Origin: Fibrisoma limi BUZ 3
GTDB lineage: Bacteria; Bacteroidota; Bacteroidia; Cytophagales; Spirosomataceae
Direction: 5' to 3'
DNA: 64,000 bases
Assembly: GCF_000296815.2 (NCBI RefSeq)
Contig: NZ_CAIT01000009.1
Span: forward strand, 124,001-188,000
Shown here: positions 1 to 64,000 of the stretch, one piece after another
Layout of the letters: each line of letters starts with the position of its first letter
Position numbering within the stretch: the stretch's first letter is position 1
Translations under genes and position numbers: made by a program
The notes under the pieces: generated by a model
The model's database searches: none
What the model was told of the DNA's origin: nothing
What the model saw: the letters and a program-made list of their open reading frames with translations, nothing else

Positions 1-158
1 CTCCATACCATACTTATTAATATCTTTTGTAAAAGCATAGTAAAAACTTGATTTTACGCAAACCGATAGATCCATCGTACCTGGAAAGAATCAAAAATCA
101 GTAACACCCCCGTTGGAGTACAAGAAAATAAATTAGCGTACATAAACCATAGTAACAC

Positions 159-1163
159 ATGCCCGGAACTCCCTCCAGATTAACCCGTATTGGGGTTTTC
201 TATGATGGTAATTATTTCCTACACGTAAGTAACTATTACAATTATTCACATGAACGTCGCAGCCGGATCAGCATTTCCGGTCTGCACGAATTTATTCGTC
301 GTCAGGTAGCCGAAGAAGAAAACGTAGACGTTCGGCTGTGTCAGATTGTCGATGCCCACTACTTCCGGGGTCGTCTGAACGCGCACGAGGCTAACCAGCG
401 CGGCAATCAACTATTTTACGACCGGCTGTTTGATGATATCCTGATGTCGGAGGGCGTCGTGACGCATTACCTTCCGGTAAAAACCTACCAGGGATACCGC
501 CAGGAAAAAGGGATTGACGTATGGCTCGCCCTCGAAGCGTTTGAACTGGCGCTCCATAAAAAGTTTGACGTAGTGGTGCTGATCACCTCCGACGGCGACT
601 ACGTACCACTCATTCGGAAACTGAATACACTGGGCTCCCGCGTGATGGTTCTGAGCTGGGACTTTGAGTTCCTGAACGACGAAGGTGAAAAGCAGGTCAC
701 CCGCACCTCGCAGGATCTGCTCGAAGACGTATCGTATCCGGTCGGTATGCACGAGTTGATCGACACCCGGCTGCGGAAAAACGACGCGGTCATCCAGAAT
801 CTGTTCGTTAAGCAGCAACCCCGCCCAACGTTCACGGCCGTGAACGGGAACGGTAGCTATTCGAACGGCAACGGCTTTGGCAGCGGCCCGGCGTACGGTA
901 ACTACCAGATCGACGACGAGCCCAACTACAACGTAGCCGACATAGATACCGACCCGGAAGGTCGGAAAGTGAGTACGATCCGCAGCCTGAAAACCGGCTA
1001 TGGCTTTATCAACTACCCGCCTAATAACCTGTTTTTCCACTATACGAGCCTGCTCGATGTAGACTTCAACGAACTACAGATCGACGACGAGGTAGAGTTC
1101 ACCCTTGGCAAAAACGCCGAAGGGAAGGACATTGCCGTTGAGGTTCGGTTGCTCCAACAATAA
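159..1163 (+). CDS. NYN-domain (LabA/DUF88-like) protein with C-terminal cold-shock-like domain
   Basis: A 334-residue protein. The N-terminal half is a NYN domain of the PIN-like nuclease fold: an acidic strand (VFYDGNYF, about residues 13-20), KGIDVWLALEA with a conserved Asp near residue 125, and TSDGDYVPLI near 142-151. These Asp residues are the expected metal ligands. A Gly/Asn-rich linker (about 225-250) leads to a C-terminal segment (about 270-334) with the cold-shock pattern (GYGFINY, LFFHYTSL), which normally binds single-stranded nucleic acid. The combination suggests an RNA-binding or RNA-cleaving protein; the substrate is unknown. Its TAA stop touches the ATG of pabB, so the two genes are probably cotranscribed. 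The fold is clear, the catalytic activity is inferred. Confidence 0.85.
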   Translation: MPGTPSRLTRIGVFYDGNYFLHVSNYYNYSHERRSRISISGLHEFIRRQVAEEENVDVRLCQIVDAHYFRGRLNAHEANQRGNQLFYDRLFDDILMSEGVVTHYLPVKTYQGYRQEKGIDVWLALEAFELALHKKFDVVVLITSDGDYVPLIRKLNTLGSRVMVLSWDFEFLNDEGEKQVTRTSQDLLEDVSYPVGMHELIDTRLRKNDAVIQNLFVKQQPRPTFTAVNGNGSYSNGNGFGSGPAYGNYQIDDEPNYNVADIDTDPEGRKVSTIRSLKTGYGFINYPPNNLFFHYTSLLDVDFNELQIDDEVEFTLGKNAEGKDIAVEVRLLQQ

Positions 1164-2465
1164 ATGAATGCAGTCCGTTTTGCGGTCGACGACACCGAAT
1201 CGTGGCGCTGGCAAGCCCTTCGCTGGGCTGCCAGTCAATACGCATACGTAGCGTGGTTCGCCAGCAACGGCCTTGAATACCCTGATAACCCGTTTCCCAA
1301 CCGACTCTGCATCGGTGCGAAACGGGTTGTTTCGTTTTCGGACGGTGACGCGTTTTCAGCCCTATTCCGGACCCATCAGCAGAAGCCAACTTTCCTGGTC
1401 GGTTATTTCGGCTATGATCTTAAAAATCAACTTGAAGCGCTGAGCAGCCGCCATCCGGACCGGCTGGGCTTCCCGGATGTTTACTTTGCCGAGCCGGAGT
1501 GGGTCATTGATGTTAATCCTGCTGGTGTAGTGACGGTCTGGGGTGATGGCGATGTACAGGCACTACGTACGGCCATTGATCAGCACCAGTCCCAACCCGC
1601 TCCGCCGATCTTCACTACGGTACAAAGCCGGGTTTCGCGGGATGACTACCTAGGGAACGTTGAGCGTATCCGGCAGTATATCAGAGAGGGCGAGGTGTAT
1701 GAATTAAACTACTGCGTTGAGTTTTTTGCCGAAAACGCTATCCTCGATCCGGTCGCTACGTACGAAGCCCTGACCAGGCGGTCACCCATGCCATTCTCAA
1801 CATTTTTGAAGCTGGATGATCGCTACCTGATGGGTGCTTCGCCGGAGCGGTTTCTGAAAAAAGAGGGCCATCGACTCATCTCGCAGCCTATCAAGGGTAC
1901 GATTCGACGGGGGCAGTCGCCGGAGGAAGACGAGCGGCTTCGCACCCAGTTACTGAACAGCGAAAAGGAGCGCGCCGAGAATCTCATGATTGTTGATTTA
2001 GTACGTAATGATCTGGCCCGTTCTTCCCAAACCGGCTCCGTTCGGGTTGAGGAACTGTTCGGCATTTATACGTTCCGGCAGGTTCATCAGATGATTTCGA
2101 CGGTGTCGGCTACGTTGCGCGAGGGCGTTGCGTGGTCAGACGCCATTAAATACGCCTTTCCGATGGGCAGCATGACTGGTGCGCCCAAAATTCGGGCTAT
2201 GGAGCTGATCGACGAACTGGAGGTCAGCCGCCGGGGATTGTTTTCAGGAGCCATCGGCTTTGTGACGCCCAACGGCGATTTTGATTTCAACGTCGTGATT
2301 CGGAGCCTGCAATACAATGCCCAAAGCCATTACGCTTCGTTTTCGGTGGGCAGCGCCATCACCTACGACGCCGACCCAGCGCAGGAATGGGACGAATGCC
2401 TGTTGAAAGCCCAGGCCATACGGTCGATCCTGGAGCCGGCCACTACGTCCGTAACAGCCGGCTGA
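1164..2465 (+). CDS. pabB: Aminodeoxychorismate synthase component I
   Basis: A chorismate-binding enzyme of 433 residues. It should convert chorismate to 4-amino-4-deoxychorismate for folate synthesis, using ammonia from a PabA glutaminase that is not encoded nearby. The chorismate-binding domain covers about residues 155-425. The motif SQPIKGTIRRG carries the Lys typical of PabB, where TrpE has PIAGT; this is the main reason to prefer PabB over anthranilate synthase. Other family motifs are MGASPERFL, NLMIVDLVRNDLAR and PMGSMTGAPKIRAMELID. The start codon follows the NYN gene stop directly, so translation is probably coupled. The gene converges on the SDR at 2478 with only 12 bases between them and no visible terminator. 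Confidence 0.92.
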   Translation: MNAVRFAVDDTESWRWQALRWAASQYAYVAWFASNGLEYPDNPFPNRLCIGAKRVVSFSDGDAFSALFRTHQQKPTFLVGYFGYDLKNQLEALSSRHPDRLGFPDVYFAEPEWVIDVNPAGVVTVWGDGDVQALRTAIDQHQSQPAPPIFTTVQSRVSRDDYLGNVERIRQYIREGEVYELNYCVEFFAENAILDPVATYEALTRRSPMPFSTFLKLDDRYLMGASPERFLKKEGHRLISQPIKGTIRRGQSPEEDERLRTQLLNSEKERAENLMIVDLVRNDLARSSQTGSVRVEELFGIYTFRQVHQMISTVSATLREGVAWSDAIKYAFPMGSMTGAPKIRAMELIDELEVSRRGLFSGAIGFVTPNGDFDFNVVIRSLQYNAQSHYASFSVGSAITYDADPAQEWDECLLKAQAIRSILEPATTSVTAG

Positions 2466-2477
2466 GGGTAGGCTGCG

Positions 2478-3383
2478 TTACTCCTGTCCTTCTTTCTTAC
2501 TGGCGCGATTGGCCTGTTTGATTGTCTGCTCAATCACATCCCACTGCTCATTGGAGACCTGCTCGAGGTGATTAAATTCGCCGGCCATTAATACCTCCCC
2601 CCCGTCGATCGTGATGCACTCGCCGGTAATGAAACCCGAAAAGTCGGACAGCAGAAAGGCCGCCAGATTGGCCAGTTCCTGATGCTCCCCGACCCGCTTA
2701 AGCGGAATGCGACTGACCGGGTCCATCATCTTGATGAGCGGCTCCGGAAACAACCGCTCCCAGGCTCCCTTGGTCGGGAACGGTCCCGGCGCGATGGCAT
2801 TCAGCCGGATGCCGTATTTCCCCCACTCAGCAGCCAGCGATCTGGTCATGATCAACGCGCCCCCTTTGGCTACCGCCGATGGTACTACGTAGCCGGAACC
2901 CGTCGTGGCATAGGTTGTCGAGATATTGAGCACCGTCCCACGAATCTGGTTGTCGATCCAGTATTTACCCACGGCCAGGGTGAAATAGTACGTGCCGCGC
3001 AGGACGATGTCCACAATGGTATCGAACGCTTTGTACGACAGCCGTTCGGTCGGACTGATGAAGTTACCGGCCGAGTTGTTCAGCAAGCCATCGATCCGTC
3101 CGAACCGCTCGATAGTTCGGGCCAGTACGTTCTCGATCTCTTCCGGTTTCCGGACATCGCAGGCCACGGCCAGAATCTGCCCCGCGCCGGCTGTGTTGCT
3201 CACTTCCTGCGTCAGTTCTTCGGCCGTCTGATCCAGCACGGCCTGCCGGCGGCTACAAATGGTGACGTTGGCACCCAACTGCAAAAAATAGCGGGTCATT
3301 GACTTACCTAAGCCCGTGCCTCCGCCGGTTACGATGATGGTTTTTCCCTTGAGCGCGTCATCGCGCAGCATACCTGTCGTCAT
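2478..3383 (-). CDS. SDR oxidoreductase, 2,4-dienoyl-CoA reductase-like
   Basis: A classical short-chain dehydrogenase of 301 residues. The NADP-binding glycine motif TGGGTGLGKSM lies near residues 20-30. NNSAGNF replaces the usual NNAG, as in peroxisomal-type 2,4-dienoyl-CoA reductases. GPFPTKGAWERLFP is also characteristic of that branch. The canonical YxxxK is not obvious; the equivalent region reads YVVPSAVAKGG, again as in dienoyl-CoA reductases. The expected role is reduction of 2,4-dienoyl-CoA during unsaturated fatty acid beta-oxidation. The crotonase gene lies directly upstream on the same strand, separated only by a long inverted repeat, which supports a shared pathway. Substrate assignment is by family resemblance. 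Confidence 0.85.
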   Translation of the reverse strand: MTTGMLRDDALKGKTIIVTGGGTGLGKSMTRYFLQLGANVTICSRRQAVLDQTAEELTQEVSNTAGAGQILAVACDVRKPEEIENVLARTIERFGRIDGLLNNSAGNFISPTERLSYKAFDTIVDIVLRGTYYFTLAVGKYWIDNQIRGTVLNISTTYATTGSGYVVPSAVAKGGALIMTRSLAAEWGKYGIRLNAIAPGPFPTKGAWERLFPEPLIKMMDPVSRIPLKRVGEHQELANLAAFLLSDFSGFITGECITIDGGEVLMAGEFNHLEQVSNEQWDVIEQTIKQANRASKKEGQE

Positions 3384-3396
3384 ATGGTAAAGAGTG

Positions 3397-3464
3397 AAAG
3401 AGCGAAAGAGTGAATGAGCGAATGTTAGCGGAGCTTGTTTCGCTCATTCACTCTTTCGCTCTTT
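3397..3464. repeat. Long inverted repeat (26-bp perfect arms) made of 8-base words
   Basis: The left arm at 3397-3422 and right arm at 3439-3464 are perfect reverse complements over 26 bp, with a 16-base loop. The left arm and its flank are a near-tandem repeat of period 8 (gagtgaaa, gagcgaaa, gagtgaat, gagcgaat). It begins four bases beyond the crotonase stop and ends 13 bases before the SDR start. There is no T-tract. In RNA it could form a very strong hairpin between two cotranscribed genes. Confidence 0.9.
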
Positions 3465-3468
3465 ACAT

Positions 3469-4308
3469 TTAGTATCCCCTTTCGATTTTCTTGTTGAATT
3501 CGGCTTTTCGTTTGTCCAAAGTGGCCTGCATGGCTTCGCTGAAGTCGTCGGATTGCAGTTGCGACGAATTCCAGAGAGCGACGTATTGCAGGCCGTCTTC
3601 GATGGATTTATTAAAACTGTAGTTCAGCACCTGCTTGGCACCCTGCACTGCCCCGGCCGGATTTTCGGCAATTTTCTGGGCAAGAGCCTGCGCTTCGGCA
3701 AACAGATCGTCGGGAGTTTGATACACGTGATTGACCAGGCCAATCCTTTCGGCGAAGGCCGCGTCGTAATCGGCACCCGTGAAGGCCATTTCGCGGGTGT
3801 AGCCCTGACCGATAATGTTCGGCAGAAACTGTAGCCCACCTATATCGGGCGTAATGGCCAGCTTAGCTTCCCGCAGACTGAACTTAGCATCCCGCGAACA
3901 CAGCCGGATATCGGCGGCCGCAATCATGTTAACGCCCCCGCCAATGCACCAGCCGTGGATGGCCGCAATGATGGGCTTTGGCGACTGGTACATCTTCTGA
4001 AAACCCGACTGCATCCGGCGAATCTCAGCCATCAGTTCGATTCGCTGATGCGCGACCATCGTGCCGCTCGTCATCGTGCCCAGTCGCGGCATCATCCGTT
4101 GCAGATCCAGACCGTAACTGAAATGATCGCCACCACCCCGAAAAACAACGCACCGCACGTCGTGCATACCGTTGATCTCGTCCATTGCCTGGGGCAGCTC
4201 GTCCCAAAATTCCGGCCCCATGGCATTTCCTTTGCCCGGTCCTGTCAGCGAAACGGTCAGTATACCGTCGGTTTGTTCAAAAGCGAGTGATTGATACGTC
4301 TGGTTCAT
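3469..4308 (-). CDS. Crotonase-family enoyl-CoA hydratase/isomerase
   Basis: An enoyl-CoA hydratase/isomerase superfamily protein of 279 residues from the ATG at 4308 (MNQTYQSLAFEQTDG). An upstream in-frame ATG at 4380 would add 24 residues with no family resemblance and would run through the palindromic operator, so I reject it. Oxyanion-hole segments are FRGGGDHFSYGLDL and IHGWCIGGGVNMIAAADIR. An acidic residue in ITPDIGGLQFLP matches the delta(3,5)-delta(2,4)-dienoyl-CoA isomerase (ECH1) branch, which fits the dienoyl-CoA reductase-like gene just downstream. Together they would process fatty acids with double bases at odd positions. The precise reaction is inferred from family and neighbour. 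Confidence 0.87.
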   Translation of the reverse strand: MNQTYQSLAFEQTDGILTVSLTGPGKGNAMGPEFWDELPQAMDEINGMHDVRCVVFRGGGDHFSYGLDLQRMMPRLGTMTSGTMVAHQRIELMAEIRRMQSGFQKMYQSPKPIIAAIHGWCIGGGVNMIAAADIRLCSRDAKFSLREAKLAITPDIGGLQFLPNIIGQGYTREMAFTGADYDAAFAERIGLVNHVYQTPDDLFAEAQALAQKIAENPAGAVQGAKQVLNYSFNKSIEDGLQYVALWNSSQLQSDDFSEAMQATLDKRKAEFNKKIERGY

Positions 4309-4326
4309 ACTAGTATGCTTGCATAC
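4306..4326. promoter_or_regulatory. Nested palindromic operator candidate at the crotonase start
   Basis: Two overlapping palindromes share one half-site: CATACTAGTATG at 4306-4317 (perfect) and GTATGC-TT-GCATAC at 4313-4326. Together they give CATAC/GTATG half-sites in alternating orientation over the start codon and leader. A near-match to the -7 box on the minus strand (TACCTTTA, 4342-4335, one mismatch) lies just upstream, so a bound repressor would cover the likely transcription start. TetR- or GntR-like control is plausible; the regulator is unknown. Confidence 0.55.
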
Positions 4327-4384
4327 GGTTAGCGTAAAGGTAGTATTATTCTGATATTTTGTTGATTTGGCCCTTATCAACTTG

Positions 4385-5803
4385 TCAGGTCATGCGGCAC
4401 AATTGGCCTATCTGCTTTAACCCATCCAGGTAGGTAACTGTTGGCGGATGCCCATACGCAATACGTAAACAGGTAGCATACTGGGGTTGCGTCGTGAATA
4501 GATGTCCTGGATAGAACGTAATTCCAGCGCTGACGGCCTGAGTCAGAAGCGCAGCGGCTGAATACCCATCGGGAAGTTCGACCCACAGCACAAATCCACC
4601 CGCTGGCCGACTGACCGTTGTACCATCAGGGAAGCTGGTCAGGACCGCATCCAGATACGTCAGCATGTGTTTCTGAAGGGCAGCCCGCAGTTTTCGCAGG
4701 TGCAGATCGAACCGACCGATCCGCAAAAAATCGGCGATGGCGGCCTGCGTAATACGGGCCGGACTGATGGTCTGCATGAGTTGTGCCCGGATCACGGCTT
4801 CCTGATAGCGCCCCGGAAATACCCAACCGACCCGATAACCGGGGGCCAGTGTTTTCGACACCGATGAACAGAGTAGCACCCGCCCGGCCGTATCGAAACT
4901 GTGGCAGGTGCGCGGTCGGACGCTGCCAAAATACGTTTCGCCGTAGATATCGTCTTCAATCAGCGGCAGATCGTATCGGGCGAGCAGGTTCACCAGCGCG
5001 GCTTTACGCTCGTCGGCCATACAGTACCCGCTGGGATTACTAAACGTAGGGGTCAGCACCACGGCCCGAATCGATTCGTTGCGGATGGCCTGTTCGAGCG
5101 CTTCCAGATCAGGACCCGTTTGTGGGTGAGTCGGCAGTTCATACGCCCGAACACCCATGCCTTCCATTGCCTGCAAAATGCCGTAGTACGCTGGGGATTC
5201 GACCGCCACTACGTCGCCGGGCTGGGTCGTAGCTCGCAACGCCAGCGTAATGGCTTCCAGACAACCGTTGGTGACCACCACCTCGTCGGCCGATACGCGG
5301 CTTCCACCGTTGAACGACAGCCGGGCGATTTGCCGACGTAGTTCAGGCGAACCGGCCGTAGCCTCGTAGCCCAGACCGCTGTCCGGCAGTTGACGTACCG
5401 CCGTTAACAACGACTTGTTGAGCTTCGCCTGCGGGAGCAAGTCAAGACTTGGTACAGCCACGGCCAGATCAACAATGTCGGGTTGTGTCCAGCCCTTAGC
5501 CAGACTACGCATCGCTTCGCTGATGGTGATTGGCGTTGCCATCGGACGCGGCTGGCTGGTACGGGGTACTAGACCGGGCTGATTCCCCGCCGACCGTACG
5601 TAGTAGCCTGACTGTGGGCGAGAGACAATCAATCCGCGGGCTTCCAGATCGTAGTACGCCCGGAAGGCGGTCGTGACGCTAACGCCCTGCTCACGACTCA
5701 ATTGCCGAACCGAAGGCAACCGCTCACCCATCCGCAAAACACCCTGCTCAATCTGGTACCGAAGCTGGTCAGCCAGTTGGCGATATCGAAAGCCGTCTGT
5801 CAT
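4385..5803 (-). CDS. MocR/GntR-type regulator with aminotransferase domain
   Basis: A 472-residue fusion typical of the MocR (PdxR-like) family. Residues 1-75 are a GntR winged helix (YRQLADQLRYQIEQG, LPSVRQLSREQGVSVTTAFRAYYDLEARGLI). Residues about 110-470 are a fold-type I aminotransferase domain with VVVTNGCLEAITLALRA, LTPTFSNPSGY, EDDIYGE and the PLP-lysine motif SSVSKTLAPGYRVGW. Such proteins sense PLP or an amino compound and usually control a neighbouring divergent gene. Here the divergent neighbour is a PLP-dependent decarboxylase, 105 bases away, with a direct repeat in the gap. Regulation of that gene is inferred. Confidence 0.9.
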   Translation of the reverse strand: MTDGFRYRQLADQLRYQIEQGVLRMGERLPSVRQLSREQGVSVTTAFRAYYDLEARGLIVSRPQSGYYVRSAGNQPGLVPRTSQPRPMATPITISEAMRSLAKGWTQPDIVDLAVAVPSLDLLPQAKLNKSLLTAVRQLPDSGLGYEATAGSPELRRQIARLSFNGGSRVSADEVVVTNGCLEAITLALRATTQPGDVVAVESPAYYGILQAMEGMGVRAYELPTHPQTGPDLEALEQAIRNESIRAVVLTPTFSNPSGYCMADERKAALVNLLARYDLPLIEDDIYGETYFGSVRPRTCHSFDTAGRVLLCSSVSKTLAPGYRVGWVFPGRYQEAVIRAQLMQTISPARITQAAIADFLRIGRFDLHLRKLRAALQKHMLTYLDAVLTSFPDGTTVSRPAGGFVLWVELPDGYSAAALLTQAVSAGITFYPGHLFTTQPQYATCLRIAYGHPPTVTYLDGLKQIGQLCRMT

Positions 5804-5809
5804 ACATAC

Positions 5810-5848
5810 AACTGATATTGTTCTTTTTGCAAAAACTGGATCTGTTTC
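5810..5848. promoter_or_regulatory. Direct-repeat candidate MocR operator
   Basis: AACTGATATTGTTC (5810-5823) and AACTGGATCTGTTTC (5834-5848) form an imperfect direct repeat with a 24-base period, roughly two helical turns. It sits in the gap between the MocR gene (start 5803) and the divergent decarboxylase gene. Published MocR operators are often direct repeats. A -7-like box GAACTTTG (5866-5873, one mismatch to TAnnTTTG) would drive the decarboxylase. The assignment is an inference from position and pattern. Confidence 0.35.
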
Positions 5849-5908
5849 ATATTACAAACTTGGCAGAACTTTGCCCGACAAACAACTAATGAACAAACCA
5901 CTATCCGT

Positions 5909-7318
5909 ATGAACCTTATGCATCAGGAAGGCCAGCAATTTAAAGTACTGCTGGAGCTGGCCCAATCGCAGGCGCTTTCATATCTGCAAGGCTTACCCCA
6001 CATGCCAATCAGCCGACCTGCCCCCGTTCAACCCTCGGTTGATTTACCCGAGCGTGGCATGGGTACGTCAGCCGCTTTATCGCAGTTTCAGACCTATTTC
6101 TCGCAGGCGCTTGTCGCTTCGTCTGGTCCGCGCTACTGGGGGTTCGTGACGGGTGGCACTACGCCCGCGGCCATCGTTGGCGACTGGCTGACGGCCGTTT
6201 ACGACCAGAATCCGCAGAGTGTTACCGGGCCGGGCGATGTATCGGCGGCTATTGAACTACACACCCTTCAGCTCTACCGTCAGTTGTTTGGCTTGCCTGA
6301 CGGCTTTATGGGTGGTTTTGTAACGGGCGCAACGCTATCCAACTTTACCGCGCTGGCCGTAGCGCGGCAGTGGGCCGGTCAGCAGCTTGGCCACGACATT
6401 GCCCGCGACGGTGTTACGTCCGGTATTCGGATTCTGGCTGCGACGCCCCACTCGTCGGTCGTTAAGTCGCTGGCGATGCTGGGCCTCGGCAGCCGACACA
6501 TGACGTACATCCGGAAACCGGCCGACCGTGAAGCGATGGACGTAGCGCATCTGGAAGCGTTACTGGCTCAGCAACCCGACGTACCGACCATCCTGATTTC
6601 GAGCGGGGGCACGGTCAATACGGTAGATTACGACGACATGCAGGCCATTGCCGAACTCCAGAAACGGTATTCCTTCTGGTGGCACGTCGACGCGGCATTC
6701 GGAGGGTTCGCGGCCTTGTCGCCCCGTTTTCAGGACCGGCTGGCAGGTTGGGAACTGGCCGACAGCATCACCATCGACAACCATAAATGGCTGAACGTAC
6801 CTTACGACAATGCCGTGTACCTCATTAAATCCCATCACGCGACTTTGCAGGTTCAAACGTTTCAGAACTCCAACGCCCCGTATCTGGGCGACCCGCTGGC
6901 CGACTTTAGTTACCTGAACTACGGCCCCGAAAACAGCCGCCGACTGCGGGCGCTCCCCGTCTGGCTTACATTGCTGGCATACGGTCGGGAAGGGTACCGC
7001 CAGCTTGTGGAACAGAACGTGGAGCAGGCCTGTGCGTTCGGAGGACTGATTGACCAATCTGATTTCCTGCAACTCGAAGCGCCGGTACGGCTAAATGTGG
7101 TTTGTTTTTCGCTGAAGCAGTACCGGACTGATAAAGAGAAACTCACTCAATTCCAGAAAAAGCTGGAAGCGCTGGGTCAAGTCTTCATGACACCCACCGT
7201 CTACAACGGCGCTTACTGCCTGCGGGCAGCCTTCGTCAACTGGCGAACATCACCCGACGATCTGCGACTGGCGATGGAGAGTATGCAGGAAGCCTGGAAA
7301 GCCGTGCGCGAAGCATAA
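5909..7318 (+). CDS. PLP-dependent amino acid decarboxylase family protein
   Basis: A group II (glutamate/aromatic amino acid-type) PLP decarboxylase of 469 residues. Motifs: GFVTGGATLSN-like FVTGATLSNFTAL for phosphate binding, ISSGGTVNTVDYDD, WWHVDAAFGGF with the cofactor-binding Asp and stacking residues, and DSITIDNHKWLNVPYD with the Schiff-base Lys. The substrate cannot be read from the sequence. The divergent MocR-type regulator suggests expression controlled by an amino compound or PLP status. ATG codons at 5909 and 5918 are both possible; I use the first. An out-of-frame ATG at 5889 opens only a seven-residue reading frame. No terminator is visible before the next gene. Confidence 0.88.
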   Translation: MNLMHQEGQQFKVLLELAQSQALSYLQGLPHMPISRPAPVQPSVDLPERGMGTSAALSQFQTYFSQALVASSGPRYWGFVTGGTTPAAIVGDWLTAVYDQNPQSVTGPGDVSAAIELHTLQLYRQLFGLPDGFMGGFVTGATLSNFTALAVARQWAGQQLGHDIARDGVTSGIRILAATPHSSVVKSLAMLGLGSRHMTYIRKPADREAMDVAHLEALLAQQPDVPTILISSGGTVNTVDYDDMQAIAELQKRYSFWWHVDAAFGGFAALSPRFQDRLAGWELADSITIDNHKWLNVPYDNAVYLIKSHHATLQVQTFQNSNAPYLGDPLADFSYLNYGPENSRRLRALPVWLTLLAYGREGYRQLVEQNVEQACAFGGLIDQSDFLQLEAPVRLNVVCFSLKQYRTDKEKLTQFQKKLEALGQVFMTPTVYNGAYCLRAAFVNWRTSPDDLRLAMESMQEAWKAVREA

Positions 7319-7392
7319 TGAATTCATAAAGCACGGGTGGTTACGAAACCGTATTTTTACAACGCATCACTGTTCACCTTCCTGACCACCCT

Positions 7393-7887
7393 ATGGCTTT
7401 TATTGGCTATCCCGAAGCAAAGCTACTGAAACAACCCGTCAGCGACGAACGGGTTAAACCGCAGGACATTGTAAAACGCGTTCTGTGGGGCGACTACGCC
7501 GAAATCATTGACACGACCACATCAGCTACCCACACGAAAGTTCACTGCCGCAACGCTGATGGCTGGGTTGCCAACAAACTCCTGCAGGCGGAGCGGCTGC
7601 TTGAAATCAACTTCATCGATGTTGGGCAGGGCGACGGCTGTTTTCTGGTAACACCCGATGATAAGTTCATCCTGATCGACGCTGGTCGCGACGACAGCAT
7701 GTACCGGTTCCTGAAGTGGCGCTTCAACCTCTCGCACAATAACTTCGTGATTCCGCTCGATTACGTCGTGATGACCCACTCCGACCTGGATCATTACGGC
7801 GGTTTCCGGCCAATCATTGATTCGGGCCGCTTCACCATCCGGCGTATGTACCACAACGGCCTCGTGGAGCGCACCGGTTTAACCTGA
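7393..7887 (+). CDS. 5' fragment of the frameshifted MBL-fold gene
   Basis: A 164-residue product if translation ends at TGA 7885-7887. It has the SH3-like segment and the HxDxDH-type metal motif (HSDLDH near residue 133), but lacks the later histidines needed for a complete metal site. It is probably non-functional alone. Confidence 0.6.
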   Translation: MAFIGYPEAKLLKQPVSDERVKPQDIVKRVLWGDYAEIIDTTTSATHTKVHCRNADGWVANKLLQAERLLEINFIDVGQGDGCFLVTPDDKFILIDAGRDDSMYRFLKWRFNLSHNNFVIPLDYVVMTHSDLDHYGGFRPIIDSGRFTIRRMYHNGLVERTGLT

Positions 7888-8042
7888 TCGGGCCGGTTAT
7901 TACCGTAGGCACGGAAGAATACATCACCGACCTCTGCGATACGTTCGATAAGGTAAAACAGCTACTGGACGTCGACGCTAATCGGGGTAATAAGCTGTAT
8001 CCGAACCTGCTGCACGACGCCTATCAATCCACTACGCTTGGG

Positions 8043-8900
8043 TTGACCGATATACGAATGCTGGAAAAAGGATCGGTTATTGACGGGTACGACGCGCAAT
8101 CGGCGGTTCACATGGAGGTACTGGCTCCAATCACCCGGCAGGACGAAGCAACCGGCGGACGAAAAAGTCTGCCGTATCTGGACGAGCCGACACCCTTCAG
8201 TGCGCATCCGGGCTGGGACGAAACCAAAAATGGCCACTCAGTGGTCATTCGGCTGCAATACGGTAACGTCTCGATGTTGCTTGGGGGCGACCTCAACGAC
8301 AAGGCCCAACGGTACCTGACGGTTCAGTACACCGGCCACGATCCGCTGTCGGAGTTGACCGATGCAGAACGCACGGAGATGATTCAGCGGGGCCGCGCCG
8401 TGTTTCAGAGTGATCTGGCCAAGTCATGCCATCACGGTTCGGACCGCTTCCTGGACGATTTTCTGGAGTTTCTGCACCCGCTGGCCACGGTGATTTCGAG
8501 TGGTGATAATGAAACGTATACGCACCCCCGCCCGGATACGTTGGGGGCCATCGGTAAATCGAGCCGGGGCCGCCGACCGCTTATTTTCAGCACTGAACTC
8601 GCCCGCTCGTCGGAAGACAAGAAAGTGATCAAGGATGAACTCCTGCGGGAAGTTGGCGCTTTGTTCGCCGAACTTGATACCACGACCGATCCTGTCCGCA
8701 AAAAAACGATTCAGGCACGCATTGTTGCCATCCGCGATTCGCTGGAGCGGAATGTAGCGGTATACGGAGCGATCAGTGTGCGCACCGATGGTCGGCGTGT
8801 ACTCATCGCACAGAAAAAAGAGAAAAAAGGCAGCGGTCACGTCTTCTGGAAACTGGAAGCCGACGAAACCGGTGAACTGCAATACGTGATCAATCGTTGA
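8043..8900 (+). CDS. 3' fragment of the frameshifted MBL-fold gene
   Basis: This 285-residue frame could start at ATG 8043, but the same frame is open back past 7878 with family-like sequence, so that ATG is probably internal. It contains the CHHGSDRF motif and a Lys-rich C-terminus (QKKEKKGSGHVFWKLE). Translation from 8043 alone would give half an enzyme. Confidence 0.5.
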   Translation: MTDIRMLEKGSVIDGYDAQSAVHMEVLAPITRQDEATGGRKSLPYLDEPTPFSAHPGWDETKNGHSVVIRLQYGNVSMLLGGDLNDKAQRYLTVQYTGHDPLSELTDAERTEMIQRGRAVFQSDLAKSCHHGSDRFLDDFLEFLHPLATVISSGDNETYTHPRPDTLGAIGKSSRGRRPLIFSTELARSSEDKKVIKDELLREVGALFAELDTTTDPVRKKTIQARIVAIRDSLERNVAVYGAISVRTDGRRVLIAQKKEKKGSGHVFWKLEADETGELQYVINR

Positions 8901-8952
8901 TAGGCTATTCCAACACGCACAAAGGTCCTTCAACACTCGAACCGTTCTACGT

Positions 8953-10080
8953 ATGCACTTCGATACGCTTGCCTTACAGGCCACCCACCAGCACGACCCC
9001 ACGACCGGGGCCGTTGTTCCCCCCATTCATCTCTCTACCACCTTCGAACGCAATGAGGCCAATGAACTACCGGGCAATTACCTGTACGCCCGGCCGAACA
9101 ACCCCAACCGCGAAGCCCTCGAACGCTCGCTGGCTACGCTCGAAGGTGGTGCGACCGGTATAGCCTTTAGCTCCGGACAGGCCGCCATTATGACCCTGTT
9201 TCAGGCGCTGCGACCGGGCGATCACGTGGTGCTGGCCCACGATGGTTTCTACGGCACTACGTCGTTGCTGGAAGATGTATTTCATCCCTGGGGCCTGACC
9301 TACACCCGCGTCGATATGACAAACATCGATGCTGTCCGGTCCTCTATCCACGAAAATACGCGCATTGTCTGGGTTGAAACGCCCTCTAACCCGACGCTGG
9401 CAATCGTTGACCTGCTGACCATTGCGCGGATTGCCCACGACGGCGGAGCACTCTGCGTCTGCGACAATACGTGGGCCACTCCCGCTCTGCAACGACCTCT
9501 CGACCTGAACTGCGACATCGTGATGCATTCAACCACAAAGTACCTGAGCGGTCACAGTGACGTGATTGGTGGAGCGCTGATCTTCAAACGCAACGACACA
9601 TTTACCCAACGAATCCGGCAGTTGCAGTCTGTTTCGGGGGCGGTACCCTCGCCGTTCGACTGCTGGCTGGTTATGCGGGGAATTAAAACCCTCGGCGTAC
9701 GGGTTCGGGCGCAGACCATCACGGCTCAGGCAGTAGCTGAGTTTCTGGATGGCCATCCCATGATTGAGCGGGTCAATTACCCCGGCCTGGCGAATCATCC
9801 GGACCGGCAGTTGATCAAACAGCAGATGAACGGTCCGGGTGCCATGCTGTCCATTCAGGTAACAGGCGGGGCTGAAGAAGCGCTTACCGTGCTTGGGCGG
9901 CTGCGGCTGTTTCGGCGGGCCACGAGCCTGGGTGGCGTCGAAAGTCTGATTGAACACCGGGCGTCGGTGGAAGGGCCTCTTTCAACCACTCCGCCTAACT
10001 TATTACGCATTTCTATTGGATTAGAGCACGCCGAAGACTTGATCGGTGATCTCGCCCAGGCACTCACCCCTGGTCGGTAA
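8953..10080 (+). CDS. Cys/Met metabolism PLP enzyme (cystathionine gamma-synthase/beta-lyase type)
   Basis: A 375-residue fold-type I PLP enzyme of the Cys/Met metabolism family. It interconverts cysteine, homocysteine and cystathionine or related sulfur compounds in the cytosol. Motifs: YARPNNPNREALERSLATLEGG, FSSGQAAIMTL (phosphate binding), VETPSNPTL, CDNTWATPALQRPL, and the Schiff-base Lys in MHSTTKYLSGHSDVIGG. The C-terminal SLGGVESLIEHRAS is the usual substrate-carboxylate region. The sequence alone does not separate gamma-synthase from beta- or gamma-lyase. It lies 52 bases after the damaged MBL gene. A CCCTCTCCC hairpin follows 21 bases after the stop. Confidence 0.9.
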   Translation: MHFDTLALQATHQHDPTTGAVVPPIHLSTTFERNEANELPGNYLYARPNNPNREALERSLATLEGGATGIAFSSGQAAIMTLFQALRPGDHVVLAHDGFYGTTSLLEDVFHPWGLTYTRVDMTNIDAVRSSIHENTRIVWVETPSNPTLAIVDLLTIARIAHDGGALCVCDNTWATPALQRPLDLNCDIVMHSTTKYLSGHSDVIGGALIFKRNDTFTQRIRQLQSVSGAVPSPFDCWLVMRGIKTLGVRVRAQTITAQAVAEFLDGHPMIERVNYPGLANHPDRQLIKQQMNGPGAMLSIQVTGGAEEALTVLGRLRLFRRATSLGGVESLIEHRASVEGPLSTTPPNLLRISIGLEHAEDLIGDLAQALTPGR

Positions 10081-10101
10081 AGGCTTTTCCCTCACACCTA
10101 C

Positions 10102-10124
10102 CCCTCTCCCAAAGCGGGAGAGGG
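10102..10124. repeat. REP-like hairpin CCCTCTCCC / GGGAGAGGG
   Basis: CCCTCTCCC (10102-10110) and GGGAGAGGG (10116-10124) form a perfect 9-bp stem with a five-base loop. The preceding ctcacacctac gives the whole unit the look of the widespread 'CCCTCACCCCxACCCCTCTCCC' repeat that I recall from many unrelated bacterial genomes. It lies 3' of the cystathionine enzyme gene and may act as a terminator. I find only this copy in the window. Confidence 0.7.
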
Positions 10125-10288
10125 ACGTAGCTCCGTTTTATCCTCCCCAGAGTGTCCATGAGCGTACAGACCCTGTCCGTTATTGGACATCATTTTCCTC
10201 TAGCCACCGAGCTAACCTATTAACTTTCAACTATTTATCTATTTGGCTAAAGATTTGTACGATAAAATATAAACTAATCCAGCACCCC

Positions 10289-10627
10289 ATGCGTCGCACG
10301 TACTTAGGCGAGTTTGAAGAGATCGTTCTGCTGATGGTGGCCATCCTGGATGGACAGGCGTACGGCGTTACGGTGTCGCAGGAAATTGAGCAGCACACGG
10401 GTCGTCTGGTTACGTTCGGCACCGTACATAATACCCTCATTCGGTTGGAGGAAAAAGGGTTTGTTAAATCCGAACTGGGTGGTGCTACGGCCGAGCGGGG
10501 TGGTCGCCGAAAACGTCTGTTTCGCGTGACGGCCCTGGGCAGCAGGGCGTTGCAGGACATTCAGCAGCTACGCAATGAACTTTGGCAACTGGTTCCGCCC
10601 AATACCTTAAAGCTGAGCGGCCTATGA
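10289..10627 (+). CDS. PadR-family transcriptional regulator
   Basis: A small winged-helix regulator of 112 residues from the ATG at 10289 (MRRTYLGEFEEIVLLMVAIL). An in-frame ATG at 10046 would overlap the previous gene and read through the CCCTCTCCC hairpin, so it is rejected. PadR features: AYGVTVSQEIEQHTGRLVTFGTVHNTLIRLEEKGFVKSE (cut here: recognition helix around residues 45-65) and a basic GGRRKRLFRVTALG wing. Its TGA overlaps the ATG of the downstream permease (ATGA at 10624-10627). This PadR + permease pairing is common in Cytophagales; PadR probably represses the pair in response to a small molecule. Confidence 0.9.
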   Translation: MRRTYLGEFEEIVLLMVAILDGQAYGVTVSQEIEQHTGRLVTFGTVHNTLIRLEEKGFVKSELGGATAERGGRRKRLFRVTALGSRALQDIQQLRNELWQLVPPNTLKLSGL

Positions 10628-13320
10628 ACCCGGCGAACCAACCACCCCGAAACCGCACCAGCGGACCACCGCGCTGGGCCAAACGCCTGCTGCGGTGGCT
10701 GCACCCGGCCAACACACTGGAGGAAGTCGAAGGCGACCTCGATGAACTCTACGCCTACTGGTATGAGCGGGCCGGTGAGCCACAGGCCAGTCTGCGCTAC
10801 CTGCTCAACGTACTGTCGGTGATGCCCCCGTTTGTGCGCCGACGTCAGCAAGTAAATCCATATCCTCAACCCTCATCCTTCCATCCCGATATGATCCGTT
10901 CGTACGTTAAAATTGCCCTGCGGAACCTCTGGCGCAGTAAAGGCTACGCGGCCGTAAATGTGGTTGGCCTCTCCGTCGCCTTCTGCATCTGCCTGTTTTT
11001 GTTCCTTGTCGCTTACCGTCAGCTCACATTCGACTCATTCCATAAGGATGGCGATCGGATTTTCCAGACGTATCTTTTCGCTAATGACCCAGAGCGCGTC
11101 AGTCGGACGGGCGGGATGCCGTTGCCGCTGACACCGGCGCTGAAGGCCGAGTTTCCGGAGGTTGAGACCGCAGCCCGGGTGATGTCTGGGCGGCTGAGTC
11201 TGGTCGAATACCGGGGCAAGTTCTTCGACAAAATGGTTGTCCAGACAGACCCGGATTTTCTGACGTTGTTCTCCTTCCCGCTCATTAAAGGTAGCCCGGA
11301 TGTGGCGCTGCGTGACCTAAGCAGTATTGTGGTCAGCGAAACAATGGCAAAGACCGTATTTGGCAACGAAGATCCAGTTGGCAAATACCTGCTGATTGGC
11401 ACCGAAAGCAACAAAAAGCAGTACATCGTCTCCGGTATTATTGCCGATTCGCCGGACAATTCATCGGTCCGGTACGATGCGCTGGTTCGGATCGAAACGA
11501 CACCGAACTACCAGAACGACAAGGAGAACTGGCACGCAAACTCCCATCGGACTTTCATCAAAATAGTCCCCGAAGCCGATCAGGCAGCGGTTGAAGCCCG
11601 GCTGAAACCGTTTGCGCAGAAGTACTTTGCCGGTACGATACAAGACCTCCTCAAGAAAGGCGCAAAGCCTGATGACCGTGGTGACGTGTTTGCCATACGC
11701 TTGCAGAAGCTGGCCAACGTCCATTTCGACCGCGACGTATCCGACGGCAAAGGAGCCCCCATTGCGCTGATCTACGTACTGATTGGGATTGGCGTCTTCA
11801 TCCTGTCGATTGCCTCCATCAACTTCATCAACATGAGCATTGCACGGTCGTTCACCCGGGCTAAGGAAGTTGGAGTTCGCAAATCGCTGGGCGCTTTGAA
11901 AAATCAGCTTTTTGTCCAGATCTGGAGCGAATCCACGTTTATCTGTTTTATTGGTTTCGTTGTCGGCATTATCCTGACGTGCTTGTTGCTGGGTACGTTC
12001 AACACGACGTTCCAGGCTAAATTCACCTTAAGCTATGCGTTTCAGCCGGGATTCATTGCCTGGATGGCGGGCGTTTTTCTTGTCGTTACGCTCGTTGCCG
12101 GTGGTTATCCGGCCTGGCAAATGGCCCGGTTCAATGCGGTGGAGGTGCTGAAAGGGAAGGTATCTCTGAAGAAACCCGGACTTGTACGCAACGCATTGAT
12201 CGTTACGCAGTTTGCCATGTCGAGTCTGCTGGCCTGCTGCACCATCATTGCCATACAGCAGGTAGACCATATGCGCCGGCAGCCGGTCGGCTTTGACAAA
12301 GAACAGGTGATTAGCCTTCCGGTCGGCAATCAGGCGAATGGGCGGCAGGTACTTGGGCGTTTGCGCAACAAGCTGGCCAACGACCCAACCGTACTGGCGG
12401 TAACAGGTACGAGCATCAATCTGGGGAAAGGCAAAGACCGTGTTACGTCGCGAAGTACGTTCGGCTTTACGTATAAGGGCAAACAGATCGCGACGGACTG
12501 GCTGCTGGTGGATTACGATTACCTGAAAACGCTCAACATGAAGCTGCTGGCCGGCCGTGACTTTGACCCTGCATATGCCGCCGATTCGATCAATCGCGTA
12601 GTGGTGACGGAGAGCCTGGCCAAACTAATTAACGCCAGACAGCCGGTCGGCGCGTTTATTCGGGACGATTCGGACACAACGGGCACAAAGTCCGAAATTA
12701 TCGGCGTCGTTCCGGATTTTAAGTTGTATTCCGTAGCCGACGAAGCCCGGCCCATTGCGATGCATCTCTCCAACCGGGAAGACATCCACTACATTTTCGT
12801 TCGGGTAGCCCCGCAAAGCCTGGCTCAATCGATGGACAAGATAAAACAGATTTGGCGGGAGGTAGCCCCACAAGCGGAGTTCCTGGGTTCGTTCCTCGAC
12901 GAAAATGTGGACGGCTGGTACCAGAACGAAGAATCTATGTCGCAGATATTTAGTCTGGCGGCCAGTATCGCCATGCTGCTATCCTGCCTGGGGCTGTTTG
13001 CCATTGCTTTGCTGGTTATTGAGCAACGTACCAAGGAGATTGGCATTCGGAAGGTGATGGGGGCCAGCGTGGCCAGCATCATCATTGTACTGTCCCGCGA
13101 CTTCGTTAAACTGGTGATGATTGCCCTGGCGATTGCTATTCCCCTGGCCTGGTTCGGGATGCAGAAATGGCTCGACAACTACGCCGAGCGCATCACCATC
13201 AGCATCTGGATATTTTTAGCCGTTGGGCTGGTTTCTATACTGGTAGCGCTGGCGACTGTGAGCTTTCACAGCGTTAAAGCCGCTCTGATGAACCCAGTGA
13301 AGTCGCTTCGATCGGAATAA
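10624..13320 (+). CDS. ABC transporter permease, MacB/FtsX type
   Basis: A membrane protein of 898 residues from the ATG at 10624, which overlaps the PadR stop. Residues 1-85 are a soluble permease prefix domain (WAKRLLRWLHPANTLEEVEGDLDELY). Membrane segments follow near 100-125, 405-430, 455-480 and 505-525, with four more in the C-terminal half. MacB-type periplasmic domains lie between. Two FtsX cores are recognisable by VGVRKSLGALKNQL and IGIRKVMGASVASI. No ATPase gene is adjacent, so it must recruit one encoded elsewhere or act as a lone permease. Substrates of this group are largely unknown; export of antimicrobials or lipoprotein-type cargo is a family-level guess. Confidence 0.9.
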   Translation: MNPANQPPRNRTSGPPRWAKRLLRWLHPANTLEEVEGDLDELYAYWYERAGEPQASLRYLLNVLSVMPPFVRRRQQVNPYPQPSSFHPDMIRSYVKIALRNLWRSKGYAAVNVVGLSVAFCICLFLFLVAYRQLTFDSFHKDGDRIFQTYLFANDPERVSRTGGMPLPLTPALKAEFPEVETAARVMSGRLSLVEYRGKFFDKMVVQTDPDFLTLFSFPLIKGSPDVALRDLSSIVVSETMAKTVFGNEDPVGKYLLIGTESNKKQYIVSGIIADSPDNSSVRYDALVRIETTPNYQNDKENWHANSHRTFIKIVPEADQAAVEARLKPFAQKYFAGTIQDLLKKGAKPDDRGDVFAIRLQKLANVHFDRDVSDGKGAPIALIYVLIGIGVFILSIASINFINMSIARSFTRAKEVGVRKSLGALKNQLFVQIWSESTFICFIGFVVGIILTCLLLGTFNTTFQAKFTLSYAFQPGFIAWMAGVFLVVTLVAGGYPAWQMARFNAVEVLKGKVSLKKPGLVRNALIVTQFAMSSLLACCTIIAIQQVDHMRRQPVGFDKEQVISLPVGNQANGRQVLGRLRNKLANDPTVLAVTGTSINLGKGKDRVTSRSTFGFTYKGKQIATDWLLVDYDYLKTLNMKLLAGRDFDPAYAADSINRVVVTESLAKLINARQPVGAFIRDDSDTTGTKSEIIGVVPDFKLYSVADEARPIAMHLSNREDIHYIFVRVAPQSLAQSMDKIKQIWREVAPQAEFLGSFLDENVDGWYQNEESMSQIFSLAASIAMLLSCLGLFAIALLVIEQRTKEIGIRKVMGASVASIIIVLSRDFVKLVMIALAIAIPLAWFGMQKWLDNYAERITISIWIFLAVGLVSILVALATVSFHSVKAALMNPVKSLRSE

Positions 13321-13325
13321 GCTTC

Positions 13326-13357
13326 GTTCCGGCGTTAGTGCGTACTAACGCCGGAAC
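13326..13357. terminator. Bidirectional hairpin terminator candidate
   Basis: GTTCCGGCGTTAGT (13326-13339) and its exact reverse complement (13344-13357) form a 14-bp stem with a four-base loop. It lies between the converging permease and SDR genes, six bases after the permease stop. It lacks a T-tract, so termination is inferred from stem strength and position. Confidence 0.75.
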
Positions 13358-13377
13358 TGGCTACGTTACGATTCCGG

Positions 13378-14325
13378 CTATCCGCCACTCACCAAAGGTA
13401 GCCCTGAATTCCTCAGCAACGGCCGACGCAGGTAGTCGTAGATGCCCGTAAGCCGCTCGCTGAGCGCCCATAGCTGCTTCCCCAGCCTTCGGTTCTGCGC
13501 TTTGTCGCTGGGCGGATATGGTTTGCAATTAGCGAAATAAAGACCCGTTACGTGCTTGACCTCCGGCGACGACGCCAGGTAGATGTGAGTCCTGGCGGCT
13601 GTTTCGGGTTTGGGCGCAAAGAGTTTGAAGAACCAGAACGTGAAATTCAGCAGCCCACTGGCGTCTTCGCTGTTGCCGAACGCCGTATCGACCAGCCACG
13701 GGTGCAGGGCGTTGACCGTAATACCGTCGTCCATGAGCTGGTCAGCCAGTTCAAAGGTCCAGAGCAGCTTGGCCAGTTTGGAATCATCGTAGGCCGGAAT
13801 GGCACGATACGGTGCCTTGTCGCGCCGGACGATATGGCTCATGTCGAACTCAGCCAACCGGTGCAGTTCCGACGCTACGTTGAGGATACGGGCCTCGTCG
13901 CTTTTTCGCAGCAGGTCCAGCACCAGGTGCGTCAATAAAAAATGGCTCAGGTAATTGGTCTGAAACGTCAGTTCAACCCCCTCCGGTGAGTACTGCAACG
14001 TATCGACCACCCGACCGGCGTTGTTGATCAGAACATCCAGCCGATCGTAGCGGCTATGCATCTCCTCCGACGCGCGGTAGATGTCGTCCATTCTCCCTAA
14101 ATCGCACTGAATCAGGTCAACATGACCCGTTCGGCTGGCCGCCAGAATCTCGGCCTGCTGCCGTCGGCTCCGGTCGGCATCACGACAAATCATGATGATG
14201 TCGAATCCCTGTTTGGCCAGTTCCAGAGCAGTTACTTTACCCAAACCGGAATTAGCGCCGGTGATGGCACAGATACGAGGCTGTTGCATGGCTACGGTCG
14301 TCTGTTTACGTCCGAAACTAAACAT
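13378..14325 (-). CDS. SDR oxidoreductase, retinol dehydrogenase-like
   Basis: A short-chain dehydrogenase of 315 residues. The nucleotide-binding motif TGANSGLGKVTALELA is near residues 18-33, with CRDADRSR following, which fits NADP preference. Later motifs are LINNAGRV, NYLSHFLLTHL and catalytic YDDSK (YxxxK). The overall arrangement is that of the retinol dehydrogenase/WWOX-like group, which in bacteria has unknown substrates. Possible starts are 14325 and an internal ATG at 14289 (MQQPRICAITG); the first 12 residues add little. It is divergent from the FMN reductase at 14369, and both could share the short 43-base gap. Confidence 0.85.
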   Translation of the reverse strand: MFSFGRKQTTVAMQQPRICAITGANSGLGKVTALELAKQGFDIIMICRDADRSRRQQAEILAASRTGHVDLIQCDLGRMDDIYRASEEMHSRYDRLDVLINNAGRVVDTLQYSPEGVELTFQTNYLSHFLLTHLVLDLLRKSDEARILNVASELHRLAEFDMSHIVRRDKAPYRAIPAYDDSKLAKLLWTFELADQLMDDGITVNALHPWLVDTAFGNSEDASGLLNFTFWFFKLFAPKPETAARTHIYLASSPEVKHVTGLYFANCKPYPPSDKAQNRRLGKQLWALSERLTGIYDYLRRPLLRNSGLPLVSGG

Positions 14326-14368
14326 CTAACCACGTAGTTACTAAACCATATTGAATGGACCTAGAGGT

Positions 14369-14968
14369 ATGAACATCGCCGTAATCGCTACGTCATCACG
14401 CAAAAACAGCAACTCCCTCCGCTTCGGAAACTACGTCCGCAAAGTATTGACTGAGTCGGGGCAGCATGAAGTCAGCGTCGTTGACTTTGAAGACTATGAT
14501 ATTCCGTATGTCGGGCAGGGTTCGGTAAAACCCGATGCACTGACGCCATTTCAGCAGAAGCTGATCCAGGCATGGCAAAACGCTGACATTGTTATCTTCG
14601 CCATGCCCGAGTATAACTGGACCGCCCCTCCCCAGGCTACCAACGCGATTCATCAGTTGGGAGGGCCGCATTTTAAGTATCTGTTTGAAGGTAAAGTGTT
14701 TGCCATGGTTGGGGTTTCCAACGGCCGGGGTGGCCGGCAACCGGCACTCGATATGACGACGGTGGTGAACAAAGTAATCAGCTTCACCAACAGCTACTCG
14801 ATCGTATCGCCCAAGCTGTATGAATCGCACGAAACCGACAAGAACCTGGATGAGAGCGGTCACTTTGTGGGCCATGAAGTTTACGCCCGCACGTCGAAAG
14901 CGTTCTTCGATTACACGCTGAACGTTGCCCAACGCTGGCTGCAGCCGACATTGGTCGAAAAAGTTTAA
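14369..14968 (+). CDS. NADPH-dependent FMN reductase-like protein
   Basis: A flavodoxin-fold reductase of 199 residues from ATG 14369; a TTG six codons upstream (14351) is less likely. It has IAVIATSSRKNSNSLR near the N-terminus for FMN phosphate binding, ADIVIFAMPEYNWTAPPQATNAI, and VGVSNGRGGRQPAL. The family reduces FMN, quinones, azo dyes or chromate with NADPH; the natural role is uncertain. It is divergent from an SDR and converges on the cysteine desulfurase, from which it is separated by the strongest inverted repeat in the window. Confidence 0.88.
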   Translation: MNIAVIATSSRKNSNSLRFGNYVRKVLTESGQHEVSVVDFEDYDIPYVGQGSVKPDALTPFQQKLIQAWQNADIVIFAMPEYNWTAPPQATNAIHQLGGPHFKYLFEGKVFAMVGVSNGRGGRQPALDMTTVVNKVISFTNSYSIVSPKLYESHETDKNLDESGHFVGHEVYARTSKAFFDYTLNVAQRWLQPTLVEKV

Positions 14969-14972
14969 AAGC

Positions 14973-15061
14973 GGAGGAAAGCCGGAGAGGAGGAAGGGAG
15001 AAAAGGAAAAATGCACAGTCGGCAATTCCTTTTCTCCCTTCCTCCTCTCCGGCTTTCCTCC
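14973..15061. repeat. 36-bp perfect inverted repeat, purine-rich arm
   Basis: The left arm 14973-15008 and right arm 15026-15061 are exact reverse complements over 36 bp, with a 17-base loop. The left arm is almost all purine and is made of ggagg/gaaa-type words; the 14-mer GGAGAAAAGGAAAA at 14997-15010 also occurs at 33138-33151. It fills the gap between two converging genes: four bases after the FMN reductase stop and directly abutting the cysteine desulfurase stop. There is no T-tract. A bidirectional terminator is possible but the stem is far longer than needed. Confidence 0.93.
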
Positions 15062-16246
15062 CTAATGTATCAGTTCCTTCTGATACAGCCCAACGAGCGT
15101 ATCAACGGCGTAATCGATTTCTTCAGCGGTGTTGTATTTGCCAAACGAAAACCGGACGTAGCCTCGGTCGGGGTCGAGGCCAGGCAGGGCCGCCAGTACG
15201 TGCGAGCCTACGTTGGACCCACTCGAACAGGCCGAACCGCCCGACGCCGAAATCTTCGCAATATCAAGATTGAACAGCAGCATATCGCTGATGTCGGATG
15301 GGGGCAGGCTCACGTTCAGGACTGTGTACAGGCTACCCTCGACGTTGGCCGAATCGCCATTGAATTGCACCGGTGCGCCGGACCGCTCCGGCATTTTCTC
15401 GCGCAACCGCTCGATCATTCGGCGTTTGAGCCCCGTAATGTGCCGCCGATGCTGCTCCATGTCTCGGTAGGCGATTTCAAGCGCTTTGGCCAAACCAACG
15501 ATACCGTAAATATTCTCGGTGCCACCCCGCATGTTCCGCTCCTGCGCCCCACCGTGAATGAACGGCATAATCTTCGTCCGCCCGGCGTTGACGTACAGGA
15601 AACCAACACCTTTCGGGCCATGAAACTTATGGGCGGCTCCAACAATGAAATCCACCGGCAGTTCCTGAAGGTTATGGCGGAAATGCCCCATCGTCTGCAC
15701 CGTATCCGAATGAAAAATGGCATCGTACTGTCTGCACAACTCCCCTACCCGATGCAAATCCAGCAGATTACCAATCTCATTATTGCCGTGCATCAACGAC
15801 ACCAACGACCGCGTCTGGGCCGTACTGAGCAGTTCTTCCAGATGCGCCAGATCAATGTGGCCTTTCTCGTCGACATTAACCAGACTCAGTTTGATGCGCC
15901 CATGTTTGGCCAGATGCTCCAGCGTATGCAGCACGGCATGGTGCTCCAGCGGTGAGGTGATGGCGTGGGTCAGGCCGTAGGTTTCGATGCTGCTACGGAT
16001 AGCCGTATTGTCGGCCTCAGTTCCGCCGGAGGTAAAGAAGATCTCGGCCGGCGACGTATTCAGCAGCATCGCAACGGTTTTGCGGGCCTTCTCGATGGCG
16101 GTACGTACTGTCCGGCCGTGGCTGTGAATCGACGACGGATTACCAAAATGATCAGTCAGTAAGGGCAGCATTGCGTCCAGTACTTCCGGATCAAGCCGGG
16201 TCGTTGCTGCGTTATCTAAGTAAACGGGGGCGTGAGAAGTGGTCAT
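15062..16246 (-). CDS. Cysteine desulfurase (NifS/IscS family)
   Basis: A class V aminotransferase-fold enzyme of 394 residues from ATG 16246 (MTTSHAPVYLDNAATT). An earlier in-frame ATG at 16309 would start upstream of the likely promoter and is rejected. It should release sulfur from cysteine as an enzyme persulfide for Fe-S clusters and thio-cofactors. Key motifs: YLDNAATTRLDP, TSGGTEADNTAI, HGNNEIGN, SDTVQTMGH, the PLP Lys in VGAAHKFHGPKG, and the catalytic Cys in SGGSACSSGSNVGSHVL. No Fe-S scaffold genes are adjacent. A promoter box on the minus strand lies at 16286-16279. Confidence 0.93.
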   Translation of the reverse strand: MTTSHAPVYLDNAATTRLDPEVLDAMLPLLTDHFGNPSSIHSHGRTVRTAIEKARKTVAMLLNTSPAEIFFTSGGTEADNTAIRSSIETYGLTHAITSPLEHHAVLHTLEHLAKHGRIKLSLVNVDEKGHIDLAHLEELLSTAQTRSLVSLMHGNNEIGNLLDLHRVGELCRQYDAIFHSDTVQTMGHFRHNLQELPVDFIVGAAHKFHGPKGVGFLYVNAGRTKIMPFIHGGAQERNMRGGTENIYGIVGLAKALEIAYRDMEQHRRHITGLKRRMIERLREKMPERSGAPVQFNGDSANVEGSLYTVLNVSLPPSDISDMLLFNLDIAKISASGGSACSSGSNVGSHVLAALPGLDPDRGYVRFSFGKYNTAEEIDYAVDTLVGLYQKELIH

Positions 16247-16278
16247 TATCAAGGTACTATATTTGGCAATCGCATCGG

Positions 16279-16286
16279 CAAAAGTA
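16279..16286 (-). promoter_or_regulatory. -7 promoter box TAnnTTTG for the cysteine desulfurase
   Basis: The minus strand reads TACTTTTG, an exact match to the Bacteroidota -7 consensus. It gives a leader of roughly 25-30 bases before the ATG at 16246. No clear -33 TTG box is visible. Confidence 0.6.
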
Positions 16287-16391
16287 CAACTAGCGGCCTG
16301 ATAAATCAACGCGAGGGGCCGGACGGAGGTTCAGTCGGCAAAACAAGTCTGTGCGGGACGACGTTTTGAACAGAAACGATCCATTCAGTTC

Positions 16392-17261
16392 ATGATTGAC
16401 ATTGACCAGGCCACCCGGCTTATTTACCAGAAATTAGTGCTCTGGAGCCGGTCGGCCATTAGCTATGTTCCCGAAATCATTACGGCTATCCTGGCCGTAA
16501 TTATCTTCAATTTCCTGGCCCGCTACGTCCGTCGCATCGTTATTCGCGGGTTTGCCCGGTTCAGCAACAACATATCCCTTATTCACCTGACGGGCTCACT
16601 GGCGCAGGTCGTCGTCATGGCCATCGGGATCTTTGTAGCACTTGGCATGCTGGGACTTGACAAAACCGTTACGTCGCTGCTGGCCGGTGCGGGGGTATTG
16701 GCCCTGGCCGTTGGTTTTGCCTTCCAGGACCTGACGGCCAATTTCATTTCGGGCACGATGATCGCCCTGGCCCGCCCGATTCAGGTAGGCGACATTGTTG
16801 AAACGAACGGCTTCACGGGCCGCGTAATGGACATTAAGCTGCGGTCTATCCTGCTCGACAACTTTCAGGGCCAGACCGTTGAGATACCCAGCAAGGATGT
16901 GTTCCAGAAATCGATTATCAATTACTCACGAATTGGGCAGCGACGTATTGAACTGAACTTTGCCATCTCTTACATCGACGATTTAAATAAAGCCCAGCAA
17001 CTAGCCAGGCAGGTGGTTCAGGCGCTGCCGTTTGTGCGCCAGGACAAAAAGGTCGAAGTGCATTACAAAGCCTTTACCAATGACAACATTCAGGGATTTA
17101 TCTGGTTCTGGATCGATCAGCCACAAGTCAGTCCGGCGCTGGCGTTGAGTGAAGCGCTCAAGGTATTAAAGACCGTTTTCGACCAGAACGATATTCTGAT
17201 GATGTTCCCGCCCCATACGTTCGATCTGAAGAAGCGCAAACGGGAAGAACTGAAGGTATAA
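16392..17261 (+). CDS. Small-conductance mechanosensitive channel (MscS family)
   Basis: An inner-membrane channel of 289 residues. Three membrane segments are visible at about 22-42, 62-84 and 92-115. The last is the pore helix with the Gly/Ala pattern LLAGAGVLALAVGFAFQDL. The soluble beta domain follows with the family motif ARPIQVGDIVETNGFTGRVMDI and SKDVFQKSIINYS. It matches the minimal MscS size. Channels of this type open under membrane tension and release solutes on osmotic downshock. It is a single gene; a hairpin with TTTTT and AAAAA ends lies in the convergent gap after it. Confidence 0.92.
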   Translation: MIDIDQATRLIYQKLVLWSRSAISYVPEIITAILAVIIFNFLARYVRRIVIRGFARFSNNISLIHLTGSLAQVVVMAIGIFVALGMLGLDKTVTSLLAGAGVLALAVGFAFQDLTANFISGTMIALARPIQVGDIVETNGFTGRVMDIKLRSILLDNFQGQTVEIPSKDVFQKSIINYSRIGQRRIELNFAISYIDDLNKAQQLARQVVQALPFVRQDKKVEVHYKAFTNDNIQGFIWFWIDQPQVSPALALSEALKVLKTVFDQNDILMMFPPHTFDLKKRKREELKV

Positions 17262-17352
17262 GCTTCGTATAACCCGAAGACGTTTTTCGGCTACCCGTTT
17301 CGATGGTGTACAAAAACACTACGTTTGTGGCATCAGGGGAGGATCAATAAGA

Positions 17353-17407
17353 TTTTTAGTGATCGTGGAGCCCAGTACCTATGTCCGGCATTCATGATCA
17401 CTCAAAA
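17353..17407. terminator. Bidirectional terminator candidate
   Basis: AGTGATC (17358-17364) pairs with GATCACT (17396-17402). The left arm is preceded by TTTTT and the right arm followed by cAAAAA, so a run of U would follow the stem on the minus-strand transcript and the A/T tails also pair. It lies in the gap between the converging MscS and thioredoxin-fold genes. Confidence 0.55.
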
Positions 17408-17409
17408 AC

Positions 17410-18165
17410 TTAAGGCATATTAACAGTGGCCAGCACCGCTTTTAACTGCTCGTAATCAGCTCCATCAACGTAAGCGGCAACCTTGCCTGCTTTGTCAATA
17501 ACAATAAAAGAAGGGCTGCTCAATACCTGAAACTTTCTGTTGAAGCCGTAGGCATCCGGAATAGGCATAAACGGAAACGTGCGGGTGGTTGAAAAGTCAC
17601 GAACCTCATCGGGCGAGTCGCTTAATACGCCTAACGATAGGAGTGGCACGGAGTTCTGGTAGAGTTTCAGTACGTCGTTTAACTGCTGGATTTGTTTTTC
17701 CCCGAAAAATGGGCGTTTCAATGAAACCCAAAAGCTCAATACAACCACATTGCCTTTCAACTCAGTTGATCGATACGTTTTTCCATTGACATCTTTCATG
17801 ATAAACAGCGGCATATCGTCACCGGGTCTGGGTCGTTGCGTGGTGTCAACATCCCGAAATTGATGCGTCGCTCGTTCCTCAGCCGTGGTTGGCCGGATCA
17901 GGTAAGCGCTGGCTTTGCCGTATTCGTCAAATACCGGTTCCAGGTGCTGCCCGTCAGGATCGGCCTGTACTCGCCGTTGGTAGTCATTGAAAGAGACTCG
18001 TTTTTGGGTAGCCTTATCAATGATGACCGTATTGTCGTCAATGCGCCTTGTCGTTTGTATACCGCTGCGTTGAACAACAACCTGGGCTGTAGCAGTCAAC
18101 CCACTAAGCGCAGTAAATAAGGTTGTAGCCGCTATTGGTACGAGTTTACGTTGAAGAAAGAACAT
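17410..18165 (-). CDS. Exported thioredoxin-fold protein lacking the CXXC motif
   Basis: A 251-residue protein with a signal peptide (about 1-28, ending TATAQ) and a TlpA/AhpC-like thioredoxin fold over about 112-250. Where TlpA proteins have FWATWCGPC, this reads FWVSLKRPF (about 145-153), so both cysteines are absent. The cis-Pro region is kept (LSSPSFIVIDKAGKVAAYVDG). It therefore cannot do dithiol exchange and may be a binding protein or a degenerate paralog. The middle part (about 30-110) is not recognised. A single gene between MscS and the enolase-superfamily gene. Confidence 0.82.
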   Translation of the reverse strand: MFFLQRKLVPIAATTLFTALSGLTATAQVVVQRSGIQTTRRIDDNTVIIDKATQKRVSFNDYQRRVQADPDGQHLEPVFDEYGKASAYLIRPTTAEERATHQFRDVDTTQRPRPGDDMPLFIMKDVNGKTYRSTELKGNVVVLSFWVSLKRPFFGEKQIQQLNDVLKLYQNSVPLLSLGVLSDSPDEVRDFSTTRTFPFMPIPDAYGFNRKFQVLSSPSFIVIDKAGKVAAYVDGADYEQLKAVLATVNMP

Positions 18166-18242
18166 ATCGTCTGGTTTTGCTTCCTAACTATAAGCTCGTA
18201 CCAATATAGCCTCATTACGTCATTTTTACTTTTTTTCTTTCG

Positions 18243-19646
18243 TTACGGCCGGATCACTGTCCCGTCCTTCTTCCGGGTAGCCCCCCAGCTATAATCGAAC
18301 GTCGGGCCGTCGGGGAACGGAAACTTAGCCGCAACCTTCTCGTTAATGTCGACGCCGTGGCCGGGCTTTTCCTGGGCATACATGTAGCCGTCTTTCACCG
18401 TCGGGCAACCCGGAAACACCTCCTGCGTGTTTTCCGGAAATACGTAGCCTTCGTGAATGCCAAAATTATAGCTGGTCAGTTCGAGCGCGAGCTGCGACGC
18501 GTGCGCAACGGGCGATGCATCGCCGGGACCATGCCAGGCGGTTTTCACGCCGAAAAACTCACACATCGCCTGCACCTTCCGGGCCGGGCTCAGGCCACCA
18601 ATCTGCGAGATATGAATCCGGATAAAGTCAATCAGCCGGTCTTTGATCAGCGGTACGTACTCGTGCTGCGTGTTGAATAACTCGCCCATAGCCAGTGGCA
18701 CGGTCGTCTGCTGACGCAGGAGTTTGAAATGATCGTTGTCTTCGGGCGGAAACGGATCTTCAATAAAAAACGGACGGTAGGGTTCCACCGCCTTGCACAC
18801 CTGCACGGCCTGACTCAGACTCACCCGTTCATGAATGTCGTGGAGCAGTTCAACCTCATCGCCCAGTTTTACGCGCAGGTGTTCGAACAGCTTAGGAACG
18901 CTTTTGACGTAGGCATTGGGGTCGAAAATTAGTTTGGGATTAGTCGGGCCGGGCACCGTAACGGCGGGCGTTGCCAGTCCGGCCTGCGTTCCCGACGTAC
19001 CCACTGAACTAGCCGGTGTTCCGGTAGGGCCTTTCGCACCATAGACAGCGTTGCCTTTCAAACCCATTTGAACCCGAACGTGCCGGTAGCCCCGCTCCAT
19101 GGCCGACCGTGCCGAGTCCTCAACCTCCTCCGGGCTACTGCCCTGGGCGTGGAAATACAAGTCCGCCCCGGCGCGGCATTTACCACCCAAGAGCTGATAG
19201 AGCGGCATATTGGCCCGCTTGGCTTTGATGTCCCACAACGCCATGTCGACCCCACTCATGGCATTGAACAGAACCGGGCCGTTGCGCCAGTACGAACTTA
19301 CGTACGACGACTGCCAGATGTCCTCGATCTCGTCGGCATTACGGCCTATCAAAAACGGCTTGAGGTATTTCTCGATGGCTGTGTGCACGACGTAGGCGCG
19401 CTGCGTGAACGTAGCGCAGCCTAAGCCATAAAGTCCCGGTTCGCTGGTTTCAATCTTGACAACAACAAGCCGAATACCGTTCGGGCTGGTCAGGATCGTT
19501 TTTACGTCGGTGATGGTCAGCGGTGGCAGGCCGTTCAGCGACCTCGGTTTAGGTTGCTGGGCTAAAGCTTCCTGCACGGGGGCCAGACCGGTCGCGCTCA
19601 GTGCGGCACCGGTAGTCAATTGCTGGAGAAGGGTTCGGCGGTTCAT
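18243..19646 (-). CDS. Tat-exported mandelate racemase/mannonate dehydratase-like enzyme
   Basis: An enolase-superfamily protein of 467 residues. The N-terminus MNRRTLLQQLTTGAALSATG is a twin-arginine signal, so the folded enzyme is probably exported to the periplasm. The N-terminal capping domain (ITDVKTILTSPNG, GLGCATFTQR) and barrel follow, with acid ligands for Mg in LLHDIHERVS, FFIEDPFPPED and MGELFNTQHEY. The last part (SYNFGIHEGYVFPENTQEVFPG) resembles the ManD/RspA group, whose members dehydrate D-mannonate or D-gluconate. A low-complexity Gly/Thr/Pro insertion at about 205-235 is unusual. The substrate is not determined by sequence. Confidence 0.87.
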   Translation of the reverse strand: MNRRTLLQQLTTGAALSATGLAPVQEALAQQPKPRSLNGLPPLTITDVKTILTSPNGIRLVVVKIETSEPGLYGLGCATFTQRAYVVHTAIEKYLKPFLIGRNADEIEDIWQSSYVSSYWRNGPVLFNAMSGVDMALWDIKAKRANMPLYQLLGGKCRAGADLYFHAQGSSPEEVEDSARSAMERGYRHVRVQMGLKGNAVYGAKGPTGTPASSVGTSGTQAGLATPAVTVPGPTNPKLIFDPNAYVKSVPKLFEHLRVKLGDEVELLHDIHERVSLSQAVQVCKAVEPYRPFFIEDPFPPEDNDHFKLLRQQTTVPLAMGELFNTQHEYVPLIKDRLIDFIRIHISQIGGLSPARKVQAMCEFFGVKTAWHGPGDASPVAHASQLALELTSYNFGIHEGYVFPENTQEVFPGCPTVKDGYMYAQEKPGHGVDINEKVAAKFPFPDGPTFDYSWGATRKKDGTVIRP

Positions 19647-19735
19647 GGTGGAAATGATTTAGTGTAGAAAGGCAAACCAAACATTCGCCTACTAACTTGG
19701 GTTAGGGTTCAACTCCTACCGATACTATATCAAGT

Positions 19736-20587
19736 ATGTTTAAACGAACTTGTGCACTAAGCTTACCCTTTTTCCTGTCAACCTCCTTAGCAGTTAGTCA
19801 GGATTTTCGGCACGAAACCCGCGCCCGTCAGGCGTTCTGGTCGGAAGTAAACCTGCTGTATAAAACCAAAGGCCGTTGGTCGTTTCAGCTTGATCATCAA
19901 TACCGGCGTCAGGCCGAAGACAATAACGGCCGCGACTGGAACGCATTCCGGTACCCGCTACTTCAGGTGTTCCGGCCGTGGGTAAACTATCAGGTATCCA
20001 GATCAGTGCGAACGTCGTTGTCGCCCATTGGCTTGTGGTGGAACTGGGGACGAACCAGTAAATACCAGCCACTGACGTTTTTTCAGGAAGTTCGTATAAT
20101 TCCTCAGTTACAGATTACGAAGCCATTCGGCGATGGCGAGTTTATTCAGCGATACCGAACTGAACTCCGCTGGCCTTCTCAAACCGATACGCTGGCTACG
20201 ACGTATATTTTCTTGTCCGACGGCGAATCACAGCAGGTTCTGGCCGACCGCTTCAACGTCCGGCTGCGGGCTATGGCCCGCTGGCTGAATCCGGTGTTCA
20301 AACGTTCGGCCACCGACAAACGCTGGTACACCCATGTCAGTGTTGAGCCCATGGTTGTTATTTCGCGCTCCGTCGCCCGCTTCGATCAAAACCGGACGTA
20401 CCTGGCAATGGGTCGTCGACTGAAGGACCATATCCGCCTTGAAGTAGGCTATCTCAATCAACTGGCTTTACAAACTAACCCTGCCGAACGGCTCAAAACA
20501 CTTCGGTTCAATAATGCCCTGCACGTATACCTATATCTCGAAAATTTCCGGCGCTCAAAGAGTCAGCCCGACTCAGGCCCCGAATAA
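19736..20587 (+). CDS. DUF2490 family outer-membrane-like protein
   Basis: A 283-residue protein with a signal peptide (about 1-21). The mature part is dominated by alternating aromatic and polar residues (WSEVNLLYKTKGRWSFQLDHQYRRQ, cut; later YRTELRW, RFNVRLRAMARWLNP, RLEVGYLNQLAL). This is the pattern of an outer-membrane beta-barrel and matches DUF2490 as I recall it. Function unknown. It is divergent from the enolase-superfamily gene; the 89-base gap holds CTAAC-ttgg-GTTAG at 19692-19705, a possible small operator. Confidence 0.8.
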   Translation: MFKRTCALSLPFFLSTSLAVSQDFRHETRARQAFWSEVNLLYKTKGRWSFQLDHQYRRQAEDNNGRDWNAFRYPLLQVFRPWVNYQVSRSVRTSLSPIGLWWNWGRTSKYQPLTFFQEVRIIPQLQITKPFGDGEFIQRYRTELRWPSQTDTLATTYIFLSDGESQQVLADRFNVRLRAMARWLNPVFKRSATDKRWYTHVSVEPMVVISRSVARFDQNRTYLAMGRRLKDHIRLEVGYLNQLALQTNPAERLKTLRFNNALHVYLYLENFRRSKSQPDSGPE

Positions 20588-20696
20588 AATATAGGCTCTC
20601 TGCTACAACGTATCAATCATATATGTATATTAAACACAATTTATTACAATTTAAAATCACAAAAATAACATAAGCTAAGTATAAATCACTACCGTT

Positions 20697-21296
20697 ATGA
20701 AATCAGGCATACTCATTGGCACCCTCCTTTTGCTGGTGTCTGTTCAGGTCAAAGCTCAGCACAAAAACCCCCATCCCCAGACGATTTACATACCGCAAAC
20801 GGTATATCAGGGACCTGTCATTGATTATAAATACCACGACGGCGTCATGAGGCTACGCGATGGAACGGAGTTGAAAGGCCGCTTCAAGTACAATGGTCGT
20901 AAAACGTTTATCTATCGGGCAGGCGCACAGACCGCCCGTCAAAAATTCGGTTTTTCGAGCATCAGACGATTGGCACTAGCTGGCTCGGATACGCTGGTTA
21001 CGGCCCGTACCGACTCTACTGTATTCGTTCGGATGGGTACTCGTCTGTATCGGGAACTTGCCAGTGGCCCAACCATGGTGATGGACCAGACTTATACCGT
21101 TGATGAGGACCGCGGAAAAATTGGCAGTAAAATTTATGTACTGGACGATGCCGGCAAGTTTCACCGGTTCAATTCGTTGGAGAAGCTGAACCGATGGTTC
21201 TATACATACCGGGAGCAAGTTGGACAAAAAGCGACCGACGTATTCCTCAACAAAACCGAAATTGCCAAGGCAATAGCTCAGTTGAACCGGCAGTAA
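20697..21296 (+). CDS. Secreted hypothetical protein
   Basis: A 199-residue protein with a clear signal peptide (MKSGILIGTLLLLVSVQVKAQ). I do not recognise a family. The mature protein has a short repeated strand pattern (DGVMRLRDGTELKGRFKYNG) similar to the small beta-sheet units seen in secreted Bacteroidota proteins, and a C-terminal helix-rich part ending with KTEIAKAIAQLNRQ. A notably AT-rich leader of 109 bases precedes it, unlike the rest of the window. The gene ends in a shared terminator with the TPR gene. Confidence 0.7.
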   Translation: MKSGILIGTLLLLVSVQVKAQHKNPHPQTIYIPQTVYQGPVIDYKYHDGVMRLRDGTELKGRFKYNGRKTFIYRAGAQTARQKFGFSSIRRLALAGSDTLVTARTDSTVFVRMGTRLYRELASGPTMVMDQTYTVDEDRGKIGSKIYVLDDAGKFHRFNSLEKLNRWFYTYREQVGQKATDVFLNKTEIAKAIAQLNRQ

Positions 21297-21305
21297 GGGC
21301 ACAAA

Positions 21306-21335
21306 AAAGCCGCTCCCAATCCTGGCAGCGGCTTT
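21306..21335. terminator. Bidirectional intrinsic terminator
   Basis: AAAGCCGCT (21306-21314) pairs with AGCGGCTTT (21327-21335) around a 12-base loop. A-rich sequence precedes it (acaaaaaa), so the minus-strand transcript would end in a U-run. It serves the convergent pair formed by the secreted hypothetical gene and the TPR gene. Confidence 0.8.
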
Positions 21336-21362
21336 CCTACATTAAGTGGTATATTATTTGGA

Positions 21363-22766
21363 TTAGGTTTTGCGGTATTGCTGAATAATTCGATAAAGCG
21401 CTTTCTGCTTTTCCAGCTCAGGGAAAAACTCAAACAACTGGACATGAGCGTCGTAGTTGAGCGACAAAGCGGCTTCCAAATGTAGCAAAGCTTCTCGATA
21501 ATACCCAGCGTGAATTAAATAAACTGCTGAACGGTAATACAGATCCGGTTCTTTCGGCATTTCGTCGATGCCAAGCTGAATGATCTCATTGGCTTTCATG
21601 AAATCACCCTGATCAAAAGGCACCAGCGACCACGTCAGGTACACATCCGGATTGGTCGTGTCCACTTCGGCGGCTTTCTGAAACGCTTCCACACTCGACA
21701 GTACGTTGCCGATCTTGTATTCGGTTTCGGCCAGTGCCAACAGATACTCGCCATTCTGGTCGTTCAGCTTGATGGCTTTTTGCAGAAACGGCAGGGCTTC
21801 ATACCATTTTCCAGACTCACTCAGACAGACCCCGATACCAAACCAGGCTTCGTCCCACATGGAATCCAGTTTGATGGCCTCGCGGTATTCTTTCACCGCT
21901 TCAGGCAGCCGATCCTGCTTCTCCAGACTGGCCCCGAGGTGGCAATACGTATCAGCGGTTGCCTCTTCGTATTTCAGCGTTTCGCGGTAGCAGGTTTCAG
22001 CTTTCTCGAACAGCCCCAGGTTCATATACGTGTTGCCGAGGTTGAAATGCGCCGAGGCAAAGTCTTCTTTTATCAGCGTCGCGTACTCATACGCTTCGGC
22101 GGCTTCGGCATACCGGGCCAGCTTACTGTAGGCAATCCCGATGTTGTACCAGGCATTGTACGAATAGGGGTCCTGATCGATCAGTTGCTCGTAATAAGAC
22201 AGACTATTCTCCAGTTCGCCCGTTACGTCGAGGCAGAACGCGAGTTCGTACAGCGCATTCTCATTATTAATGTTCAGCGCAATAGCCTGTTTGTACTGTG
22301 CGATGGCCTCATCGTACTTGCCCCAGTTCTGATAGCTCTGCCCCAATTGAAACAGAATATCATCCTTGTCCTCAGCTCTATCCAGAAGTTCTTCCAGCAC
22401 CTGAACGGACTCTTCGTAGCGACCGGCCATGCCCAGCACTGAGCCCTGCATATAGGGTACGTCGAGATCACCCGGATTAAACAAACCGGCCCGTTCCAGC
22501 AACTCCAGCGATTCGTCGAATTTCTGGAAATTGGCCAGAATCTGGGCCTTGTCGAGCATCAGCTCCAATGCGTAAGGGAAGTTTTCCAGACCGGCCTCGG
22601 CGGCCTTGAGGGCTTTGTCCAGATCGCCCTGGCTGAGGTAGTGTTCGACCATCTGTTCATACACATCCAGGTCGAAAAACTGACTTTCTTGCTTGTCCAG
22701 CATCTGTTCAAAACGCCGGATCGACTCTTTTATATCACCTTCTCGTTCCTCAAACTCTTGCTCCAT
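21363..22766 (-). CDS. Tetratricopeptide-repeat protein
   Basis: A 467-residue protein made almost entirely of TPR units of about 34 residues. Examples are YEQMVEHYLSQGDLDKALKAAE, DDILFQLGQSYQNWGKYDEAI and FASAHFNLGNTYMNLGLFEKAE (each a segment of one repeat). There is no signal peptide, so it is probably cytoplasmic. It is a scaffold for protein interactions with no catalytic domain; the partner is unknown. Roughly twelve units are present. The N-terminus is strongly acidic. A -7-like box TATATTTC on the minus strand (22848-22841, one mismatch) would give a leader of about 70 bases. Confidence 0.9.
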   Translation of the reverse strand: MEQEFEEREGDIKESIRRFEQMLDKQESQFFDLDVYEQMVEHYLSQGDLDKALKAAEAGLENFPYALELMLDKAQILANFQKFDESLELLERAGLFNPGDLDVPYMQGSVLGMAGRYEESVQVLEELLDRAEDKDDILFQLGQSYQNWGKYDEAIAQYKQAIALNINNENALYELAFCLDVTGELENSLSYYEQLIDQDPYSYNAWYNIGIAYSKLARYAEAAEAYEYATLIKEDFASAHFNLGNTYMNLGLFEKAETCYRETLKYEEATADTYCHLGASLEKQDRLPEAVKEYREAIKLDSMWDEAWFGIGVCLSESGKWYEALPFLQKAIKLNDQNGEYLLALAETEYKIGNVLSSVEAFQKAAEVDTTNPDVYLTWSLVPFDQGDFMKANEIIQLGIDEMPKEPDLYYRSAVYLIHAGYYREALLHLEAALSLNYDAHVQLFEFFPELEKQKALYRIIQQYRKT

Positions 22767-22887
22767 GTCGTTACCTCAGCGGGTTAAGTGGGGGTCGGAT
22801 AGGGGCCGCAGCCATCGGCGCGGTTTATCCTTTGGCAGTAGAAATATAAACGGAAAAAGATAATTCCGCAACCCCCGGCCCGAAATT

Positions 22888-23928
22888 TTACGAACGGTTA
22901 ACGGGGGTTCCGAACGCGTCTGCCACGCGCCGGAGGGTTTCACTTAACGGGCGGTATTGTAAACCAATCACTTGCTCAATCCGGCGTCCGTCATACTGAT
23001 AACGCGAACTGGCCGACCGGGCCGTTTCGCGGGTAATCAGGGGTGCCTTGCCCGTTGCCCACGATCGAACGGCCTCCAATGGCCACAAAACGCGGGTTAA
23101 GGCAGGTGGTACCCGAACGCTCGGCGGGCGCTTACCCAACACCGTTGCCAGCTTATGTAACAAGTCTTTGTACGGAATGGTGCCCGCGTTCAGAATGTAC
23201 CGACGGGCCGCGTCGGGCTCGGCTGAGTGGTCATGTTCCATTAGCCGGTATAAAGCCTCCACAACGTCCAGAACGTCAACGTAGTTGATTAACCCTTCTG
23301 GATAAAAGCGCTTTTCGTCATACGCATATTTGATAAGTTGCAGACTGCTCCGCGTCCAGTCACCAACGCCCAGCACCACCGATGGATTCACCATCACCGC
23401 ATTCAGCCCCTCAGCAACACCCCGCCAGACCTCCAGTTCAGCGCGGTATTTTGTTTTGGCATACTGTGAGTTGTTCGGAGAATCTTCCCACTTCTGCTTT
23501 TCAGTAATAATGATTGGACTAGTTGACTTAGGCCCTTTTGCCGACGGTCGGCCTAATGCCGCTACGGAACTGACGTAGCCGAGTTTTCGGACACCCGCCT
23601 TTAGGCACACATTCACGACATTGGCGGTGCCTTCAACGTTTATCTTTTCCATCTGGACACGGTCTTTTGGCGTGAATGACACGACGGCAGCCGCATGGAC
23701 TACGTCCATTTCTGATCTAATGGCCGCTTCGAGCGATGGTATATCCAGAATGTCGCCCTCGTGCCAGGTAATCTGATCCGCTACATCGGCCAGCATGCCA
23801 TAACCACGCTCGGGCCGGTGAAGCGCTTCCACCCGATGACCAGCTGTGAGATAGCGCCGGGCAATGTGAGAACCAATAAAACCGGTCGCACCGGTAATGA
23901 ACACAGTCTTAGGTAGTGATGAAGTCAT
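22888..23928 (-). CDS. NAD(P)-dependent epimerase/dehydratase (extended SDR)
   Basis: A 346-residue extended SDR of the dihydroflavonol-reductase-like group. Motifs: FITGATGFIGSHIARRYL at the N-terminus, HAAAVVSF, a YAKTKYRAE active site (YxxxK), and MVNPSVVLGVGDW. Such bacterial proteins act on unknown small molecules or sugars. The start at 23928 lies inside the end of the upstream small gene (20-base overlap), and there is no later Met before the Rossmann motif. Translation is therefore probably coupled to the ATPase/TOPRIM-like pair, although base composition here matches the rest of the chromosome and not that pair. Confidence 0.88.
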   Translation of the reverse strand: MTSSLPKTVFITGATGFIGSHIARRYLTAGHRVEALHRPERGYGMLADVADQITWHEGDILDIPSLEAAIRSEMDVVHAAAVVSFTPKDRVQMEKINVEGTANVVNVCLKAGVRKLGYVSSVAALGRPSAKGPKSTSPIIITEKQKWEDSPNNSQYAKTKYRAELEVWRGVAEGLNAVMVNPSVVLGVGDWTRSSLQLIKYAYDEKRFYPEGLINYVDVLDVVEALYRLMEHDHSAEPDAARRYILNAGTIPYKDLLHKLATVLGKRPPSVRVPPALTRVLWPLEAVRSWATGKAPLITRETARSASSRYQYDGRRIEQVIGLQYRPLSETLRRVADAFGTPVNRS

Positions 23929-24412
23929 TCAGGATGCGTTCGAGGGTGAGGAAGCCGGGTGCCTGACGAGCGTGGAGATCGGCGAGGAGCTGGAGGTAGT
24001 TGTTATTGCTCCCGATTGATGACGTTTTTAAGGCTTTTCCAAAAGTCTTGATATCACTGCTGAATCCATAATCAGATACATGCAGCCCTATCTGCCTTGC
24101 ATTCCATAATAAAAAAGACTCAATAGCTTTATCAACAACGATCAGGTATTGCTGTGTCTGCCCCTTACGCTTGATAACAATTTTGTTCTCTTCCAATACG
24201 GTGGCAAATGATTGCAAATACGGTGGAACGCGTTTGTCATTGTCAACAAACCCGATTCGCATACCTGAATGTTCACGTCCAGCTTCCTCCTGCATTTCCT
24301 TGGCAACATTAGGTATACCGAATATATGAACGACAAGCTGTCGATTTTGAACAAACTGCATAACCAAGGCCGTATCTGCGTAACACTCAGGCAGGATTTG
24401 CAGATCGGGCAT
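23909..24412 (-). CDS. Small protein, putative TOPRIM-like partner of the AAA ATPase
   Basis: A 167-residue protein from ATG 24412 (MPDLQILPECYADTALVMQ); an ATG at 24472 would overlap the ATPase gene by 86 bases and is less likely. I do not recognise a named family. The pattern of an early Glu (E9 in LPECYADTALV) followed by VDND (D57/D59 in RIGFVDNDKRVP) and a helix VVDKAIESFLLWNA recalls the TOPRIM metal site of OLD-type nucleases. It begins within the last 26 bases of the ATPase gene, as expected for a two-subunit system. Weak motif match; the role is inferred from context. Confidence 0.6.
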   Translation of the reverse strand: MPDLQILPECYADTALVMQFVQNRQLVVHIFGIPNVAKEMQEEAGREHSGMRIGFVDNDKRVPPYLQSFATVLEENKIVIKRKGQTQQYLIVVDKAIESFLLWNARQIGLHVSDYGFSSDIKTFGKALKTSSIGSNNNYLQLLADLHARQAPGFLTLERILNDFITT

Positions 24413-25466
24413 TGGGTATAAATCTATCCAGATTGAAAAATACGTCGGTGCTGTATTCTTGCACGAAACCAAGTTCTTCAGGAGTCAAAGCCTTGACCTT
24501 TGTCTCGTAGTCTTCGTAATACGTAACAAAGACATTAAGTTGATCATCGGCCAGGTTTGATACGAGCGTTTGTAGTAGATACGGGCTGTGCGTCGAAACA
24601 AAGAATTGATTTTCTTCACTATAAATCATCCGGTAGGCAATGTCTTGTGTGTACGGCGGAAACGAATGAACCTCTGGCTCTTCGAAGATGATGACTGAGT
24701 TTTTATTGGATTCAATGGCTGTGATGTAAAACATGAAGCGACGAAATGTATCGGCTATACTGAAAAAAGGATATTTGATTACGTAAAAGCCATCTTTTCT
24801 CTGCAGCTCAAACATTTGTTCATCGCGAGATAAGACAAAATCGAGTCCCTGTTGACTAAAAAGTTTTCCAAATTCTGTTTTTAGATTGCTACTCTTGTCC
24901 ACAACTCCAAATAAATTATGTCCATCAGGTGGTAGTAGAAATTCTTTAAAAACGCCACGAAATGCGTCTAAATTTGCAAAATCGTACTTCTTATAAGGAG
25001 ATGAATTATATCGATAAGCACGTTGAATATCTTTCATTTCCCCAGTGTATTTTAATTCATATAAAGTTCCTCCTGAATCCAACACCACATCTCTTACGTT
25101 AGGAGTGTCTATACCAGGTATATACTTGGGGTAAGAGTAGTACTCAAAATCAACGCTAACTTTAACACTACTCCCTATTAAAGCGGTGATCTTGTCAGAG
25201 TAAATCTGAATTTTTTTCTCCCAATCATTATCATAGAATAAATGCTTTATCTCTTTGTAGCGGATAAATCCATTTAAAAATTTATCAATACTATATTCCG
25301 CCCCCAGCAACCCCAGCCCCTCCAGAATATTCGACTTGCCGACGTTGGGCTTTCCGATGAAGACGTTCACACGCTTGCAATCCAGCCGCAGGTCTTTGAT
25401 GGACTTGAAGTTTTTGATCTCAACCCAGTTCAGGAAATTATTCGTGGTGGCTTCGGTGTTCTCCAT
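24387..25466 (-). CDS. AAA family ATPase (OLD/AAA15-like)
   Basis: A 359-residue ABC-type ATPase of the RecF/OLD-like AAA group. VEIKNFKSIKDLRL near residue 15 opens the domain. Walker A is GKPNVGKSN (38-46), Walker B VIIFEEPEVHSFP (258-270) and the following switch is FFVSTHSPYLLQTL (289-302). The middle 200 residues are divergent, as usual in this group. It has no fused nuclease; a small protein with a possible TOPRIM site overlaps its end. The gene is visibly richer in A+T than its neighbours, suggesting transfer. ATG 25493 is an alternative start; I prefer 25466 because a promoter-like TATGTTTA on the minus strand lies between them. A defence role is plausible. Confidence 0.85.
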   Translation of the reverse strand: MENTEATTNNFLNWVEIKNFKSIKDLRLDCKRVNVFIGKPNVGKSNILEGLGLLGAEYSIDKFLNGFIRYKEIKHLFYDNDWEKKIQIYSDKITALIGSSVKVSVDFEYYSYPKYIPGIDTPNVRDVVLDSGGTLYELKYTGEMKDIQRAYRYNSSPYKKYDFANLDAFRGVFKEFLLPPDGHNLFGVVDKSSNLKTEFGKLFSQQGLDFVLSRDEQMFELQRKDGFYVIKYPFFSIADTFRRFMFYITAIESNKNSVIIFEEPEVHSFPPYTQDIAYRMIYSEENQFFVSTHSPYLLQTLVSNLADDQLNVFVTYYEDYETKVKALTPEELGFVQEYSTDVFFNLDRFIPNARSANPA

Positions 25467-25535
25467 ACTAGTCCAACGTGTTTGCGTAAACATAACAACG
25501 TTCGGCCCTGAATTGCTAATTTCGCGCCCAAATCA

Positions 25536-25594
25536 GTTTGTGGTTCGTCGTTCGTGGTTGTCGTTGGACTAACTACGAACGACAAACCACAAAC
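25536..25594. repeat. Inverted repeat with ACAAACC triplication upstream of metG
   Basis: The arms 25536-25555 and 25575-25594 pair over 20 bp with one mismatch (19-base loop). The right side continues as three tandem copies of ACAAACC (25583-25603). It lies between two divergent genes, 14 bases before the metG ATG, so it is not a terminator of either gene. A -7-like TAATTTCG (25517-25524, one mismatch) would place it inside the metG leader RNA. Confidence 0.85.
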
Positions 25595-25607
25595 CACAAA
25601 CCACGAT

Positions 25608-27659
25608 ATGGCCTTAGAAAATCCACAACGTTATACCGTTACGGCGGCCCTGATTTACGCCAACGGACCGATTCATATCGGCCACCTGGCCGGCTGTTAC
25701 CTGCCCGCCGATATCTACGTTCGTTACCTCCGCTCGACAGGTAAGGATGTCGCTTTTATCAGCGGTACAGACGAGCACGGCGTCCCCATCACGATCAAAG
25801 CCAAGAAAGAAGGGATTACACCCCAGGAAGTCGTCGATAAGTATTACGGTCAGATCAAACAGTCCTTCGCGGACTTTGGCATCTCGTTCGACATCTATTC
25901 GCGTACCACAAATCCGGTGCATCACGAGACCTCGCAGGAGTTCTTTAAAAAACTGTACGACAAGGGCGACTTTGTGGAAGAAGTGACCGAACAATACTAC
26001 GATGAGGTGGCAAATCAGTTTCTGGCCGACCGATACATCGTCGGTGCGTGTCCCGTCTGCGGCAATCCGAATGCCTATGGCGACCAGTGCGAACGCTGCG
26101 GTACGGCCCTTAGTCCGCTTGAACTGATCGAACCGCACTCAACGCTGTCGGGCTCCAAACCAATCCTCCGCTCGACCAGAAACTGGAGCCTCCCCCTCGA
26201 CCGGATGCAGCCGCAGATCGAAAAGTATGTCAACAGCCATCCTGAGTGGAAAACCAACGTGCTTGGTCAGTGCCAGTCGTGGTTGAAAGAAGGGCTGCGC
26301 CCCCGCGCCATGACCCGCGACCTCGACTGGGGCGTTAAGGTGCCGCTGCCCGATACTGAAGGCAAAGTCTTGTACGTCTGGTTCGACGCCCCGATTGGCT
26401 ACATTTCGATGACCAAGGAGTGGGCCGCTGAGCAGGGCCGCGACTGGGAACTATATTGGCGCGATCAGCATACGAAACTGGTGCACTTCATCGGTAAGGA
26501 TAACATCGTATTCCACTGCATCATATTCCCGGCCATGCTGATGGCAGAAGGCAGCTTCATTCTGGCCGACAACGTACCGGCCAACGAGTTCATGAACCTG
26601 GAAGGCGACAAGATTTCAACCTCGCGCAACTGGGCCGTCTGGCTGCACGAATACCTGGAGGAACTACCGGCCAAGCAGGACGTTTTGCGTTACGTTTTGG
26701 CAGCAAATGCGCCTGAAACTAAGGACAGTGAGTTTACATGGAAGGATTTCCAGGCCCGCAACAACAACGAACTGGTGGCCGTATTTGGCAACTTTGTCAA
26801 CCGGGCGGTGGTGCTGACGCAGAAGTTCTGCGACGGTAAGGTGCCCGTTGCCGGCGACCTGACCGAGTACGACCGCGAGGTGCTCAATGAACTCGCTCAA
26901 TTTCCCGACCGCATCGGGCAGGCCATCTACCAGTTCCGGTTCCGCGAAGCCCTCGGCTACCTGATGGATCTGGCACGGCTTGGCAACAAGTATCTGGCCG
27001 AAACCCAGCCCTGGCAGGTGATCAAAACGGATCAGTTGAGGGTAAACACGATCATGAACATTGCCTTGCAGATTACCGCCAACCTGGCAATTGTCTGCGA
27101 ACCGTTCCTGCCGTTTACCGCCCAAAAGCTATGCGATCAGCTATTAATCAAAGACCGGCTTGACTGGACCAACGCGGGTCGCGCCGATATCCTGGTTGAA
27201 GGGCACGAACTGGGTAAAGGCGACCTGCTGTTCGCCAAGATTGAAGACGACGTTATTAACCAACAAATTCAGAAATTACTGGACGCCAAGCGTATGAATG
27301 AACTGGCCACCAAGGAAATACCAGCCGCCAAAACCGAAATTACGTACGACGACTTCGCCAAAATGGACATCCGGATCGGTACCATTCTGGAAGCGGAACG
27401 CGTACCCAAAAGCGACAAACTTCTGAAACTGAAAGTAGACGACGGAACCGGTCAGCGGCAGATTCTGAGCGGCATCGCGAAACATTTTGCTCCCGAGGAC
27501 ATCATTGGGAAGCAGGTGACGTTCCTGGCAAATCTGGCTCCCCGCAAGATGATGGGGCTGGAATCGCAGGGGATGATTCTGATGGCCGAAGACCGCGACG
27601 GAAGTTTGTCACTGATTTCTCCCGATAAAACAGTCTGGAACGGCGGGGCCGTAAGTTAA
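25608..27659 (+). CDS. metG: Methionine-tRNA ligase
   Basis: A cytosolic class I aminoacyl-tRNA synthetase of 683 residues charging tRNA-Met. The HIGH motif appears as [12 protein letters not shown], the zinc site as [18 protein letters not shown] (four Cys), and the KMSKS loop as [14 protein letters not shown], where KMSKS is degenerate to KISTS. The dimerising EMAP/Trbp111 tRNA-binding domain occupies about 575-683 ([31 protein letters not shown]). The ATG at 25608 directly precedes the conserved [13 protein letters not shown]; an upstream in-frame start at 25554 merely translates the repeat hairpin. Followed by two hairpins before the convergent DUF2264 gene. Confidence 0.96.
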
Positions 27660-27668
27660 CGCCCGGGT

Positions 27669-27730
27669 CAGTCTCCAGACTGGCCCTTTGTTTATAAGCG
27701 TCGAGTTAGGGCCAACCTCCCGGTTGGCCC
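27669..27730. terminator. Two adjacent hairpins in a convergent gap
   Basis: CAGTCT-cc-AGACTG (27669-27682) and GGGCCAACC-tccc-GGTTGGCCC (27709-27730) lie between the metG stop and the stop of the convergent DUF2264 gene. The second has a 9-bp GC-rich stem. Neither has a long T-run; each could terminate one of the two genes. Confidence 0.6.
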
Positions 27731-27739
27731 AGCCGTTAC

Positions 27740-28984
27740 TCAGCCTTTTATGGCGTGGTCTGCCATAACACTCTGGCTTGACCAGATACGCCTGGCCGTC
27801 CAGTCTTCGGCCGGAGCCGACCAGAAGGGATTAGACGCTGGTAAACCCAACGGCAGGAACGCAACCGAGCACAAGTACAGGCTACCCGTTGATATATACG
27901 TTTCGCCTATGCCGGGCTGATGACCACAGAGACCAATCTGAAGCCATCCTTTATCGTTGAACGTACCCGGTACGTCCATCGTCCGGCGAATAACGGCCGT
28001 TAAGGCACTACGTACCTGCCCCGGCGATAGTTCTTTCGGCAATTGTCCTTGCAGCGCTACCTGCGCCAATAATTGAAACGCTCCGCATCGATACGCCAGC
28101 GACCGGCCAAAAGCGGCAAACGAACCGTCTGGGCCAATCAGTCGCTCCTGCACTATTGCGTACCGCTGAGCGCGGGCGAGGATCGTATCGTAGAGTTCTT
28201 TATTGGCTTTTCCGGCGTCCAGTAAGGTTTTCACTATGTCCAGCAGCATTGGCTGAATCACGTAACTGTTGTAATAATCCCAGTGGAAGTCGGGACCATC
28301 GCCGTATGCCCCATCGCCTTTGTACCAGTTCAGGTGCTGTTTGATAGCGTAGTCCATGCGCATTTCGTCAGCGGCACCGGTAAATTTCAGCAGTGCGGCC
28401 TCAACCATTGCACTGAACAAAAGCCAGTTATTGTACGGTGGTTTAATGACGCGGCTCGATTGCAGGGCCGTCACTACGTTTTTCTGCTGATCGGCGGTTA
28501 GCCCCGCCCAGATTTTTGGGGCACGTAGTAAGCCATGCGCCAGAAAAGCCGCGTCGACCAAGGGCTGAGCATTCCTGGTAAAATTCAGAAAATCAGGCGA
28601 TTTAGGATCTACGCCGTTAGCAATACCCTGCCGGGTTAAGTCGAGGTACCGTTTTCGCGAGCGCCCCTCCGCCGAATCATCGGCTTCGAGTTCAAGCCAG
28701 GGGGCCAGTCCGGCCACCGTCCGACCGAGCGCTTCCAGATGTGAGACTACTTTCCGACTCGCGTCCTGTCCGGGAGCCGATTCAATCGGCATTGTCGCTT
28801 TCAGCCGATTCTGGGCTAATGCTGTCAGGACCGGATCAACCACTTTCAGCAGTGTTTGCAGCCAGTACGTCCGATCATCGGCATTCGTCTGATTCAATAC
28901 GGTGCCCTGAGTTACGGTGCCAGCCTGCGTTATGGCTAACGGCAGCGAAGACAACAGTCCTGTAAAGGTTCTTCGTTTCATCAA
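27740..28984 (-). CDS. DUF2264 domain protein, exported
   Basis: A 414-residue protein whose N-terminus (MMKRRTFTGLLSSLPLAITQA) looks like a signal peptide with a KRR start, possibly Tat-type. The rest matches DUF2264 as I know it: RTYWLQTLLKVVDPVLTALA, PPYNNWLLFSAMVEAALL, YGDGPDFHWDYYNSYVIQPML and RSLAYRCGAFQLLAQ. The domain is an alpha/alpha-toroid-like fold related to glycoside hydrolases and lyases of unsaturated sugars. It would act on polysaccharide fragments in the periplasm. The exact activity is unknown. No carbohydrate operon surrounds it. An alternative Met is one codon downstream. Confidence 0.85.
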   Translation of the reverse strand: MMKRRTFTGLLSSLPLAITQAGTVTQGTVLNQTNADDRTYWLQTLLKVVDPVLTALAQNRLKATMPIESAPGQDASRKVVSHLEALGRTVAGLAPWLELEADDSAEGRSRKRYLDLTRQGIANGVDPKSPDFLNFTRNAQPLVDAAFLAHGLLRAPKIWAGLTADQQKNVVTALQSSRVIKPPYNNWLLFSAMVEAALLKFTGAADEMRMDYAIKQHLNWYKGDGAYGDGPDFHWDYYNSYVIQPMLLDIVKTLLDAGKANKELYDTILARAQRYAIVQERLIGPDGSFAAFGRSLAYRCGAFQLLAQVALQGQLPKELSPGQVRSALTAVIRRTMDVPGTFNDKGWLQIGLCGHQPGIGETYISTGSLYLCSVAFLPLGLPASNPFWSAPAEDWTARRIWSSQSVMADHAIKG

Positions 28985-29052
28985 ACTATCAGAGTATATC
29001 CGCCCTGTTTTCTACTCAAACCGATTAGTCGCGCCTTTCCCGACCCACCTAT

Positions 29053-29060
29053 TATCTTTG
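29053..29060 (+). promoter_or_regulatory. -7 promoter box of the cyclophilin gene
   Basis: TATCTTTG is an exact match to TAnnTTTG, 28 bases before the ATG at 29088. It also lies after the start region of the divergent DUF2264 gene, so it marks the true start of this transcript. Confidence 0.65.
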
Positions 29061-29087
29061 CACCGATTTAACAGACCACAGGGTATT

Positions 29088-29534
29088 ATGACAAAGGCAG
29101 AAATGCGTACCGACAAGGGTACAATGACCATTGAGTTCTTTGAGAAAGACGCGCCAAAAACCGTCGAAAACTTTGTTTCGCTCGCGAAGAAAGGTTTTTA
29201 TAACGGCATCACGTTTCACCGGGTTATTCCAAACTTCATGATTCAGGGTGGCGACCCAACCGGCACGGGCGCGGGTGGACCGGGCTACACCATTCCCTGC
29301 GAACTGACCGGCGACAACCAGTACCACGACCGGGGTGTGCTGTCGATGGCACATCGAGGCCGCAACACCGGTGGTTCTCAATTCTTCATCTGCCACAACC
29401 GCCAGAACACCCAGCACCTCGACCGCAACCATACGGTGTTCGGTAAGGTAGTTGAAGGTCTGGATGTAATCGATCAGATCCGTCAGGGCGACAAAATTCA
29501 GGAAGTAAAAATCCTGGAAGACGAGCAGGCGTAA
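29088..29534 (+). CDS. Peptidyl-prolyl cis-trans isomerase (cyclophilin type)
   Basis: A compact cyclophilin of 148 residues from ATG 29088; upstream in-frame starts from 28917 lie before the promoter box. Motifs are VENFVSLAKKGFYNGITFHRVIPNF (a segment), the catalytic Arg in FHRVI, MIQGGDPTGTGAGGPGY, GVLSMAHRGRNTGGSQFFI and HTVFGKVVEG. No signal peptide, so it acts in the cytoplasm as a folding helper. It ends with a strong intrinsic terminator. A single-gene unit. Confidence 0.93.
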   Translation: MTKAEMRTDKGTMTIEFFEKDAPKTVENFVSLAKKGFYNGITFHRVIPNFMIQGGDPTGTGAGGPGYTIPCELTGDNQYHDRGVLSMAHRGRNTGGSQFFICHNRQNTQHLDRNHTVFGKVVEGLDVIDQIRQGDKIQEVKILEDEQA

Positions 29535-29556
29535 CGTATCAGAACGCGCTCACAGC

Positions 29557-29603
29557 AAGGGTCGGTAGTCGGGATAACACCTCGGTTACCGACCCTTCTT
29601 TTT
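29557..29603 (+). terminator. Intrinsic terminator after the cyclophilin gene
   Basis: AAGGGTCGGTA (29557-29567) pairs with TACCGACCCTT (29587-29597), an 11-bp perfect stem, followed by CTTTTT. It is one of the few intergenic hairpins in the window with a proper T-tract. Confidence 0.85.
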
Positions 29604-29650
29604 GAGTCTATCATTACCACAAAGCAACCATTATTACTAAATTAGACTCA
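29603..29650. promoter_or_regulatory. TGAGTCTA/TAGACTCA inverted repeat upstream of the VWA gene
   Basis: TGAGTCTA (29603-29610) and TAGACTCA (29643-29650) are exact 8-bp complements 32 bases apart in the leader region of the VWA/T9SS gene. The role is unknown; a spaced operator is possible. Confidence 0.3.
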
Positions 29651-29699
29651 TAATGTCGTTCGCCTGTTGACAAGTCGCACCCTCAACCTTTATCAACAC

Positions 29700-31505
29700 A
29701 TGAAATCGTTTCTACCCTTCGTGCTGATCCTCTTCAGCCAGTTAGTCAATGCTCAACCGCGGACGATTCATGGTACGGTTCGGTCAGCCCATGACAAGGT
29801 TCCTATCCCAGGTGCCAATGTAGTCCTGAAAAACACAACCATCGGCACTACGACCAGCCCCACCGGTACATTCAGCCTGATGACCCCGACTGAATCAACG
29901 ACCCTCGTCGTGGCTTCCATTGGCTATAAAACCCTTGAAGTCCTTGTTCCAAAAACGGTCGATTCCGTTTCCATACGCTTACAGGAAGACTCCCGGGCAC
30001 TGGCCGAGGTAATCGTTACGGGCTACAAAACGCTGTCCAGACGAGACGTAACCGGATCGGTAGCTACCCTGTCGTCAACGAAAGGCGTGACAGCACCGAG
30101 TACAAGTGCCCGCCGACAAACGTACAAAGGGCCACAAGTAGGGGCCGGCCTTCTGACCGCCGGTGAAATTCACGATTACAGTAAATGGAAGCTATGGCAG
30201 GATATTGCGCAAAATGACCTGCGGACCTGGCAGAAACAATGGCACATTCGACCACTGGAGCGCTATTCCGTACAACTGACCACAACCGACGGCTACCCGA
30301 TCAGTAATGCTGTTGTGACCTTGAAAACAGCAACTAACGGTACGCTCTGGGTTTCCCGCTCCGACAACACGGGTAAGAGTGAGCTATGGAATAATCTGTT
30401 TGATAGTTCAGCCGTGAGCCAGCCGGTTCAGATTGAAGCGTTGGTTGACGGCCAGCCGTATATCCTTAAAAAGCCGGTTCTCTTCAACAAAGGCCTTAAC
30501 CGCATTCAGGTGAGCCAGCCTTGCCGCGCCTTATCGGCCGTTGATATTTCGTTCGTTGTCGATGCTACCGGCTCCATGCAGGACGAGATCAACTACCTGA
30601 AGGCCGAACTCGGCGACATCGTCAGCCGGACAAAAGCCCTGCTTCCCGGCAACACAATCCGGCTGAGCAGCGTCTTTTACCGCGATGTCAGCGATGACTA
30701 CCTGACCCACAAATCGGATTTCACCGAAAGCCTGGATTCGATTTCCCGGTTTATCAATAACCATGATGCCGCCGGTGGTGATGACTATCCCGAAGCGGTT
30801 GACCAGGCGCTGAACGTAGCCATTAACGAACTGAACTGGAGCGATCAGGCGAAAGCTCGCTTGCTGTTCCTTATTCTGGATGCGCCACCGCACGAAGACG
30901 ACGAGAGCCAGGCGCTCTTGAAGCAATCCATTCAGAAAGCGTCGGAGAAGGGCATTCGCATCATTCCGGTTGTTGCCAGCGGTGTCAACAAAAGCACGGA
31001 ATACCTGATGCGGTCATGGGCGTTGGCTACAAACGGTACGTACGTATTCCTGACCGACCACAGTGGCATTGGCGATGCGCATATGGAGCCGACAACCGAC
31101 AGTTACAAGGTAGAGCTGCTTAACAAGGTCCTGGTCCGACTGATCACCAGTTTTGCCCAGACACCCGACTGCCAACCCATCCGGGACGTAGCGCAACGAA
31201 CTACCCGATTGTACGAAGACGGTGCTGATTCAACAAACGTAACAATCAACGGCGAAGCGGAGGATGGCGCGCCTTCCTGGAAACATTACCCCAACCCAAC
31301 CAGCGACGTATTACACGTGGACTGCCGGAAAGCACCGACAGAGGTTTTCGTGGCCGACGTAACGGGCAAGATTGTATTGCGAACCGTTCCGACCGAGCGT
31401 CGGTTTACGCTCAATATGGTCAGCTTTCCGACCGGCATTTACTTCCTGAAGGTCAATAACGGCAAGAAGTGGGAATCCGCCCGGTTTATACTGAACCGGC
31501 AATAG
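29700..31505 (+). CDS. Secreted VWA protein with SusC-like N-terminus and T9SS sorting domain
   Basis: A 601-residue protein from ATG 29700 (a TTG at 29667 is an alternative). Signal peptide about 1-19. Residues 22-95 are a carboxypeptidase-regulatory-like beta sandwich (GTVRSAHDKVPIPGANVVLKN, a segment). Residues 103-124 (EVIVTGYKTLSRRDVTGSV) copy the linker that opens the plug of SusC/RagA TonB receptors, but no plug or barrel follows. A von Willebrand A domain starts at about 281 with the MIDAS motif DATGSM (288-293). Residues about 525-601 are a Por-type sorting domain (HYPNPTSDVLHVDC, TGIYFLKVNN). It should be secreted by T9SS and held at the cell surface as an adhesin-like or binding protein. 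Confidence 0.87.
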   Translation: MKSFLPFVLILFSQLVNAQPRTIHGTVRSAHDKVPIPGANVVLKNTTIGTTTSPTGTFSLMTPTESTTLVVASIGYKTLEVLVPKTVDSVSIRLQEDSRALAEVIVTGYKTLSRRDVTGSVATLSSTKGVTAPSTSARRQTYKGPQVGAGLLTAGEIHDYSKWKLWQDIAQNDLRTWQKQWHIRPLERYSVQLTTTDGYPISNAVVTLKTATNGTLWVSRSDNTGKSELWNNLFDSSAVSQPVQIEALVDGQPYILKKPVLFNKGLNRIQVSQPCRALSAVDISFVVDATGSMQDEINYLKAELGDIVSRTKALLPGNTIRLSSVFYRDVSDDYLTHKSDFTESLDSISRFINNHDAAGGDDYPEAVDQALNVAINELNWSDQAKARLLFLILDAPPHEDDESQALLKQSIQKASEKGIRIIPVVASGVNKSTEYLMRSWALATNGTYVFLTDHSGIGDAHMEPTTDSYKVELLNKVLVRLITSFAQTPDCQPIRDVAQRTTRLYEDGADSTNVTINGEAEDGAPSWKHYPNPTSDVLHVDCRKAPTEVFVADVTGKIVLRTVPTERRFTLNMVSFPTGIYFLKVNNGKKWESARFILNRQ

Positions 31506-31570
31506 GCGTATCGCCAAAGACTTGGGGAAAGTCCATTAACCCTGCCCCCAAACCCTTTGCATCCTGCCAA

Positions 31571-33061
31571 TTACCCAAAAAACTGCGAATTAAAATTCAT
31601 TAGAAAGGCTTCATCCGTAGCCCGGGTCAGGGCAGTGTACAACCAGCGAACAAACTCCTGATTCACCTGACCGTCGGGCAGGAAGCCCTGATCCACGAAG
31701 ATGGCGCTCCACTGGCCACCCTGTGCTTTGTGGCAGGTCAGCGCATAGGCGAACTTCACCTGAAGAGCATTCAGGTACGGGTCGCGCCGGATAGCTTCGG
31801 TCCGTTCTTTTTTGCTCTTGATGTAGAAATAATCTTTCTGGACACTCTCGTACAGCATCTTGTGCTGTTCTGAACTGAGCGACGGCGAGGGCGAATGCAA
31901 CGTATCCAGAATAATTTTTGCTTCAAAATCAGGCTGTTCTTCGTAGTCAACGAGCCGTAGCGTAACGGTCGCGAACCGGAAACCGTGCATTTCTTCCTGA
32001 TTGCGGATTTTCATTACTTCTGCGAATTCGCCGTTGGCCAGAAAACCAGCCGGTGAGTCCTCACCCAAAATGGTATAGTTGTTACGGGCAATCATCAGCA
32101 TATCGCCCGCGTCAAGTTCTTCCTCGCACTGGTCGATCATCCGCCGAACGAACTGGTTGTACTGCACGGCCGTCTTGTTGGACCGGCAAATAATCGCTGT
32201 GTTCTCCCGGCCGTATTTGTCGTAAGCGTAACGAATACCATCCTCCAGCTTGTTCAGCGGCATCTTATAAATATCCCGGAACGATTTCACGTTCAACTGG
32301 ATGGATGGTGTATCGCCTGGTACGTGCCTGGGTACACCGTCCAGCAGCGCATCGAACCCAATAGCTGCCGGGGTTGGCTGTACGTCGGTAAGGAGTTGCC
32401 GCAGCCCCGTTGCGTTGTGCAGAATTCCAGACTCCTCGTCCTGCCGCATCACCTCCGTCAGTTCCTGCTCAAACACGGTCATGTCGAAGGAATGCATTAG
32501 AAACCCACGATCCAGTGCTGGACTCAACTCTCGCCCGATTGGTGGTAACTGAGCCGTATCGCCCACCAGCAATAGCTTGTTCCCCTGATTTTCGAACACA
32601 AAATCGACCAGATCGGTCAACAAACCTTTACCGCCAAAGTCCGCTTCGTCGGAGATCATGGAAGCCTCGTCGACGATAAACAGTGTATTCTCGTGGTAAT
32701 TCTTCTGGCGCTGAAACGACAACGTACCAGAAGCAGGGTCGGCCACCTGCCGGTAAATCTTCCGGTGAATCGTCTGCGCGGGCTTTTTGGCGTAGTTCGC
32801 CATGACTTTAGCCGCCCGGCCGGTAGGGGCCAGCAACACAGATTTATACCCAAACCGGGGCAGCACTTTAATCAGCGTACCAACCAGTGTTGTCTTCCCC
32901 GTACCGGCATACCCACGCAGCAGAAAACAGTCGCGATACCGCTCAAACTCTTCGTGAGCAATGAATTCGCCGATTTGTTCAAAGAATTGCTGTTGGCCGG
33001 GAGTGGGTTTGTAAGGGAAGCGTTTGGCCAGCAACTGCGCGGCCGTTTGGGTATCATTCAT
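31571..33061 (-). CDS. RecD-like ATP-dependent DNA helicase
   Basis: A superfamily 1 helicase of 496 residues. Walker A is LRGYAGTGKTTLVG (near residue 49), followed by LLAPTGRAAKVM (motif Ia), FIVDEASMISD (motif II) and LLVGDTAQLPPIG (motif III). The C-terminal UvrD_C_2 segment has KVKFAYALTCHKAQGGQW-type motif V (FAYALTCHKAQGGQWSAIFVD) and WLYTALTRAT (motif VI). It is shorter than RecD2 and resembles the stand-alone RecD-like/Dda-type helicases found in Bacteroidota, used in DNA repair or replication-fork processing. Its 5' side faces the polypurine tract shared with the divergent CBS gene. Confidence 0.92.
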   Translation of the reverse strand: MNDTQTAAQLLAKRFPYKPTPGQQQFFEQIGEFIAHEEFERYRDCFLLRGYAGTGKTTLVGTLIKVLPRFGYKSVLLAPTGRAAKVMANYAKKPAQTIHRKIYRQVADPASGTLSFQRQKNYHENTLFIVDEASMISDEADFGGKGLLTDLVDFVFENQGNKLLLVGDTAQLPPIGRELSPALDRGFLMHSFDMTVFEQELTEVMRQDEESGILHNATGLRQLLTDVQPTPAAIGFDALLDGVPRHVPGDTPSIQLNVKSFRDIYKMPLNKLEDGIRYAYDKYGRENTAIICRSNKTAVQYNQFVRRMIDQCEEELDAGDMLMIARNNYTILGEDSPAGFLANGEFAEVMKIRNQEEMHGFRFATVTLRLVDYEEQPDFEAKIILDTLHSPSPSLSSEQHKMLYESVQKDYFYIKSKKERTEAIRRDPYLNALQVKFAYALTCHKAQGGQWSAIFVDQGFLPDGQVNQEFVRWLYTALTRATDEAFLMNFNSQFFG

Positions 33062-33074
33062 GCTTCTAAGTTAC

Positions 33075-33250
33075 GAAAAAAGGAGGAAAGGGAAAAGAGG
33101 GAAAAGGGGAAGAAAGGAGGGGGAGGAAAGGAGGAAAGGAGAAAAGGAAAATCAATCCATACCACCTCCTCCCCTTTCCTTCCCTTCCTCCCCCTTTTCC
33201 CTCTCCTCCTCTCCTCCCCCTTTTCCCTTTCCTCCCTCCTCCCTTTCTCC
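33075..33250. repeat. 77-base polypurine plus 86-base polypyrimidine inverted repeat
   Basis: 33075-33151 is an uninterrupted run of 77 purines and 33165-33250 an uninterrupted run of 86 pyrimidines on the same strand, separated by 13 mixed bases. The two runs pair imperfectly along most of their length; a perfect 16-bp block joins 33082-33097 to 33220-33235. The element fills most of the gap between the divergent helicase and CBS genes. Such sequence can form hairpin, cruciform or triplex (H-DNA) structures. Confidence 0.93.
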
Positions 33251-33307
33251 ATTTGCTTCATCCTTCCAAATTTCTTACCTTCACTTTCCACTAAACCCTT
33301 CTTAGTC

Positions 33308-33745
33308 ATGAAAATCCGTCAGATTCTCCAGGGGAAAGCAGTCAACGCGCTCTACACCGTTACGTCGAACCAGACGGTGCTGGAAGCCCTCGAACTTATG
33401 GCCGACAAAAACATCGGGGCCGTGCTGGTTGTCGATGATGGGCAGCTCACCGGAATTTTCTCCGAACGCGACTACGCCCGCAAAGGGATTCTGAAAGGTC
33501 GCCATTCGGCCGATACCAGCATCAGCGAGGTAATGACGCCCCACGTCATCACAATCGAGCCCGATCAGCGACTGGACGAATGCATGGTCATTATGTCGGA
33601 GCGGCATATCCGCCACCTGCCTGTGGTTGAACAGGGGAACCTCATCGGTATCATTTCGATCAACGACGTCGTGACGGCCATCATCCGCGACCAGAAAACC
33701 CGCATCGCATCGCTTGAAAGCTATATTTCCGGGAGCCCTTATTAA
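33308..33745 (+). CDS. CBS-domain pair protein
   Basis: A 145-residue protein made of two CBS domains: residues about 8-65 (VTSNQTVLEALELMADKNIGAVLVVDDG, a segment) and about 75-130 (MTPHVITIEPDQRLDECMVIM, HIRHLPVVEQGNLIGIISINDVV). CBS pairs bind adenosyl ligands and sense energy state, usually regulating a partner. The partner is unknown. The same frame stays open 615 bases upstream through the polypyrimidine run, but the ATG at 33308 begins the conserved MKIRQILQ, so the longer form is rejected. Confidence 0.92.
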   Translation: MKIRQILQGKAVNALYTVTSNQTVLEALELMADKNIGAVLVVDDGQLTGIFSERDYARKGILKGRHSADTSISEVMTPHVITIEPDQRLDECMVIMSERHIRHLPVVEQGNLIGIISINDVVTAIIRDQKTRIASLESYISGSPY

Positions 33746-33750
33746 CTGAT

Positions 33751-33818
33751 GACGGTCGATAGCCGAGCCTGGTGATCGGCTACGTTAAACCGATAACCTT
33801 TATCGACTATCGACCGTC
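33751..33818. repeat. Branched (three-stem) inverted repeat
   Basis: An outer 12-bp stem (GACGGTCGATAG 33751-33762 with 33807-33818) encloses two small hairpins: AGCCGA/TCGGCT (33761-33766 with 33776-33781, sharing two bases with the outer stem) and CGATA/TATCG (33791-33795 with 33801-33805). It starts five bases after the CBS stop and ends before the Nudix promoter. It could form a Y-shaped RNA or cruciform; it has no T-tract. Confidence 0.75.
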
Positions 33819-33844
33819 TGGGCTATCCATTCCTAAATATGTAC

Positions 33845-33852
33845 TATCTTTG
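33845..33852 (+). promoter_or_regulatory. -7 promoter box of the Nudix gene
   Basis: TATCTTTG, an exact TAnnTTTG match, lies 25 bases before the GTG start at 33878. A T-rich stretch follows it. Confidence 0.65.
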
Positions 33853-33877
33853 CGTTCTTTTTTAATCGTTTCAAGCC

Positions 33878-34378
33878 GTGACGCAAACGTTGGATAAAGC
33901 CCGCGAAGAAGTGCTTAAGTTATATGGAAACCGGCTGCGGCTTCGTGTCTGCGGTCTTTATCACGAGGGCGATCGTCTGCTGATGGTTCGTCACCGGGGC
34001 ATCGGTCCGACCGATACGTTCTGGTGTCCGCCGGGGGGCGGGGCGCAATTCGGTGAATCGGCTCCGGAAGCGCTCATCCGCGAATTTGAAGAAGAAACGG
34101 GGCTGGCCATTGAAGTAGGCGATCTGTTGTTTGTCAATGAATTCATGCAGCCACCTCTCCACGCCATGGAACTCTTTTTTACCGTGCGGGCCACGGGCGG
34201 TTTGCTCCGCCAGGGTATCGATCCCGAAATGAGTCTTGACGGTCAGATTATTGAAGATGTGCGGCTTATGACGTTCGAGGAAATCAAATCGTATCCTCCC
34301 GAAGAAGTACATGCCCTGTTTGCCCACTGCCGCTCATTTGACGACATATTCCGCCTACGCGGGTATTTGCATCAGTAG
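33878..34378 (+). CDS. Nudix hydrolase
   Basis: A Nudix-fold pyrophosphohydrolase of 166 residues starting at GTG 33878 (MTQTLDKAREEVLKLYG). The Nudix box is PGGGAQFGESAPEALIREFEEETG (cut: begins near residue 50, with the REFEEETG Mg-binding helix intact). It is preceded by GDRLLMVRHRGIGPTDTFWCP. It hydrolyses a nucleoside-diphosphate-linked compound; the substrate is unknown. The promoter box just upstream supports the GTG start. It ends directly before the DUF3822 gene, so the two are likely cotranscribed. Confidence 0.9.
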   Translation: MTQTLDKAREEVLKLYGNRLRLRVCGLYHEGDRLLMVRHRGIGPTDTFWCPPGGGAQFGESAPEALIREFEEETGLAIEVGDLLFVNEFMQPPLHAMELFFTVRATGGLLRQGIDPEMSLDGQIIEDVRLMTFEEIKSYPPEEVHALFAHCRSFDDIFRLRGYLHQ

Positions 34379-34450
34379 TTGTCCAAGTGCCGACCGCTTT
34401 GTAAGTTTAAAACCCTTTTACTATCCGTAACCGTTAAGTTGCCTGAACCC

Positions 34451-35368
34451 GTGCAAACCACTGTGTCGCTAGCGCCAACCGTAGCCATCCACTCCGACCA
34501 ATTTGACCTGGCCCAAACCCGGCAGTCGGTGCTGTGCATGGAAGTTGGGCACGACCGGTTTCGTTTCCTGATTCAGAACGCCGGCAAGCGCGGGTGCTAC
34601 TTTGAGGACTATACATTCCCCTCCCTGCTCACGGAACGGCCGCTGACCAACGTACTGCCCGAGGTGTTTCGGGAGCACCCAGTTCTATCGGCCGGGCTGC
34701 ACGCAAACGGCGTTTCCCAGGACCGGACCTGGCAGGAAATCCGGATCGCCGTCAACTCGTCGTCGTTCACGCTGGTTCCCAAATCACTTTTCCGGAAAGA
34801 ATACGCGGGAAGTTATCTCGGACTGATGCGGGGCAATACCCTGCCGGGTCATGAGTTCGCGCAGTCGTATGCGCACGAGAACGAAGGTTTCCTTTCGGTG
34901 TTCAATCTGGAGCACCCGCTGGCCGATTACTTTTCGGAAGTGTATCCGCTTCAGCCACTTACGTTCGTTCACCAGACCAGTGCGCTGTTGCAGGCAACGG
35001 CAGACCTCGACCGGCATACGCTGTCATCACAGAATGTGTGGCTGTACTTCGACAATGAATTTGTCACCATCATCCACCGTTATGACCGCCAGTTACGTTA
35101 TTGCAACCGATTTGGCTATAAAAACGCGCAGGATCTGGCCTATTACATTCTGTACGTCCTCGATGAACTGAAACTGGCTCCCGATGCAACGACCGTATCG
35201 CTTTACGGCGAGATCACGCCCTTTGCTGATACGTATGCGGAACTGGCCCGCTTCTTACCCAATCTGTCGTTTGGTCACACACCGCCCGGTGTTTCGCTGA
35301 CCGACGAGTTTGATGAAATCCCTGAGCACCGGTACCTGAGCCTGTTTGGGCTGTGCCTGCTTGGCTAA
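34451..35368 (+). CDS. DUF3822 family protein
   Basis: A protein of about 305 residues from GTG 34451; a TTG at 34379 would add 24 residues and cannot be excluded. It matches DUF3822 by SVLCMEVGHDRFRFLIQN near the N-terminus, FHQ-type VHQTSALLQATADL in the middle, and DLAYYILYVLDELKLAPDATTVSLYGEI. As I recall, DUF3822 members have an actin-like (ASKHA) fold and sit beside rsmD and coaD in many Bacteroidota. Here coaD follows but rsmD is absent. Function unknown. No signal peptide. Confidence 0.82.
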   Translation: MQTTVSLAPTVAIHSDQFDLAQTRQSVLCMEVGHDRFRFLIQNAGKRGCYFEDYTFPSLLTERPLTNVLPEVFREHPVLSAGLHANGVSQDRTWQEIRIAVNSSSFTLVPKSLFRKEYAGSYLGLMRGNTLPGHEFAQSYAHENEGFLSVFNLEHPLADYFSEVYPLQPLTFVHQTSALLQATADLDRHTLSSQNVWLYFDNEFVTIIHRYDRQLRYCNRFGYKNAQDLAYYILYVLDELKLAPDATTVSLYGEITPFADTYAELARFLPNLSFGHTPPGVSLTDEFDEIPEHRYLSLFGLCLLG

Positions 35369-35551
35369 GCGGCTGTTTTATCCGGAAGGTGCTGTACTTA
35401 TCCCCCCGTCGGCAACACTCGTATACCCCGGAACCCATTTCAAAGTAATTGCGAGGGATTATATTAATTCACTACCGGTCATATCCAGCGCAAAGTAGCG
35501 ATATGATGATTTTGCCGTTATCTTTCGCGGTCTTTCCGTCATCATACCTAC

Positions 35552-36013
35552 ATGAAACGAATCGCTCTATTTCCCGGCTCCTTTGATCCGTTCACAAAAG
35601 GCCACGAAGATATCGTGCTGCGAGGGCTGCGGCTCTTCGACGAGATTGTGATCGGTATTGGGCGTAATGCCAACAAACAGCGGTATTTTGCGCTGGAGCA
35701 GATGATGCGACTCATCGAAGAAACGTTCCGGGACTACCCGACCGTGCGGGTTGTCAGCTACGACGACCTGACGGCAAACGTAGCCCGCCAGCTAGGTGCC
35801 AGGTTCCTGCTGCGGGGGCTGCGCAACACCACCGACTTTGAGTACGAAAACGGCATCTCGCAGGTAAACCGCTTTGTATACGAAGAAGTAGAAACGGTGT
35901 TTCTGATCACATCGCCCCACCTGGCCCCCATCAGTTCGAGCATCATCCGCGACCTGCACCGCTACGGTAAAGAAATCGACTCGTTTCTGCCTTATAAATT
36001 TCAGGAGTTGTAA
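35552..36013 (+). CDS. coaD: Phosphopantetheine adenylyltransferase
   Basis: A 153-residue enzyme that makes dephospho-CoA from 4'-phosphopantetheine and ATP, the fourth step of coenzyme A synthesis. It starts with IALFPGSFDPFTKGHEDIV, where TKGH is the nucleotidyltransferase (T/H)xGH motif. Other conserved parts are GLRNTTDFEYENGISQVNR and the C-terminal ISSSIIRDL. The length is normal for bacterial CoaD. A promoter-like TATCTTTC (35519-35526, one mismatch) lies 25 bases upstream. It converges on the second Nudix gene with a gap of seven bases. Confidence 0.95.
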   Translation: MKRIALFPGSFDPFTKGHEDIVLRGLRLFDEIVIGIGRNANKQRYFALEQMMRLIEETFRDYPTVRVVSYDDLTANVARQLGARFLLRGLRNTTDFEYENGISQVNRFVYEEVETVFLITSPHLAPISSSIIRDLHRYGKEIDSFLPYKFQEL

Positions 36014-36020
36014 GCTGCCA

Positions 36021-36713
36021 TTACCACGTACCGAGCGACTCGATGACGTACCGGATGGAGCTGAACGAGTTGGTCAGGGCCAGTTGCACCTGCCGGCGAT
36101 CCATCCAGGCCAGCTTTTCAATATCCTCATCAGCCTGGGGTGCCATCCGGCGGTCATCGACGACACTCATCCGGTACCACTTCGTCCGCTTCAGAATACG
36201 GCTACCGTTCAGGCTGTACGTATGCCAGGTCGTGCAGATCCGTTCGCCCAGGGCTACTTTGATACCCGTTTCCTCTTCCACTTCCCGGGCGGCCCCTTCG
36301 CGCGACGATTCGCCGTCGTCCAGCTTGCCTTTTGGCAAATCCCAGACACCCCGCCGGAACATGAGCAGAATTTTTATATCGTTTACAATGACGCCCCCGG
36401 CTGCTTTTACGACCTTAAAATGACTTTTTAATTCATCTTCGCACGCACTTTTATCGGCGCAAACCAGCGTCACGGACAGCAATCCGTTCGTTTTGGCCTT
36501 TTGCAGCAGACTGAGCAGCCGGTCGATAGTAGCGGGTGTGGCGTTCATGACCAACAGGTGCCCATGCAGCGACTCGTCTTTCAGAATCTCCAGCCGGGCG
36601 TCGATAATCTGGTCATAATCAGTAAACGATTGGTGTTGCGTAGAATCAAGAATCTGTGATGCGGCTTTCGCACCGACGAGCCGGATTGGTCGGTCGTCAA
36701 TAAAGACAATCAT
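36021..36713 (-). CDS. Nudix hydrolase with N-terminal extension
   Basis: A 230-residue protein from ATG 36713 (MIVFIDDRPIRLVG); the ATG at 36767 lies upstream of the promoter box and is rejected. The Nudix domain occupies about 100-230, with box GKLDDGESSREGAAREVEEETG (cut; REVEEETG helix intact) after RRGVWDLP. The first 95 residues are an extra domain with no motif I recognise (DYDQIIDARLEILKDE). Nudix genes with this extension next to coaD are typical of Bacteroidota. A -7 box lies at 36744-36737 on the minus strand. Confidence 0.88.
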   Translation of the reverse strand: MIVFIDDRPIRLVGAKAASQILDSTQHQSFTDYDQIIDARLEILKDESLHGHLLVMNATPATIDRLLSLLQKAKTNGLLSVTLVCADKSACEDELKSHFKVVKAAGGVIVNDIKILLMFRRGVWDLPKGKLDDGESSREGAAREVEEETGIKVALGERICTTWHTYSLNGSRILKRTKWYRMSVVDDRRMAPQADEDIEKLAWMDRRQVQLALTNSFSSIRYVIESLGTW

Positions 36714-36736
36714 GCAGACAAGAGCAGTTCGTGCCG

Positions 36737-36744
36737 CAAAAGTA
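36737..36744 (-). promoter_or_regulatory. -7 promoter box for the second Nudix gene
   Basis: The minus strand reads TACTTTTG, an exact TAnnTTTG match, 23 bases before the ATG at 36713. It rules out the longer frame starting at 36767. Confidence 0.65.
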
Positions 36745-36843
36745 ACAAAACTATTAGTCCCTCGCACGACGGTCCGATTACTGACGGCTTATTCCCTCTG
36801 AACAGGATAATTGCCGTAGCCATTAAAAACTGCCTGCGATTGC

Positions 36844-36851
36844 TATTTTTG
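36844..36851 (+). promoter_or_regulatory. -7 promoter box for the CNNM/CBS gene
   Basis: TATTTTTG matches TAnnTTTG exactly, 23 bases before the GTG start at 36875. Confidence 0.6.
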
Positions 36852-36874
36852 CAATACGTCAATGCCTCTCCTTT

Positions 36875-38164
36875 GTGGAACTACTCATTATTTTATTTCT
36901 GACGATTCTGAATGGGGTGTTTTCCATGTCAGAAATCGCCCTGGTATCGTCGCGGAAATCCAAATTAGAATCAGCCGCCAAGAACGGTGATCGACGCGCA
37001 CAGGTGGCACTCGACCTGGCTAACGCGCCAAACCGATTTCTGTCGACGGTGCAGATCGGTATTACGCTCATCGGTATCCTGCTTGGTATTTTTTCGGGCG
37101 ACCAGCTTACGACCGACGTACAGAACTTTGTCGCGCAGATTGCTGTCCTTCAGCCCTACGCCCATCCGGTTGCGGTTGTGTTGGTCTTGCTGATGCTGAC
37201 GTACCTGTCGCTGGTACTGGGCGAACTGGTTCCCAAGCGTATTGGCCTCTCCAATCCCGAAGGCATTGCCAAAACAATGGCCGCCCCCATGATCCTGCTG
37301 TCGCGGCTAACTTCGCCGTTTATCAGCCTGCTCAGCTTTTCCAGCGATATTCTGATCAAGCTCTTACGTATCAAACCGAACGAAAGCGCCGTTACGGAAG
37401 AGGAAATCCGGAGCCTGATTGAAGAAGGTGGCTCAGCCGGTACTATCGAGGAAATTGAGCAGGAGATTGTGCAGAATGTGTTTCAGTTGGGCGATCGCCG
37501 GATTACGTCCCTGATGACTAACCGGCAGGAAATCGTCTATCTCGATCTGGAAGAAGACCCGGCCGAAAACAAAGCCCGCATCATGGATTCCAAGCATTCG
37601 GTGTACCCGCTCTGCAAGGGAAGCGTGGATGATGTGCTGGGGTTGATCTACAGCAAAGATTTTCTGGGGAAAGACCTCGAAACCGAATTGCAGCGGCTGA
37701 TGGATCTGAAGCGCGACGCCCTGTTTATCCCGGAAAACAACCGGGCGTATCAGGTACTCGAACGGTTTCGGGAGCGTAGGCAGTACGTAGGTATTATTGT
37801 GGATGAGTACGGTGGCATCCTGGGAATCATTACGCTGAACGATATCCTCGATGCACTCGTCGGCGATATCGCCGACGATACAGACTCCGATTATGAAATT
37901 CGGGAACGCGAAGACGGCAGTTTCCTGATTGATGCGCAGTTACCGTTCGACGAATTTGTGTCGTATTTCGACATCACGATCTCCCCCCAGAGCCGTCGCG
38001 ATCTGACGGGATTTGATACGCTCGGCGGCTTTGCGCTGCATATCCTGAAAGACATACCCACCACTGGCGAAACGTTTATGTGGCAGGGGTATACCTTTGA
38101 AATTATCGATATGGACAAAAGCCGAATTGACAAAATTCTCGTTCGTAAACCTACCGAAGAATAA
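36875..38164 (+). CDS. CNNM/CorC-type (hemolysin family) membrane protein
   Basis: A 429-residue protein starting at GTG 36875. An N-terminal CNNM (DUF21) membrane domain of about 190 residues begins MELLIILFLTILNGVFSMSEIAL and includes IGITLIGILLGIFSGDQL. A CBS pair follows at about 205-335 (RITSLMTNRQEIVYLDL, YVGIIVDEYGGILGIITLNDILDALVG), then the CorC_HlyC transporter-associated domain with FDTLGGFALHIL. Proteins of this family bind Mg-ATP and are linked to magnesium export; 'hemolysin' is a historical label. A related gene lies at 61785. It ends 63 bases before a small acidic-protein gene. Confidence 0.9.
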   Translation: MELLIILFLTILNGVFSMSEIALVSSRKSKLESAAKNGDRRAQVALDLANAPNRFLSTVQIGITLIGILLGIFSGDQLTTDVQNFVAQIAVLQPYAHPVAVVLVLLMLTYLSLVLGELVPKRIGLSNPEGIAKTMAAPMILLSRLTSPFISLLSFSSDILIKLLRIKPNESAVTEEEIRSLIEEGGSAGTIEEIEQEIVQNVFQLGDRRITSLMTNRQEIVYLDLEEDPAENKARIMDSKHSVYPLCKGSVDDVLGLIYSKDFLGKDLETELQRLMDLKRDALFIPENNRAYQVLERFRERRQYVGIIVDEYGGILGIITLNDILDALVGDIADDTDSDYEIREREDGSFLIDAQLPFDEFVSYFDITISPQSRRDLTGFDTLGGFALHILKDIPTTGETFMWQGYTFEIIDMDKSRIDKILVRKPTEE

Positions 38165-38227
38165 ATTTTTTCCGAACAGGCATACCCCGGTGCCGGTTGT
38201 AGTGAGTAACTAAACTCATCAGCAACC

Positions 38228-38539
38228 ATGCGACACCTGATTCAATATGCAAACACGCCCGACGATTCGGGGCGAATCCCATCCGGTATGGACCATGACC
38301 CAAACGCCGACGAAGAAATCATCGATCAGCAGGCGGGTGAACAGTATCCCAAGCCGGTAGAAGATGATCCGGATGTACCATCCGACAACCTGGCAAATTC
38401 TATTGCCTACGCCATCGATGGCTCAGGTCCCGGTCCCACCGGCAATGAACCGGAAGGTACTGAACGAAAAGTGATTCACGAAGGCATCACCGGTGCCGGC
38501 CCGGAGGATGAAGAAGAGGAATTTCGGAGTCTATTGTAA
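38228..38539 (+). CDS. Small acidic hypothetical protein
   Basis: A 103-residue protein, strongly acidic and rich in Asp, Glu, Gly and Pro (PNADEEIIDQQAGEQYPKP, EDDPDVPSDN, AGPEDEEEEF). No signal peptide, membrane segment or family is recognised; it is probably disordered. It follows the CNNM/CBS gene on the same strand and is followed by a convergent hairpin. Regular codon use and a clean start support a real gene. Function unknown. Confidence 0.65.
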   Translation: MRHLIQYANTPDDSGRIPSGMDHDPNADEEIIDQQAGEQYPKPVEDDPDVPSDNLANSIAYAIDGSGPGPTGNEPEGTERKVIHEGITGAGPEDEEEEFRSLL

Positions 38540-38551
38540 TTAACGTATCAG

Positions 38552-38599
38552 GTTTCAGGTTCAACGTTGTGGAAGCATCAACAACGTTGAACCTGAAAC
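38552..38599. repeat. 19-bp perfect inverted repeat in a convergent gap
   Basis: The arms GTTTCAGGTTCAACGTTGT (38552-38570) and its exact complement (38581-38599) have a 10-base loop; an outer TAACG/CGTTA pair (38541-38545 with 38605-38609) extends it. The left arm contains near-tandem words (CAGGTTT, CAGGTTC). It lies between the acidic-protein gene and the convergent ABC exporter gene, and can act as a bidirectional terminator, though without a T-tract. Confidence 0.88.
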
Positions 38600-38613
38600 T
38601 GGAGCGTTAACCG

Positions 38614-40374
38614 TTAGACAACCTCCTTATACTGCATTCGGTACAGATTCGCGTAGAAGCCTTCGTGCTGCAACAGTTCTTCGTGTGTGCCCTGCTCCAT
38701 AATCCGCCCTTTGTCAACCACGATAATCTTATTGGCTTTCTGGATGGTTGATAACCGGTGGGCAATCACGATAGCCGTGCGGCCTTTCATGAGCTTATCG
38801 ATAGCGTTCTGAATCATCTCTTCCGTTTCGGTGTCCACCGACGACGTAGCCTCGTCCAGTACAATGATTTTCGGGTCCTGCACCATAGCCCGAACGAACG
38901 AAATCAACTGACGCTGCCCCACCGACAGGGTTGAGCCGCGCTCCATTACGTTGTAGCTGTAGCCGCCGGGCAACCGCTCGATGAAGTCGTGTACGCCCAC
39001 CAGTTTGGCCGCTTCAATCATTTTTTCGCGGCTGATGCGCTTATCACCGAGGGTAATGTTGTTCTCAATGGTGTCGGAGAACAGGAAAACATCCTGCAAA
39101 ACGACCCCGATGTTGCGTCGTAAAGCGCCCAGTTCGTAATCGTGTACATCCACGCCATCGACTAGAATCTCGCCTTTATTAATATCATAAAAACGGCTGA
39201 GCAGGTTGATAATGGACGATTTACCTGCGCCGGTTGCGCCCACGAACGCGATCGTTTCGCCGGCCCGTACCTTAAACGAGATGTCGCGCAGTACGTAATC
39301 TTCATTGTTGTAGGCAAACCAGACGTTGTTGAAATTTACCTCGCCTTTCATGGCCGTCGGTACAAAAGTGCCGTTGTTGACGGTGTAGTCCGTACTGTCC
39401 AGCAGTTTCAGAATACGGTCGGTGCTGACGATCCCCATCTGGAGCGTATTGAAGCGGTCGGCCAGCATCCGGATAGGTCGGAAAAAGAGGTTGATGAACA
39501 TAACGAAGGCCGTAACGGTCCCGAACGTCACCTCCTCGTTGATGATTTCGCGGGCACCGTACCAAACGACCAATCCCACACCCAGCGCCGAAATGATGTC
39601 GGCCACGGGATAATAAACCGAATAATACCAGATCGAGCGAATATTGGCTTTGCGGTGTTCGTTGTTGATCGCCCGGAATTTATCGGCTTCAATTTTCTCG
39701 CTGCTGAATATCTGAACTATACTCATGCCCGTGATGTGTTCCTGCACGAACGAGTTCAGATTGGCCACGGCGGCCCGCACTTCGTTAAACGAATCCTTGA
39801 TCTTTTCCTTAAAGATGTACGTACTGAGCAGCATCAGCGGAATCATCGACAGGCTGATGGCCGACAGTCGCCAGTCGGTGTAGAACATCACAGCTACGAT
39901 CAGAATCAGTTGAAGGATATCCCCGGCGATAGCGGCCATGCCTTCACTGAACACATCGGCAAGGGTTTCGACGTCGGAGATCGACCGCGTCACGAGCCGG
40001 CCAATGGGCGTATTGTCAAAAAATTTGAGCCGCAGGTGAAGAATTTTCCGGTACAACTGCACCCGAATGTCGCGGATAACGTGCTGCCCCAGCCACCCCG
40101 ACAGATACGTGTTGGTAAACTGTACGATGGCCTGCAGCACCAGAACACCGATCATCAGCATGAGCATGAGGGTCAGGCCCTGATAATCACCCGCAGCAAT
40201 CTCATTGTCAATCGTGTACCGAATCAGCAATGGGGTTAAGGGAGCCAGCGAAGCCGACAGCAGGATGATAAACACCAGTAAGTAAAATCGGCTTTGGTAA
40301 GGGCGTACAAAGCTGTACAGGCGTTTGAGCGTTGGCCAGTCAAAAATTCGACCACTCTTCTGTTCTTCGTTCAC
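38614..40374 (-). CDS. MsbA-like ABC exporter (fused permease and ATPase)
   Basis: A half-transporter of 586 residues if it starts at GTG 40374 (MNEEQKSGRIFDWPTLKRL). The ATG at 40455 adds 27 residues translated from the inverted repeat and is rejected. The membrane domain has six helices over about 20-320, then the ATPase: Walker A GATGAGKSSI, ABC signature LSVGQRQL, Walker B IIVLDEATSSVD and AHRLSTIQ. It would export lipids or drugs as a homodimer. The closest known type is MsbA/multidrug exporters; substrate unknown. A short inverted repeat lies before the start. Confidence 0.9.
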   Translation of the reverse strand: MNEEQKSGRIFDWPTLKRLYSFVRPYQSRFYLLVFIILLSASLAPLTPLLIRYTIDNEIAAGDYQGLTLMLMLMIGVLVLQAIVQFTNTYLSGWLGQHVIRDIRVQLYRKILHLRLKFFDNTPIGRLVTRSISDVETLADVFSEGMAAIAGDILQLILIVAVMFYTDWRLSAISLSMIPLMLLSTYIFKEKIKDSFNEVRAAVANLNSFVQEHITGMSIVQIFSSEKIEADKFRAINNEHRKANIRSIWYYSVYYPVADIISALGVGLVVWYGAREIINEEVTFGTVTAFVMFINLFFRPIRMLADRFNTLQMGIVSTDRILKLLDSTDYTVNNGTFVPTAMKGEVNFNNVWFAYNNEDYVLRDISFKVRAGETIAFVGATGAGKSSIINLLSRFYDINKGEILVDGVDVHDYELGALRRNIGVVLQDVFLFSDTIENNITLGDKRISREKMIEAAKLVGVHDFIERLPGGYSYNVMERGSTLSVGQRQLISFVRAMVQDPKIIVLDEATSSVDTETEEMIQNAIDKLMKGRTAIVIAHRLSTIQKANKIIVVDKGRIMEQGTHEELLQHEGFYANLYRMQYKEVV

Positions 40375-40425
40375 GGGAAAGCGACTAAATGGCAAGTTTT
40401 CTGGGTAACAGCAGAAGTCGATTTT

Positions 40426-40499
40426 CAGTTTACCGTTTAGAGTTTTTCCGTTCAACGGTAATTGGCATCCCCAATTATTGGACAGAAAACCGTAAACTG
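40426..40499. repeat. Imperfect inverted repeat with nested hairpins
   Basis: CAGTTTACCGTTT (40426-40438) pairs with 40487-40499, 12 of 13 bases. Inside are CCGTT-c-AACGG (40448-40458) and AATTGG/CCAATT (40460-40465 with 40471-40476). It sits between the divergent ABC exporter and DUF4126 genes. GAAAACCGTAAA (40485-40496) and TTTTCAGTTT (40422-40431) both recur in the repeat at 57143-57231. Confidence 0.75.
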
Positions 40500-40523
40500 T
40501 ATTTGGAAATCCAACTTACTACC

Positions 40524-41162
40524 ATGACTATAGAATGGATTATCAGCGCCTGCCTGGGGGTCGGTTTAGCCGCCTGCTGCGGTTTCCGGGTGTTTGTGCC
40601 CCTGCTCGTAGCCAGCGTCGCGACTAAATTAGGAATCATCGGCACCATGGAAGGCCTTGAATGGATCAGTTCCTGGACGGCTCTGGCCGTGTTGTCGGTG
40701 GCAACCGTTTTTGAACTCGGTGCCTATTATATCCCCTGGCTCGACAACCTGCTGGATACCCTGGCCACACCCGCGTCAATTATTGCCGGTACGCTGCTCG
40801 GTACGTCGTTTCTACAGATCGACAGCCCAATTCTCGACTGGGGGCTTGGTCTAATGCTGGGTGGCGGTTCGGCGGGACTCGTGCAAGCTGGCACCAGTCT
40901 ACTCCGGTTAGGGTCCACGGCGACTACGGGGGGGATTGGCAACCCGGTCGTGGCCACGGGCGAGAATATAGCTTCGTTCGGGTTGTCTATCCTGACCGTC
41001 CTGCTGCCGTTGTTTGCGTTCGTGATTATCGTGCTGGTACTGCTGTTTATTGCCGCACGGCTGCTCAGTCGGCGCAAAGTGTGGTTCACCCGCGCTGGCC
41101 GCAACCAGGCCGGAGGTACTAGTCCAGCGCAGTTTCCACGTAGTAGCAACGGCCGCGTGTAG
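40524..41162 (+). CDS. DUF4126 membrane protein
   Basis: A 212-residue integral membrane protein from ATG 40524 (MTIEWIISACLGVGLAACCG). The earlier in-frame ATG at 40389 reads through the inverted repeat and is rejected. About five hydrophobic segments are visible: 5-35, 45-66, 80-100, 110-130 and 155-185, with Gly-rich turns (MLGGGSAGLVQAG). It matches DUF4126, of unknown function. The C-terminal tail is basic and cytoplasmic in look (RRKVWFTRAGRNQAGG). It converges on the secreted propeller-like gene 14 bases away. Confidence 0.83.
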   Translation: MTIEWIISACLGVGLAACCGFRVFVPLLVASVATKLGIIGTMEGLEWISSWTALAVLSVATVFELGAYYIPWLDNLLDTLATPASIIAGTLLGTSFLQIDSPILDWGLGLMLGGGSAGLVQAGTSLLRLGSTATTGGIGNPVVATGENIASFGLSILTVLLPLFAFVIIVLVLLFIAARLLSRRKVWFTRAGRNQAGGTSPAQFPRSSNGRV

Positions 41163-41176
41163 CCAACCGTGTTGAA

Positions 41177-42499
41177 TTACTTTTCGAATTCAACTACGTA
41201 CTCCGAAAGGTACACACTCTTTTCGGGTAGGATATCTTTAACGAAGAGCCGGGCTTTCTGACCAAGCTTCAGGCAGGTACGCTTTTGGGCAATGTCCTCG
41301 GGCGTGTTCATCGGTTGCAGCGAGGGGTACCACAAAAAATGCCCGGGTCGGCTCAGGAGCAACTGCGGTTTGCTCCATTGCTGGGCGTTATCGCCCTTGC
41401 CCAGGTCAGCGTTGGTGTTGAAGGAAATGAAGATGTCGCTGCCCGCCCAAGACGGTCCAACTACCTTACCCATTAGCATCACCCAGGCATTGAGGTACGT
41501 GTTCCAGCTTACCGATGGTCCCCAGTGGAATCCCCCTGTAGGCGACGAAGCGGCACCACCTCCTTCCGCCCGTGGAATCTGAAGCGAGGCTATGGGCGCA
41601 CCAATGCCGTTGGGCAAGGCATTGAAGCCACGACCATCCCAGCGCCGGGCTTTCCCGACCGGGTTGTCCAGATCCGACAGCCGGATACGCGCTACGCTGA
41701 TGCACTGGCCCTTGTATTCGTTTTCAGGTCGGTAAGTCGCCGGCTGGTACGTACCGGGATAGCCGTATTCGCCGTAAAACAGGTACAGGTAATCACCACT
41801 GGCCACGGCCGACGGATCGCCCACGCCCCCGGCGAAGGTGTTCGACGTATTGTGCGGCTTCAGAATCATCCGGGGCTGGAGGTCCTCAATGAACAGGCCG
41901 CGGTTATCCCAGCTTCGACCACCATCGGTCGATTTCATGATGCCGATCCGGCACACGGCCGCCGGAGACGTTGGGCCTTTTAGCCCCTGCGGCCAGTTTT
42001 TGTTGATATAGCCTTCGCCGGTTTTCGGGTCGTAAGGCAGCGTTGACGGGTAGTTTTCGTTGTGGTAAACCGCGTAGAGCGTTCTGCCGGAACGGTCACG
42101 AGCATCCTGATAAACGGTTTCGAACCAGACAGCCCCGTGTAGCCCGGCTTTACCGATGGGCGCATTGTCGGGTATTTTGGGCGTACGGAACTCCTCAGCC
42201 TTTCGGCTGAACGCTTCGTCGGCGTTTCGTCCATCCGCAAACTTCAGGTCGTCAGCATAGCCCCAGAGCGGGTCCTCGCCGTGCTTGCCCGGAAAAATCC
42301 GGAACGTATCGCCAACCCAGGCTTCGGCCATGTTACAGTCGACGAAGGAGTTGAAATAAAACGTCTGGCCAGGTACCAGTTTAAATTTAGGCGTAGCGGT
42401 GGGTCGGTCAACGGAAAGCTGGCTCACCGGCAAAAAGCCGACTCCAACGATGAGCATCCCACCCACCGCGGCTACTGCGAGCATTCTCTGTACGTTCAT
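41177..42499 (-). CDS. Secreted propeller-like protein with an Asp-box
   Basis: A 440-residue protein with an N-terminal signal/anchor segment (about 1-25). It contains a sialidase-type Asp-box (STDGGRSWDNRG) and repeated strands such as VGDPSAVASGDYLYLFYGEYG and SVSWNTYLNAWVMLMGKVVG. These suggest a five- or six-bladed propeller like those of sialidases and family 43/117-type glycosidases. Catalytic residues cannot be assigned. It should act in the periplasm or at the surface, probably on sugars. No carbohydrate genes surround it. Family name not recognised. Confidence 0.75.
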   Translation of the reverse strand: MNVQRMLAVAAVGGMLIVGVGFLPVSQLSVDRPTATPKFKLVPGQTFYFNSFVDCNMAEAWVGDTFRIFPGKHGEDPLWGYADDLKFADGRNADEAFSRKAEEFRTPKIPDNAPIGKAGLHGAVWFETVYQDARDRSGRTLYAVYHNENYPSTLPYDPKTGEGYINKNWPQGLKGPTSPAAVCRIGIMKSTDGGRSWDNRGLFIEDLQPRMILKPHNTSNTFAGGVGDPSAVASGDYLYLFYGEYGYPGTYQPATYRPENEYKGQCISVARIRLSDLDNPVGKARRWDGRGFNALPNGIGAPIASLQIPRAEGGGAASSPTGGFHWGPSVSWNTYLNAWVMLMGKVVGPSWAGSDIFISFNTNADLGKGDNAQQWSKPQLLLSRPGHFLWYPSLQPMNTPEDIAQKRTCLKLGQKARLFVKDILPEKSVYLSEYVVEFEK

Positions 42500-42546
42500 G
42501 GGCCTAAAAGCTCAGGCGCCGTCGGTTTTACTAATCGCCTGAACAC

Positions 42547-42632
42547 AACGAACCGGCGTGTCTGTCGGATTGATTTGTTTCAACATCTAGTCAGTTGTCT
42601 CCACGCCAATCCGGCAAACACACCGGTTCGTT
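42547..42632. repeat. Spaced inverted repeat before the propeller gene
   Basis: AACGAACCGG (42547-42556) and CCGGTTCGTT (42623-42632) are exact complements 66 bases apart, in the 151-base gap between htpG and the secreted propeller gene. The long spacing makes a hairpin weak. It may be two copies of an operator half. Confidence 0.35.
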
Positions 42633-42650
42633 CGCCATATTCACAATTTA

Positions 42651-44525
42651 CTACAGCGTTTCCACCGTCCGGCGCACAAAAGCCGTCAGATCGGCTCCCG
42701 ACAGCATGTTCTGCGACAGCAGGGCCAGGTCGTACACCTGCTTGATCAGCGCTTTGCGGGTATCTTCGCTCTCCGTCGCCAGGATCTTACCAGCCAGCGG
42801 GTGGTTGGCATTTACGACCACGTTGTAGTTCATCGGCAGATTACCGTAGAACGACTGCTCACCGGCCAGCGTCGACATATCCTTCATCCGACGCAGAAAC
42901 TCCGGCTGCGTAATGGTGACGGGCAGTTCGTCGGTGGGCTGGGCTTCTACACTCACCGTCAGCGCCTTGCTATCCAGCACCTGCTCAAACAACTCTTTCA
43001 GTTTCGTCCGGTCGTCTTCCGAAAGTACGCTTTCGCTGTTCAGCCCCTTGTCGACAAGCTTGTCCAGCGTATCGGCATCAACCCGCTTGAAGGTCGTCTT
43101 CTCGAGCTTGTATTCAATGCTGTTGATGAAGTGCGGATCGATCACGTTATCGAACAGCACGACGTCGTAGCCGCGCCGACGCGCCGACTCGATGTAGGCA
43201 TCCTGCTGTTTGCGATCCGTCGCGTACAGAATCACGAGCGTATCGTTTTTGTCGGTCTGATTGACCTGGTACTGCTCGCGGTATTCGTCGAAGGTGTAAT
43301 ACGTCCCCTCCGTGTTTTTCAGCAGGACAAACGACTTAGCTTTTTCCCAGAACTTCTCGTCGCTGAGGGCACCGTATTTGATGAACAGCCCGATGTCATC
43401 GAACTTCTCTTCAAACGCTTTCCGGTCGGCTTTAAACAGGTCACTCAGTTTGTCGGCTACTTTCCGGGTGATATAGCCGTTGATTTTCTTCACGTTCGCA
43501 TCGGCCTGCAGAAAGCTTCGCGATACGTTCAGCGGAATATCAGGCGAATCGATGACGCCGTGCAGCATCATCAGGAAGTCGGGCACTACGTCCTTTACTT
43601 CGTCGGTGATGAAGACCTGCCGACTGTAGAGCTGAATTTTTTCACGCTGGAACCGGAGTTCATTCTTGACGCGGGGGAAGTACAGAATCCCGGTCAGGTT
43701 GAACGGATAATCGACATTCAGGTGAATCCAGAACAGCGGCTCTTCCGACATGGGGTACAGCTCGCGGTAGAATGTCTTGTAGTCCTCATCGGAAAGATCC
43801 GAAGGAGCTTTGGTCCAGATCGGCGTGGTGTTATTAACCACCTCTCCGTCGAACTCGATGGATACAGGCAGGAACCGGGCGTACTTGTCCAGAATGCCCC
43901 GTAGTCGCCCTTTGTTCAGGAACTCCTCGGAGTCAGGAGCAATATGCAGAATTACGTCCGTACCCCGTTCAGCGCGGTCGGCGGGGGTCAGTTCAAACTC
44001 CGTCGAGCCGTCGCAAACCCAACGGGCGCCCGACTGGTCGGCCCCATTCGCTCCTTCGCGGTAGGATTTAGTCACGATCTCGACTTTTTCGGCCACCATA
44101 AACGCCGAATAGAAGCCCAGTCCGAAGTGTCCAATGATAGCGCCTTTATCATCGGTTTTGTCCTTGTACTTCTCTAAAAATTCGGTTGCACCAGAGAACG
44201 CAATCTGGTTGATATATTTCTTGATTTCGTCGGCCGTCATACCGATACCATTATCGCTGACGGTGATCGTTTTGGCTTCCTCGTTCAGCGATACGGTCAC
44301 TTTCAGGTCACCCAGCTCGCCCCCAAACTCGCCAAACGATGCCAGTTGGCGAAGTTTCTGCGTTGCATCGACGGCGTTGGAAACCAATTCCCGCAGGAAG
44401 ATTTCGTGGTCCGAGTAAAGGAATTTTTTGATAATTGGGAAAATGTTCTCGGTATGGATCGAGATCTGGCCCCGCGTGGATTCGCCCCGCGTGGCACCAT
44501 CCTTTTCGTTTTGTACTGCTTCCAT
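42651..44525 (-). CDS. htpG: Molecular chaperone HtpG (Hsp90)
   Basis: A full-length bacterial Hsp90 of 624 residues. The ATPase domain has FLRELVSNAVDATQKLR (Asn/Asp ATP ligands), VSDNGIGMTADEI and GHFGLGFYSAFMVAEKVEI, the lid glycine motif. The middle domain has LYFPRVKNELRF-like LYFPRVKNELR and SRSFLQADANVKKI with the catalytic Arg. The C-terminal dimerisation domain ends at about 624. It works as a cytosolic ATP-dependent chaperone dimer, usually induced by heat. I see no CIRCE element in the leader. Confidence 0.97.
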   Translation of the reverse strand: MEAVQNEKDGATRGESTRGQISIHTENIFPIIKKFLYSDHEIFLRELVSNAVDATQKLRQLASFGEFGGELGDLKVTVSLNEEAKTITVSDNGIGMTADEIKKYINQIAFSGATEFLEKYKDKTDDKGAIIGHFGLGFYSAFMVAEKVEIVTKSYREGANGADQSGARWVCDGSTEFELTPADRAERGTDVILHIAPDSEEFLNKGRLRGILDKYARFLPVSIEFDGEVVNNTTPIWTKAPSDLSDEDYKTFYRELYPMSEEPLFWIHLNVDYPFNLTGILYFPRVKNELRFQREKIQLYSRQVFITDEVKDVVPDFLMMLHGVIDSPDIPLNVSRSFLQADANVKKINGYITRKVADKLSDLFKADRKAFEEKFDDIGLFIKYGALSDEKFWEKAKSFVLLKNTEGTYYTFDEYREQYQVNQTDKNDTLVILYATDRKQQDAYIESARRRGYDVVLFDNVIDPHFINSIEYKLEKTTFKRVDADTLDKLVDKGLNSESVLSEDDRTKLKELFEQVLDSKALTVSVEAQPTDELPVTITQPEFLRRMKDMSTLAGEQSFYGNLPMNYNVVVNANHPLAGKILATESEDTRKALIKQVYDLALLSQNMLSGADLTAFVRRTVETL

Positions 44526-44774
44526 ATCAATTGTTGACTAGTTGACTGGTTATATCCCTGACCGGGCGGTCGTCAAATCCTGTTCCAGACGCCAGCCCGG
44601 CTGACAGATTGGCAGAATTTGCTGGAAAGATTTATCCTATTTATTCAATAGCCGCTGCCTGTCTCCCATTGAGTAATCGCCGGGTACTCACCATTCAGAT
44701 AATGTATCCAACAGTTGAGAACACAAAACCGGTAGTTCACGCATAATCGGTTTCACAGCCCTTTCGGCTCCGGG

Positions 44775-44782
44775 TAATTTTG
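44775..44782 (+). promoter_or_regulatory. -7 promoter box for the diheme cytochrome operon
   Basis: TAATTTTG matches TAnnTTTG exactly, 20 bases before the GTG start at 44803. The rest of the 277-base gap upstream holds nothing else I can support. Confidence 0.6.
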
Positions 44783-44802
44783 ATCGTGCTGAGACCTACA
44801 CT

Positions 44803-45804
44803 GTGAAACGCGCTGCCTCTTTTTTACTACTCAACTGCCTGATGAGCTGTGTCCACCCTACCGTCCAAACGGACAAGGGGGAATCACTCCGCACCATCAC
44901 CGTGAAGCCGACGCCCGCCCGGATTGAGCGCGGGCGGTACCTGGCCAATCACGTGGCAGCCTGCCTGGATTGCCATTCCCGACGCGACTGGACGCGACTG
45001 GCCGGGCCGATCAAATCGGGTACACTGGGCGCCGGTGGCGAAGAATACGGAAAAAATTACGGCCTGCCGGGTCGTATCTACGGCCGGAATCTAACCCCAT
45101 CGGCGCTGAGCGACTGGACCGACGGCGACCTGCTGGTAGCTATCACTACCGGGGTAAACAAACAGGGCAAGCCGTTGTTTCCGCTGATGCCGTACCGCAA
45201 CTATCACCAGATGCGGCTGGATGATGCTGTAGCCATTGTTGCGTATCTCCGCACGCTCGATCCCATTGCCAATGACGTTCCAACCGCCCGCGTACCGGCC
45301 CCCATTCGGCTGGGGTTACGCCTGATGCCCCACCGGGCCGTTCTCAGGACGGACACAACGGCGCTGTCGGGTGTCGCATATGGCCGCTACCTCACGCAAA
45401 TGGCCGGCTGTGCCGACTGTCATACCCGCCGGATCATGGGAAAACTGGTTGCGAAAGCTCCGTTTGCAGGTGGTATGGCAGTTCAGGTGACCGGTGGAGT
45501 TGTTCAATCGGCAAACATCACCCCCGAACCTGAAACCGGTATTGGTCGCTGGACACAGCAGGATTTCATTAATCGGTTCAAAGCCTACGACCCGACGCAT
45601 TTCATAGCCCCGTCCGTCGGCGATGGCTTCAATACGGTCATGCCGTGGACCTTGTACGCGGGAATGACAGAGACCGATCTCGGCGCTATCTACGACTACC
45701 TGCGGACGGTCCCTCCCGTGAAACATCAAGTCATTGTATTCTCGGCCACGAACAACAAACAACGTACTAAAACGGACCGTCTGTCCAACCCCAAAAGCGA
45801 ATGA
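44803..45804 (+). CDS. Diheme cytochrome c, exported
   Basis: A 333-residue protein from GTG 44803. A signal peptide with a lipobox-like LMSC (Cys16) suggests a lipoprotein. Two CXXCH heme sites are present: CLDCH (54-58) and CADCH (203-207), each in a cytochrome c domain with downstream Met candidates (PLFPLMPYRNY; VGDGFNTVMPW). It resembles the cytochrome subunit of membrane dehydrogenases and would pass electrons to the respiratory chain. Its stop overlaps the first ATG of the TonB receptor reading frame (ATGA at 45801), so both are cotranscribed. The heme would be attached by a Ccm system such as the one at 56 kb. Confidence 0.88.
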   Translation: MKRAASFLLLNCLMSCVHPTVQTDKGESLRTITVKPTPARIERGRYLANHVAACLDCHSRRDWTRLAGPIKSGTLGAGGEEYGKNYGLPGRIYGRNLTPSALSDWTDGDLLVAITTGVNKQGKPLFPLMPYRNYHQMRLDDAVAIVAYLRTLDPIANDVPTARVPAPIRLGLRLMPHRAVLRTDTTALSGVAYGRYLTQMAGCADCHTRRIMGKLVAKAPFAGGMAVQVTGGVVQSANITPEPETGIGRWTQQDFINRFKAYDPTHFIAPSVGDGFNTVMPWTLYAGMTETDLGAIYDYLRTVPPVKHQVIVFSATNNKQRTKTDRLSNPKSE

Positions 45805-45851
45805 CTCAGCGTATGCTCAACCCACTCTATTCTATAAACCTTTCGTTCAAC

Positions 45852-48281
45852 ATGCTACGACTCCTGCTTCTGCTGCTCATCCCGACCGGTTTTGCCGTTG
45901 CGCAACCGTTTTCCATCAAAGGCTCAGTAACGGGCGCTGACCAAAAACCCGTGGAGGGTGCCGTCGTTTCCCTGCTTCGCTCAACTGATTCGTCATTCGT
46001 CAAAGGTGCACTGGTGGATGGCAATGGATCATTTGCAATAGCCAATTTGCCGGCCGGCAATTTCCGCCTGTCGGTGAGTTACCTGGGCTATCAGAACTAC
46101 CTGAGCCAACCGATCCTGCTGGACGAACAGCACCCGAGTGCAGATCTACCGGCAATAGCATTGCAACCCGCCGAGAAAAGTCTGAGCGAAGTGCGTGTTG
46201 TGGCAAAGAAGCCGTTTGTGGAGCAGCGCATTGATCGCGTCGTAGTGAATCCTGACGCACTCATCAGCAACGCAGGCACGACCTCGCTCGACGTACTTGA
46301 AAAAGCACCGGGCGTACAGGTTGATGCCAACGGGGTGATTAGTCTGCAGGGCCGGGCGGGGGTGGTCGTGTTCGTGGACGATAAACCGACGTATCTGTCA
46401 GCGGGCGAACTGGCTAACTACCTGCGTTCATTACCGTCGGGGTCGATCGAAACAATTGAGATCATGACAAATCCACCCGCGAAATACGACGCGGCCGGCA
46501 ACGCGGGTGTTATCAACATCCGGTTGAAAAAGACGAAAGCGCGGGGGCTGAACGGAGGCTGGAACGTTAGCTATGGTCAGGGTCGTTATTTCCGCAGCAA
46601 CAACAGCGCGAATCTAAACTACCGCACCGGTAATCTCAACTTTTTCGGGAATGCCAGCCTGAACGCTAACAACATGTACCAGGACCTGACCATCTGGCGC
46701 GAGTACTTCGCCCCGACCGGTCAGAAACAATCAGGTTTTACACAAAACTCCTACATCCGGCGTCGGATGAACAGCGCAAACCTTAAGGCTGGCGTAGACT
46801 GGTACGTATCAAAAAAATCGACGCTTGGGCTGGTTTTGAGCGGGTTCTACAACCCGGGCAGCTCCACCGTAACCAACAATGCCCGCGTATTCGACGCCAA
46901 CGGTGGGGTAACGGCCCGGGTGGAAGCCTTCACGCCATCTGACCGGCTGCTGGACAACAAAACCGCCAACCTGAACTACGCGTATAAATTCGATAGCAGC
47001 GGGCGCGAGCTATCCATTAATCTGGACTACCTCACTTACGGCTCCAACACCGATCAGTCGCTGATCAATACCGTGTTTGCCACCGATCAGCCCGTCGAAA
47101 AAACCATTCTGGAGTCATCATTGCCGTCTACGATCAATATCCGTACGGCCAAAGCCGACTACGTACATCCATTGGCCAAAGGCAGCAAGGTCGAAGCAGG
47201 TATAAAGCGCAGCGATATCGAAACCGACAACGTAGCCAATTTCGTCGACGTAGTGGGCAGTGTACGCCGACCTAACTACGAGTTTTCGAACAACTTTACG
47301 TACAACGAAGCCATTAATGCAGGCTATGTGAACTATAGCCTTGAGCGCAAACGGTTTACGATGCAGGCCGGACTACGTTTCGAGAACACGGCCATTCGGG
47401 GAGAGCAGCTGGGCAACGAGATGGTAAACGATTCGTCGTTCAGCCGGCAGTACAATAGCCTATTCCCAACGTTTTACGCGACGTACCGGCTCGATTCGGC
47501 AGGTAAACATCAACTGCGGTTTTCGTACGGTCGACGGATCGACCGACCCAACTACCAGTCGATGAACCCGTTCACGTACCCGCTGGACCGGTTTACGCTC
47601 TACGGCGGTAATCCCTACCTGCGGCCTACGTACTCCGACAACCTGGAGTTTTCGCACACCTTCAACAACGCCGTCACGACAACGCTACGGTACAGTGAGG
47701 CCCGCGACGTAATCTTCGAGACGATCCAGCAGGGTGATCAGATCTTTTACAGCCGTCCGGGTAATTTTGGCAAGCAGATCAGCTACGGCATTGCCCTCAA
47801 CGGCACCTGGCAACCCGCCAAGTGGTGGACACTACAGGTGTACTCCGAAGTGATGTACAACCGCTTCCAGGCTAATCTGTACAATCAGCAAGTAGACAAC
47901 AAGGGAACGTACTGGTATGTCGCCCCGACGAACCAGTTTCGGCTAGGTGCCAACTGGAGCGCCGAGCTGGCCGGTACGTACCAGACACGGGCCTACGCAG
48001 GTCAGTTCATCGTTATTCCCATCGGTCAGGTTCGGGCGGGCGTATCAAAAACGGTCTGGAAAAATAAAGGCACCCTCAAACTGGCCGTCAGCGATCTGTT
48101 TTATACAAACCAGGTAGGCGGAAACATCCAGGGCCTGGGCAACTCCACCGCCCGCTGGTACAGCTACCTCGACAGCCGCGTGGCTACCATTTCTTTCGCG
48201 TACCGCTTCAACAGTGGACAAACCCTCCGGCAGCGGCAGACGGGCGGCTCGGAGAGTGAGCAGAGCCGGGTCAGAAGTTAA
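45852..48281 (+). CDS. TonB-dependent outer-membrane receptor
   Basis: An outer-membrane protein of 809 residues from ATG 45852 (MLRLLLLLLIPTGFAVAQ signal peptide); ATG 45801, overlapping the previous stop, would add 17 residues. Domain order: carboxypeptidase-regulatory-like domain (about 22-100, SIKGSVTGADQKPVEGAVVS), TonB plug (about 120-220, VLEKAPGVQVDANGVISLQG, VFVDDKPTYLS, IMTNPPAKYDAAGNAGVINI), then an OMP_b-brl_3-type barrel to the end (SYGRRIDRPNYQSMNPFTYPL, a segment). Ligand unknown. Coupling to a diheme cytochrome is unusual and may hint at a metal or redox-active substrate. Confidence 0.9.
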   Translation: MLRLLLLLLIPTGFAVAQPFSIKGSVTGADQKPVEGAVVSLLRSTDSSFVKGALVDGNGSFAIANLPAGNFRLSVSYLGYQNYLSQPILLDEQHPSADLPAIALQPAEKSLSEVRVVAKKPFVEQRIDRVVVNPDALISNAGTTSLDVLEKAPGVQVDANGVISLQGRAGVVVFVDDKPTYLSAGELANYLRSLPSGSIETIEIMTNPPAKYDAAGNAGVINIRLKKTKARGLNGGWNVSYGQGRYFRSNNSANLNYRTGNLNFFGNASLNANNMYQDLTIWREYFAPTGQKQSGFTQNSYIRRRMNSANLKAGVDWYVSKKSTLGLVLSGFYNPGSSTVTNNARVFDANGGVTARVEAFTPSDRLLDNKTANLNYAYKFDSSGRELSINLDYLTYGSNTDQSLINTVFATDQPVEKTILESSLPSTINIRTAKADYVHPLAKGSKVEAGIKRSDIETDNVANFVDVVGSVRRPNYEFSNNFTYNEAINAGYVNYSLERKRFTMQAGLRFENTAIRGEQLGNEMVNDSSFSRQYNSLFPTFYATYRLDSAGKHQLRFSYGRRIDRPNYQSMNPFTYPLDRFTLYGGNPYLRPTYSDNLEFSHTFNNAVTTTLRYSEARDVIFETIQQGDQIFYSRPGNFGKQISYGIALNGTWQPAKWWTLQVYSEVMYNRFQANLYNQQVDNKGTYWYVAPTNQFRLGANWSAELAGTYQTRAYAGQFIVIPIGQVRAGVSKTVWKNKGTLKLAVSDLFYTNQVGGNIQGLGNSTARWYSYLDSRVATISFAYRFNSGQTLRQRQTGGSESEQSRVRS

Positions 48282-48361
48282 TTTTTTAGTCCAGCAATCG
48301 TTTGTAAAAGGCAAGCGACTCTTAGCGAACAGGTCGGCGAGATAGATTGTTACGCCTGTGT

Positions 48362-48670
48362 ATGACCACACAGCCTTACACGGACATTAATCTCGCCGAT
48401 CTTGATTTACTACGCGAGGAGCCCAATACAGTCGTTGTCGACGTGCGCGACGAGTGGGAATTCGAGGAGTTTAACATGGGCGGGATAAATATACCCCTGC
48501 CCGACATCCGCGCCCGTAAAGCCGAATTAGAGCCATTCGACACACTCATTGTCATCTGCTCCAACGGCGTTCGCAGTCGGGTGGCGGCTAAGGATTTTCT
48601 ACGTCAACCCGAGTTACAGCACAAAGCTATCTACCACCTGCACGGCGGTTTGCTGGGCGATGAAGCCTGA
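48362..48670 (+). CDS. Rhodanese-like sulfurtransferase domain protein
   Basis: A single rhodanese domain of 102 residues from ATG 48362. It has VVDVRDEWEFEEFNMGGINIPLPDI (a segment) and the active loop ICSNGVRSRVAAK, with the persulfide-forming Cys followed five residues later by Arg. The family moves sulfane sulfur or acts as a binding module. It lies 80 bases after the TonB receptor on the same strand and may or may not be in that operon. It converges on the bestrophin gene with one base between the stops. Confidence 0.9.
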   Translation: MTTQPYTDINLADLDLLREEPNTVVVDVRDEWEFEEFNMGGINIPLPDIRARKAELEPFDTLIVICSNGVRSRVAAKDFLRQPELQHKAIYHLHGGLLGDEA

Positions 48671-48671
48671 C

Positions 48672-49601
48672 CTACGTTACGATGGTAAAACCGGCTTTGG
48701 CGGCCTGTTTCTCCACATGGGGCAGATGGATCTGTAAAATATCGTGCACGTTGACGCGAATCTGCTGGCTAAGCTGATTCAGGGGTAAATCGTTACGTTC
48801 GAGACCGAACGGATCTTCAATCTCCTCACCGATCAGTTCCAGCCCTACGAGGATATACGACGCAAACAGCACCATCGGGATGGTCAGGTAGCCATAGACG
48901 TCGATGATAGTAAACGGCAGCACGGCTACGTACAGCATGATAAACAGCTTGAGAAACAGGTTGTAGGAAAAGGGGATGGGCGTACTCTTGATCCGTTCGC
49001 AGATACCGCTCACATCCATCAGAACGGAGATCAGCTCATTAAGATTGATATGCTGTGATTCAGAAAAGTAGCCTCTTCGGTACAGCTCTTCCGTGTGTAC
49101 CCAGAGATGATTGGTAACACTGGCCGGTCCGTGTTCAATTTTACTCAGTTCACGTCGATCTTCATCTTCCAGCACATCCAGCTCGTCGGGATTGGGCCGA
49201 TCCCGAAGGTGGTTTTTCAGCGCAAACGGAAAGTTAGAAATAGCCTTGGCGAAAAACTGCCGGTTGGTGTCATCGTCATTGGGTAGAACAGCGTTATAAA
49301 AAATAGCCAGATTCCGGCAGCAGTTCACAAGAACACCCCACGTCCGGCGCCCTTCGTAGAAACGATCGTAGGCGGTGTTAGTACGAAAGATGAGCAACAG
49401 ACTAAGCAGAATACCCATAGCCTGCAGAAAAGAGCTGGGCGTATCTTTCAGCCGAAGGTCGTAATACCGAATTTCAACAACGCACACGGCAGCTACGTAG
49501 AGGCCCACTATGACCAGTTTGGCTAACAAGTCCTTTGCCGTGGGCCCCGTGTGAAAATGCCAGACGGCCGGCAGCCAGTCCTTCGATTTGTAAACAATCA
49601 T
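48672..49601 (-). CDS. Bestrophin family channel
   Basis: A 309-residue membrane protein of the bacterial bestrophin group. Typical features are the early DWLPAVWHFHTGPTAKDLL, the pore helix region LLLIFRTNTAYDRFYEGRRTWG and a soluble C-terminal part with GEEIEDPFGLERNDLPLNQ. Bacterial members form pentameric ion channels, usually for cations or chloride. About four membrane segments are visible. It is upstream of nothing on its strand and lies next to dapF in the same orientation, 55 bases apart. Confidence 0.92.
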   Translation of the reverse strand: MIVYKSKDWLPAVWHFHTGPTAKDLLAKLVIVGLYVAAVCVVEIRYYDLRLKDTPSSFLQAMGILLSLLLIFRTNTAYDRFYEGRRTWGVLVNCCRNLAIFYNAVLPNDDDTNRQFFAKAISNFPFALKNHLRDRPNPDELDVLEDEDRRELSKIEHGPASVTNHLWVHTEELYRRGYFSESQHINLNELISVLMDVSGICERIKSTPIPFSYNLFLKLFIMLYVAVLPFTIIDVYGYLTIPMVLFASYILVGLELIGEEIEDPFGLERNDLPLNQLSQQIRVNVHDILQIHLPHVEKQAAKAGFTIVT

Positions 49602-49656
49602 AGGTAGTAGTTACATGTTTCGCACAAACATTCCCCACCTATAACTGCGACTTTAC

Positions 49657-50430
49657 TCAAAGAGTTATTACCCCGTCAAAAACGCGTCTGGCCGGACCAA
49701 TCAGGTAGACATCGGTAAAGCCACCACCTTCTACGGGGTTGAACGACACGCGCAGATTCCCTCCTAATGTTTGAATAAACACCGGATCGGGCATGTTCAA
49801 CTGCCGGTGAACCACCAGCGCAGCCGCCGTTACGCCTGTACCGCAGGAGTAGGTTTCATCCTCCACTCCCCGCTCGTAAGTCCGGACAAACAGCGTATGA
49901 TCGTCCATGACCTGGACAAAGTTCACGTTCGTGCCCCCCGGCTGAAAAGCTTCCGAATACCGGATGGCTCGGCCTTCGCCTACTACGTCCATAGCCGCCA
50001 GGTCTTCGGCAAACTTGACGACGTGGGGCGAACCGGTATTCAGGAACGTGTGGCCAGGGTGCTGCTCCATACCGGCTACATCGTTCATCTTCAAAAAGAT
50101 TTCTTCTTCGCACACCACCGCTACGTGTTCACCATCAACGGCCCGGAAGCGGGTTTCGCTTTCGAACAAGCCCAGGTCGTGCGCAAACCGTACGATACAC
50201 CGCCCGCCATTACCGCACATGCTTCCTTCGGCGCCATCCGCATTGAAATACACCATCCGGAAGTCATACTCGGAATCGTTCTGAAGCAGAATCAGGCCAT
50301 CAGCCCCAATGCCGAACCGCCGGTGACATAACCGCTCGATGAAAGCCTGATCACCGGCCGGGAATGTCTGGTCGCGGTCGTCAACCAGCACAAAGTCATT
50401 GCCGGTTCCCTGGTATTTAAAGAAGTTCAT
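49657..50430 (-). CDS. dapF: Diaminopimelate epimerase
   Basis: A 257-residue enzyme converting LL- to meso-diaminopimelate for lysine and peptidoglycan. Both catalytic cysteines are present: CGNGGRC (GSMCGNGGRCIV) and YSCGTGVTAAALV. Substrate-binding FFKYQGTGNDFV and NTGSPHVV are also conserved. Length is normal. It is downstream of rplS on the same strand but a good intrinsic terminator separates them, so dapF probably has its own promoter or depends on read-through. Confidence 0.96.
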   Translation of the reverse strand: MNFFKYQGTGNDFVLVDDRDQTFPAGDQAFIERLCHRRFGIGADGLILLQNDSEYDFRMVYFNADGAEGSMCGNGGRCIVRFAHDLGLFESETRFRAVDGEHVAVVCEEEIFLKMNDVAGMEQHPGHTFLNTGSPHVVKFAEDLAAMDVVGEGRAIRYSEAFQPGGTNVNFVQVMDDHTLFVRTYERGVEDETYSCGTGVTAAALVVHRQLNMPDPVFIQTLGGNLRVSFNPVEGGGFTDVYLIGPARRVFDGVITL

Positions 50431-50437
50431 AGCTTAC

Positions 50438-50466
50438 AAAAAAAGCCGCCTTTTCAGGCAGCTTTT
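50438..50466 (-). terminator. Intrinsic terminator after rplS
   Basis: On the minus strand AAAAGC-t-GCC and GGC-g-GCTTTT pair around TGAAAA, one mismatch in the stem, followed by a run of seven U. It lies between rplS and dapF, both on the minus strand. Confidence 0.88.
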
Positions 50467-50487
50467 CAACAATGTGCTTGACAGCAA

Positions 50488-50868
50488 TTAGGCTGCTACT
50501 ACCTGTGTTACTTTTGCTTTCCGCTCTTTCACACGGGCAGCTTTACCCTGACGGCCGCGGAGGTAGAACAACCGCGCGCGACGTACTTTACCCATGCGTA
50601 CGATTTCAACCTTGTCGACGTTGGGAGACAGAGCCGGGAAAATCCGCTCTACGCCAATGCCGTTTGATACTTTGCGAACGGTAAACGTTTCACCGTTGGT
50701 ATTTGGGTTACGGCGCTGAATCACCGTACCTGTAAACACCTGAATACGCTCTTTATTGCCTTCGCGGATTTTGACGTGCACGTTTACGGTATCGCCGGAC
50801 CGGAAATCAGGCAGATTGGTGCGACGTTGTGCGTTGTCGGCCTCCACCAGTTTGATTAAGTCGTTCAT
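50488..50868 (-). CDS. rplS: 50S ribosomal protein L19
   Basis: A 126-residue ribosomal protein at the 30S/50S interface. It has the L19 pattern [26 protein letters not shown] (a segment), [30 protein letters not shown] and [21 protein letters not shown]. Usual neighbours rpsP, rimM and trmD are absent, so it is a separate unit as in many Bacteroidota. A -7 box and a small hairpin GATAG-cta-CTATC (50883-50895) lie in its 50-base leader. Confidence 0.97.
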
Positions 50869-50923
50869 GACTGTATATATGTGATAGCTACTATCGCCAG
50901 ATAAGAATTTGCGAAATGAGCCG

Positions 50924-50931
50924 CAAATATA
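50924..50931 (-). promoter_or_regulatory. -7 promoter box for rplS
   Basis: The minus strand reads TATATTTG, an exact TAnnTTTG match, 55 bases before the rplS start. The leader RNA would include the GATAG/CTATC hairpin at 50883-50895, a possible site for feedback control. Confidence 0.65.
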
Positions 50932-50954
50932 GTAAACTTCTCACTGCCAGAAAA

Positions 50955-50962
50955 TACTTTTG
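50955..50962 (+). promoter_or_regulatory. -7 promoter box for the NAD(P)HX repair gene
   Basis: TACTTTTG matches TAnnTTTG exactly, 23 bases before ATG 50986. It is back to back with the rplS box, only 23 bases away, so the two promoters share one upstream region. Confidence 0.65.
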
Positions 50963-50985
50963 CAAAATTACCTTGAGTGCACTCC

Positions 50986-52488
50986 ATGAAGATCCTGAAT
51001 GTTGACCAGATTCGCGCGCTTGATCAGGCCACTATCCAACACGAACCCATTGCCCCGCTCAACCTGATGGAACGAGCAGCGCAGGGATTCGTCGAATGGT
51101 TCGCGGCCCGGTATCCTAACACGTCTCCTATCAAAATTTTCTGCGGACTGGGCAACAACGGGGGCGATGGTATGGCCATCGCCCGGCTCCTGCTGGAACG
51201 GCACTATACCCTCGATATCTACGTAGTACGGTACGCGCCCCGCGAATCGGACGATTTTATGCACAATCACCGGCGGCTGAAGCTGATCACCGAACAGGTC
51301 AGCTACATTGAACTGTCGACCGACATTCCCGCTATCCGGCACAATGAGATCGTAATTGACGCCATTCTGGGATCAGGCCTGTCGAGACCGGCCGAGGGCA
51401 TTATCCGGAGTACGATTGAAGCCATTAACCGGGCACCGGCAACCGTGATTTCAGTCGATATCGCCAGTGGTCTCTTTGCTGATAAACCCAATCGCCCCGA
51501 TGACGTAATCATTGAGCCCGATCATACCGTTACGTTTCAGCTTCCCAAACTGGCCTTTGTTTTACCCAGAAACGGCCGATACGTTGGTGAATGGCACCTG
51601 GTAAACATCCAGTTAAACAAACGATACATTGATCTGGCCCCCACGCCGTATTACTACACCACTCCTCACGAAGCCCGGCTGCTGCTACACAAACGTGACC
51701 GGTTTTCTCACAAGGGCACGTACGGCCATGCTTTACTTCTGGTCGGCAGCTATGGTAAAATCGGGGCGGCCGTACTGGCTTCCCGGGCTTGCTTACGGTC
51801 AGGCGTTGGGCTGCTGACAGTCCAGGTACCCCGCTGCGGCTATTCAGTGTTGCAAACGGCCGTCCCGGAGGCCATGTGTCGCCCCGACGGCCATCAGTAT
51901 GTGCTGACGGGGCAGAGTGAGGTGGAAAGTCCTGCTCCGGCCGAATACTCGACGGTAGGCATTGGCCCGGGAATCGGTAAAGCTCCCGAAACGCTGGCCA
52001 TGCTGCGGGAACTGCTGCCCACCCTGAAAAAGCCGATTGTACTCGATGCCGACGCGCTGAACCTGCTGGCCGAGCACCGCGAGCTGCTCGACATCCTTCC
52101 CCACAACAGTATTCTGACCCCGCATCCTAAGGAGTTCGAACGGCTGACTCAGCCATGGGCGGATGATTACGAAAAGCTGAACAGCCTGCAGGCTTTCGCC
52201 AAACGGTATCGGGTGGTGGTGATTCTGAAAGGTGCCTTCACGGCGGTGGCTACTCCCGACGGTGAGGTGCATTTTAATTCAACCGGTAATCCGGGATTGA
52301 GTACCGGTGGTACCGGCGACGTACTGACAGGCGTGCTGACGGCTTTACTGGCCCAAGGTTACGACTCCGTTGAGGCCGCCGTATTGGGTGTGTTTGCTCA
52401 TGGCCTGGCCGGCGACCGTGCTGCTGACCAACGGGGGCCTATTGGTATGGTGGCTTCGGACGTAATCGACGCCCTGCGGTGGGATTAG
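50986..52488 (+). CDS. nnrD: Bifunctional NAD(P)HX epimerase/dehydratase
   Basis: A 500-residue fusion of both NAD(P)H-hydrate repair enzymes. Residues about 1-215 are the epimerase (YjeF N-terminal, NnrE: FCGLGNNGGDGMAIARLL, DAILGSGLSRPAEG, SVDIASGLFAD). Residues about 225-500 are the ADP-dependent dehydratase (NnrD, ribokinase-like fold: HKGTYGHALLLVGSYGKIGAAVLA, a segment; LDADALNLL; SILTPHPKEFERL; NPGLSTGGTGDVLTGV). The ATG 50986 fits the promoter box; GTG 50977 is an alternative. The enzyme restores damaged NADH/NADPH and is a housekeeping function. Confidence 0.94.
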   Translation: MKILNVDQIRALDQATIQHEPIAPLNLMERAAQGFVEWFAARYPNTSPIKIFCGLGNNGGDGMAIARLLLERHYTLDIYVVRYAPRESDDFMHNHRRLKLITEQVSYIELSTDIPAIRHNEIVIDAILGSGLSRPAEGIIRSTIEAINRAPATVISVDIASGLFADKPNRPDDVIIEPDHTVTFQLPKLAFVLPRNGRYVGEWHLVNIQLNKRYIDLAPTPYYYTTPHEARLLLHKRDRFSHKGTYGHALLLVGSYGKIGAAVLASRACLRSGVGLLTVQVPRCGYSVLQTAVPEAMCRPDGHQYVLTGQSEVESPAPAEYSTVGIGPGIGKAPETLAMLRELLPTLKKPIVLDADALNLLAEHRELLDILPHNSILTPHPKEFERLTQPWADDYEKLNSLQAFAKRYRVVVILKGAFTAVATPDGEVHFNSTGNPGLSTGGTGDVLTGVLTALLAQGYDSVEAAVLGVFAHGLAGDRAADQRGPIGMVASDVIDALRWD

Positions 52489-52489
52489 C

Positions 52490-52541
52490 AGTGTGGATTT
52501 AGCACTACTACAGTTGTGGAGACATTACCACACTCCACACT
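52490..52541. repeat. Weak inverted repeat after the NAD(P)HX repair gene
   Basis: AGTGTGGA (52490-52497) pairs with TCCACACT (52534-52541) over 8 bp; inside, TGTGG and CCACA add a second weak pairing. It begins one base after the gene and could be a terminator. The remaining sequence to 52719 has no other gene I can support. Confidence 0.45.
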
Positions 52542-52719
52542 TTAACCTGACTAATCGACTATTTCGTCCAGATTAGTTTATATGAATCCGAGATACGTTC
52601 ACACAAAAAGTATCAGGTAGTTATACGTATAATAAATGAAGCGTAGTTCCGCTCTAAAAAAATAAGGTTCCCGGCCCCAAATTTGCGTTGTCTTCACCAC
52701 ATCTATACCACCAGGTACC

Positions 52720-52884
52720 ATGAGAAACGTAGCACAACGGGAGTGGCGCATGAGCCGGCCGACTAGAAAGAGTCGTTTAGTATTAGATCAAACGACTGCT
52801 CTGGGTGGACTAACACTCGCTTTATTTACATACATTCTGTACCACTTTATTTACCCGCTTATCTCCAAAGGGCTTCTTTGGTAA
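52720..52884 (+). CDS. 54-residue single-span membrane peptide
   Basis: ATG 52720 opens a 54-residue frame ending at TAA 52884. The first 25 residues are basic (MRNVAQREWRMSRPTRKSR, six Arg) and the rest is a hydrophobic helix (LTLALFTYILYHFIYPLI) with a short SKGLLW tail. Positive-inside charge predicts one membrane span with a cytoplasmic N-terminus. It is flanked by a promoter-like CAAATTTG (52678-52685, one mismatch) and a strong terminator 17 bases after the stop, so it looks like a complete transcription unit. No family recognised. Confidence 0.6.
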   Translation: MRNVAQREWRMSRPTRKSRLVLDQTTALGGLTLALFTYILYHFIYPLISKGLLW

Positions 52885-52901
52885 TTCGCCCCAGGTGCAT
52901 T

Positions 52902-52943
52902 AATCGCCCGGCCAATACAGTCAATCGTATTGGCCGGGCGATT
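52902..52943. terminator. Strong bidirectional terminator
   Basis: AATCGCCCGGCCAATAC (52902-52918) and its exact complement (52927-52943) form a 17-bp stem with an 8-base loop, followed by GCTTTAT. It lies between the 54-residue peptide gene and the convergent feoB. Confidence 0.88.
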
Positions 52944-52961
52944 GCTTTATAAGCCTACGGA

Positions 52962-55139
52962 TCAACTCAATACCTGATACGTCAGAAAAGCGGCTACGTA
53001 GGCAAGGGCGCTCATGTAAATCAGTTGAACAGCAGGCCATTTCCAGCTTCGGGTCTCGCGCTGGGTAGCCGCCAGCGTACTCATACACATCATGGCGAAT
53101 ACGTAAAAAATCAGTAAAGAAAACGCCAGTGCCGGGGTGTACATTGGCCCACCGGTGTCGGGGTTGCGCTCCGACCGCAACCGCTCCCGGATCGTTGTTC
53201 CATCATCATCGTCGCCCGAACCGATGCTGTAAATCGTCGACATCGTGCCAACAAACACCTCACGGGCTGCAAACGAACTCAGCAGCGCGATACCAATTTT
53301 CCAGTCGTACCCCAATGGTTTGATAACCGGCTCGATAAAATGGCCAAAATGACCGGCATACGAGGCTTCAAGCCGCTGGGAAGCTACCTGATTTTCCAAC
53401 TGCTCAGTGGACAGGCCGGCACTCTGCCGCCTGACCCGCTCCTCTGCCTGCTGCATGTCGTCGCCGGGGCCGTAGCTGGCCAGCACCCACAAAACGACAG
53501 AGATGGCTAAGATGACCCGCCCGGCTTCCCAGACAAACGAGCGGACACTTTCCCAGACCGTTAGTCCGACGTGGTTCCAGCGAGGCAGTTTGAACGTAGG
53601 CAGCTCCATGATGAAGAAGCTCCGCTCCTTCGAACGCAGCACCAGCTTCAATACGTAGGCGGACAGCAACGCGCTGAACAGCCCCAGTAGATAGAGCCCC
53701 ATCAAGGCCAGCCCCTGTAGGTTGAAAAAGCCAAAGATCTGCTGCCTGGGTACGACCAGCGCAATAAGGATAGTATAGATAGGTAGCCGGGCCGAACAGC
53801 TCATCAGGGGAGTAACCAGAATGGTAATGAGCCGGTCGCGCCGGGTACCAATGCTACGGGTTGCCATGATGGCCGGTACCGCGCAGGCGACGCCCGAGAT
53901 CAACGGCACTACACTCCGGCCATTCAGTCCAAACTTGCGCATGATCCGGTCCATAATGACCATCACCCGCGACATATAGCCGGATTCTTCCAGCAATGCA
54001 ATCAGGAAAAACAGGAACGCGATCTGAGGGATAAACACGAGAATACCGCCGATTCCGGCCAGTATGCCATCCGTAAGCAGATCAGTAAGTGGGCCATCGG
54101 GCAGTTGCTCTTTGAGGGTACCATTGAGCCAGGCTACGCCCGAGTCGATAGCATCCATGAAAGGCTGAGCCCAGGCAAAGATGGCCTGAAAGATCAGCAG
54201 CAGGATAAACGCAAAAATGGCATACCCCCACACCGGATGCAGCAGAATCCGGTCGAGCCGCTGGCTCCAGGTCGGCTGATCGATCGGCCGGCGGTCAACA
54301 ACCGCGTCGGCAATGACGTCGGCAATGCGCTGGTAACGCGTAATGGTTTCACTGGCCTGAAATTCCGGCTCGCTGAAACGATACCGGTCGATGATGCTGT
54401 CCAGCCCCCGACGCTGCTGCTGGTCCAGAAACGAGAAGCCATCGTGCTGGATGACGTACTGGAGCGCGAGGTAGTTGTTTTTGAGCTGATATGACCCTTT
54501 GGTATCAGCGATCAGCTCGCCCACCTGTTCAGCCGGGTCAAAGAATAACTGACGGGGCAGCGTAGGCTCGTTCAGTTGCGTAACGACGGCTTTTTTTAAC
54601 TGGTCCAGCCCTTCGCCCGTCCGGGCGTTAATGCGTACCACCGGTACGCCCAGCCGCATGGCCAACTTGACGGCGTTAACCTCCTGGTGCTGTTTTTTGG
54701 CGACGTCGAGCATGTTCAGTGCCAGCACTACCGGTACGCCCAGATCCGCTATTTGCGTAAAGAGCAGTAGATTCCGGCGCAGGTTGGACGCATCGACCAC
54801 CACCACGGCAACATCAGGATAATCCGGGTGCTGGGGGTTGGCCAGTATGTCCGTAACAATCTGCTCGTCGAGTGATTTGGGATATATGGAGTAAACGCCG
54901 GGAAGATCAACAACGATGGCTTCGGTTTGGGCATCAATCGGCCACGGACCCGACTTCTTGTCTACGGTCACCCCAGGAAAATTACCGGTTTTCTGGCGTA
55001 GGCCGGTCAGTTGATTGAAGAGCGATGACTTACCGGCATTCGGGTTTCCAACTAAAGCAATTACGGGGGACGTTTTCAAATTGGTGTACGCGGTTCCCCG
55101 CCGGGATTCGCAGTATTCTGCTTGATAGGCAGGCCACAT
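52962..55139 (-). CDS. feoB: Ferrous iron transporter B
   Basis: A 725-residue inner-membrane Fe(II) transporter. The N-terminal G protein has G1 GNPNAGKSSLFNQLTG, G3 DLPGVYS and G4 NMLD. Then a helical spacer to about 270, and a membrane domain with two Gate segments, including GVACAVPAIMATRSIG and CSARLPIYTILIAL. The last part (LLSSFAAREVFVGTMSTIY) is the usual FeoB C-terminal region. feoA lies 24 bases upstream on the same strand. The first 20 residues (MWPAYQAEYCESRR) are an extra extension, so a later start is possible. Iron control is likely but the regulator is not visible here. Confidence 0.95.
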   Translation of the reverse strand: MWPAYQAEYCESRRGTAYTNLKTSPVIALVGNPNAGKSSLFNQLTGLRQKTGNFPGVTVDKKSGPWPIDAQTEAIVVDLPGVYSIYPKSLDEQIVTDILANPQHPDYPDVAVVVVDASNLRRNLLLFTQIADLGVPVVLALNMLDVAKKQHQEVNAVKLAMRLGVPVVRINARTGEGLDQLKKAVVTQLNEPTLPRQLFFDPAEQVGELIADTKGSYQLKNNYLALQYVIQHDGFSFLDQQQRRGLDSIIDRYRFSEPEFQASETITRYQRIADVIADAVVDRRPIDQPTWSQRLDRILLHPVWGYAIFAFILLLIFQAIFAWAQPFMDAIDSGVAWLNGTLKEQLPDGPLTDLLTDGILAGIGGILVFIPQIAFLFFLIALLEESGYMSRVMVIMDRIMRKFGLNGRSVVPLISGVACAVPAIMATRSIGTRRDRLITILVTPLMSCSARLPIYTILIALVVPRQQIFGFFNLQGLALMGLYLLGLFSALLSAYVLKLVLRSKERSFFIMELPTFKLPRWNHVGLTVWESVRSFVWEAGRVILAISVVLWVLASYGPGDDMQQAEERVRRQSAGLSTEQLENQVASQRLEASYAGHFGHFIEPVIKPLGYDWKIGIALLSSFAAREVFVGTMSTIYSIGSGDDDDGTTIRERLRSERNPDTGGPMYTPALAFSLLIFYVFAMMCMSTLAATQRETRSWKWPAVQLIYMSALAYVAAFLTYQVLS

Positions 55140-55163
55140 AGCGGGCCACCTGAACCAATACCG

Positions 55164-55391
55164 CTAATTATCAATCAGAATGGTAGCTGCTTCCGACCGG
55201 CGCATGGATAAACAATAGCCCGATACGTTCAGGCAGATGGGATCACCCAGCGGAGCCTTGCAGTGAATACAAACTTCAGCACCCGGCAAGCAGCCCATTT
55301 CCAACAACTTGAGCGACATCAACTGGTCGTTAAAAGACCGAATAATAGCTCGTTCTCCAATTTTCAGATCAGCAACACTGCGCTTGCTCAT
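55164..55391 (-). CDS. feoA: Ferrous iron transport protein A
   Basis: A 75-residue SH3-like protein that supports FeoB. It has the FeoA pattern VADLKIGERAIIRSF, LMSLKLLEMGCLPGAEVCIH and CLNVSGYCLSMRRSEAA. It is transcribed before feoB on the same strand. An imperfect palindrome lies 37 bases upstream of its start and overlaps a -7-like box. Confidence 0.93.
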   Translation of the reverse strand: MSKRSVADLKIGERAIIRSFNDQLMSLKLLEMGCLPGAEVCIHCKAPLGDPICLNVSGYCLSMRRSEAATILIDN

Positions 55392-55427
55392 GGTGTCGGT
55401 GGATGCCGCCGTCAGGCGTTAACATTT

Positions 55428-55448
55428 ATTTAGATTCATTCAAATTAA
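55428..55448 (-). promoter_or_regulatory. Candidate iron-responsive operator/promoter of feoAB
   Basis: ATTTAGAT-tc-ATTCAAAT (55428-55445) is an imperfect palindrome (six of eight positions). It overlaps a minus-strand -7-like TTAATTTG (55448-55441, one mismatch). Position and shape fit a Fur- or DtxR-type site, but it matches no consensus exactly, so this is an inference. Confidence 0.35.
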
Positions 55449-55525
55449 CGCAAGATTACGACGGAAAGTTTAATGATGCAAGCAGAGACGATGAGAAAAA
55501 GAAAGCCCGGAGGTTGCTACGGCCC

Positions 55526-56299
55526 TCAAGTGAAAGAAACGACGATATCATAGCCAAAGCGGAGAATTGTCACCGCGATAATCAACAGGAAAAACACACG
55601 GATAAACTGGTTGCCTTTCAGGATGGCCAGCCTGGCTCCCAGAAACGCCCCCGACAGATTGGCTACGGCCATTGGCAGGGCAATGGTATAAAGCATAGTG
55701 CCTTTAATGGCAAAAAACAGTACACTGGCCAGGTTAGTCGATGCATTGATCCATTTGGCATGGGCGCTGGCTTTCAGAAAATCAAATCCAATCAGTGCAA
55801 TAAACCCCAGAACCAGAAAGCTGCCGGTTCCCGGGCCAAAGAAACCGTCGTAGAACCCAATCAGCCCACCCATCAGCCACATACGACTCCGCTGCTGACT
55901 GGCCGAAAGGGTGCGCTGGTTGGCCTGCCCGAAATTTTTCCGGCTGAGGGTATAGATAAACACGGCCGTCAGGATCACCAACGCGAGCGGTTTCATGAAG
56001 CTGTTGGGTACGCGCGTGAGCGTCCACGAGCCTAACCACGACATGCCGAACGCAATGGCCATGGCCGGGCCGATAAAACGCCCAGCCACCGCCACCCGAC
56101 GACTATATTGAGTCGCTCCCATAAGACTCCCGGCCAGTGATGGAATCTTCGTCGTACCGATCAGCGTCGGTACGGGATAATTGGGCAAGGTAAACAACAT
56201 AGCTGGCGTTTGGATGAGTCCTCCACCCCCGATAATTGCGTCAATAAAGCCCGCCAGGAACGAAAAGCCACAGAGCGTAAGCGGGGTACTATAGTCCAT
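55526..56299 (-). CDS. TSUP family (TauE/SafE) membrane transporter
   Basis: A 257-residue membrane protein of the sulfite exporter TauE/SafE family. Two related halves each start with a glycine-rich segment: GFIDAIIGGGGLIQTPAMLF and GLIGFYDGFFGPGTGSFLVLG. Seven or eight membrane segments are visible. Members export sulfite, sulfoacetate or other organosulfur anions, or take up others; the substrate here is unknown. It follows the feo operon on the same strand but with a 134-base gap, so it is probably separate. Confidence 0.9.
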   Translation of the reverse strand: MDYSTPLTLCGFSFLAGFIDAIIGGGGLIQTPAMLFTLPNYPVPTLIGTTKIPSLAGSLMGATQYSRRVAVAGRFIGPAMAIAFGMSWLGSWTLTRVPNSFMKPLALVILTAVFIYTLSRKNFGQANQRTLSASQQRSRMWLMGGLIGFYDGFFGPGTGSFLVLGFIALIGFDFLKASAHAKWINASTNLASVLFFAIKGTMLYTIALPMAVANLSGAFLGARLAILKGNQFIRVFFLLIIAVTILRFGYDIVVSFT

Positions 56300-56422
56300 A
56301 AACAGTGGGTTCTTGACTAAAGAAGCGCTTCCTCATGGGTTTAGGTTTCCGTTTCACCGGTTAAAATTTTCACTTCACTCACGAACTTCAATTTATTTCT
56401 TTTACCCTACCTGCTTGTGTCG

Positions 56423-56430
56423 TAATTTTG
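56423..56430 (+). promoter_or_regulatory. -7 promoter box of the ccm operon
   Basis: TAATTTTG matches TAnnTTTG exactly, 19 bases before the ccmB ATG at 56450. Confidence 0.7.
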
Positions 56431-56449
56431 TACATTAAAAAGAACTAGC

Positions 56450-57124
56450 ATGGCGGAATCAGTACGGCAATTGGGTGCGTTGATGCGGAAAGAGTTTCTG
56501 CTCGAATGGCGGCAACGCTACGCACTTAATGGCATGCTGTTGTACATTGTCGGGGCGGTGTTCGTGTGCTACCTGAGTTTCAGCGCCCGGCGGGGCCTGC
56601 TGACGCCGATTGTCTGGAATACACTATTCTGGATTATTTTGCTCTTTACGGCCATCAATGCCATTGCCAAGAGCTTTGTGCAGGAACGGGCCGGCCGGCT
56701 TTTGTACTATTACACGCTGGCGAGTCCGCAGCAGATTATTCTGTCGAAGATTCTGTACAATATCGTGTTGATGCTGGCCCTGGCCGGACTTGGATTTGTG
56801 GTCTATGCGTTCGTGCTGGGGAATCCGGTGCAGGACGTACTGTTGTATTTGTTGAGTCTGGCGTTGGGGGCAATTGGCTTTGCGGCTTCGTTGACCCTGA
56901 TCGCGGGCATAGCCTCGAAGGCCGAAAACTCAGCGACCCTGATGGCCGTATTGAGCTTCCCGATCGTGCTGCCGCTGCTGCTGATGCTGCTTCGGGTCTC
57001 GAAAAATGCCATCGACGGTCTCGACCGCAGCGTAAGCTGGGATGAAATTGGGATTGTGCTGGCAATTGATGCGATTGTACTCGCCTTGTCATGGATGCTG
57101 TTTCCGTTTCTATGGCGGAGCTAG
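56450..57124 (+). CDS. ccmB: Heme exporter protein CcmB
   Basis: A 224-residue inner-membrane protein, the permease of the CcmABCD complex. MRKEFLLEWRQRYALNGMLLYIVGAVFV (a segment) and NAIAKSFVQERAGRLLYYYTLASPQQIILSK (a segment) match the family, and six membrane helices are visible. CcmB works with the ATPase CcmA, which has no gene here. It opens a five-gene ccm cluster. Confidence 0.92.
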   Translation: MAESVRQLGALMRKEFLLEWRQRYALNGMLLYIVGAVFVCYLSFSARRGLLTPIVWNTLFWIILLFTAINAIAKSFVQERAGRLLYYYTLASPQQIILSKILYNIVLMLALAGLGFVVYAFVLGNPVQDVLLYLLSLALGAIGFAASLTLIAGIASKAENSATLMAVLSFPIVLPLLLMLLRVSKNAIDGLDRSVSWDEIGIVLAIDAIVLALSWMLFPFLWRS

Positions 57125-57142
57125 AATCGGTAGTTGGTATTT

Positions 57143-57231
57143 GGTTTACGGTTTTCAGTTTTCGGCTGTACGAGATTGCGTTAGTCCGCCGGAGCACTGG
57201 AGCGCCGAAATCGTAAACCGAAAACCGTAAA
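57143..57231. repeat. Two-block inverted repeat inside the ccm operon
   Basis: TTTACGGTTTTC (57145-57156) pairs exactly with 57220-57231, and inside it TTTCGGC (57160-57166) pairs with GCCGAAA (57204-57210). It lies between ccmB and ccmC, which are otherwise expected to be one transcript. GAAAACCGTAAA and TTTTCAGTTT recur at 40485-40496 and 40422-40431. Confidence 0.78.
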
Positions 57232-57242
57232 TTGTAAGAAAA

Positions 57243-57902
57243 ATGAAAAATTCCTGGTGGAAGATTCTTGCCGTTGCCATTCTTACCTACACCGTATTCT
57301 GGGGAATATTGGGTAAGGTGCCGCGGCAACCAATTCTAAACGAAAGCATCCGCAACGTGTACTTCCACGTACCGCTGTGGTTTGGCATGACTACGTTGCT
57401 GCTCACGTCAGCTATTTTTTCGATACGTTACCTGCGGAGCGGCCTTGCCGACCATGATCGGATCGCGGTTGAATTTGCCAACACAGGTATCGTATTTGGT
57501 CTGCTGGGGTGTGCGACCGGCTCAGTGTGGGCCAATTTTACCTGGGGTGAGCCGTGGCCGAACGACCCAAAACTAAACGGGGCCGCTGTGGCAATGCTAC
57601 TGTATTTTGCTTATCTGATTCTGCGCGGTTCGTTCGATGATGAGCAGCGACGCGCCCGGATTTCGGCGGTGTACAACATCTTTGCGTTTGCGGTCTTTGT
57701 TCCGCTGATATTTATTCTGCCGCGCCTGACCGATTCACTGCACCCCGGCAACGGGGGTAATCCGGCATTCGGGCAGTACGACATGAATAGCCAGATGCGG
57801 ATGGTGTTTTACCCGGCCGTTATCGGTTTCACGCTCCTGGGCGTCTGGATTACTGAACTACGGGTCAGATTAAGCCGAATTCGCGCCGTTGTTGAGGAAT
57901 GA
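57243..57902 (+). CDS. ccmC: Cytochrome c maturation protein CcmC
   Basis: A 219-residue, six-helix inner-membrane protein of the heme-handling family. It presents heme to CcmE. The tryptophan-rich periplasmic segment reads SVWANFTWGEPWPNDPKLN, which corresponds to the WWD motif but with PNDPKLN replacing the usual WDARLT. Heme-ligand His candidates include NVYFHVPLWFGM and SLHPGNGGN. It is separated from ccmB by a long inverted repeat. Confidence 0.92.
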   Translation: MKNSWWKILAVAILTYTVFWGILGKVPRQPILNESIRNVYFHVPLWFGMTTLLLTSAIFSIRYLRSGLADHDRIAVEFANTGIVFGLLGCATGSVWANFTWGEPWPNDPKLNGAAVAMLLYFAYLILRGSFDDEQRRARISAVYNIFAFAVFVPLIFILPRLTDSLHPGNGGNPAFGQYDMNSQMRMVFYPAVIGFTLLGVWITELRVRLSRIRAVVEE

Positions 57903-57935
57903 TTCGGGGTTACTTTTCGTTACCTGATTACCATT

Positions 57936-58193
57936 ATGAGCTTATTTCTAAAAGGCAAACTTGCACTGGCAACGGTTCTGCTGACCGCCCAGAACCTTTT
58001 CGCTCAACAGCCTGTCACGGACGGGGTTGAGATGGCCGACCGGCTCCGGGCCGATGGCAAGATCTGGGTCGTCGTAGCCGTCATCGCAGTGGTGTTTGCC
58101 GGCATTATTACGTATCTGATTCAGTTGGACCGGAAGATCGGCAAACTGGAGAATGAAGTAAAAGACAAACATCAGCCCCTAAACGTCCGGTAG
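57936..58193 (+). CDS. ccmD: CcmD-like small membrane protein
   Basis: An 85-residue protein with a hydrophobic N-terminus (about 5-23, possibly cleaved before QQPVTDG), a second span at about 43-63 (IWVVVAVIAVVFAGIITYLIQLD) and a charged tail (KIGKLENEVKDKHQ). It has the position and shape of CcmD, which helps release holo-CcmE. Sequence conservation in CcmD is poor, so the assignment depends on context. Confidence 0.75.
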   Translation: MSLFLKGKLALATVLLTAQNLFAQQPVTDGVEMADRLRADGKIWVVVAVIAVVFAGIITYLIQLDRKIGKLENEVKDKHQPLNVR

Positions 58194-58242
58194 TGATGTC
58201 CTATTACATAGGTCGGACGTCCACCATTAACGATTACGTACA

Positions 58243-58683
58243 ATGAAACTTTCTCACATCTTCGGCATCATCGTTATCGCCATTGCCATTGCTATCATCG
58301 TTTCTACCGCCGGCGACGCCAGTTCGTACGTGACCTTCACTCAGGCTGCTCAGATGGCCAAGGATGGTAACGACGATATGATTCACGTGGTCGGCAAACT
58401 GAAAAAAGATGCTGCCGGGCAGATCGAAGGGTTGTTTTATCAGCCCGAGATGGACCCCAATCATTTTGAGTTCACGCTCGTCGACAACGATAACCGAGTG
58501 CAGAAGGTGGTGTATAACGCGCCGAAGCCGCAGGATTTCGATCGGTCGGAGCAGGTTGTCGTGATCGGCTCGATGCAGGACGACCACTTTCAGTGCAACA
58601 AGATTCTGCTGAAGTGCCCATCGAAGTATCAGGACGGCAAGCTGGAAACCACCGAACACGAGGCCAAAACGGCTAAGCTGTAA
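58243..58683 (+). CDS. ccmE: Heme chaperone CcmE, Cys-type
   Basis: A 146-residue membrane-anchored OB-fold protein: anchor at about 5-22 (IFGIIVIAIAIAIIVST), beta barrel to about 125. Ordinary CcmE binds heme covalently through His in a HxxxY motif. Here the site reads KCPSKY: Cys125 then Tyr129 (CxxxY), the variant described in some archaea and Desulfovibrio. A second Cys118 precedes it. It should receive heme from CcmC and pass it to CcmF. The change of ligand is visible in the sequence; its effect is known only by analogy. Confidence 0.9.
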   Translation: MKLSHIFGIIVIAIAIAIIVSTAGDASSYVTFTQAAQMAKDGNDDMIHVVGKLKKDAAGQIEGLFYQPEMDPNHFEFTLVDNDNRVQKVVYNAPKPQDFDRSEQVVVIGSMQDDHFQCNKILLKCPSKYQDGKLETTEHEAKTAKL

Positions 58684-58755
58684 GGTGTTGGGTGGCGCGA
58701 CACAGTTTGTGCTCTGCCACTTATTCAATACTTCATTGATTCAATCATTCAACCA

Positions 58756-61464
58756 ATGATCCATACAACGGTCGGTAATATCGGTCACTTCTTTGTCATT
58801 CTGTCGTTTGTAACGGCGTTGGTCTCGACGATCGCGTATCTGCTCGTGGCTCTTTCTCAGCGTAAGGCTGATAGCGCTCCTGTTGAGTTCGAGCGCGCAG
58901 AGCGACTGGAATACGCCGAAGTGACCAGTGCAGGGGCCGGTCGGACCAGTATTCCGGTTTCTTCCAAACGCCCCAGAACCGACAAGAAAACTCCGTCTGG
59001 CAAGGCAGCCGTTGCCGGTAAGGCGGGTGAACCCCGCAACGACTGGCGGATGCTGGCCCGCTGGGCTTTTTATGTTCATGGCGTGGCGGTTGTGGGTATC
59101 GTAGGCGCTTTGTTCTACATTGTCAGCAATCACTATTTCGAGTACCATTACGCGTGGAGCTACTCGTCAAAAGCGCTCCCGGCCGAATATATCATCTCCA
59201 GTTTCTGGCACGGCCAGGAGGGTAGTTTCCTGCTCTGGATTTTCTGGAATGCGGTGCTGGGTGTGATCCTGATCAACACAAACCGAAAGTGGGAAGCGCC
59301 GATGATGATGGTGTTTGCCCTTGTGCAGGCTTTTCTGGCGTCGATGATTCTGGGGGTTGTGTTCGGCGATACATTAAAGATTGGCTCATCGCCGTTCCTG
59401 TTGCTGCGGGAAGCCATGCCCGACGCACCCATCTTCGCGACCGACCCGCTGTTTGTTCCGGAAGATGGGAAAGGCATGAATCCGCTGCTCCAGAACTACT
59501 GGATGGTGATTCACCCCCCTACTCTATTTTTAGGTTTTGCCCTGACCCTGGTTCCGTTTGCTTACTGCATGGCCGGGCTATGGCGTAACCAGCCGCTCGA
59601 ATGGATTCGGCCGGCGCTGCCCTGGACCCTGCTGGGTGCCATGATTCTGGGCGTCGGGATTATGATGGGTGGCTACTGGGCCTACGAAACCCTCAACTTC
59701 GGTGGCTACTGGAACTGGGATCCCGTCGAAAATGCCGTGTATGTACCGTGGTTGATTATGGTGGCCGCGCTGCATACCATGCTCATCGCCAAGCGCAGTT
59801 CTACCGGCCTGAAAACGGCTATTATCCTGACGATCGCCCAGTTTATCCTGATTTTGTACTCTACGTTCCTGACCCGGAGTGGTATTCTCGGTAATGCGTC
59901 GGTACACTCGTTTACGGATTTGGGCCTGTCGGGTCAACTGTTGGTTTATCTGTTTGCGTTTATTATCCTGTCCGTTTTCCTGGCGGCCCGTAAGTGGAAA
60001 CTCATCCCGAGCGATGAGCAGGAAACCTCGGTATACACGAAAGAGTTCTGGCTCTTTATCGGCGCTACGGTGCTGTGCCTGGCAGGTTTTCAGGTGATTG
60101 CAACCACATCGATTCCGGTATACAACAGCATTCTGGAGTCGTTTGGTAAGGTATCAAATCTCGCGCTGCCGGTCGATCAGATTGCTCACTACAACAAGTT
60201 CCAGATCTGGTTCTTTGCCATTATTGCATTGCTGTCGGGCATTGGTCAGTACATGTGGTGGCGGAAAGTAGAGAACCGAAACTGGAATGCCCTCGTAACG
60301 CCGGCTATTCTCACCCTGTTGATCAGTGCGGGATTGATTGCCTTCGGTGAAGTTCGGAACCCCGTATACATGGCTCTGCTGGTAGCTTCGGTATTCGCTA
60401 TTGTCGCTAACGGTACCATTCTGCTGGGTGTTATTCGGGGTAACTATCGACTGTCGGGTGGTGCAGTAGCCCATATTGGTATGGCACTCATGCTCATCGG
60501 CGTCTTGTTTTCATCGGGCTACTCCCGGGTTATTTCGCTGAACAACAGTGGCATTCTGATTTCGCGCTCCGAAGACTTCACCAAGAACGACAATAAGGAA
60601 AACAAAGAGAACGTCCTGCTCTGGCTGAACCAGTCCGAACGGATGGATCAGTATCAGCTAACGTACCGCGGTCAGCGTATTGAAGCACGCGACGTACCTG
60701 GTTATTTTCCGCGTTCATGGGTACAGCTCATCGAGGGTGATTTCCACGGCATTGCGCTACGCGATATCGACGTCAACGGCAAAGTCTACCATAAAAAAGG
60801 GGATACGCTGGCCCTCTTTCCTGAAAATATTTTCTACGAGGTTGAGTACCGTGAGCCAAGTGGCAAAATCTTTACGTTGTATCCGCGACTTCAGGTCAAC
60901 GAACGGATGGGCGTAGTGTTATCACCAGATATTAGCCGTAAGGTCGGCCGCGATCTTTACACGTACGTAGCAACAGCCCCCGATCCAACGGCCGAAGATC
61001 AGTGGGACAAAACCGAAACGTACAGTGTAGCCTTAAAGGATACATTTTTCCTGAATGATTATGTGGCGATTCTGGACGATGTAGTACGTACAAACGACGT
61101 TGATGGTACGGAACTTGGCCCGAACGATGCTGCCGTAAAGGCGCAGGTGCGGGTACTGGACAAAAACGGTGAGCATATCCTGTCGCCGGCATTCATTATC
61201 AAAGACCGCCTGGTTGGTCGCCGGGCCGAAACGAATGAAGAGCTGGGCCTTCGCATCCAGTTGAACGAAATTGACCCCCGTACCGGCAAATTCACCTTCG
61301 CCGTTAACCGAAAGCAGCGCGATTACATCGTCCTGAAAGCCTTTGAAAAGCCGCTCATCAATGTCCTTTGGATCGGTACGTTCATTCTGGTCATTGGCTT
61401 CCTGATGGCAACGGTCCGTCGGTACCGCGAATTTTCGAAAATGCGGAACAAGGGCATGGCATAA
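58756..61464 (+). CDS. ccmF: Cytochrome c maturation protein CcmF
   Basis: A large heme-handling membrane protein of 902 residues, the heme ligase part of cytochrome c maturation. The WWD region is MMGGYWAYETLNFGGYWNWDP (a segment, about 310-330) and VIHPPTLFLGFALT lies before it. About 15 membrane helices are visible. A long charged linker (about 60-100, KRPRTDKKTPSGKAAVAGK) separates the first and second helices. The C-terminal third is a periplasmic domain with a final helix. Ccm F/CcsA naming overlaps in this lineage. No CcmG, CcmH or CcmI lies nearby. Confidence 0.92.
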   Translation: MIHTTVGNIGHFFVILSFVTALVSTIAYLLVALSQRKADSAPVEFERAERLEYAEVTSAGAGRTSIPVSSKRPRTDKKTPSGKAAVAGKAGEPRNDWRMLARWAFYVHGVAVVGIVGALFYIVSNHYFEYHYAWSYSSKALPAEYIISSFWHGQEGSFLLWIFWNAVLGVILINTNRKWEAPMMMVFALVQAFLASMILGVVFGDTLKIGSSPFLLLREAMPDAPIFATDPLFVPEDGKGMNPLLQNYWMVIHPPTLFLGFALTLVPFAYCMAGLWRNQPLEWIRPALPWTLLGAMILGVGIMMGGYWAYETLNFGGYWNWDPVENAVYVPWLIMVAALHTMLIAKRSSTGLKTAIILTIAQFILILYSTFLTRSGILGNASVHSFTDLGLSGQLLVYLFAFIILSVFLAARKWKLIPSDEQETSVYTKEFWLFIGATVLCLAGFQVIATTSIPVYNSILESFGKVSNLALPVDQIAHYNKFQIWFFAIIALLSGIGQYMWWRKVENRNWNALVTPAILTLLISAGLIAFGEVRNPVYMALLVASVFAIVANGTILLGVIRGNYRLSGGAVAHIGMALMLIGVLFSSGYSRVISLNNSGILISRSEDFTKNDNKENKENVLLWLNQSERMDQYQLTYRGQRIEARDVPGYFPRSWVQLIEGDFHGIALRDIDVNGKVYHKKGDTLALFPENIFYEVEYREPSGKIFTLYPRLQVNERMGVVLSPDISRKVGRDLYTYVATAPDPTAEDQWDKTETYSVALKDTFFLNDYVAILDDVVRTNDVDGTELGPNDAAVKAQVRVLDKNGEHILSPAFIIKDRLVGRRAETNEELGLRIQLNEIDPRTGKFTFAVNRKQRDYIVLKAFEKPLINVLWIGTFILVIGFLMATVRRYREFSKMRNKGMA

Positions 61465-61476
61465 TCGTTAATTAGT

Positions 61477-61526
61477 CAGTTGGTCAGCCGAGCTATGCAG
61501 GTGTGCATGGTTTGGCTGACCAACTG
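61477..61526. repeat. 13-bp perfect inverted repeat with inner hairpin
   Basis: CAGTTGGTCAGCC (61477-61489) pairs exactly with 61514-61526. Inside, ATGCA-ggtg-TGCAT (61495-61508) forms a second stem. It lies 12 bases after ccmF and ends 10 bases before the next start codon. It has no T-tract, although TTTTTG follows the right arm after GG. Confidence 0.8.
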
Positions 61527-61536
61527 GTTTTTGTTT

Positions 61537-61770
61537 ATGAAACTGTCCGAAACCATATTGATTGCCCTGGCGCTTGGATCACTGCTTTTATGGATTCTGG
61601 AAGTCCGCCGGACCAGTTTTGCCGAAAGCTACTGGATACTGATGGTCTGCCTGGCGTTCCTGTTTTCATTCCAGTTCGTCCGCAACCGGCGGCTAGAACG
61701 GGAGAAAATCGTGTCGCCAACCATCAAGCAAATGGAGGCTGACCGGAATCGGAAGAAGAAAAAGAAATAG
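61537..61770 (+). CDS. Small membrane protein, function unknown
   Basis: A 77-residue protein from ATG 61537 (MKLSETILIALALGSLLLWILE); starts from 61480 would translate the inverted repeat. Two hydrophobic helices (about 5-22 and 31-48) are followed by a strongly basic tail ending in RNRKKKKK. I do not recognise a family. It follows ccmF and precedes the CNNM/CBS gene by 14 bases, so it probably belongs to the second transcript. Confidence 0.7.
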   Translation: MKLSETILIALALGSLLLWILEVRRTSFAESYWILMVCLAFLFSFQFVRNRRLEREKIVSPTIKQMEADRNRKKKKK

Positions 61771-61784
61771 ATTGCGGTTTTCCC

Positions 61785-63074
61785 ATGGAATTCTTTACCC
61801 TTCTGTTTGGTGCGTTACTAGCGCTCGTTACGGCCGGCTTTTTCTCCGCCGTGGAGATGGCCTATGTATCAGTGAACCGGTTGTATTTTGAGATTCACAG
61901 CAAGCAGGGACCGCTCAGCGAGAAGCTGGTTTCAGGCTTTTTGAAAAACCCAATCCTGTTTATCGGGACCACACTCACCGGCAATACCCTCTTTCTGGTT
62001 ACGTTCACGGTGCTGGGCGTTACGGTGCTGAATCCGTTATTGTTGTCTATGTTGCCGGCAGGGTGGGCCGAAAGTGAGTTCATGCTCATTACGCTTGAGA
62101 CTATTCTCCTGACCGTTATTTTTCTGCCCCTGGCCGATTACTTACCCAAGAGCCTGGCCCTGATTCACCCGGATGCCTTTCTGGAACGTCTGGCTGTGCC
62201 GTTGTGGGTCATTTATCAGGCTATTGCTCCTATCGTTCGTGTGCTGGTTGGTATTGCCCGTTTCGTGATTCGCTACGTATTGGGTCGGCAGCAGACCGAA
62301 ATCAAGCCGGTTTTTGGGCTGACGGACCTCAACAACTACCTTCAGCAGCTTAATCAGAAAGCAGATACACAGGAGGACCTGGAAGTTGACACGCGTATCT
62401 TCAACAACGCCATCGAATTCCGCGATGTGCGCGTTCGTGACTGTCTGGTTCCCCGCACCGAAATTGCGGCCGTCGCCGTTGATGATACGCTGGAAGATCT
62501 TCGGCAGGCATTTCAGACCAGCGGACACTCTAAAATTGTGGTGTATCGCGAGAATATTGATGACGTGATTGGCTACTGCCACGCCCTGGCCCTGTTCCAG
62601 AAGCCGTCGTCCATCGAACAGATTCTGACCCCTATCATTACCGTTCCGGAAACAATGCCCGCCCAGGATCTGCTGATGCGCTTTCTGGCCGAGCGGAAAA
62701 GTCTGGCTCTCGTCGTTGACGAATTTGGAGGAACGGCCGGCATCGTCAGCGTCGAGGACATGGTCGAACAGATCTTCGGCGAGATTCAGGACGAGTACGA
62801 TACCAACGAGGACTGGGTCGAACGGCAGATCGACGACTGGACATGGCTGCTCAGCGCCCGTCATGAAATCGACGACCTGAACGAGAAATACGGCTGGACA
62901 ATACCTGAAGGCGACTACGATACACTCGGCGGCTATATTCTGGCCGAAAATGAAGACCTGCCAAAGGTGGGGGATATTATTGACCTTTCTCCCTTTACGT
63001 TTACGATCGTGTCAATGAGCGGTACGCGGATAGACACCGTTAGAGTGCATCTGAATCGGGAAGCGGCCGAGTAA
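61785..63074 (+). CDS. CNNM/CBS membrane protein (GldE-like)
   Basis: A 429-residue protein with the same architecture as the one at 36875: CNNM membrane domain (about 1-190, AGFFSAVEMAYVSVNRL), CBS pair (about 205-335, LVPRTEIAAVAVDDT, LALVVDEFGGTAGIVSVEDMVEQIFG) and a CorC_HlyC domain (YDTLGGYILAENEDLP). In gliding Bacteroidota the GldE protein belongs to this group, so a gliding or cation role is possible; I cannot separate them by sequence. It converges on the PQQ dehydrogenase gene. Confidence 0.87.
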   Translation: MEFFTLLFGALLALVTAGFFSAVEMAYVSVNRLYFEIHSKQGPLSEKLVSGFLKNPILFIGTTLTGNTLFLVTFTVLGVTVLNPLLLSMLPAGWAESEFMLITLETILLTVIFLPLADYLPKSLALIHPDAFLERLAVPLWVIYQAIAPIVRVLVGIARFVIRYVLGRQQTEIKPVFGLTDLNNYLQQLNQKADTQEDLEVDTRIFNNAIEFRDVRVRDCLVPRTEIAAVAVDDTLEDLRQAFQTSGHSKIVVYRENIDDVIGYCHALALFQKPSSIEQILTPIITVPETMPAQDLLMRFLAERKSLALVVDEFGGTAGIVSVEDMVEQIFGEIQDEYDTNEDWVERQIDDWTWLLSARHEIDDLNEKYGWTIPEGDYDTLGGYILAENEDLPKVGDIIDLSPFTFTIVSMSGTRIDTVRVHLNREAAE

Positions 63075-63083
63075 GCGTTTCTT

Positions 63084-64000
63084 CTAAGGCAATGCGAACG
63101 CTACGTATTTATCCCCGGATTTGGTCTTGAGTTTGCCCCCTCCGCAGGCAAGCACTACGTACTGTCTCCCGCCTATGGCATACGTACTCGGTGAGGCATA
63201 GCCGGCAGCCGGCAGTGACGTTTGCCACAACACCTTGCCCGTTTGGGTATCAAACGCCCGAAATTGTTCATCCCGACTGGCCGCAATAAATAACAGCCGG
63301 CTGGCCGTGACGAGTGGACCACCGTAGTTATCCGTACCCGTTGGCGGAATACCCCGCGCCGTTAGTTCCGGATACTCACCCAATGGCACCTGCCACCGAC
63401 GCTTACCGGAGTTTAGATCAACGGCCGTAAGGGTTCCCCAGGGGGGCGTACTGACCGGGTATCCATTCGCATCGTACCAGCGGTTATAGCCCGTATGCTG
63501 ATACGGTACAGTTGTTGCCTGCGACGAAACCACGGCTTGTGCCGACTCTTTCTGAAACAGAAAATCAATGAGCGCTTTGTGTTCAGCCGCTGACAGGTGG
63601 GCGAAGGAAGGCATCATACTACGGCCTTTCTGTAGAATCTGCCTGACCTGATCAACCGACAGCCGCTTGTCAATCGCGACCAGCGACGGGTAAGAGCCAT
63701 CGTGGTTCCCGCGCCGGTCGGTACCGTGGCAGGCGGCACACCGCAGGTTGTATAGCTGCGTACCGGTCAGTGCAGTTCCGGCCGAGGCTGTCCGGCGCTT
63801 TTCCAGGGAAGTGTACACCGGAATCTCTTTGGCCGGTACGTATAGGACGCCATCCGGGTCGACCGCAGCGCCACCCCATTGTCCTCCGCCATCGGTACCC
63901 GGGTAAAATATGGTCAGCGTCTGGGTGATGGGCAGATACGCCCGACCGGTTCGGGCCTGCCGGATAACGCCCGCCAGCGAATCCCGGTTGGCGACAAAGG
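63084..64000 (-). CDS. PQQ-dependent dehydrogenase with cytochrome c domain (partial)
   Basis: The 3' part of a gene that runs off the right edge; the frame is open across 63084-64000 on the minus strand. The visible 305 residues begin within a propeller blade (LTIFYPGTDGGGQWGGAAVD, VLYVPAKEIPVYTSLEK). A c-type heme site CAACHG lies in LRCAACHGTDRRGN, and MMPSFAHLSAAEH supplies the probable Met ligand. Propeller sequence resumes after it (WGTLTAVDLNSGKRRWQVPLGE, a segment; YVVLACGGGKLKTKSGD). This inserted cytochrome domain is typical of membrane-type glucose/quinate PQQ dehydrogenases of Bacteroidota. A periplasmic sugar or polyol oxidase is expected; no start is visible. Confidence 0.88.
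   Translation of the reverse strand, partial: FVANRDSLAGVIRQARTGRAYLPITQTLTIFYPGTDGGGQWGGAAVDPDGVLYVPAKEIPVYTSLEKRRTASAGTALTGTQLYNLRCAACHGTDRRGNHDGSYPSLVAIDKRLSVDQVRQILQKGRSMMPSFAHLSAAEHKALIDFLFQKESAQAVVSSQATTVPYQHTGYNRWYDANGYPVSTPPWGTLTAVDLNSGKRRWQVPLGEYPELTARGIPPTGTDNYGGPLVTASRLLFIAASRDEQFRAFDTQTGKVLWQTSLPAAGYASPSTYAIGGRQYVVLACGGGKLKTKSGDKYVAFALP

Follow-up and report, generated by a model that had tools for sequence, protein, structure and literature searches.

Two kinds of intergenic hairpin in Fibrisoma limi and probable template switching between their arms

Inverted repeats between the genes of the window

The window, that is, the whole stretch of 64,000 nucleotides of Fibrisoma limi DNA that was analysed, contains 44 gaps of at least 25 bp between genes called with a home-made caller, and the inverted repeats found in these gaps are collected in Table 1. 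Ten of them had been listed in an initial annotation made from the sequence, and all ten are present, with positions that agree exactly or to a few bases; the hairpins at 42547 and 52902 were missing from that list. The arms had been described as perfect, but those of the 33082 pair are 73-80% complementary and those of the 33751 pair 79%. The repeat at 40426-40499 is the weakest of the ten and is absent at a score of at least 12, where a match counts +1 and a mismatch -2. In one case, at 25536, the end of the hairpin directly precedes the start codon of methionyl-tRNA synthetase. No Rfam family matched at the gathering score on either strand of the 64000 bases of the window.

Table 1. Intergenic inverted repeats of the window and their state in Fibrisoma montanum
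Position	Feature	Gap	Arms and loop	Comparison with F. montanum
3397..3464	Long-loop word hairpin, words AAAGAGCG/AAAGAGTG/AATGAGCG	Tandem (- strand)	26-bp perfect arms, 16-nt loop	Extra block of ~15-18 nt in both arms, exact complements (26-nt perfect stretch)
13326..13357	Short-loop hairpin	Convergent	14-bp perfect	Different hairpin (TGGGGCATGGGG) in the orthologous gap
14973..15061	Long-loop polypurine/polypyrimidine hairpin	Convergent	36-bp perfect, 17-nt loop	Arms reorganised
25536..25601	Long-loop word hairpin, GTTTGTGG family	Divergent		One compensated change and several single changes
33075..33250	Imperfect polypurine/polypyrimidine compound inverted repeat	Divergent		Right half larger (expanded)
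33751..33818	Compound, branched inverted repeat	Tandem (+)		Inside altered, outer arms retained
38552..38599	Hairpin	Convergent	19-22 bp	Loop inverted; stem change TT/AA to GG/CC
40426..40499	Weak long-loop inverted repeat	Divergent	13 bp, one mismatch	Left arm identical
42547..42632	Long-loop hairpin	Tandem (-)	26 nt, 88% complementary	Many changes, pairing retained
52902..52943	Short-loop hairpin	Convergent	17-bp perfect	Candidate loop inversion
57143..57231	Long-loop word hairpin, TTTACGG/TTTTCAG words	Tandem (+)		Orthologous gap without hairpin
61477..61526	Short-loop hairpin followed by a T-run	Tandem (+)

At a score of at least 12, inverted repeats occur in 11 of the 44 gaps, compared with a mean of 0.16 and a maximum of 2 in 50 within-gap dinucleotide shuffles. 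Thresholds of 14 and 10 gave 9 gaps versus 0.02, and 14 gaps versus 0.80, respectively. The window shuffles, like the arm-identity, rewriting, coding-segment and one-genome polarity scans described below, covered gaps shorter than 900 bases. Over C6:1-268000, which includes the window, 41 of 158 gaps hold such a repeat; 20 shuffles gave 0.15, and length-matched coding windows 0.6. Stems are thus far fewer in shuffled gaps, and a chance origin of the hairpins is ruled out by the within-gap shuffles together with the coding control.

Two kinds of hairpin

The repeats had been taken for a single class. Instead, two kinds can be told apart by loop length, T-tract and periodicity. When the border is set between loops of at most 9 nt (short-loop) and of at least 10 nt (long-loop), the window has short-loop members at 13326, 52902 and 61477, and long-loop members at 3397, 14973, 25536, 33082 and 57145; the hairpin at 38552, whose loop is called as either 4 nt or 10 nt, is intermediate. 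A larger sample of 3.13 Mb, mostly from Spirosomataceae, gave 495 hairpins in 85 sequences, over which counts are not independent because close relatives are among them. The near-tandem words of 7-8 nt that had been remarked on are a group property of the hairpins with loops of at least 10 nt and are limited to these: autocorrelation is highest in long-loop arms at lags of 7 (0.362) and 8 (0.368), compared with 0.29-0.30 in shuffled arms.

The two kinds also differ in their flanks. As the initial annotation had it, most repeats lack a T-tract, and TTTT is absent from the 3′ side on the + strand in nine of the ten and present at 61477. At 14973 and 33081, AAAA lies at the 5′ side, which is a T-run on the opposite strand. 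Among tandem hairpins of the larger sample, TTTT on the sense strand stands at the 3′ side in 54 of 104 short-loop cases versus 9 of 104 at the 5′ side, and in 31 of 157 long-loop cases versus 24 of 157. Convergent long-loop hairpins have outer A/T runs in 31 and 24 of 86 cases, versus 6 and 2. Mismatches in the stem, read on the sense strand, show a GU:AC ratio of 20:10 in the short-loop kind and of 48:41 in the long-loop kind.

With regard to gene order, 205 hairpins fall in 324 convergent gaps, 261 in 1240 tandem gaps and 29 in 488 divergent gaps (for long-loop hairpins, 86, 157 and 20), and both kinds are scarce in divergent gaps. Three repeats of the window do lie between divergent genes, at 25.5, 33.1 and 40.4 kb, a placement that is unusual in the larger sample.

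Intrinsic (Rho-independent) bidirectional terminators combine a stem with a T-tract and are located between convergent genes. Short-loop hairpins resemble intrinsic terminators because of their one-sided T-tracts and weak GU lean, and they look like mainly that, often acting in both directions. The long-loop tandem hairpins differ, as they have no one-sided T-tract and no clear GU bias, and the long-loop word hairpins would mostly not be intrinsic terminators. The claim that terminators cannot account for all of the repeats therefore stands, and intrinsic terminators as the sole explanation were rejected on the T-tract counts of the long-loop tandem hairpins.

Divergence of the arms between congeners

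Between F. limi and F. montanum, identity is 0.669 in long-loop arms, 0.762 in short-loop arms and 0.761 in hairpin-free gaps; the remainder of the hairpin-holding gaps, at 0.716, is also more variable than hairpin-free gaps. At the same time, hairpins are kept: both species have one in 44 of 74 orthologous gaps, versus 18 of 239. Non-coding short inverted repeats of proteobacteria are more conserved than their surroundings, according to what the authors of PMC8604942 state there of their own earlier work, which is the opposite of the long-loop arms described here, as these diverge more than hairpin-free spacer.

Both compensating changes and block changes in the arms were found in the congener. 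The two refuting outcomes named in the initial annotation, as many stems in shuffled sequence and no compensating changes in relatives, were thus looked for and did not occur. In 28 Fibrisoma hairpins with an ortholog (14 more had none), 132 stem pairs changed on one side, 39 changed on both and 26 changed on both sides to a non-complementary pair; in 37 Spirosoma hairpins (3 more had none), the respective counts were 46, 20 and 15. Hairpins present in one species only, listed for gaps up to 700 bases, mostly lie in gaps of like length whose sequence has been altered in place. Two clean insertions are among those listed (C6:520342 and C6:658290), and at C6:59092, C6:137321 and C6:382111 the congener has a whole hairpin of another word set at the same place. 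When F. montanum C20:983-986 kb was mapped to the F. limi genome, no counterpart was found.

Arm rewriting, loop inversion and selection at 3′ ends

Template switching should leave stretches rewritten from the other arm, and a scan was made for stretches that have at least 4 changed positions and yet form the exact complement of a nearby stretch in the sister species. Such reverse-complement rewriting was found in 21 of 491 gaps, versus 2 and 1 in the controls, which is a small number of events from a scan that may be inflated by repeat arrays, as at X249861 and X279297, and by low complexity, as at AA157062. By pair, the Spirosoma species gave 8 of 185 gaps (controls 0 and 0) and the Fibrisoma species 13 of 306 (controls 2 and 1). 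A strict filter left 13 gaps, 5 in Spirosoma and 8 in Fibrisoma, versus 1 and 0, and with looser parameters (11 nt, 3 differences) the Fibrisoma pair gave 26 versus 8 and 7. All but one of the 21 rewritten gaps are among the 139 that hold a hairpin. In coding segments, rewriting was found in 0 of 391, and the reverse-only control gave 2 there.

Loops seem to have been turned round as well: 4 of 101 comparable hairpins have an inverted loop, with 1 in the reverse-only and 0 in the complement-only control. In an earlier pass, three of five loop-inversion flags were accepted, and mispaired loops matched the reverse-complement-minus-forward difference in 119 of 1892. A further case is X270387, a 26-bp stem whose two arms have both had their outer part replaced when two Spirosoma species are compared. 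When S. fluviale was used as an outgroup for polarising changes, the gap was retrieved for one of eight Spirosoma hairpins, and the arms there did not align.

Comparison between species shows concerted block changes, apparent one-arm rewriting, loop inversions and fast divergence of arms in hairpins that are kept. We consider it probable, at roughly 0.6, that two kinds of hairpin are mixed here and that in both the complementarity of the arms arises partly by template switching, with selection at 3′ ends in addition. Replication would stall at a hairpin and copy one arm onto the other (template switching, or quasipalindrome correction), in both kinds, and this would sometimes turn the loop round. 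Slippage between near-tandem words may supply new sequence, which would then spread to the other arm; this order of events is our reconstruction from comparison with one congener. Long-loop word hairpins would accordingly be sequence-unstable DNA hairpins, located for the most part directly after stop codons and in convergent gaps. The initial annotation had proposed template switching as what maintains the arms; concerted arm change, one-arm rewriting and loop inversions speak for it, but selection probably acts too, because orthologous gaps show conserved occupancy by hairpins. Such selection, at 3′ ends, probably contributes alongside template switching in general, and surely does in the short-loop kind.

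Could selection on RNA be enough? All of these structures might be RNA 3′-end hairpins (intrinsic or Rho-linked terminators, or RNA stabilisers) whose arms covary by ordinary compensatory substitution. Their enrichment behind genes and between convergent genes, their scarcity in divergent gaps, the conserved occupancy and the T-tracts of the short-loop class all fit, and in the close Spirosoma pair most compensated pairs viewed by eye are transitions that can pass via a GU pair. Still, long-loop tandem hairpins without a one-sided T-tract or clear sense GU bias, and hairpins between divergent genes, fit poorly, and neither multi-base rewriting of one arm nor loop inversion is expected, so that we regard selection on RNA as a rather unlikely explanation of the whole set.

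The process itself is already known. In E. coli, quasipalindrome template switching rewrites one arm of an imperfect inverted repeat from the other, leaving it more perfect (PMC7202029); the same kind of rewriting is seen here, but it was shown there in reporters and is deduced here by species comparison over many natural intergenic hairpins. Template switching that creates and maintains RNA hairpins (PMC8794818) is alike in that several bases change at once in a compensatory way, loops are inverted and G-C pairs outnumber C-G pairs in stems, but it concerns rRNA and microRNA genes under strong selection, whereas these are bacterial gaps whose arms change faster than hairpin-free spacer. Yeast inverted repeats (PMC8604942) share arm homogenisation and spacer inversion, but are coding and compared between strains rather than non-coding and compared between species.

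Words, polarity and mobility

Long-loop hairpins of F. limi have more G than C in the 5′ arm in 36 of 45 cases (36:9, one genome), or 79:15 in Fibrisoma when orthologous hairpins of both species are counted. The ratio is 35:4 in the first Fibrisoma stretches, 22:7 in S. fluviale and, more weakly, 79:42 at other loci; the polarity is absent from the S. lacussanchae/sordidisoli pair (25:22), and Fibrisoma short-loop convergent hairpins lean the opposite way (13:30). The G-rich 5′ arm is unexplained by template switching.

Another explanation is that the hairpins are mobile elements, like REPs/REPINs or small dispersed repeats, which jump between gaps, so that arms match because copies arrive whole. 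Double words of the form GTTYGTRG are indeed numerous, with 84 in F. limi, 204 in F. montanum and 26 in family member G005 versus 0 to 3 in the remaining members searched, and the pattern read backward, as a control, gave 0 in F. limi and F. montanum, 12 in G019 and 1-4 in seven other genomes. Their arm order is fixed, at 11 to 0 in F. limi (by eye, among matches listed), 5 to 0 in G005 and, when stretches of F. montanum were counted by script, 8 to 0 there, and the two clean insertions point the same way. However, most one-species hairpins changed in place in gaps of similar length, and matches to a Y1 transposase are marginal (24.4 and 22.7 bits in F. limi and 27.1 in F. montanum, for a cut-off of 23), which makes this account very unlikely. 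Given the marginal Y1 matches, spread driven by a RAYT in Fibrisoma is not favoured. GTAG/CGTC-tagged REPs (PMC3733652) and REPINs (PMC3116915) are likewise palindromes scattered between genes, and some relatives here have them, but the Fibrisoma word hairpins form several families of varying register and no clear RAYT-type transposase was found in profile matches. Import of whole hairpins by strain recombination, or a low-complexity origin, with no process acting between arms, is highly improbable: the whole hairpins made of other words that occupy corresponding places in the congener, and the low complexity of polypurine arms, suit it, but import would neither make a new arm complement the recipient's old neighbouring one nor turn a loop round while its arms are retained, and same-gap shuffles yield almost no stems.

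It may tentatively be proposed, at less than even odds, that the long-loop word hairpins of Spirosomataceae represent a new, self-homogenising kind of DNA element between genes, polar (with a C-poor 5′ arm on both strands and in any gene order), fast-changing, stable in place, and kept mainly by replication itself rather than by encoded content. The polar word hairpins look like a new form, and a literature search that most subscription journals lie outside found no description of them in Bacteroidota by title or start of abstract; the sequence words used as a query returned only papers unrelated by title. How long perfect stems originate and are kept up has been asked for a long time, and the usual answer is selection on RNA. 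Since sense-strand GU bias, T-tracts, rewritten arms and inverted loops each form a mark of their own, the gaps serve as many natural replicates that separate mutation from selection, and covariation together with the persistence of a hairpin between bacterial genes is not in itself proof of a functional RNA. If the proposal is true, long-loop word hairpins would keep a natural record of template switching at the fork.

Small dispersed repeats of cyanobacteria, reportedly described by Elhai in 2008, are said to be tiny hairpins with family consensus sequences, some of them located within arrays of heptamers; the hairpins here differ in that they mostly change in place. Bacterial heptanucleotide repeats such as TAACTGA (PMC4679880) are also intergenic near-tandem heptamers, some Bacteroidetes included, but are direct repeats, with one indirect case reported, while the words here form inverted repeats. 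A word vocabulary common to the phylum had been expected, but AACCGCAAAGRCGCAAAG, the sole pattern tried, did not bear it out, occurring in 3 of 148 genomes. By eye, Fibrisoma arms belong to several unrelated word families, and no single GTAG/CGTC-tagged palindromic consensus was encountered among them. A GTAG-type repeat was seen in S. fluviale.

Inverted repeats in intergenic gaps

All ten intergenic inverted repeats that the initial annotation had grouped as one class are present in the window, and two further good ones were absent from its list (Table). With matches scored +1 and mismatches −2, a score of at least 12 was reached in 11 of the 44 window gaps of at least 25 bp, compared with a mean of 0.16 and a maximum of 2 in 50 shuffles; 14 gaps reached a score of 10, against 0.80 in shuffles. 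Over C6:1-268000, on the contig where the window spans 124001-188000, the figure was 41 of 158 gaps, against 0.15 in shuffles and 0.6 in length-matched coding windows. In a wider set of 85 sequences (3.13 Mb, mostly Spirosomataceae), 2052 gaps yielded 495 hairpins: the 324 convergent gaps hold 205, the 1240 tandem gaps 261 and the 488 divergent gaps 29. The three divergent-gap cases stressed in the initial annotation are real, but such a placement is rare. The thresholds used here and below (loop 9/10, score 12, length 12, four differences) were chosen by the analyst.

Table. Coordinates of additional and minor features (gap positions count within each sampled stretch)
Feature	Location	Coordinates
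Good inverted repeat, not in initial list	window	42547-42632
Good inverted repeat, not in initial list	window	52902-52943
Tandem gap around the first of these repeats	window	42485-42650
Divergent gap before methionyl-tRNA synthetase gene	window	25467-25607
GCAAC-3 nt-GTTGC apex hairpins	L107 (G000:C6:20001-40000)	gaps 85-386, 6957-7156, 14324-14467
GCAAC-3 nt-GTTGC apex hairpin	L121 (G001:C20:160001-180000)	gap 69-264
Inverted element, arms like TTTTTGTCATGCTGACGCAGGAAGC and TTTTGTCATCCCGACGCCAGGAGGGATC	L119 (G001:C20:120001-140000)	gap 13312-13819
Inverted element, arms like TTTTTGTCATGCTGACGCAGGAAGC and TTTTGTCATCCCGACGCCAGGAGGGATC	G001 C11	orthologue of C6:520342
Dense GTTCGTAG heptamer arrays, many direct	G055	C9:75352-81560, C23:45912-46318, C42:10257-10383

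Two kinds of hairpin

When divided by loop length, the 495 hairpins comprise 232 with short (at most 9 nt) and 263 with long loops. Short-loop hairpins look like intrinsic terminators, as judged from the placement of T-runs and a lean towards GU mismatches in the sense-strand stem (GU 20, AC 10) that is weak by itself. Of the 104 in tandem gaps, 54 have a TTTT run 3′ of the hairpin and 9 have one 5′ of it; among the 119 in convergent gaps, 45 and 48 carry T- and A-runs on the outer sides, as expected of bidirectional terminators, against 2 and 7 with the wrong arrangement. Neither mark of a sense-strand terminator is seen in long-loop hairpins, where T-runs in tandem gaps are nearly balanced (31 on the 3′ side and 24 on the 5′ side of 157) and mismatches are GU in 48 and AC in 41 cases. 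Nevertheless, this class, set by loop length alone, is impure: outer T- and A-runs in convergent gaps (24 and 31 of 86, versus 2 and 6 the wrong way) indicate that it includes some terminators. Periodicity at 7 and 8 nt, examined in five stretches only, is confined to long-loop arms. In tandem gaps, the median distance of long-loop hairpins is 17 nt to the stop codon upstream and 63 nt to the start codon downstream; start sites are approximate, since genes were called with a simple home-made codon-usage caller. Their position behind stop codons and their rarity between divergent genes would be compatible with a 3′-end role, if they have any role, or with exclusion from promoters.

Conservation of places and sequences

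The genome of the window (G000, 7.63 Mb; Spirosomataceae, Bacteroidota) was compared with its closest relative in the set, G001, most likely Fibrisoma montanum HYT19, to which the window aligns mostly collinearly at ~83-89% DNA identity. Among 313 orthologous gaps, a hairpin occurs in both species in 44, in the window's species only in 30, in F. montanum only in 18 and in neither in 221 (odds ratio 18, p 1e-19); hairpin places are therefore kept. F. montanum has a hairpin in 22 of the 39 gaps where the best hairpin of the window's species is long-loop, and in 22 of 35 where it is short-loop. Hairpin sequences are less conserved than their places. Outside hairpins, identity is 0.887 for the 40-nt flanks, 0.761 for hairpin-free gaps and 0.716 for what remains of gaps with a hairpin; within hairpins, short-loop arms reach 0.762, long-loop arms 0.669 and long loops 0.50. 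In a closer Spirosoma pair, the classes differ little in arm identity (0.920 for short-loop and 0.876 for long-loop arms); flanks are at 0.951, gaps free of hairpins at 0.893 and long loops at 0.792. Some hairpins, at C6:59092, C6:137321 and C6:382111, have given way to one built from different words at the same spot. Selection, a mutational hot spot or the two together may account for why long-loop hairpins keep their places.

In the tandem gap around the first additional repeat, the long-loop hairpin has kept its pairing in F. montanum through many changes, and could be a structured leader or a terminator.

Probable footprints of template switching

The initial annotation had proposed that arms are actively maintained, for example by template switching. 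Such switching changes several neighbouring bases complementarily at once and turns loops round between kept arms. Effects of this kind are described for E. coli quasipalindromes (PMC7202029), yeast genes (PMC8604942) and RNA genes (PMC8794818). Point mutation with selection can maintain a stem, but neither footprint is expected from it.

Two main species pairs were scanned at three settings, the comparison giving differences without their direction, for stretches of at least 12 nt with at least four columns changed relative to the orthologue and exactly matching the reverse complement of neighbouring sequence that lies no more than 150 nt away in the other species; reverse-only and complement-only searches served as controls. 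Matches were found in 8 of 185 gaps of the Spirosoma pair (controls 0 and 0) and 13 of 306 of the Fibrisoma pair (controls 2 and 1). Twenty of the 21 fall in the 139 gaps with a hairpin score of at least 12 in either species, and one in the 352 gaps without. Neither the 165 nor the 226 coding segments gave a match; the reverse-only control gave 2 there. Under a strict filter, which also asks that no forward stretch of the other species match with fewer than three mismatches, 5 and 8 remain, against controls of 0 and 1. Three matches are doubtful, two lying in repeat arrays (gaps X249861 and X279297) and one in polypurine (gap AA157062, the 33.1 kb repeat of the window).

At X215611, for instance, one species has a ragged left arm, while that of the other matches a right arm itself nearly unchanged; at AA454822, six differences separate a perfect 17-bp hairpin with a T-run from a stem bearing an A-run on just one side; and the loops at X123771 and X229801 have opposite orientations in the two species. 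A separate test covered 101 comparable hairpins drawn from 30 species pairs and found an inverted loop in 4 (reverse-only 1, complement-only 0). Two of the four have loops of at least 7 nt, among them window 38552, whose stem also shows a TT/AA to GG/CC change; window 52902 may be another such case. In the hairpin at window 3397, F. montanum carries a 26-nt stretch as exact complements in both arms, ~15-18 nt of which are missing from both arms in the window's species; this gap was flagged by the scan and fails the strict filter because words recur within it.

As template switching produces both footprints, the proposed mechanism appears right in kind for part of the hairpins, although it is not the sole force; terminators are surely under selection. 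The reading to which we commit is that long-loop hairpins are mostly tolerated, self-renewing DNA hairpins, a minority of which would act as terminators.

Polarity of long-loop arms

Long-loop hairpins of the window's genome have a 5′ arm with G>C in 36 cases, G<C in 9 and equality in 1 (p 7e-5), and the count is still 25 versus 9 once arms with fewer than three pyrimidines are dropped. As an inverted repeat reads identically on both strands, this polarity belongs to the element and not to strand composition. With both Fibrisoma species pooled, the G>C:G<C ratio of long-loop hairpins is 44:12 for tandem gaps, 28:2 for convergent gaps and 7:1 for divergent gaps; for short-loop hairpins it is 41:46. 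The polarity is not general, with 22:7 in S. fluviale, 79:42 in other loci and 25:22 in the S. lacussanchae/sordidisoli pair. According to PMC8794818, RNA stems show a bias of the same sign, an excess of G-C over C-G pairs that is linked there to the direction of template switching.

The double word GTTYGTRG matches 84 times in the window's genome, 204 in the F. montanum genome and 26 in G005, a further genome, and 0 to 3 times in each other family member searched; 12 of 59 genomes have any match. Its arms keep a single order: 8:0 in F. montanum stretches and, by eye, 5:0 in G005 and 11:0 among the matches listed for the window's genome. G055, from another family of the same order, has 33 matches, all clustered on three contigs and many in direct arrays (Table).

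Other hairpin and repeat families

Hairpins with a constant GCAAC-3 nt-GTTGC apex on a variable perfect stem of 22-24 bp occur in tandem gaps, and may serve a single regulator as operators or form a hairpin family of their own. The inverted element in the G001 orthologue of C6:520342 is missing in the window's species, a clean 91-nt difference. In S. fluviale (stretches L156-L165), a dispersed repeat, GTAGTRCCGACCGTCCCGGTCGGG, lies once within a GTTTGTAGT word arm; where the arms are built of CACAGAG words, both contain an inner block. Finally, in the divergent gap upstream of the methionyl-tRNA synthetase gene, the hairpin is directly preceded by a TAATTTCG stretch resembling the −7 box of Bacteroidota; thus, the 5′ untranslated region may be taken up by the hairpin.
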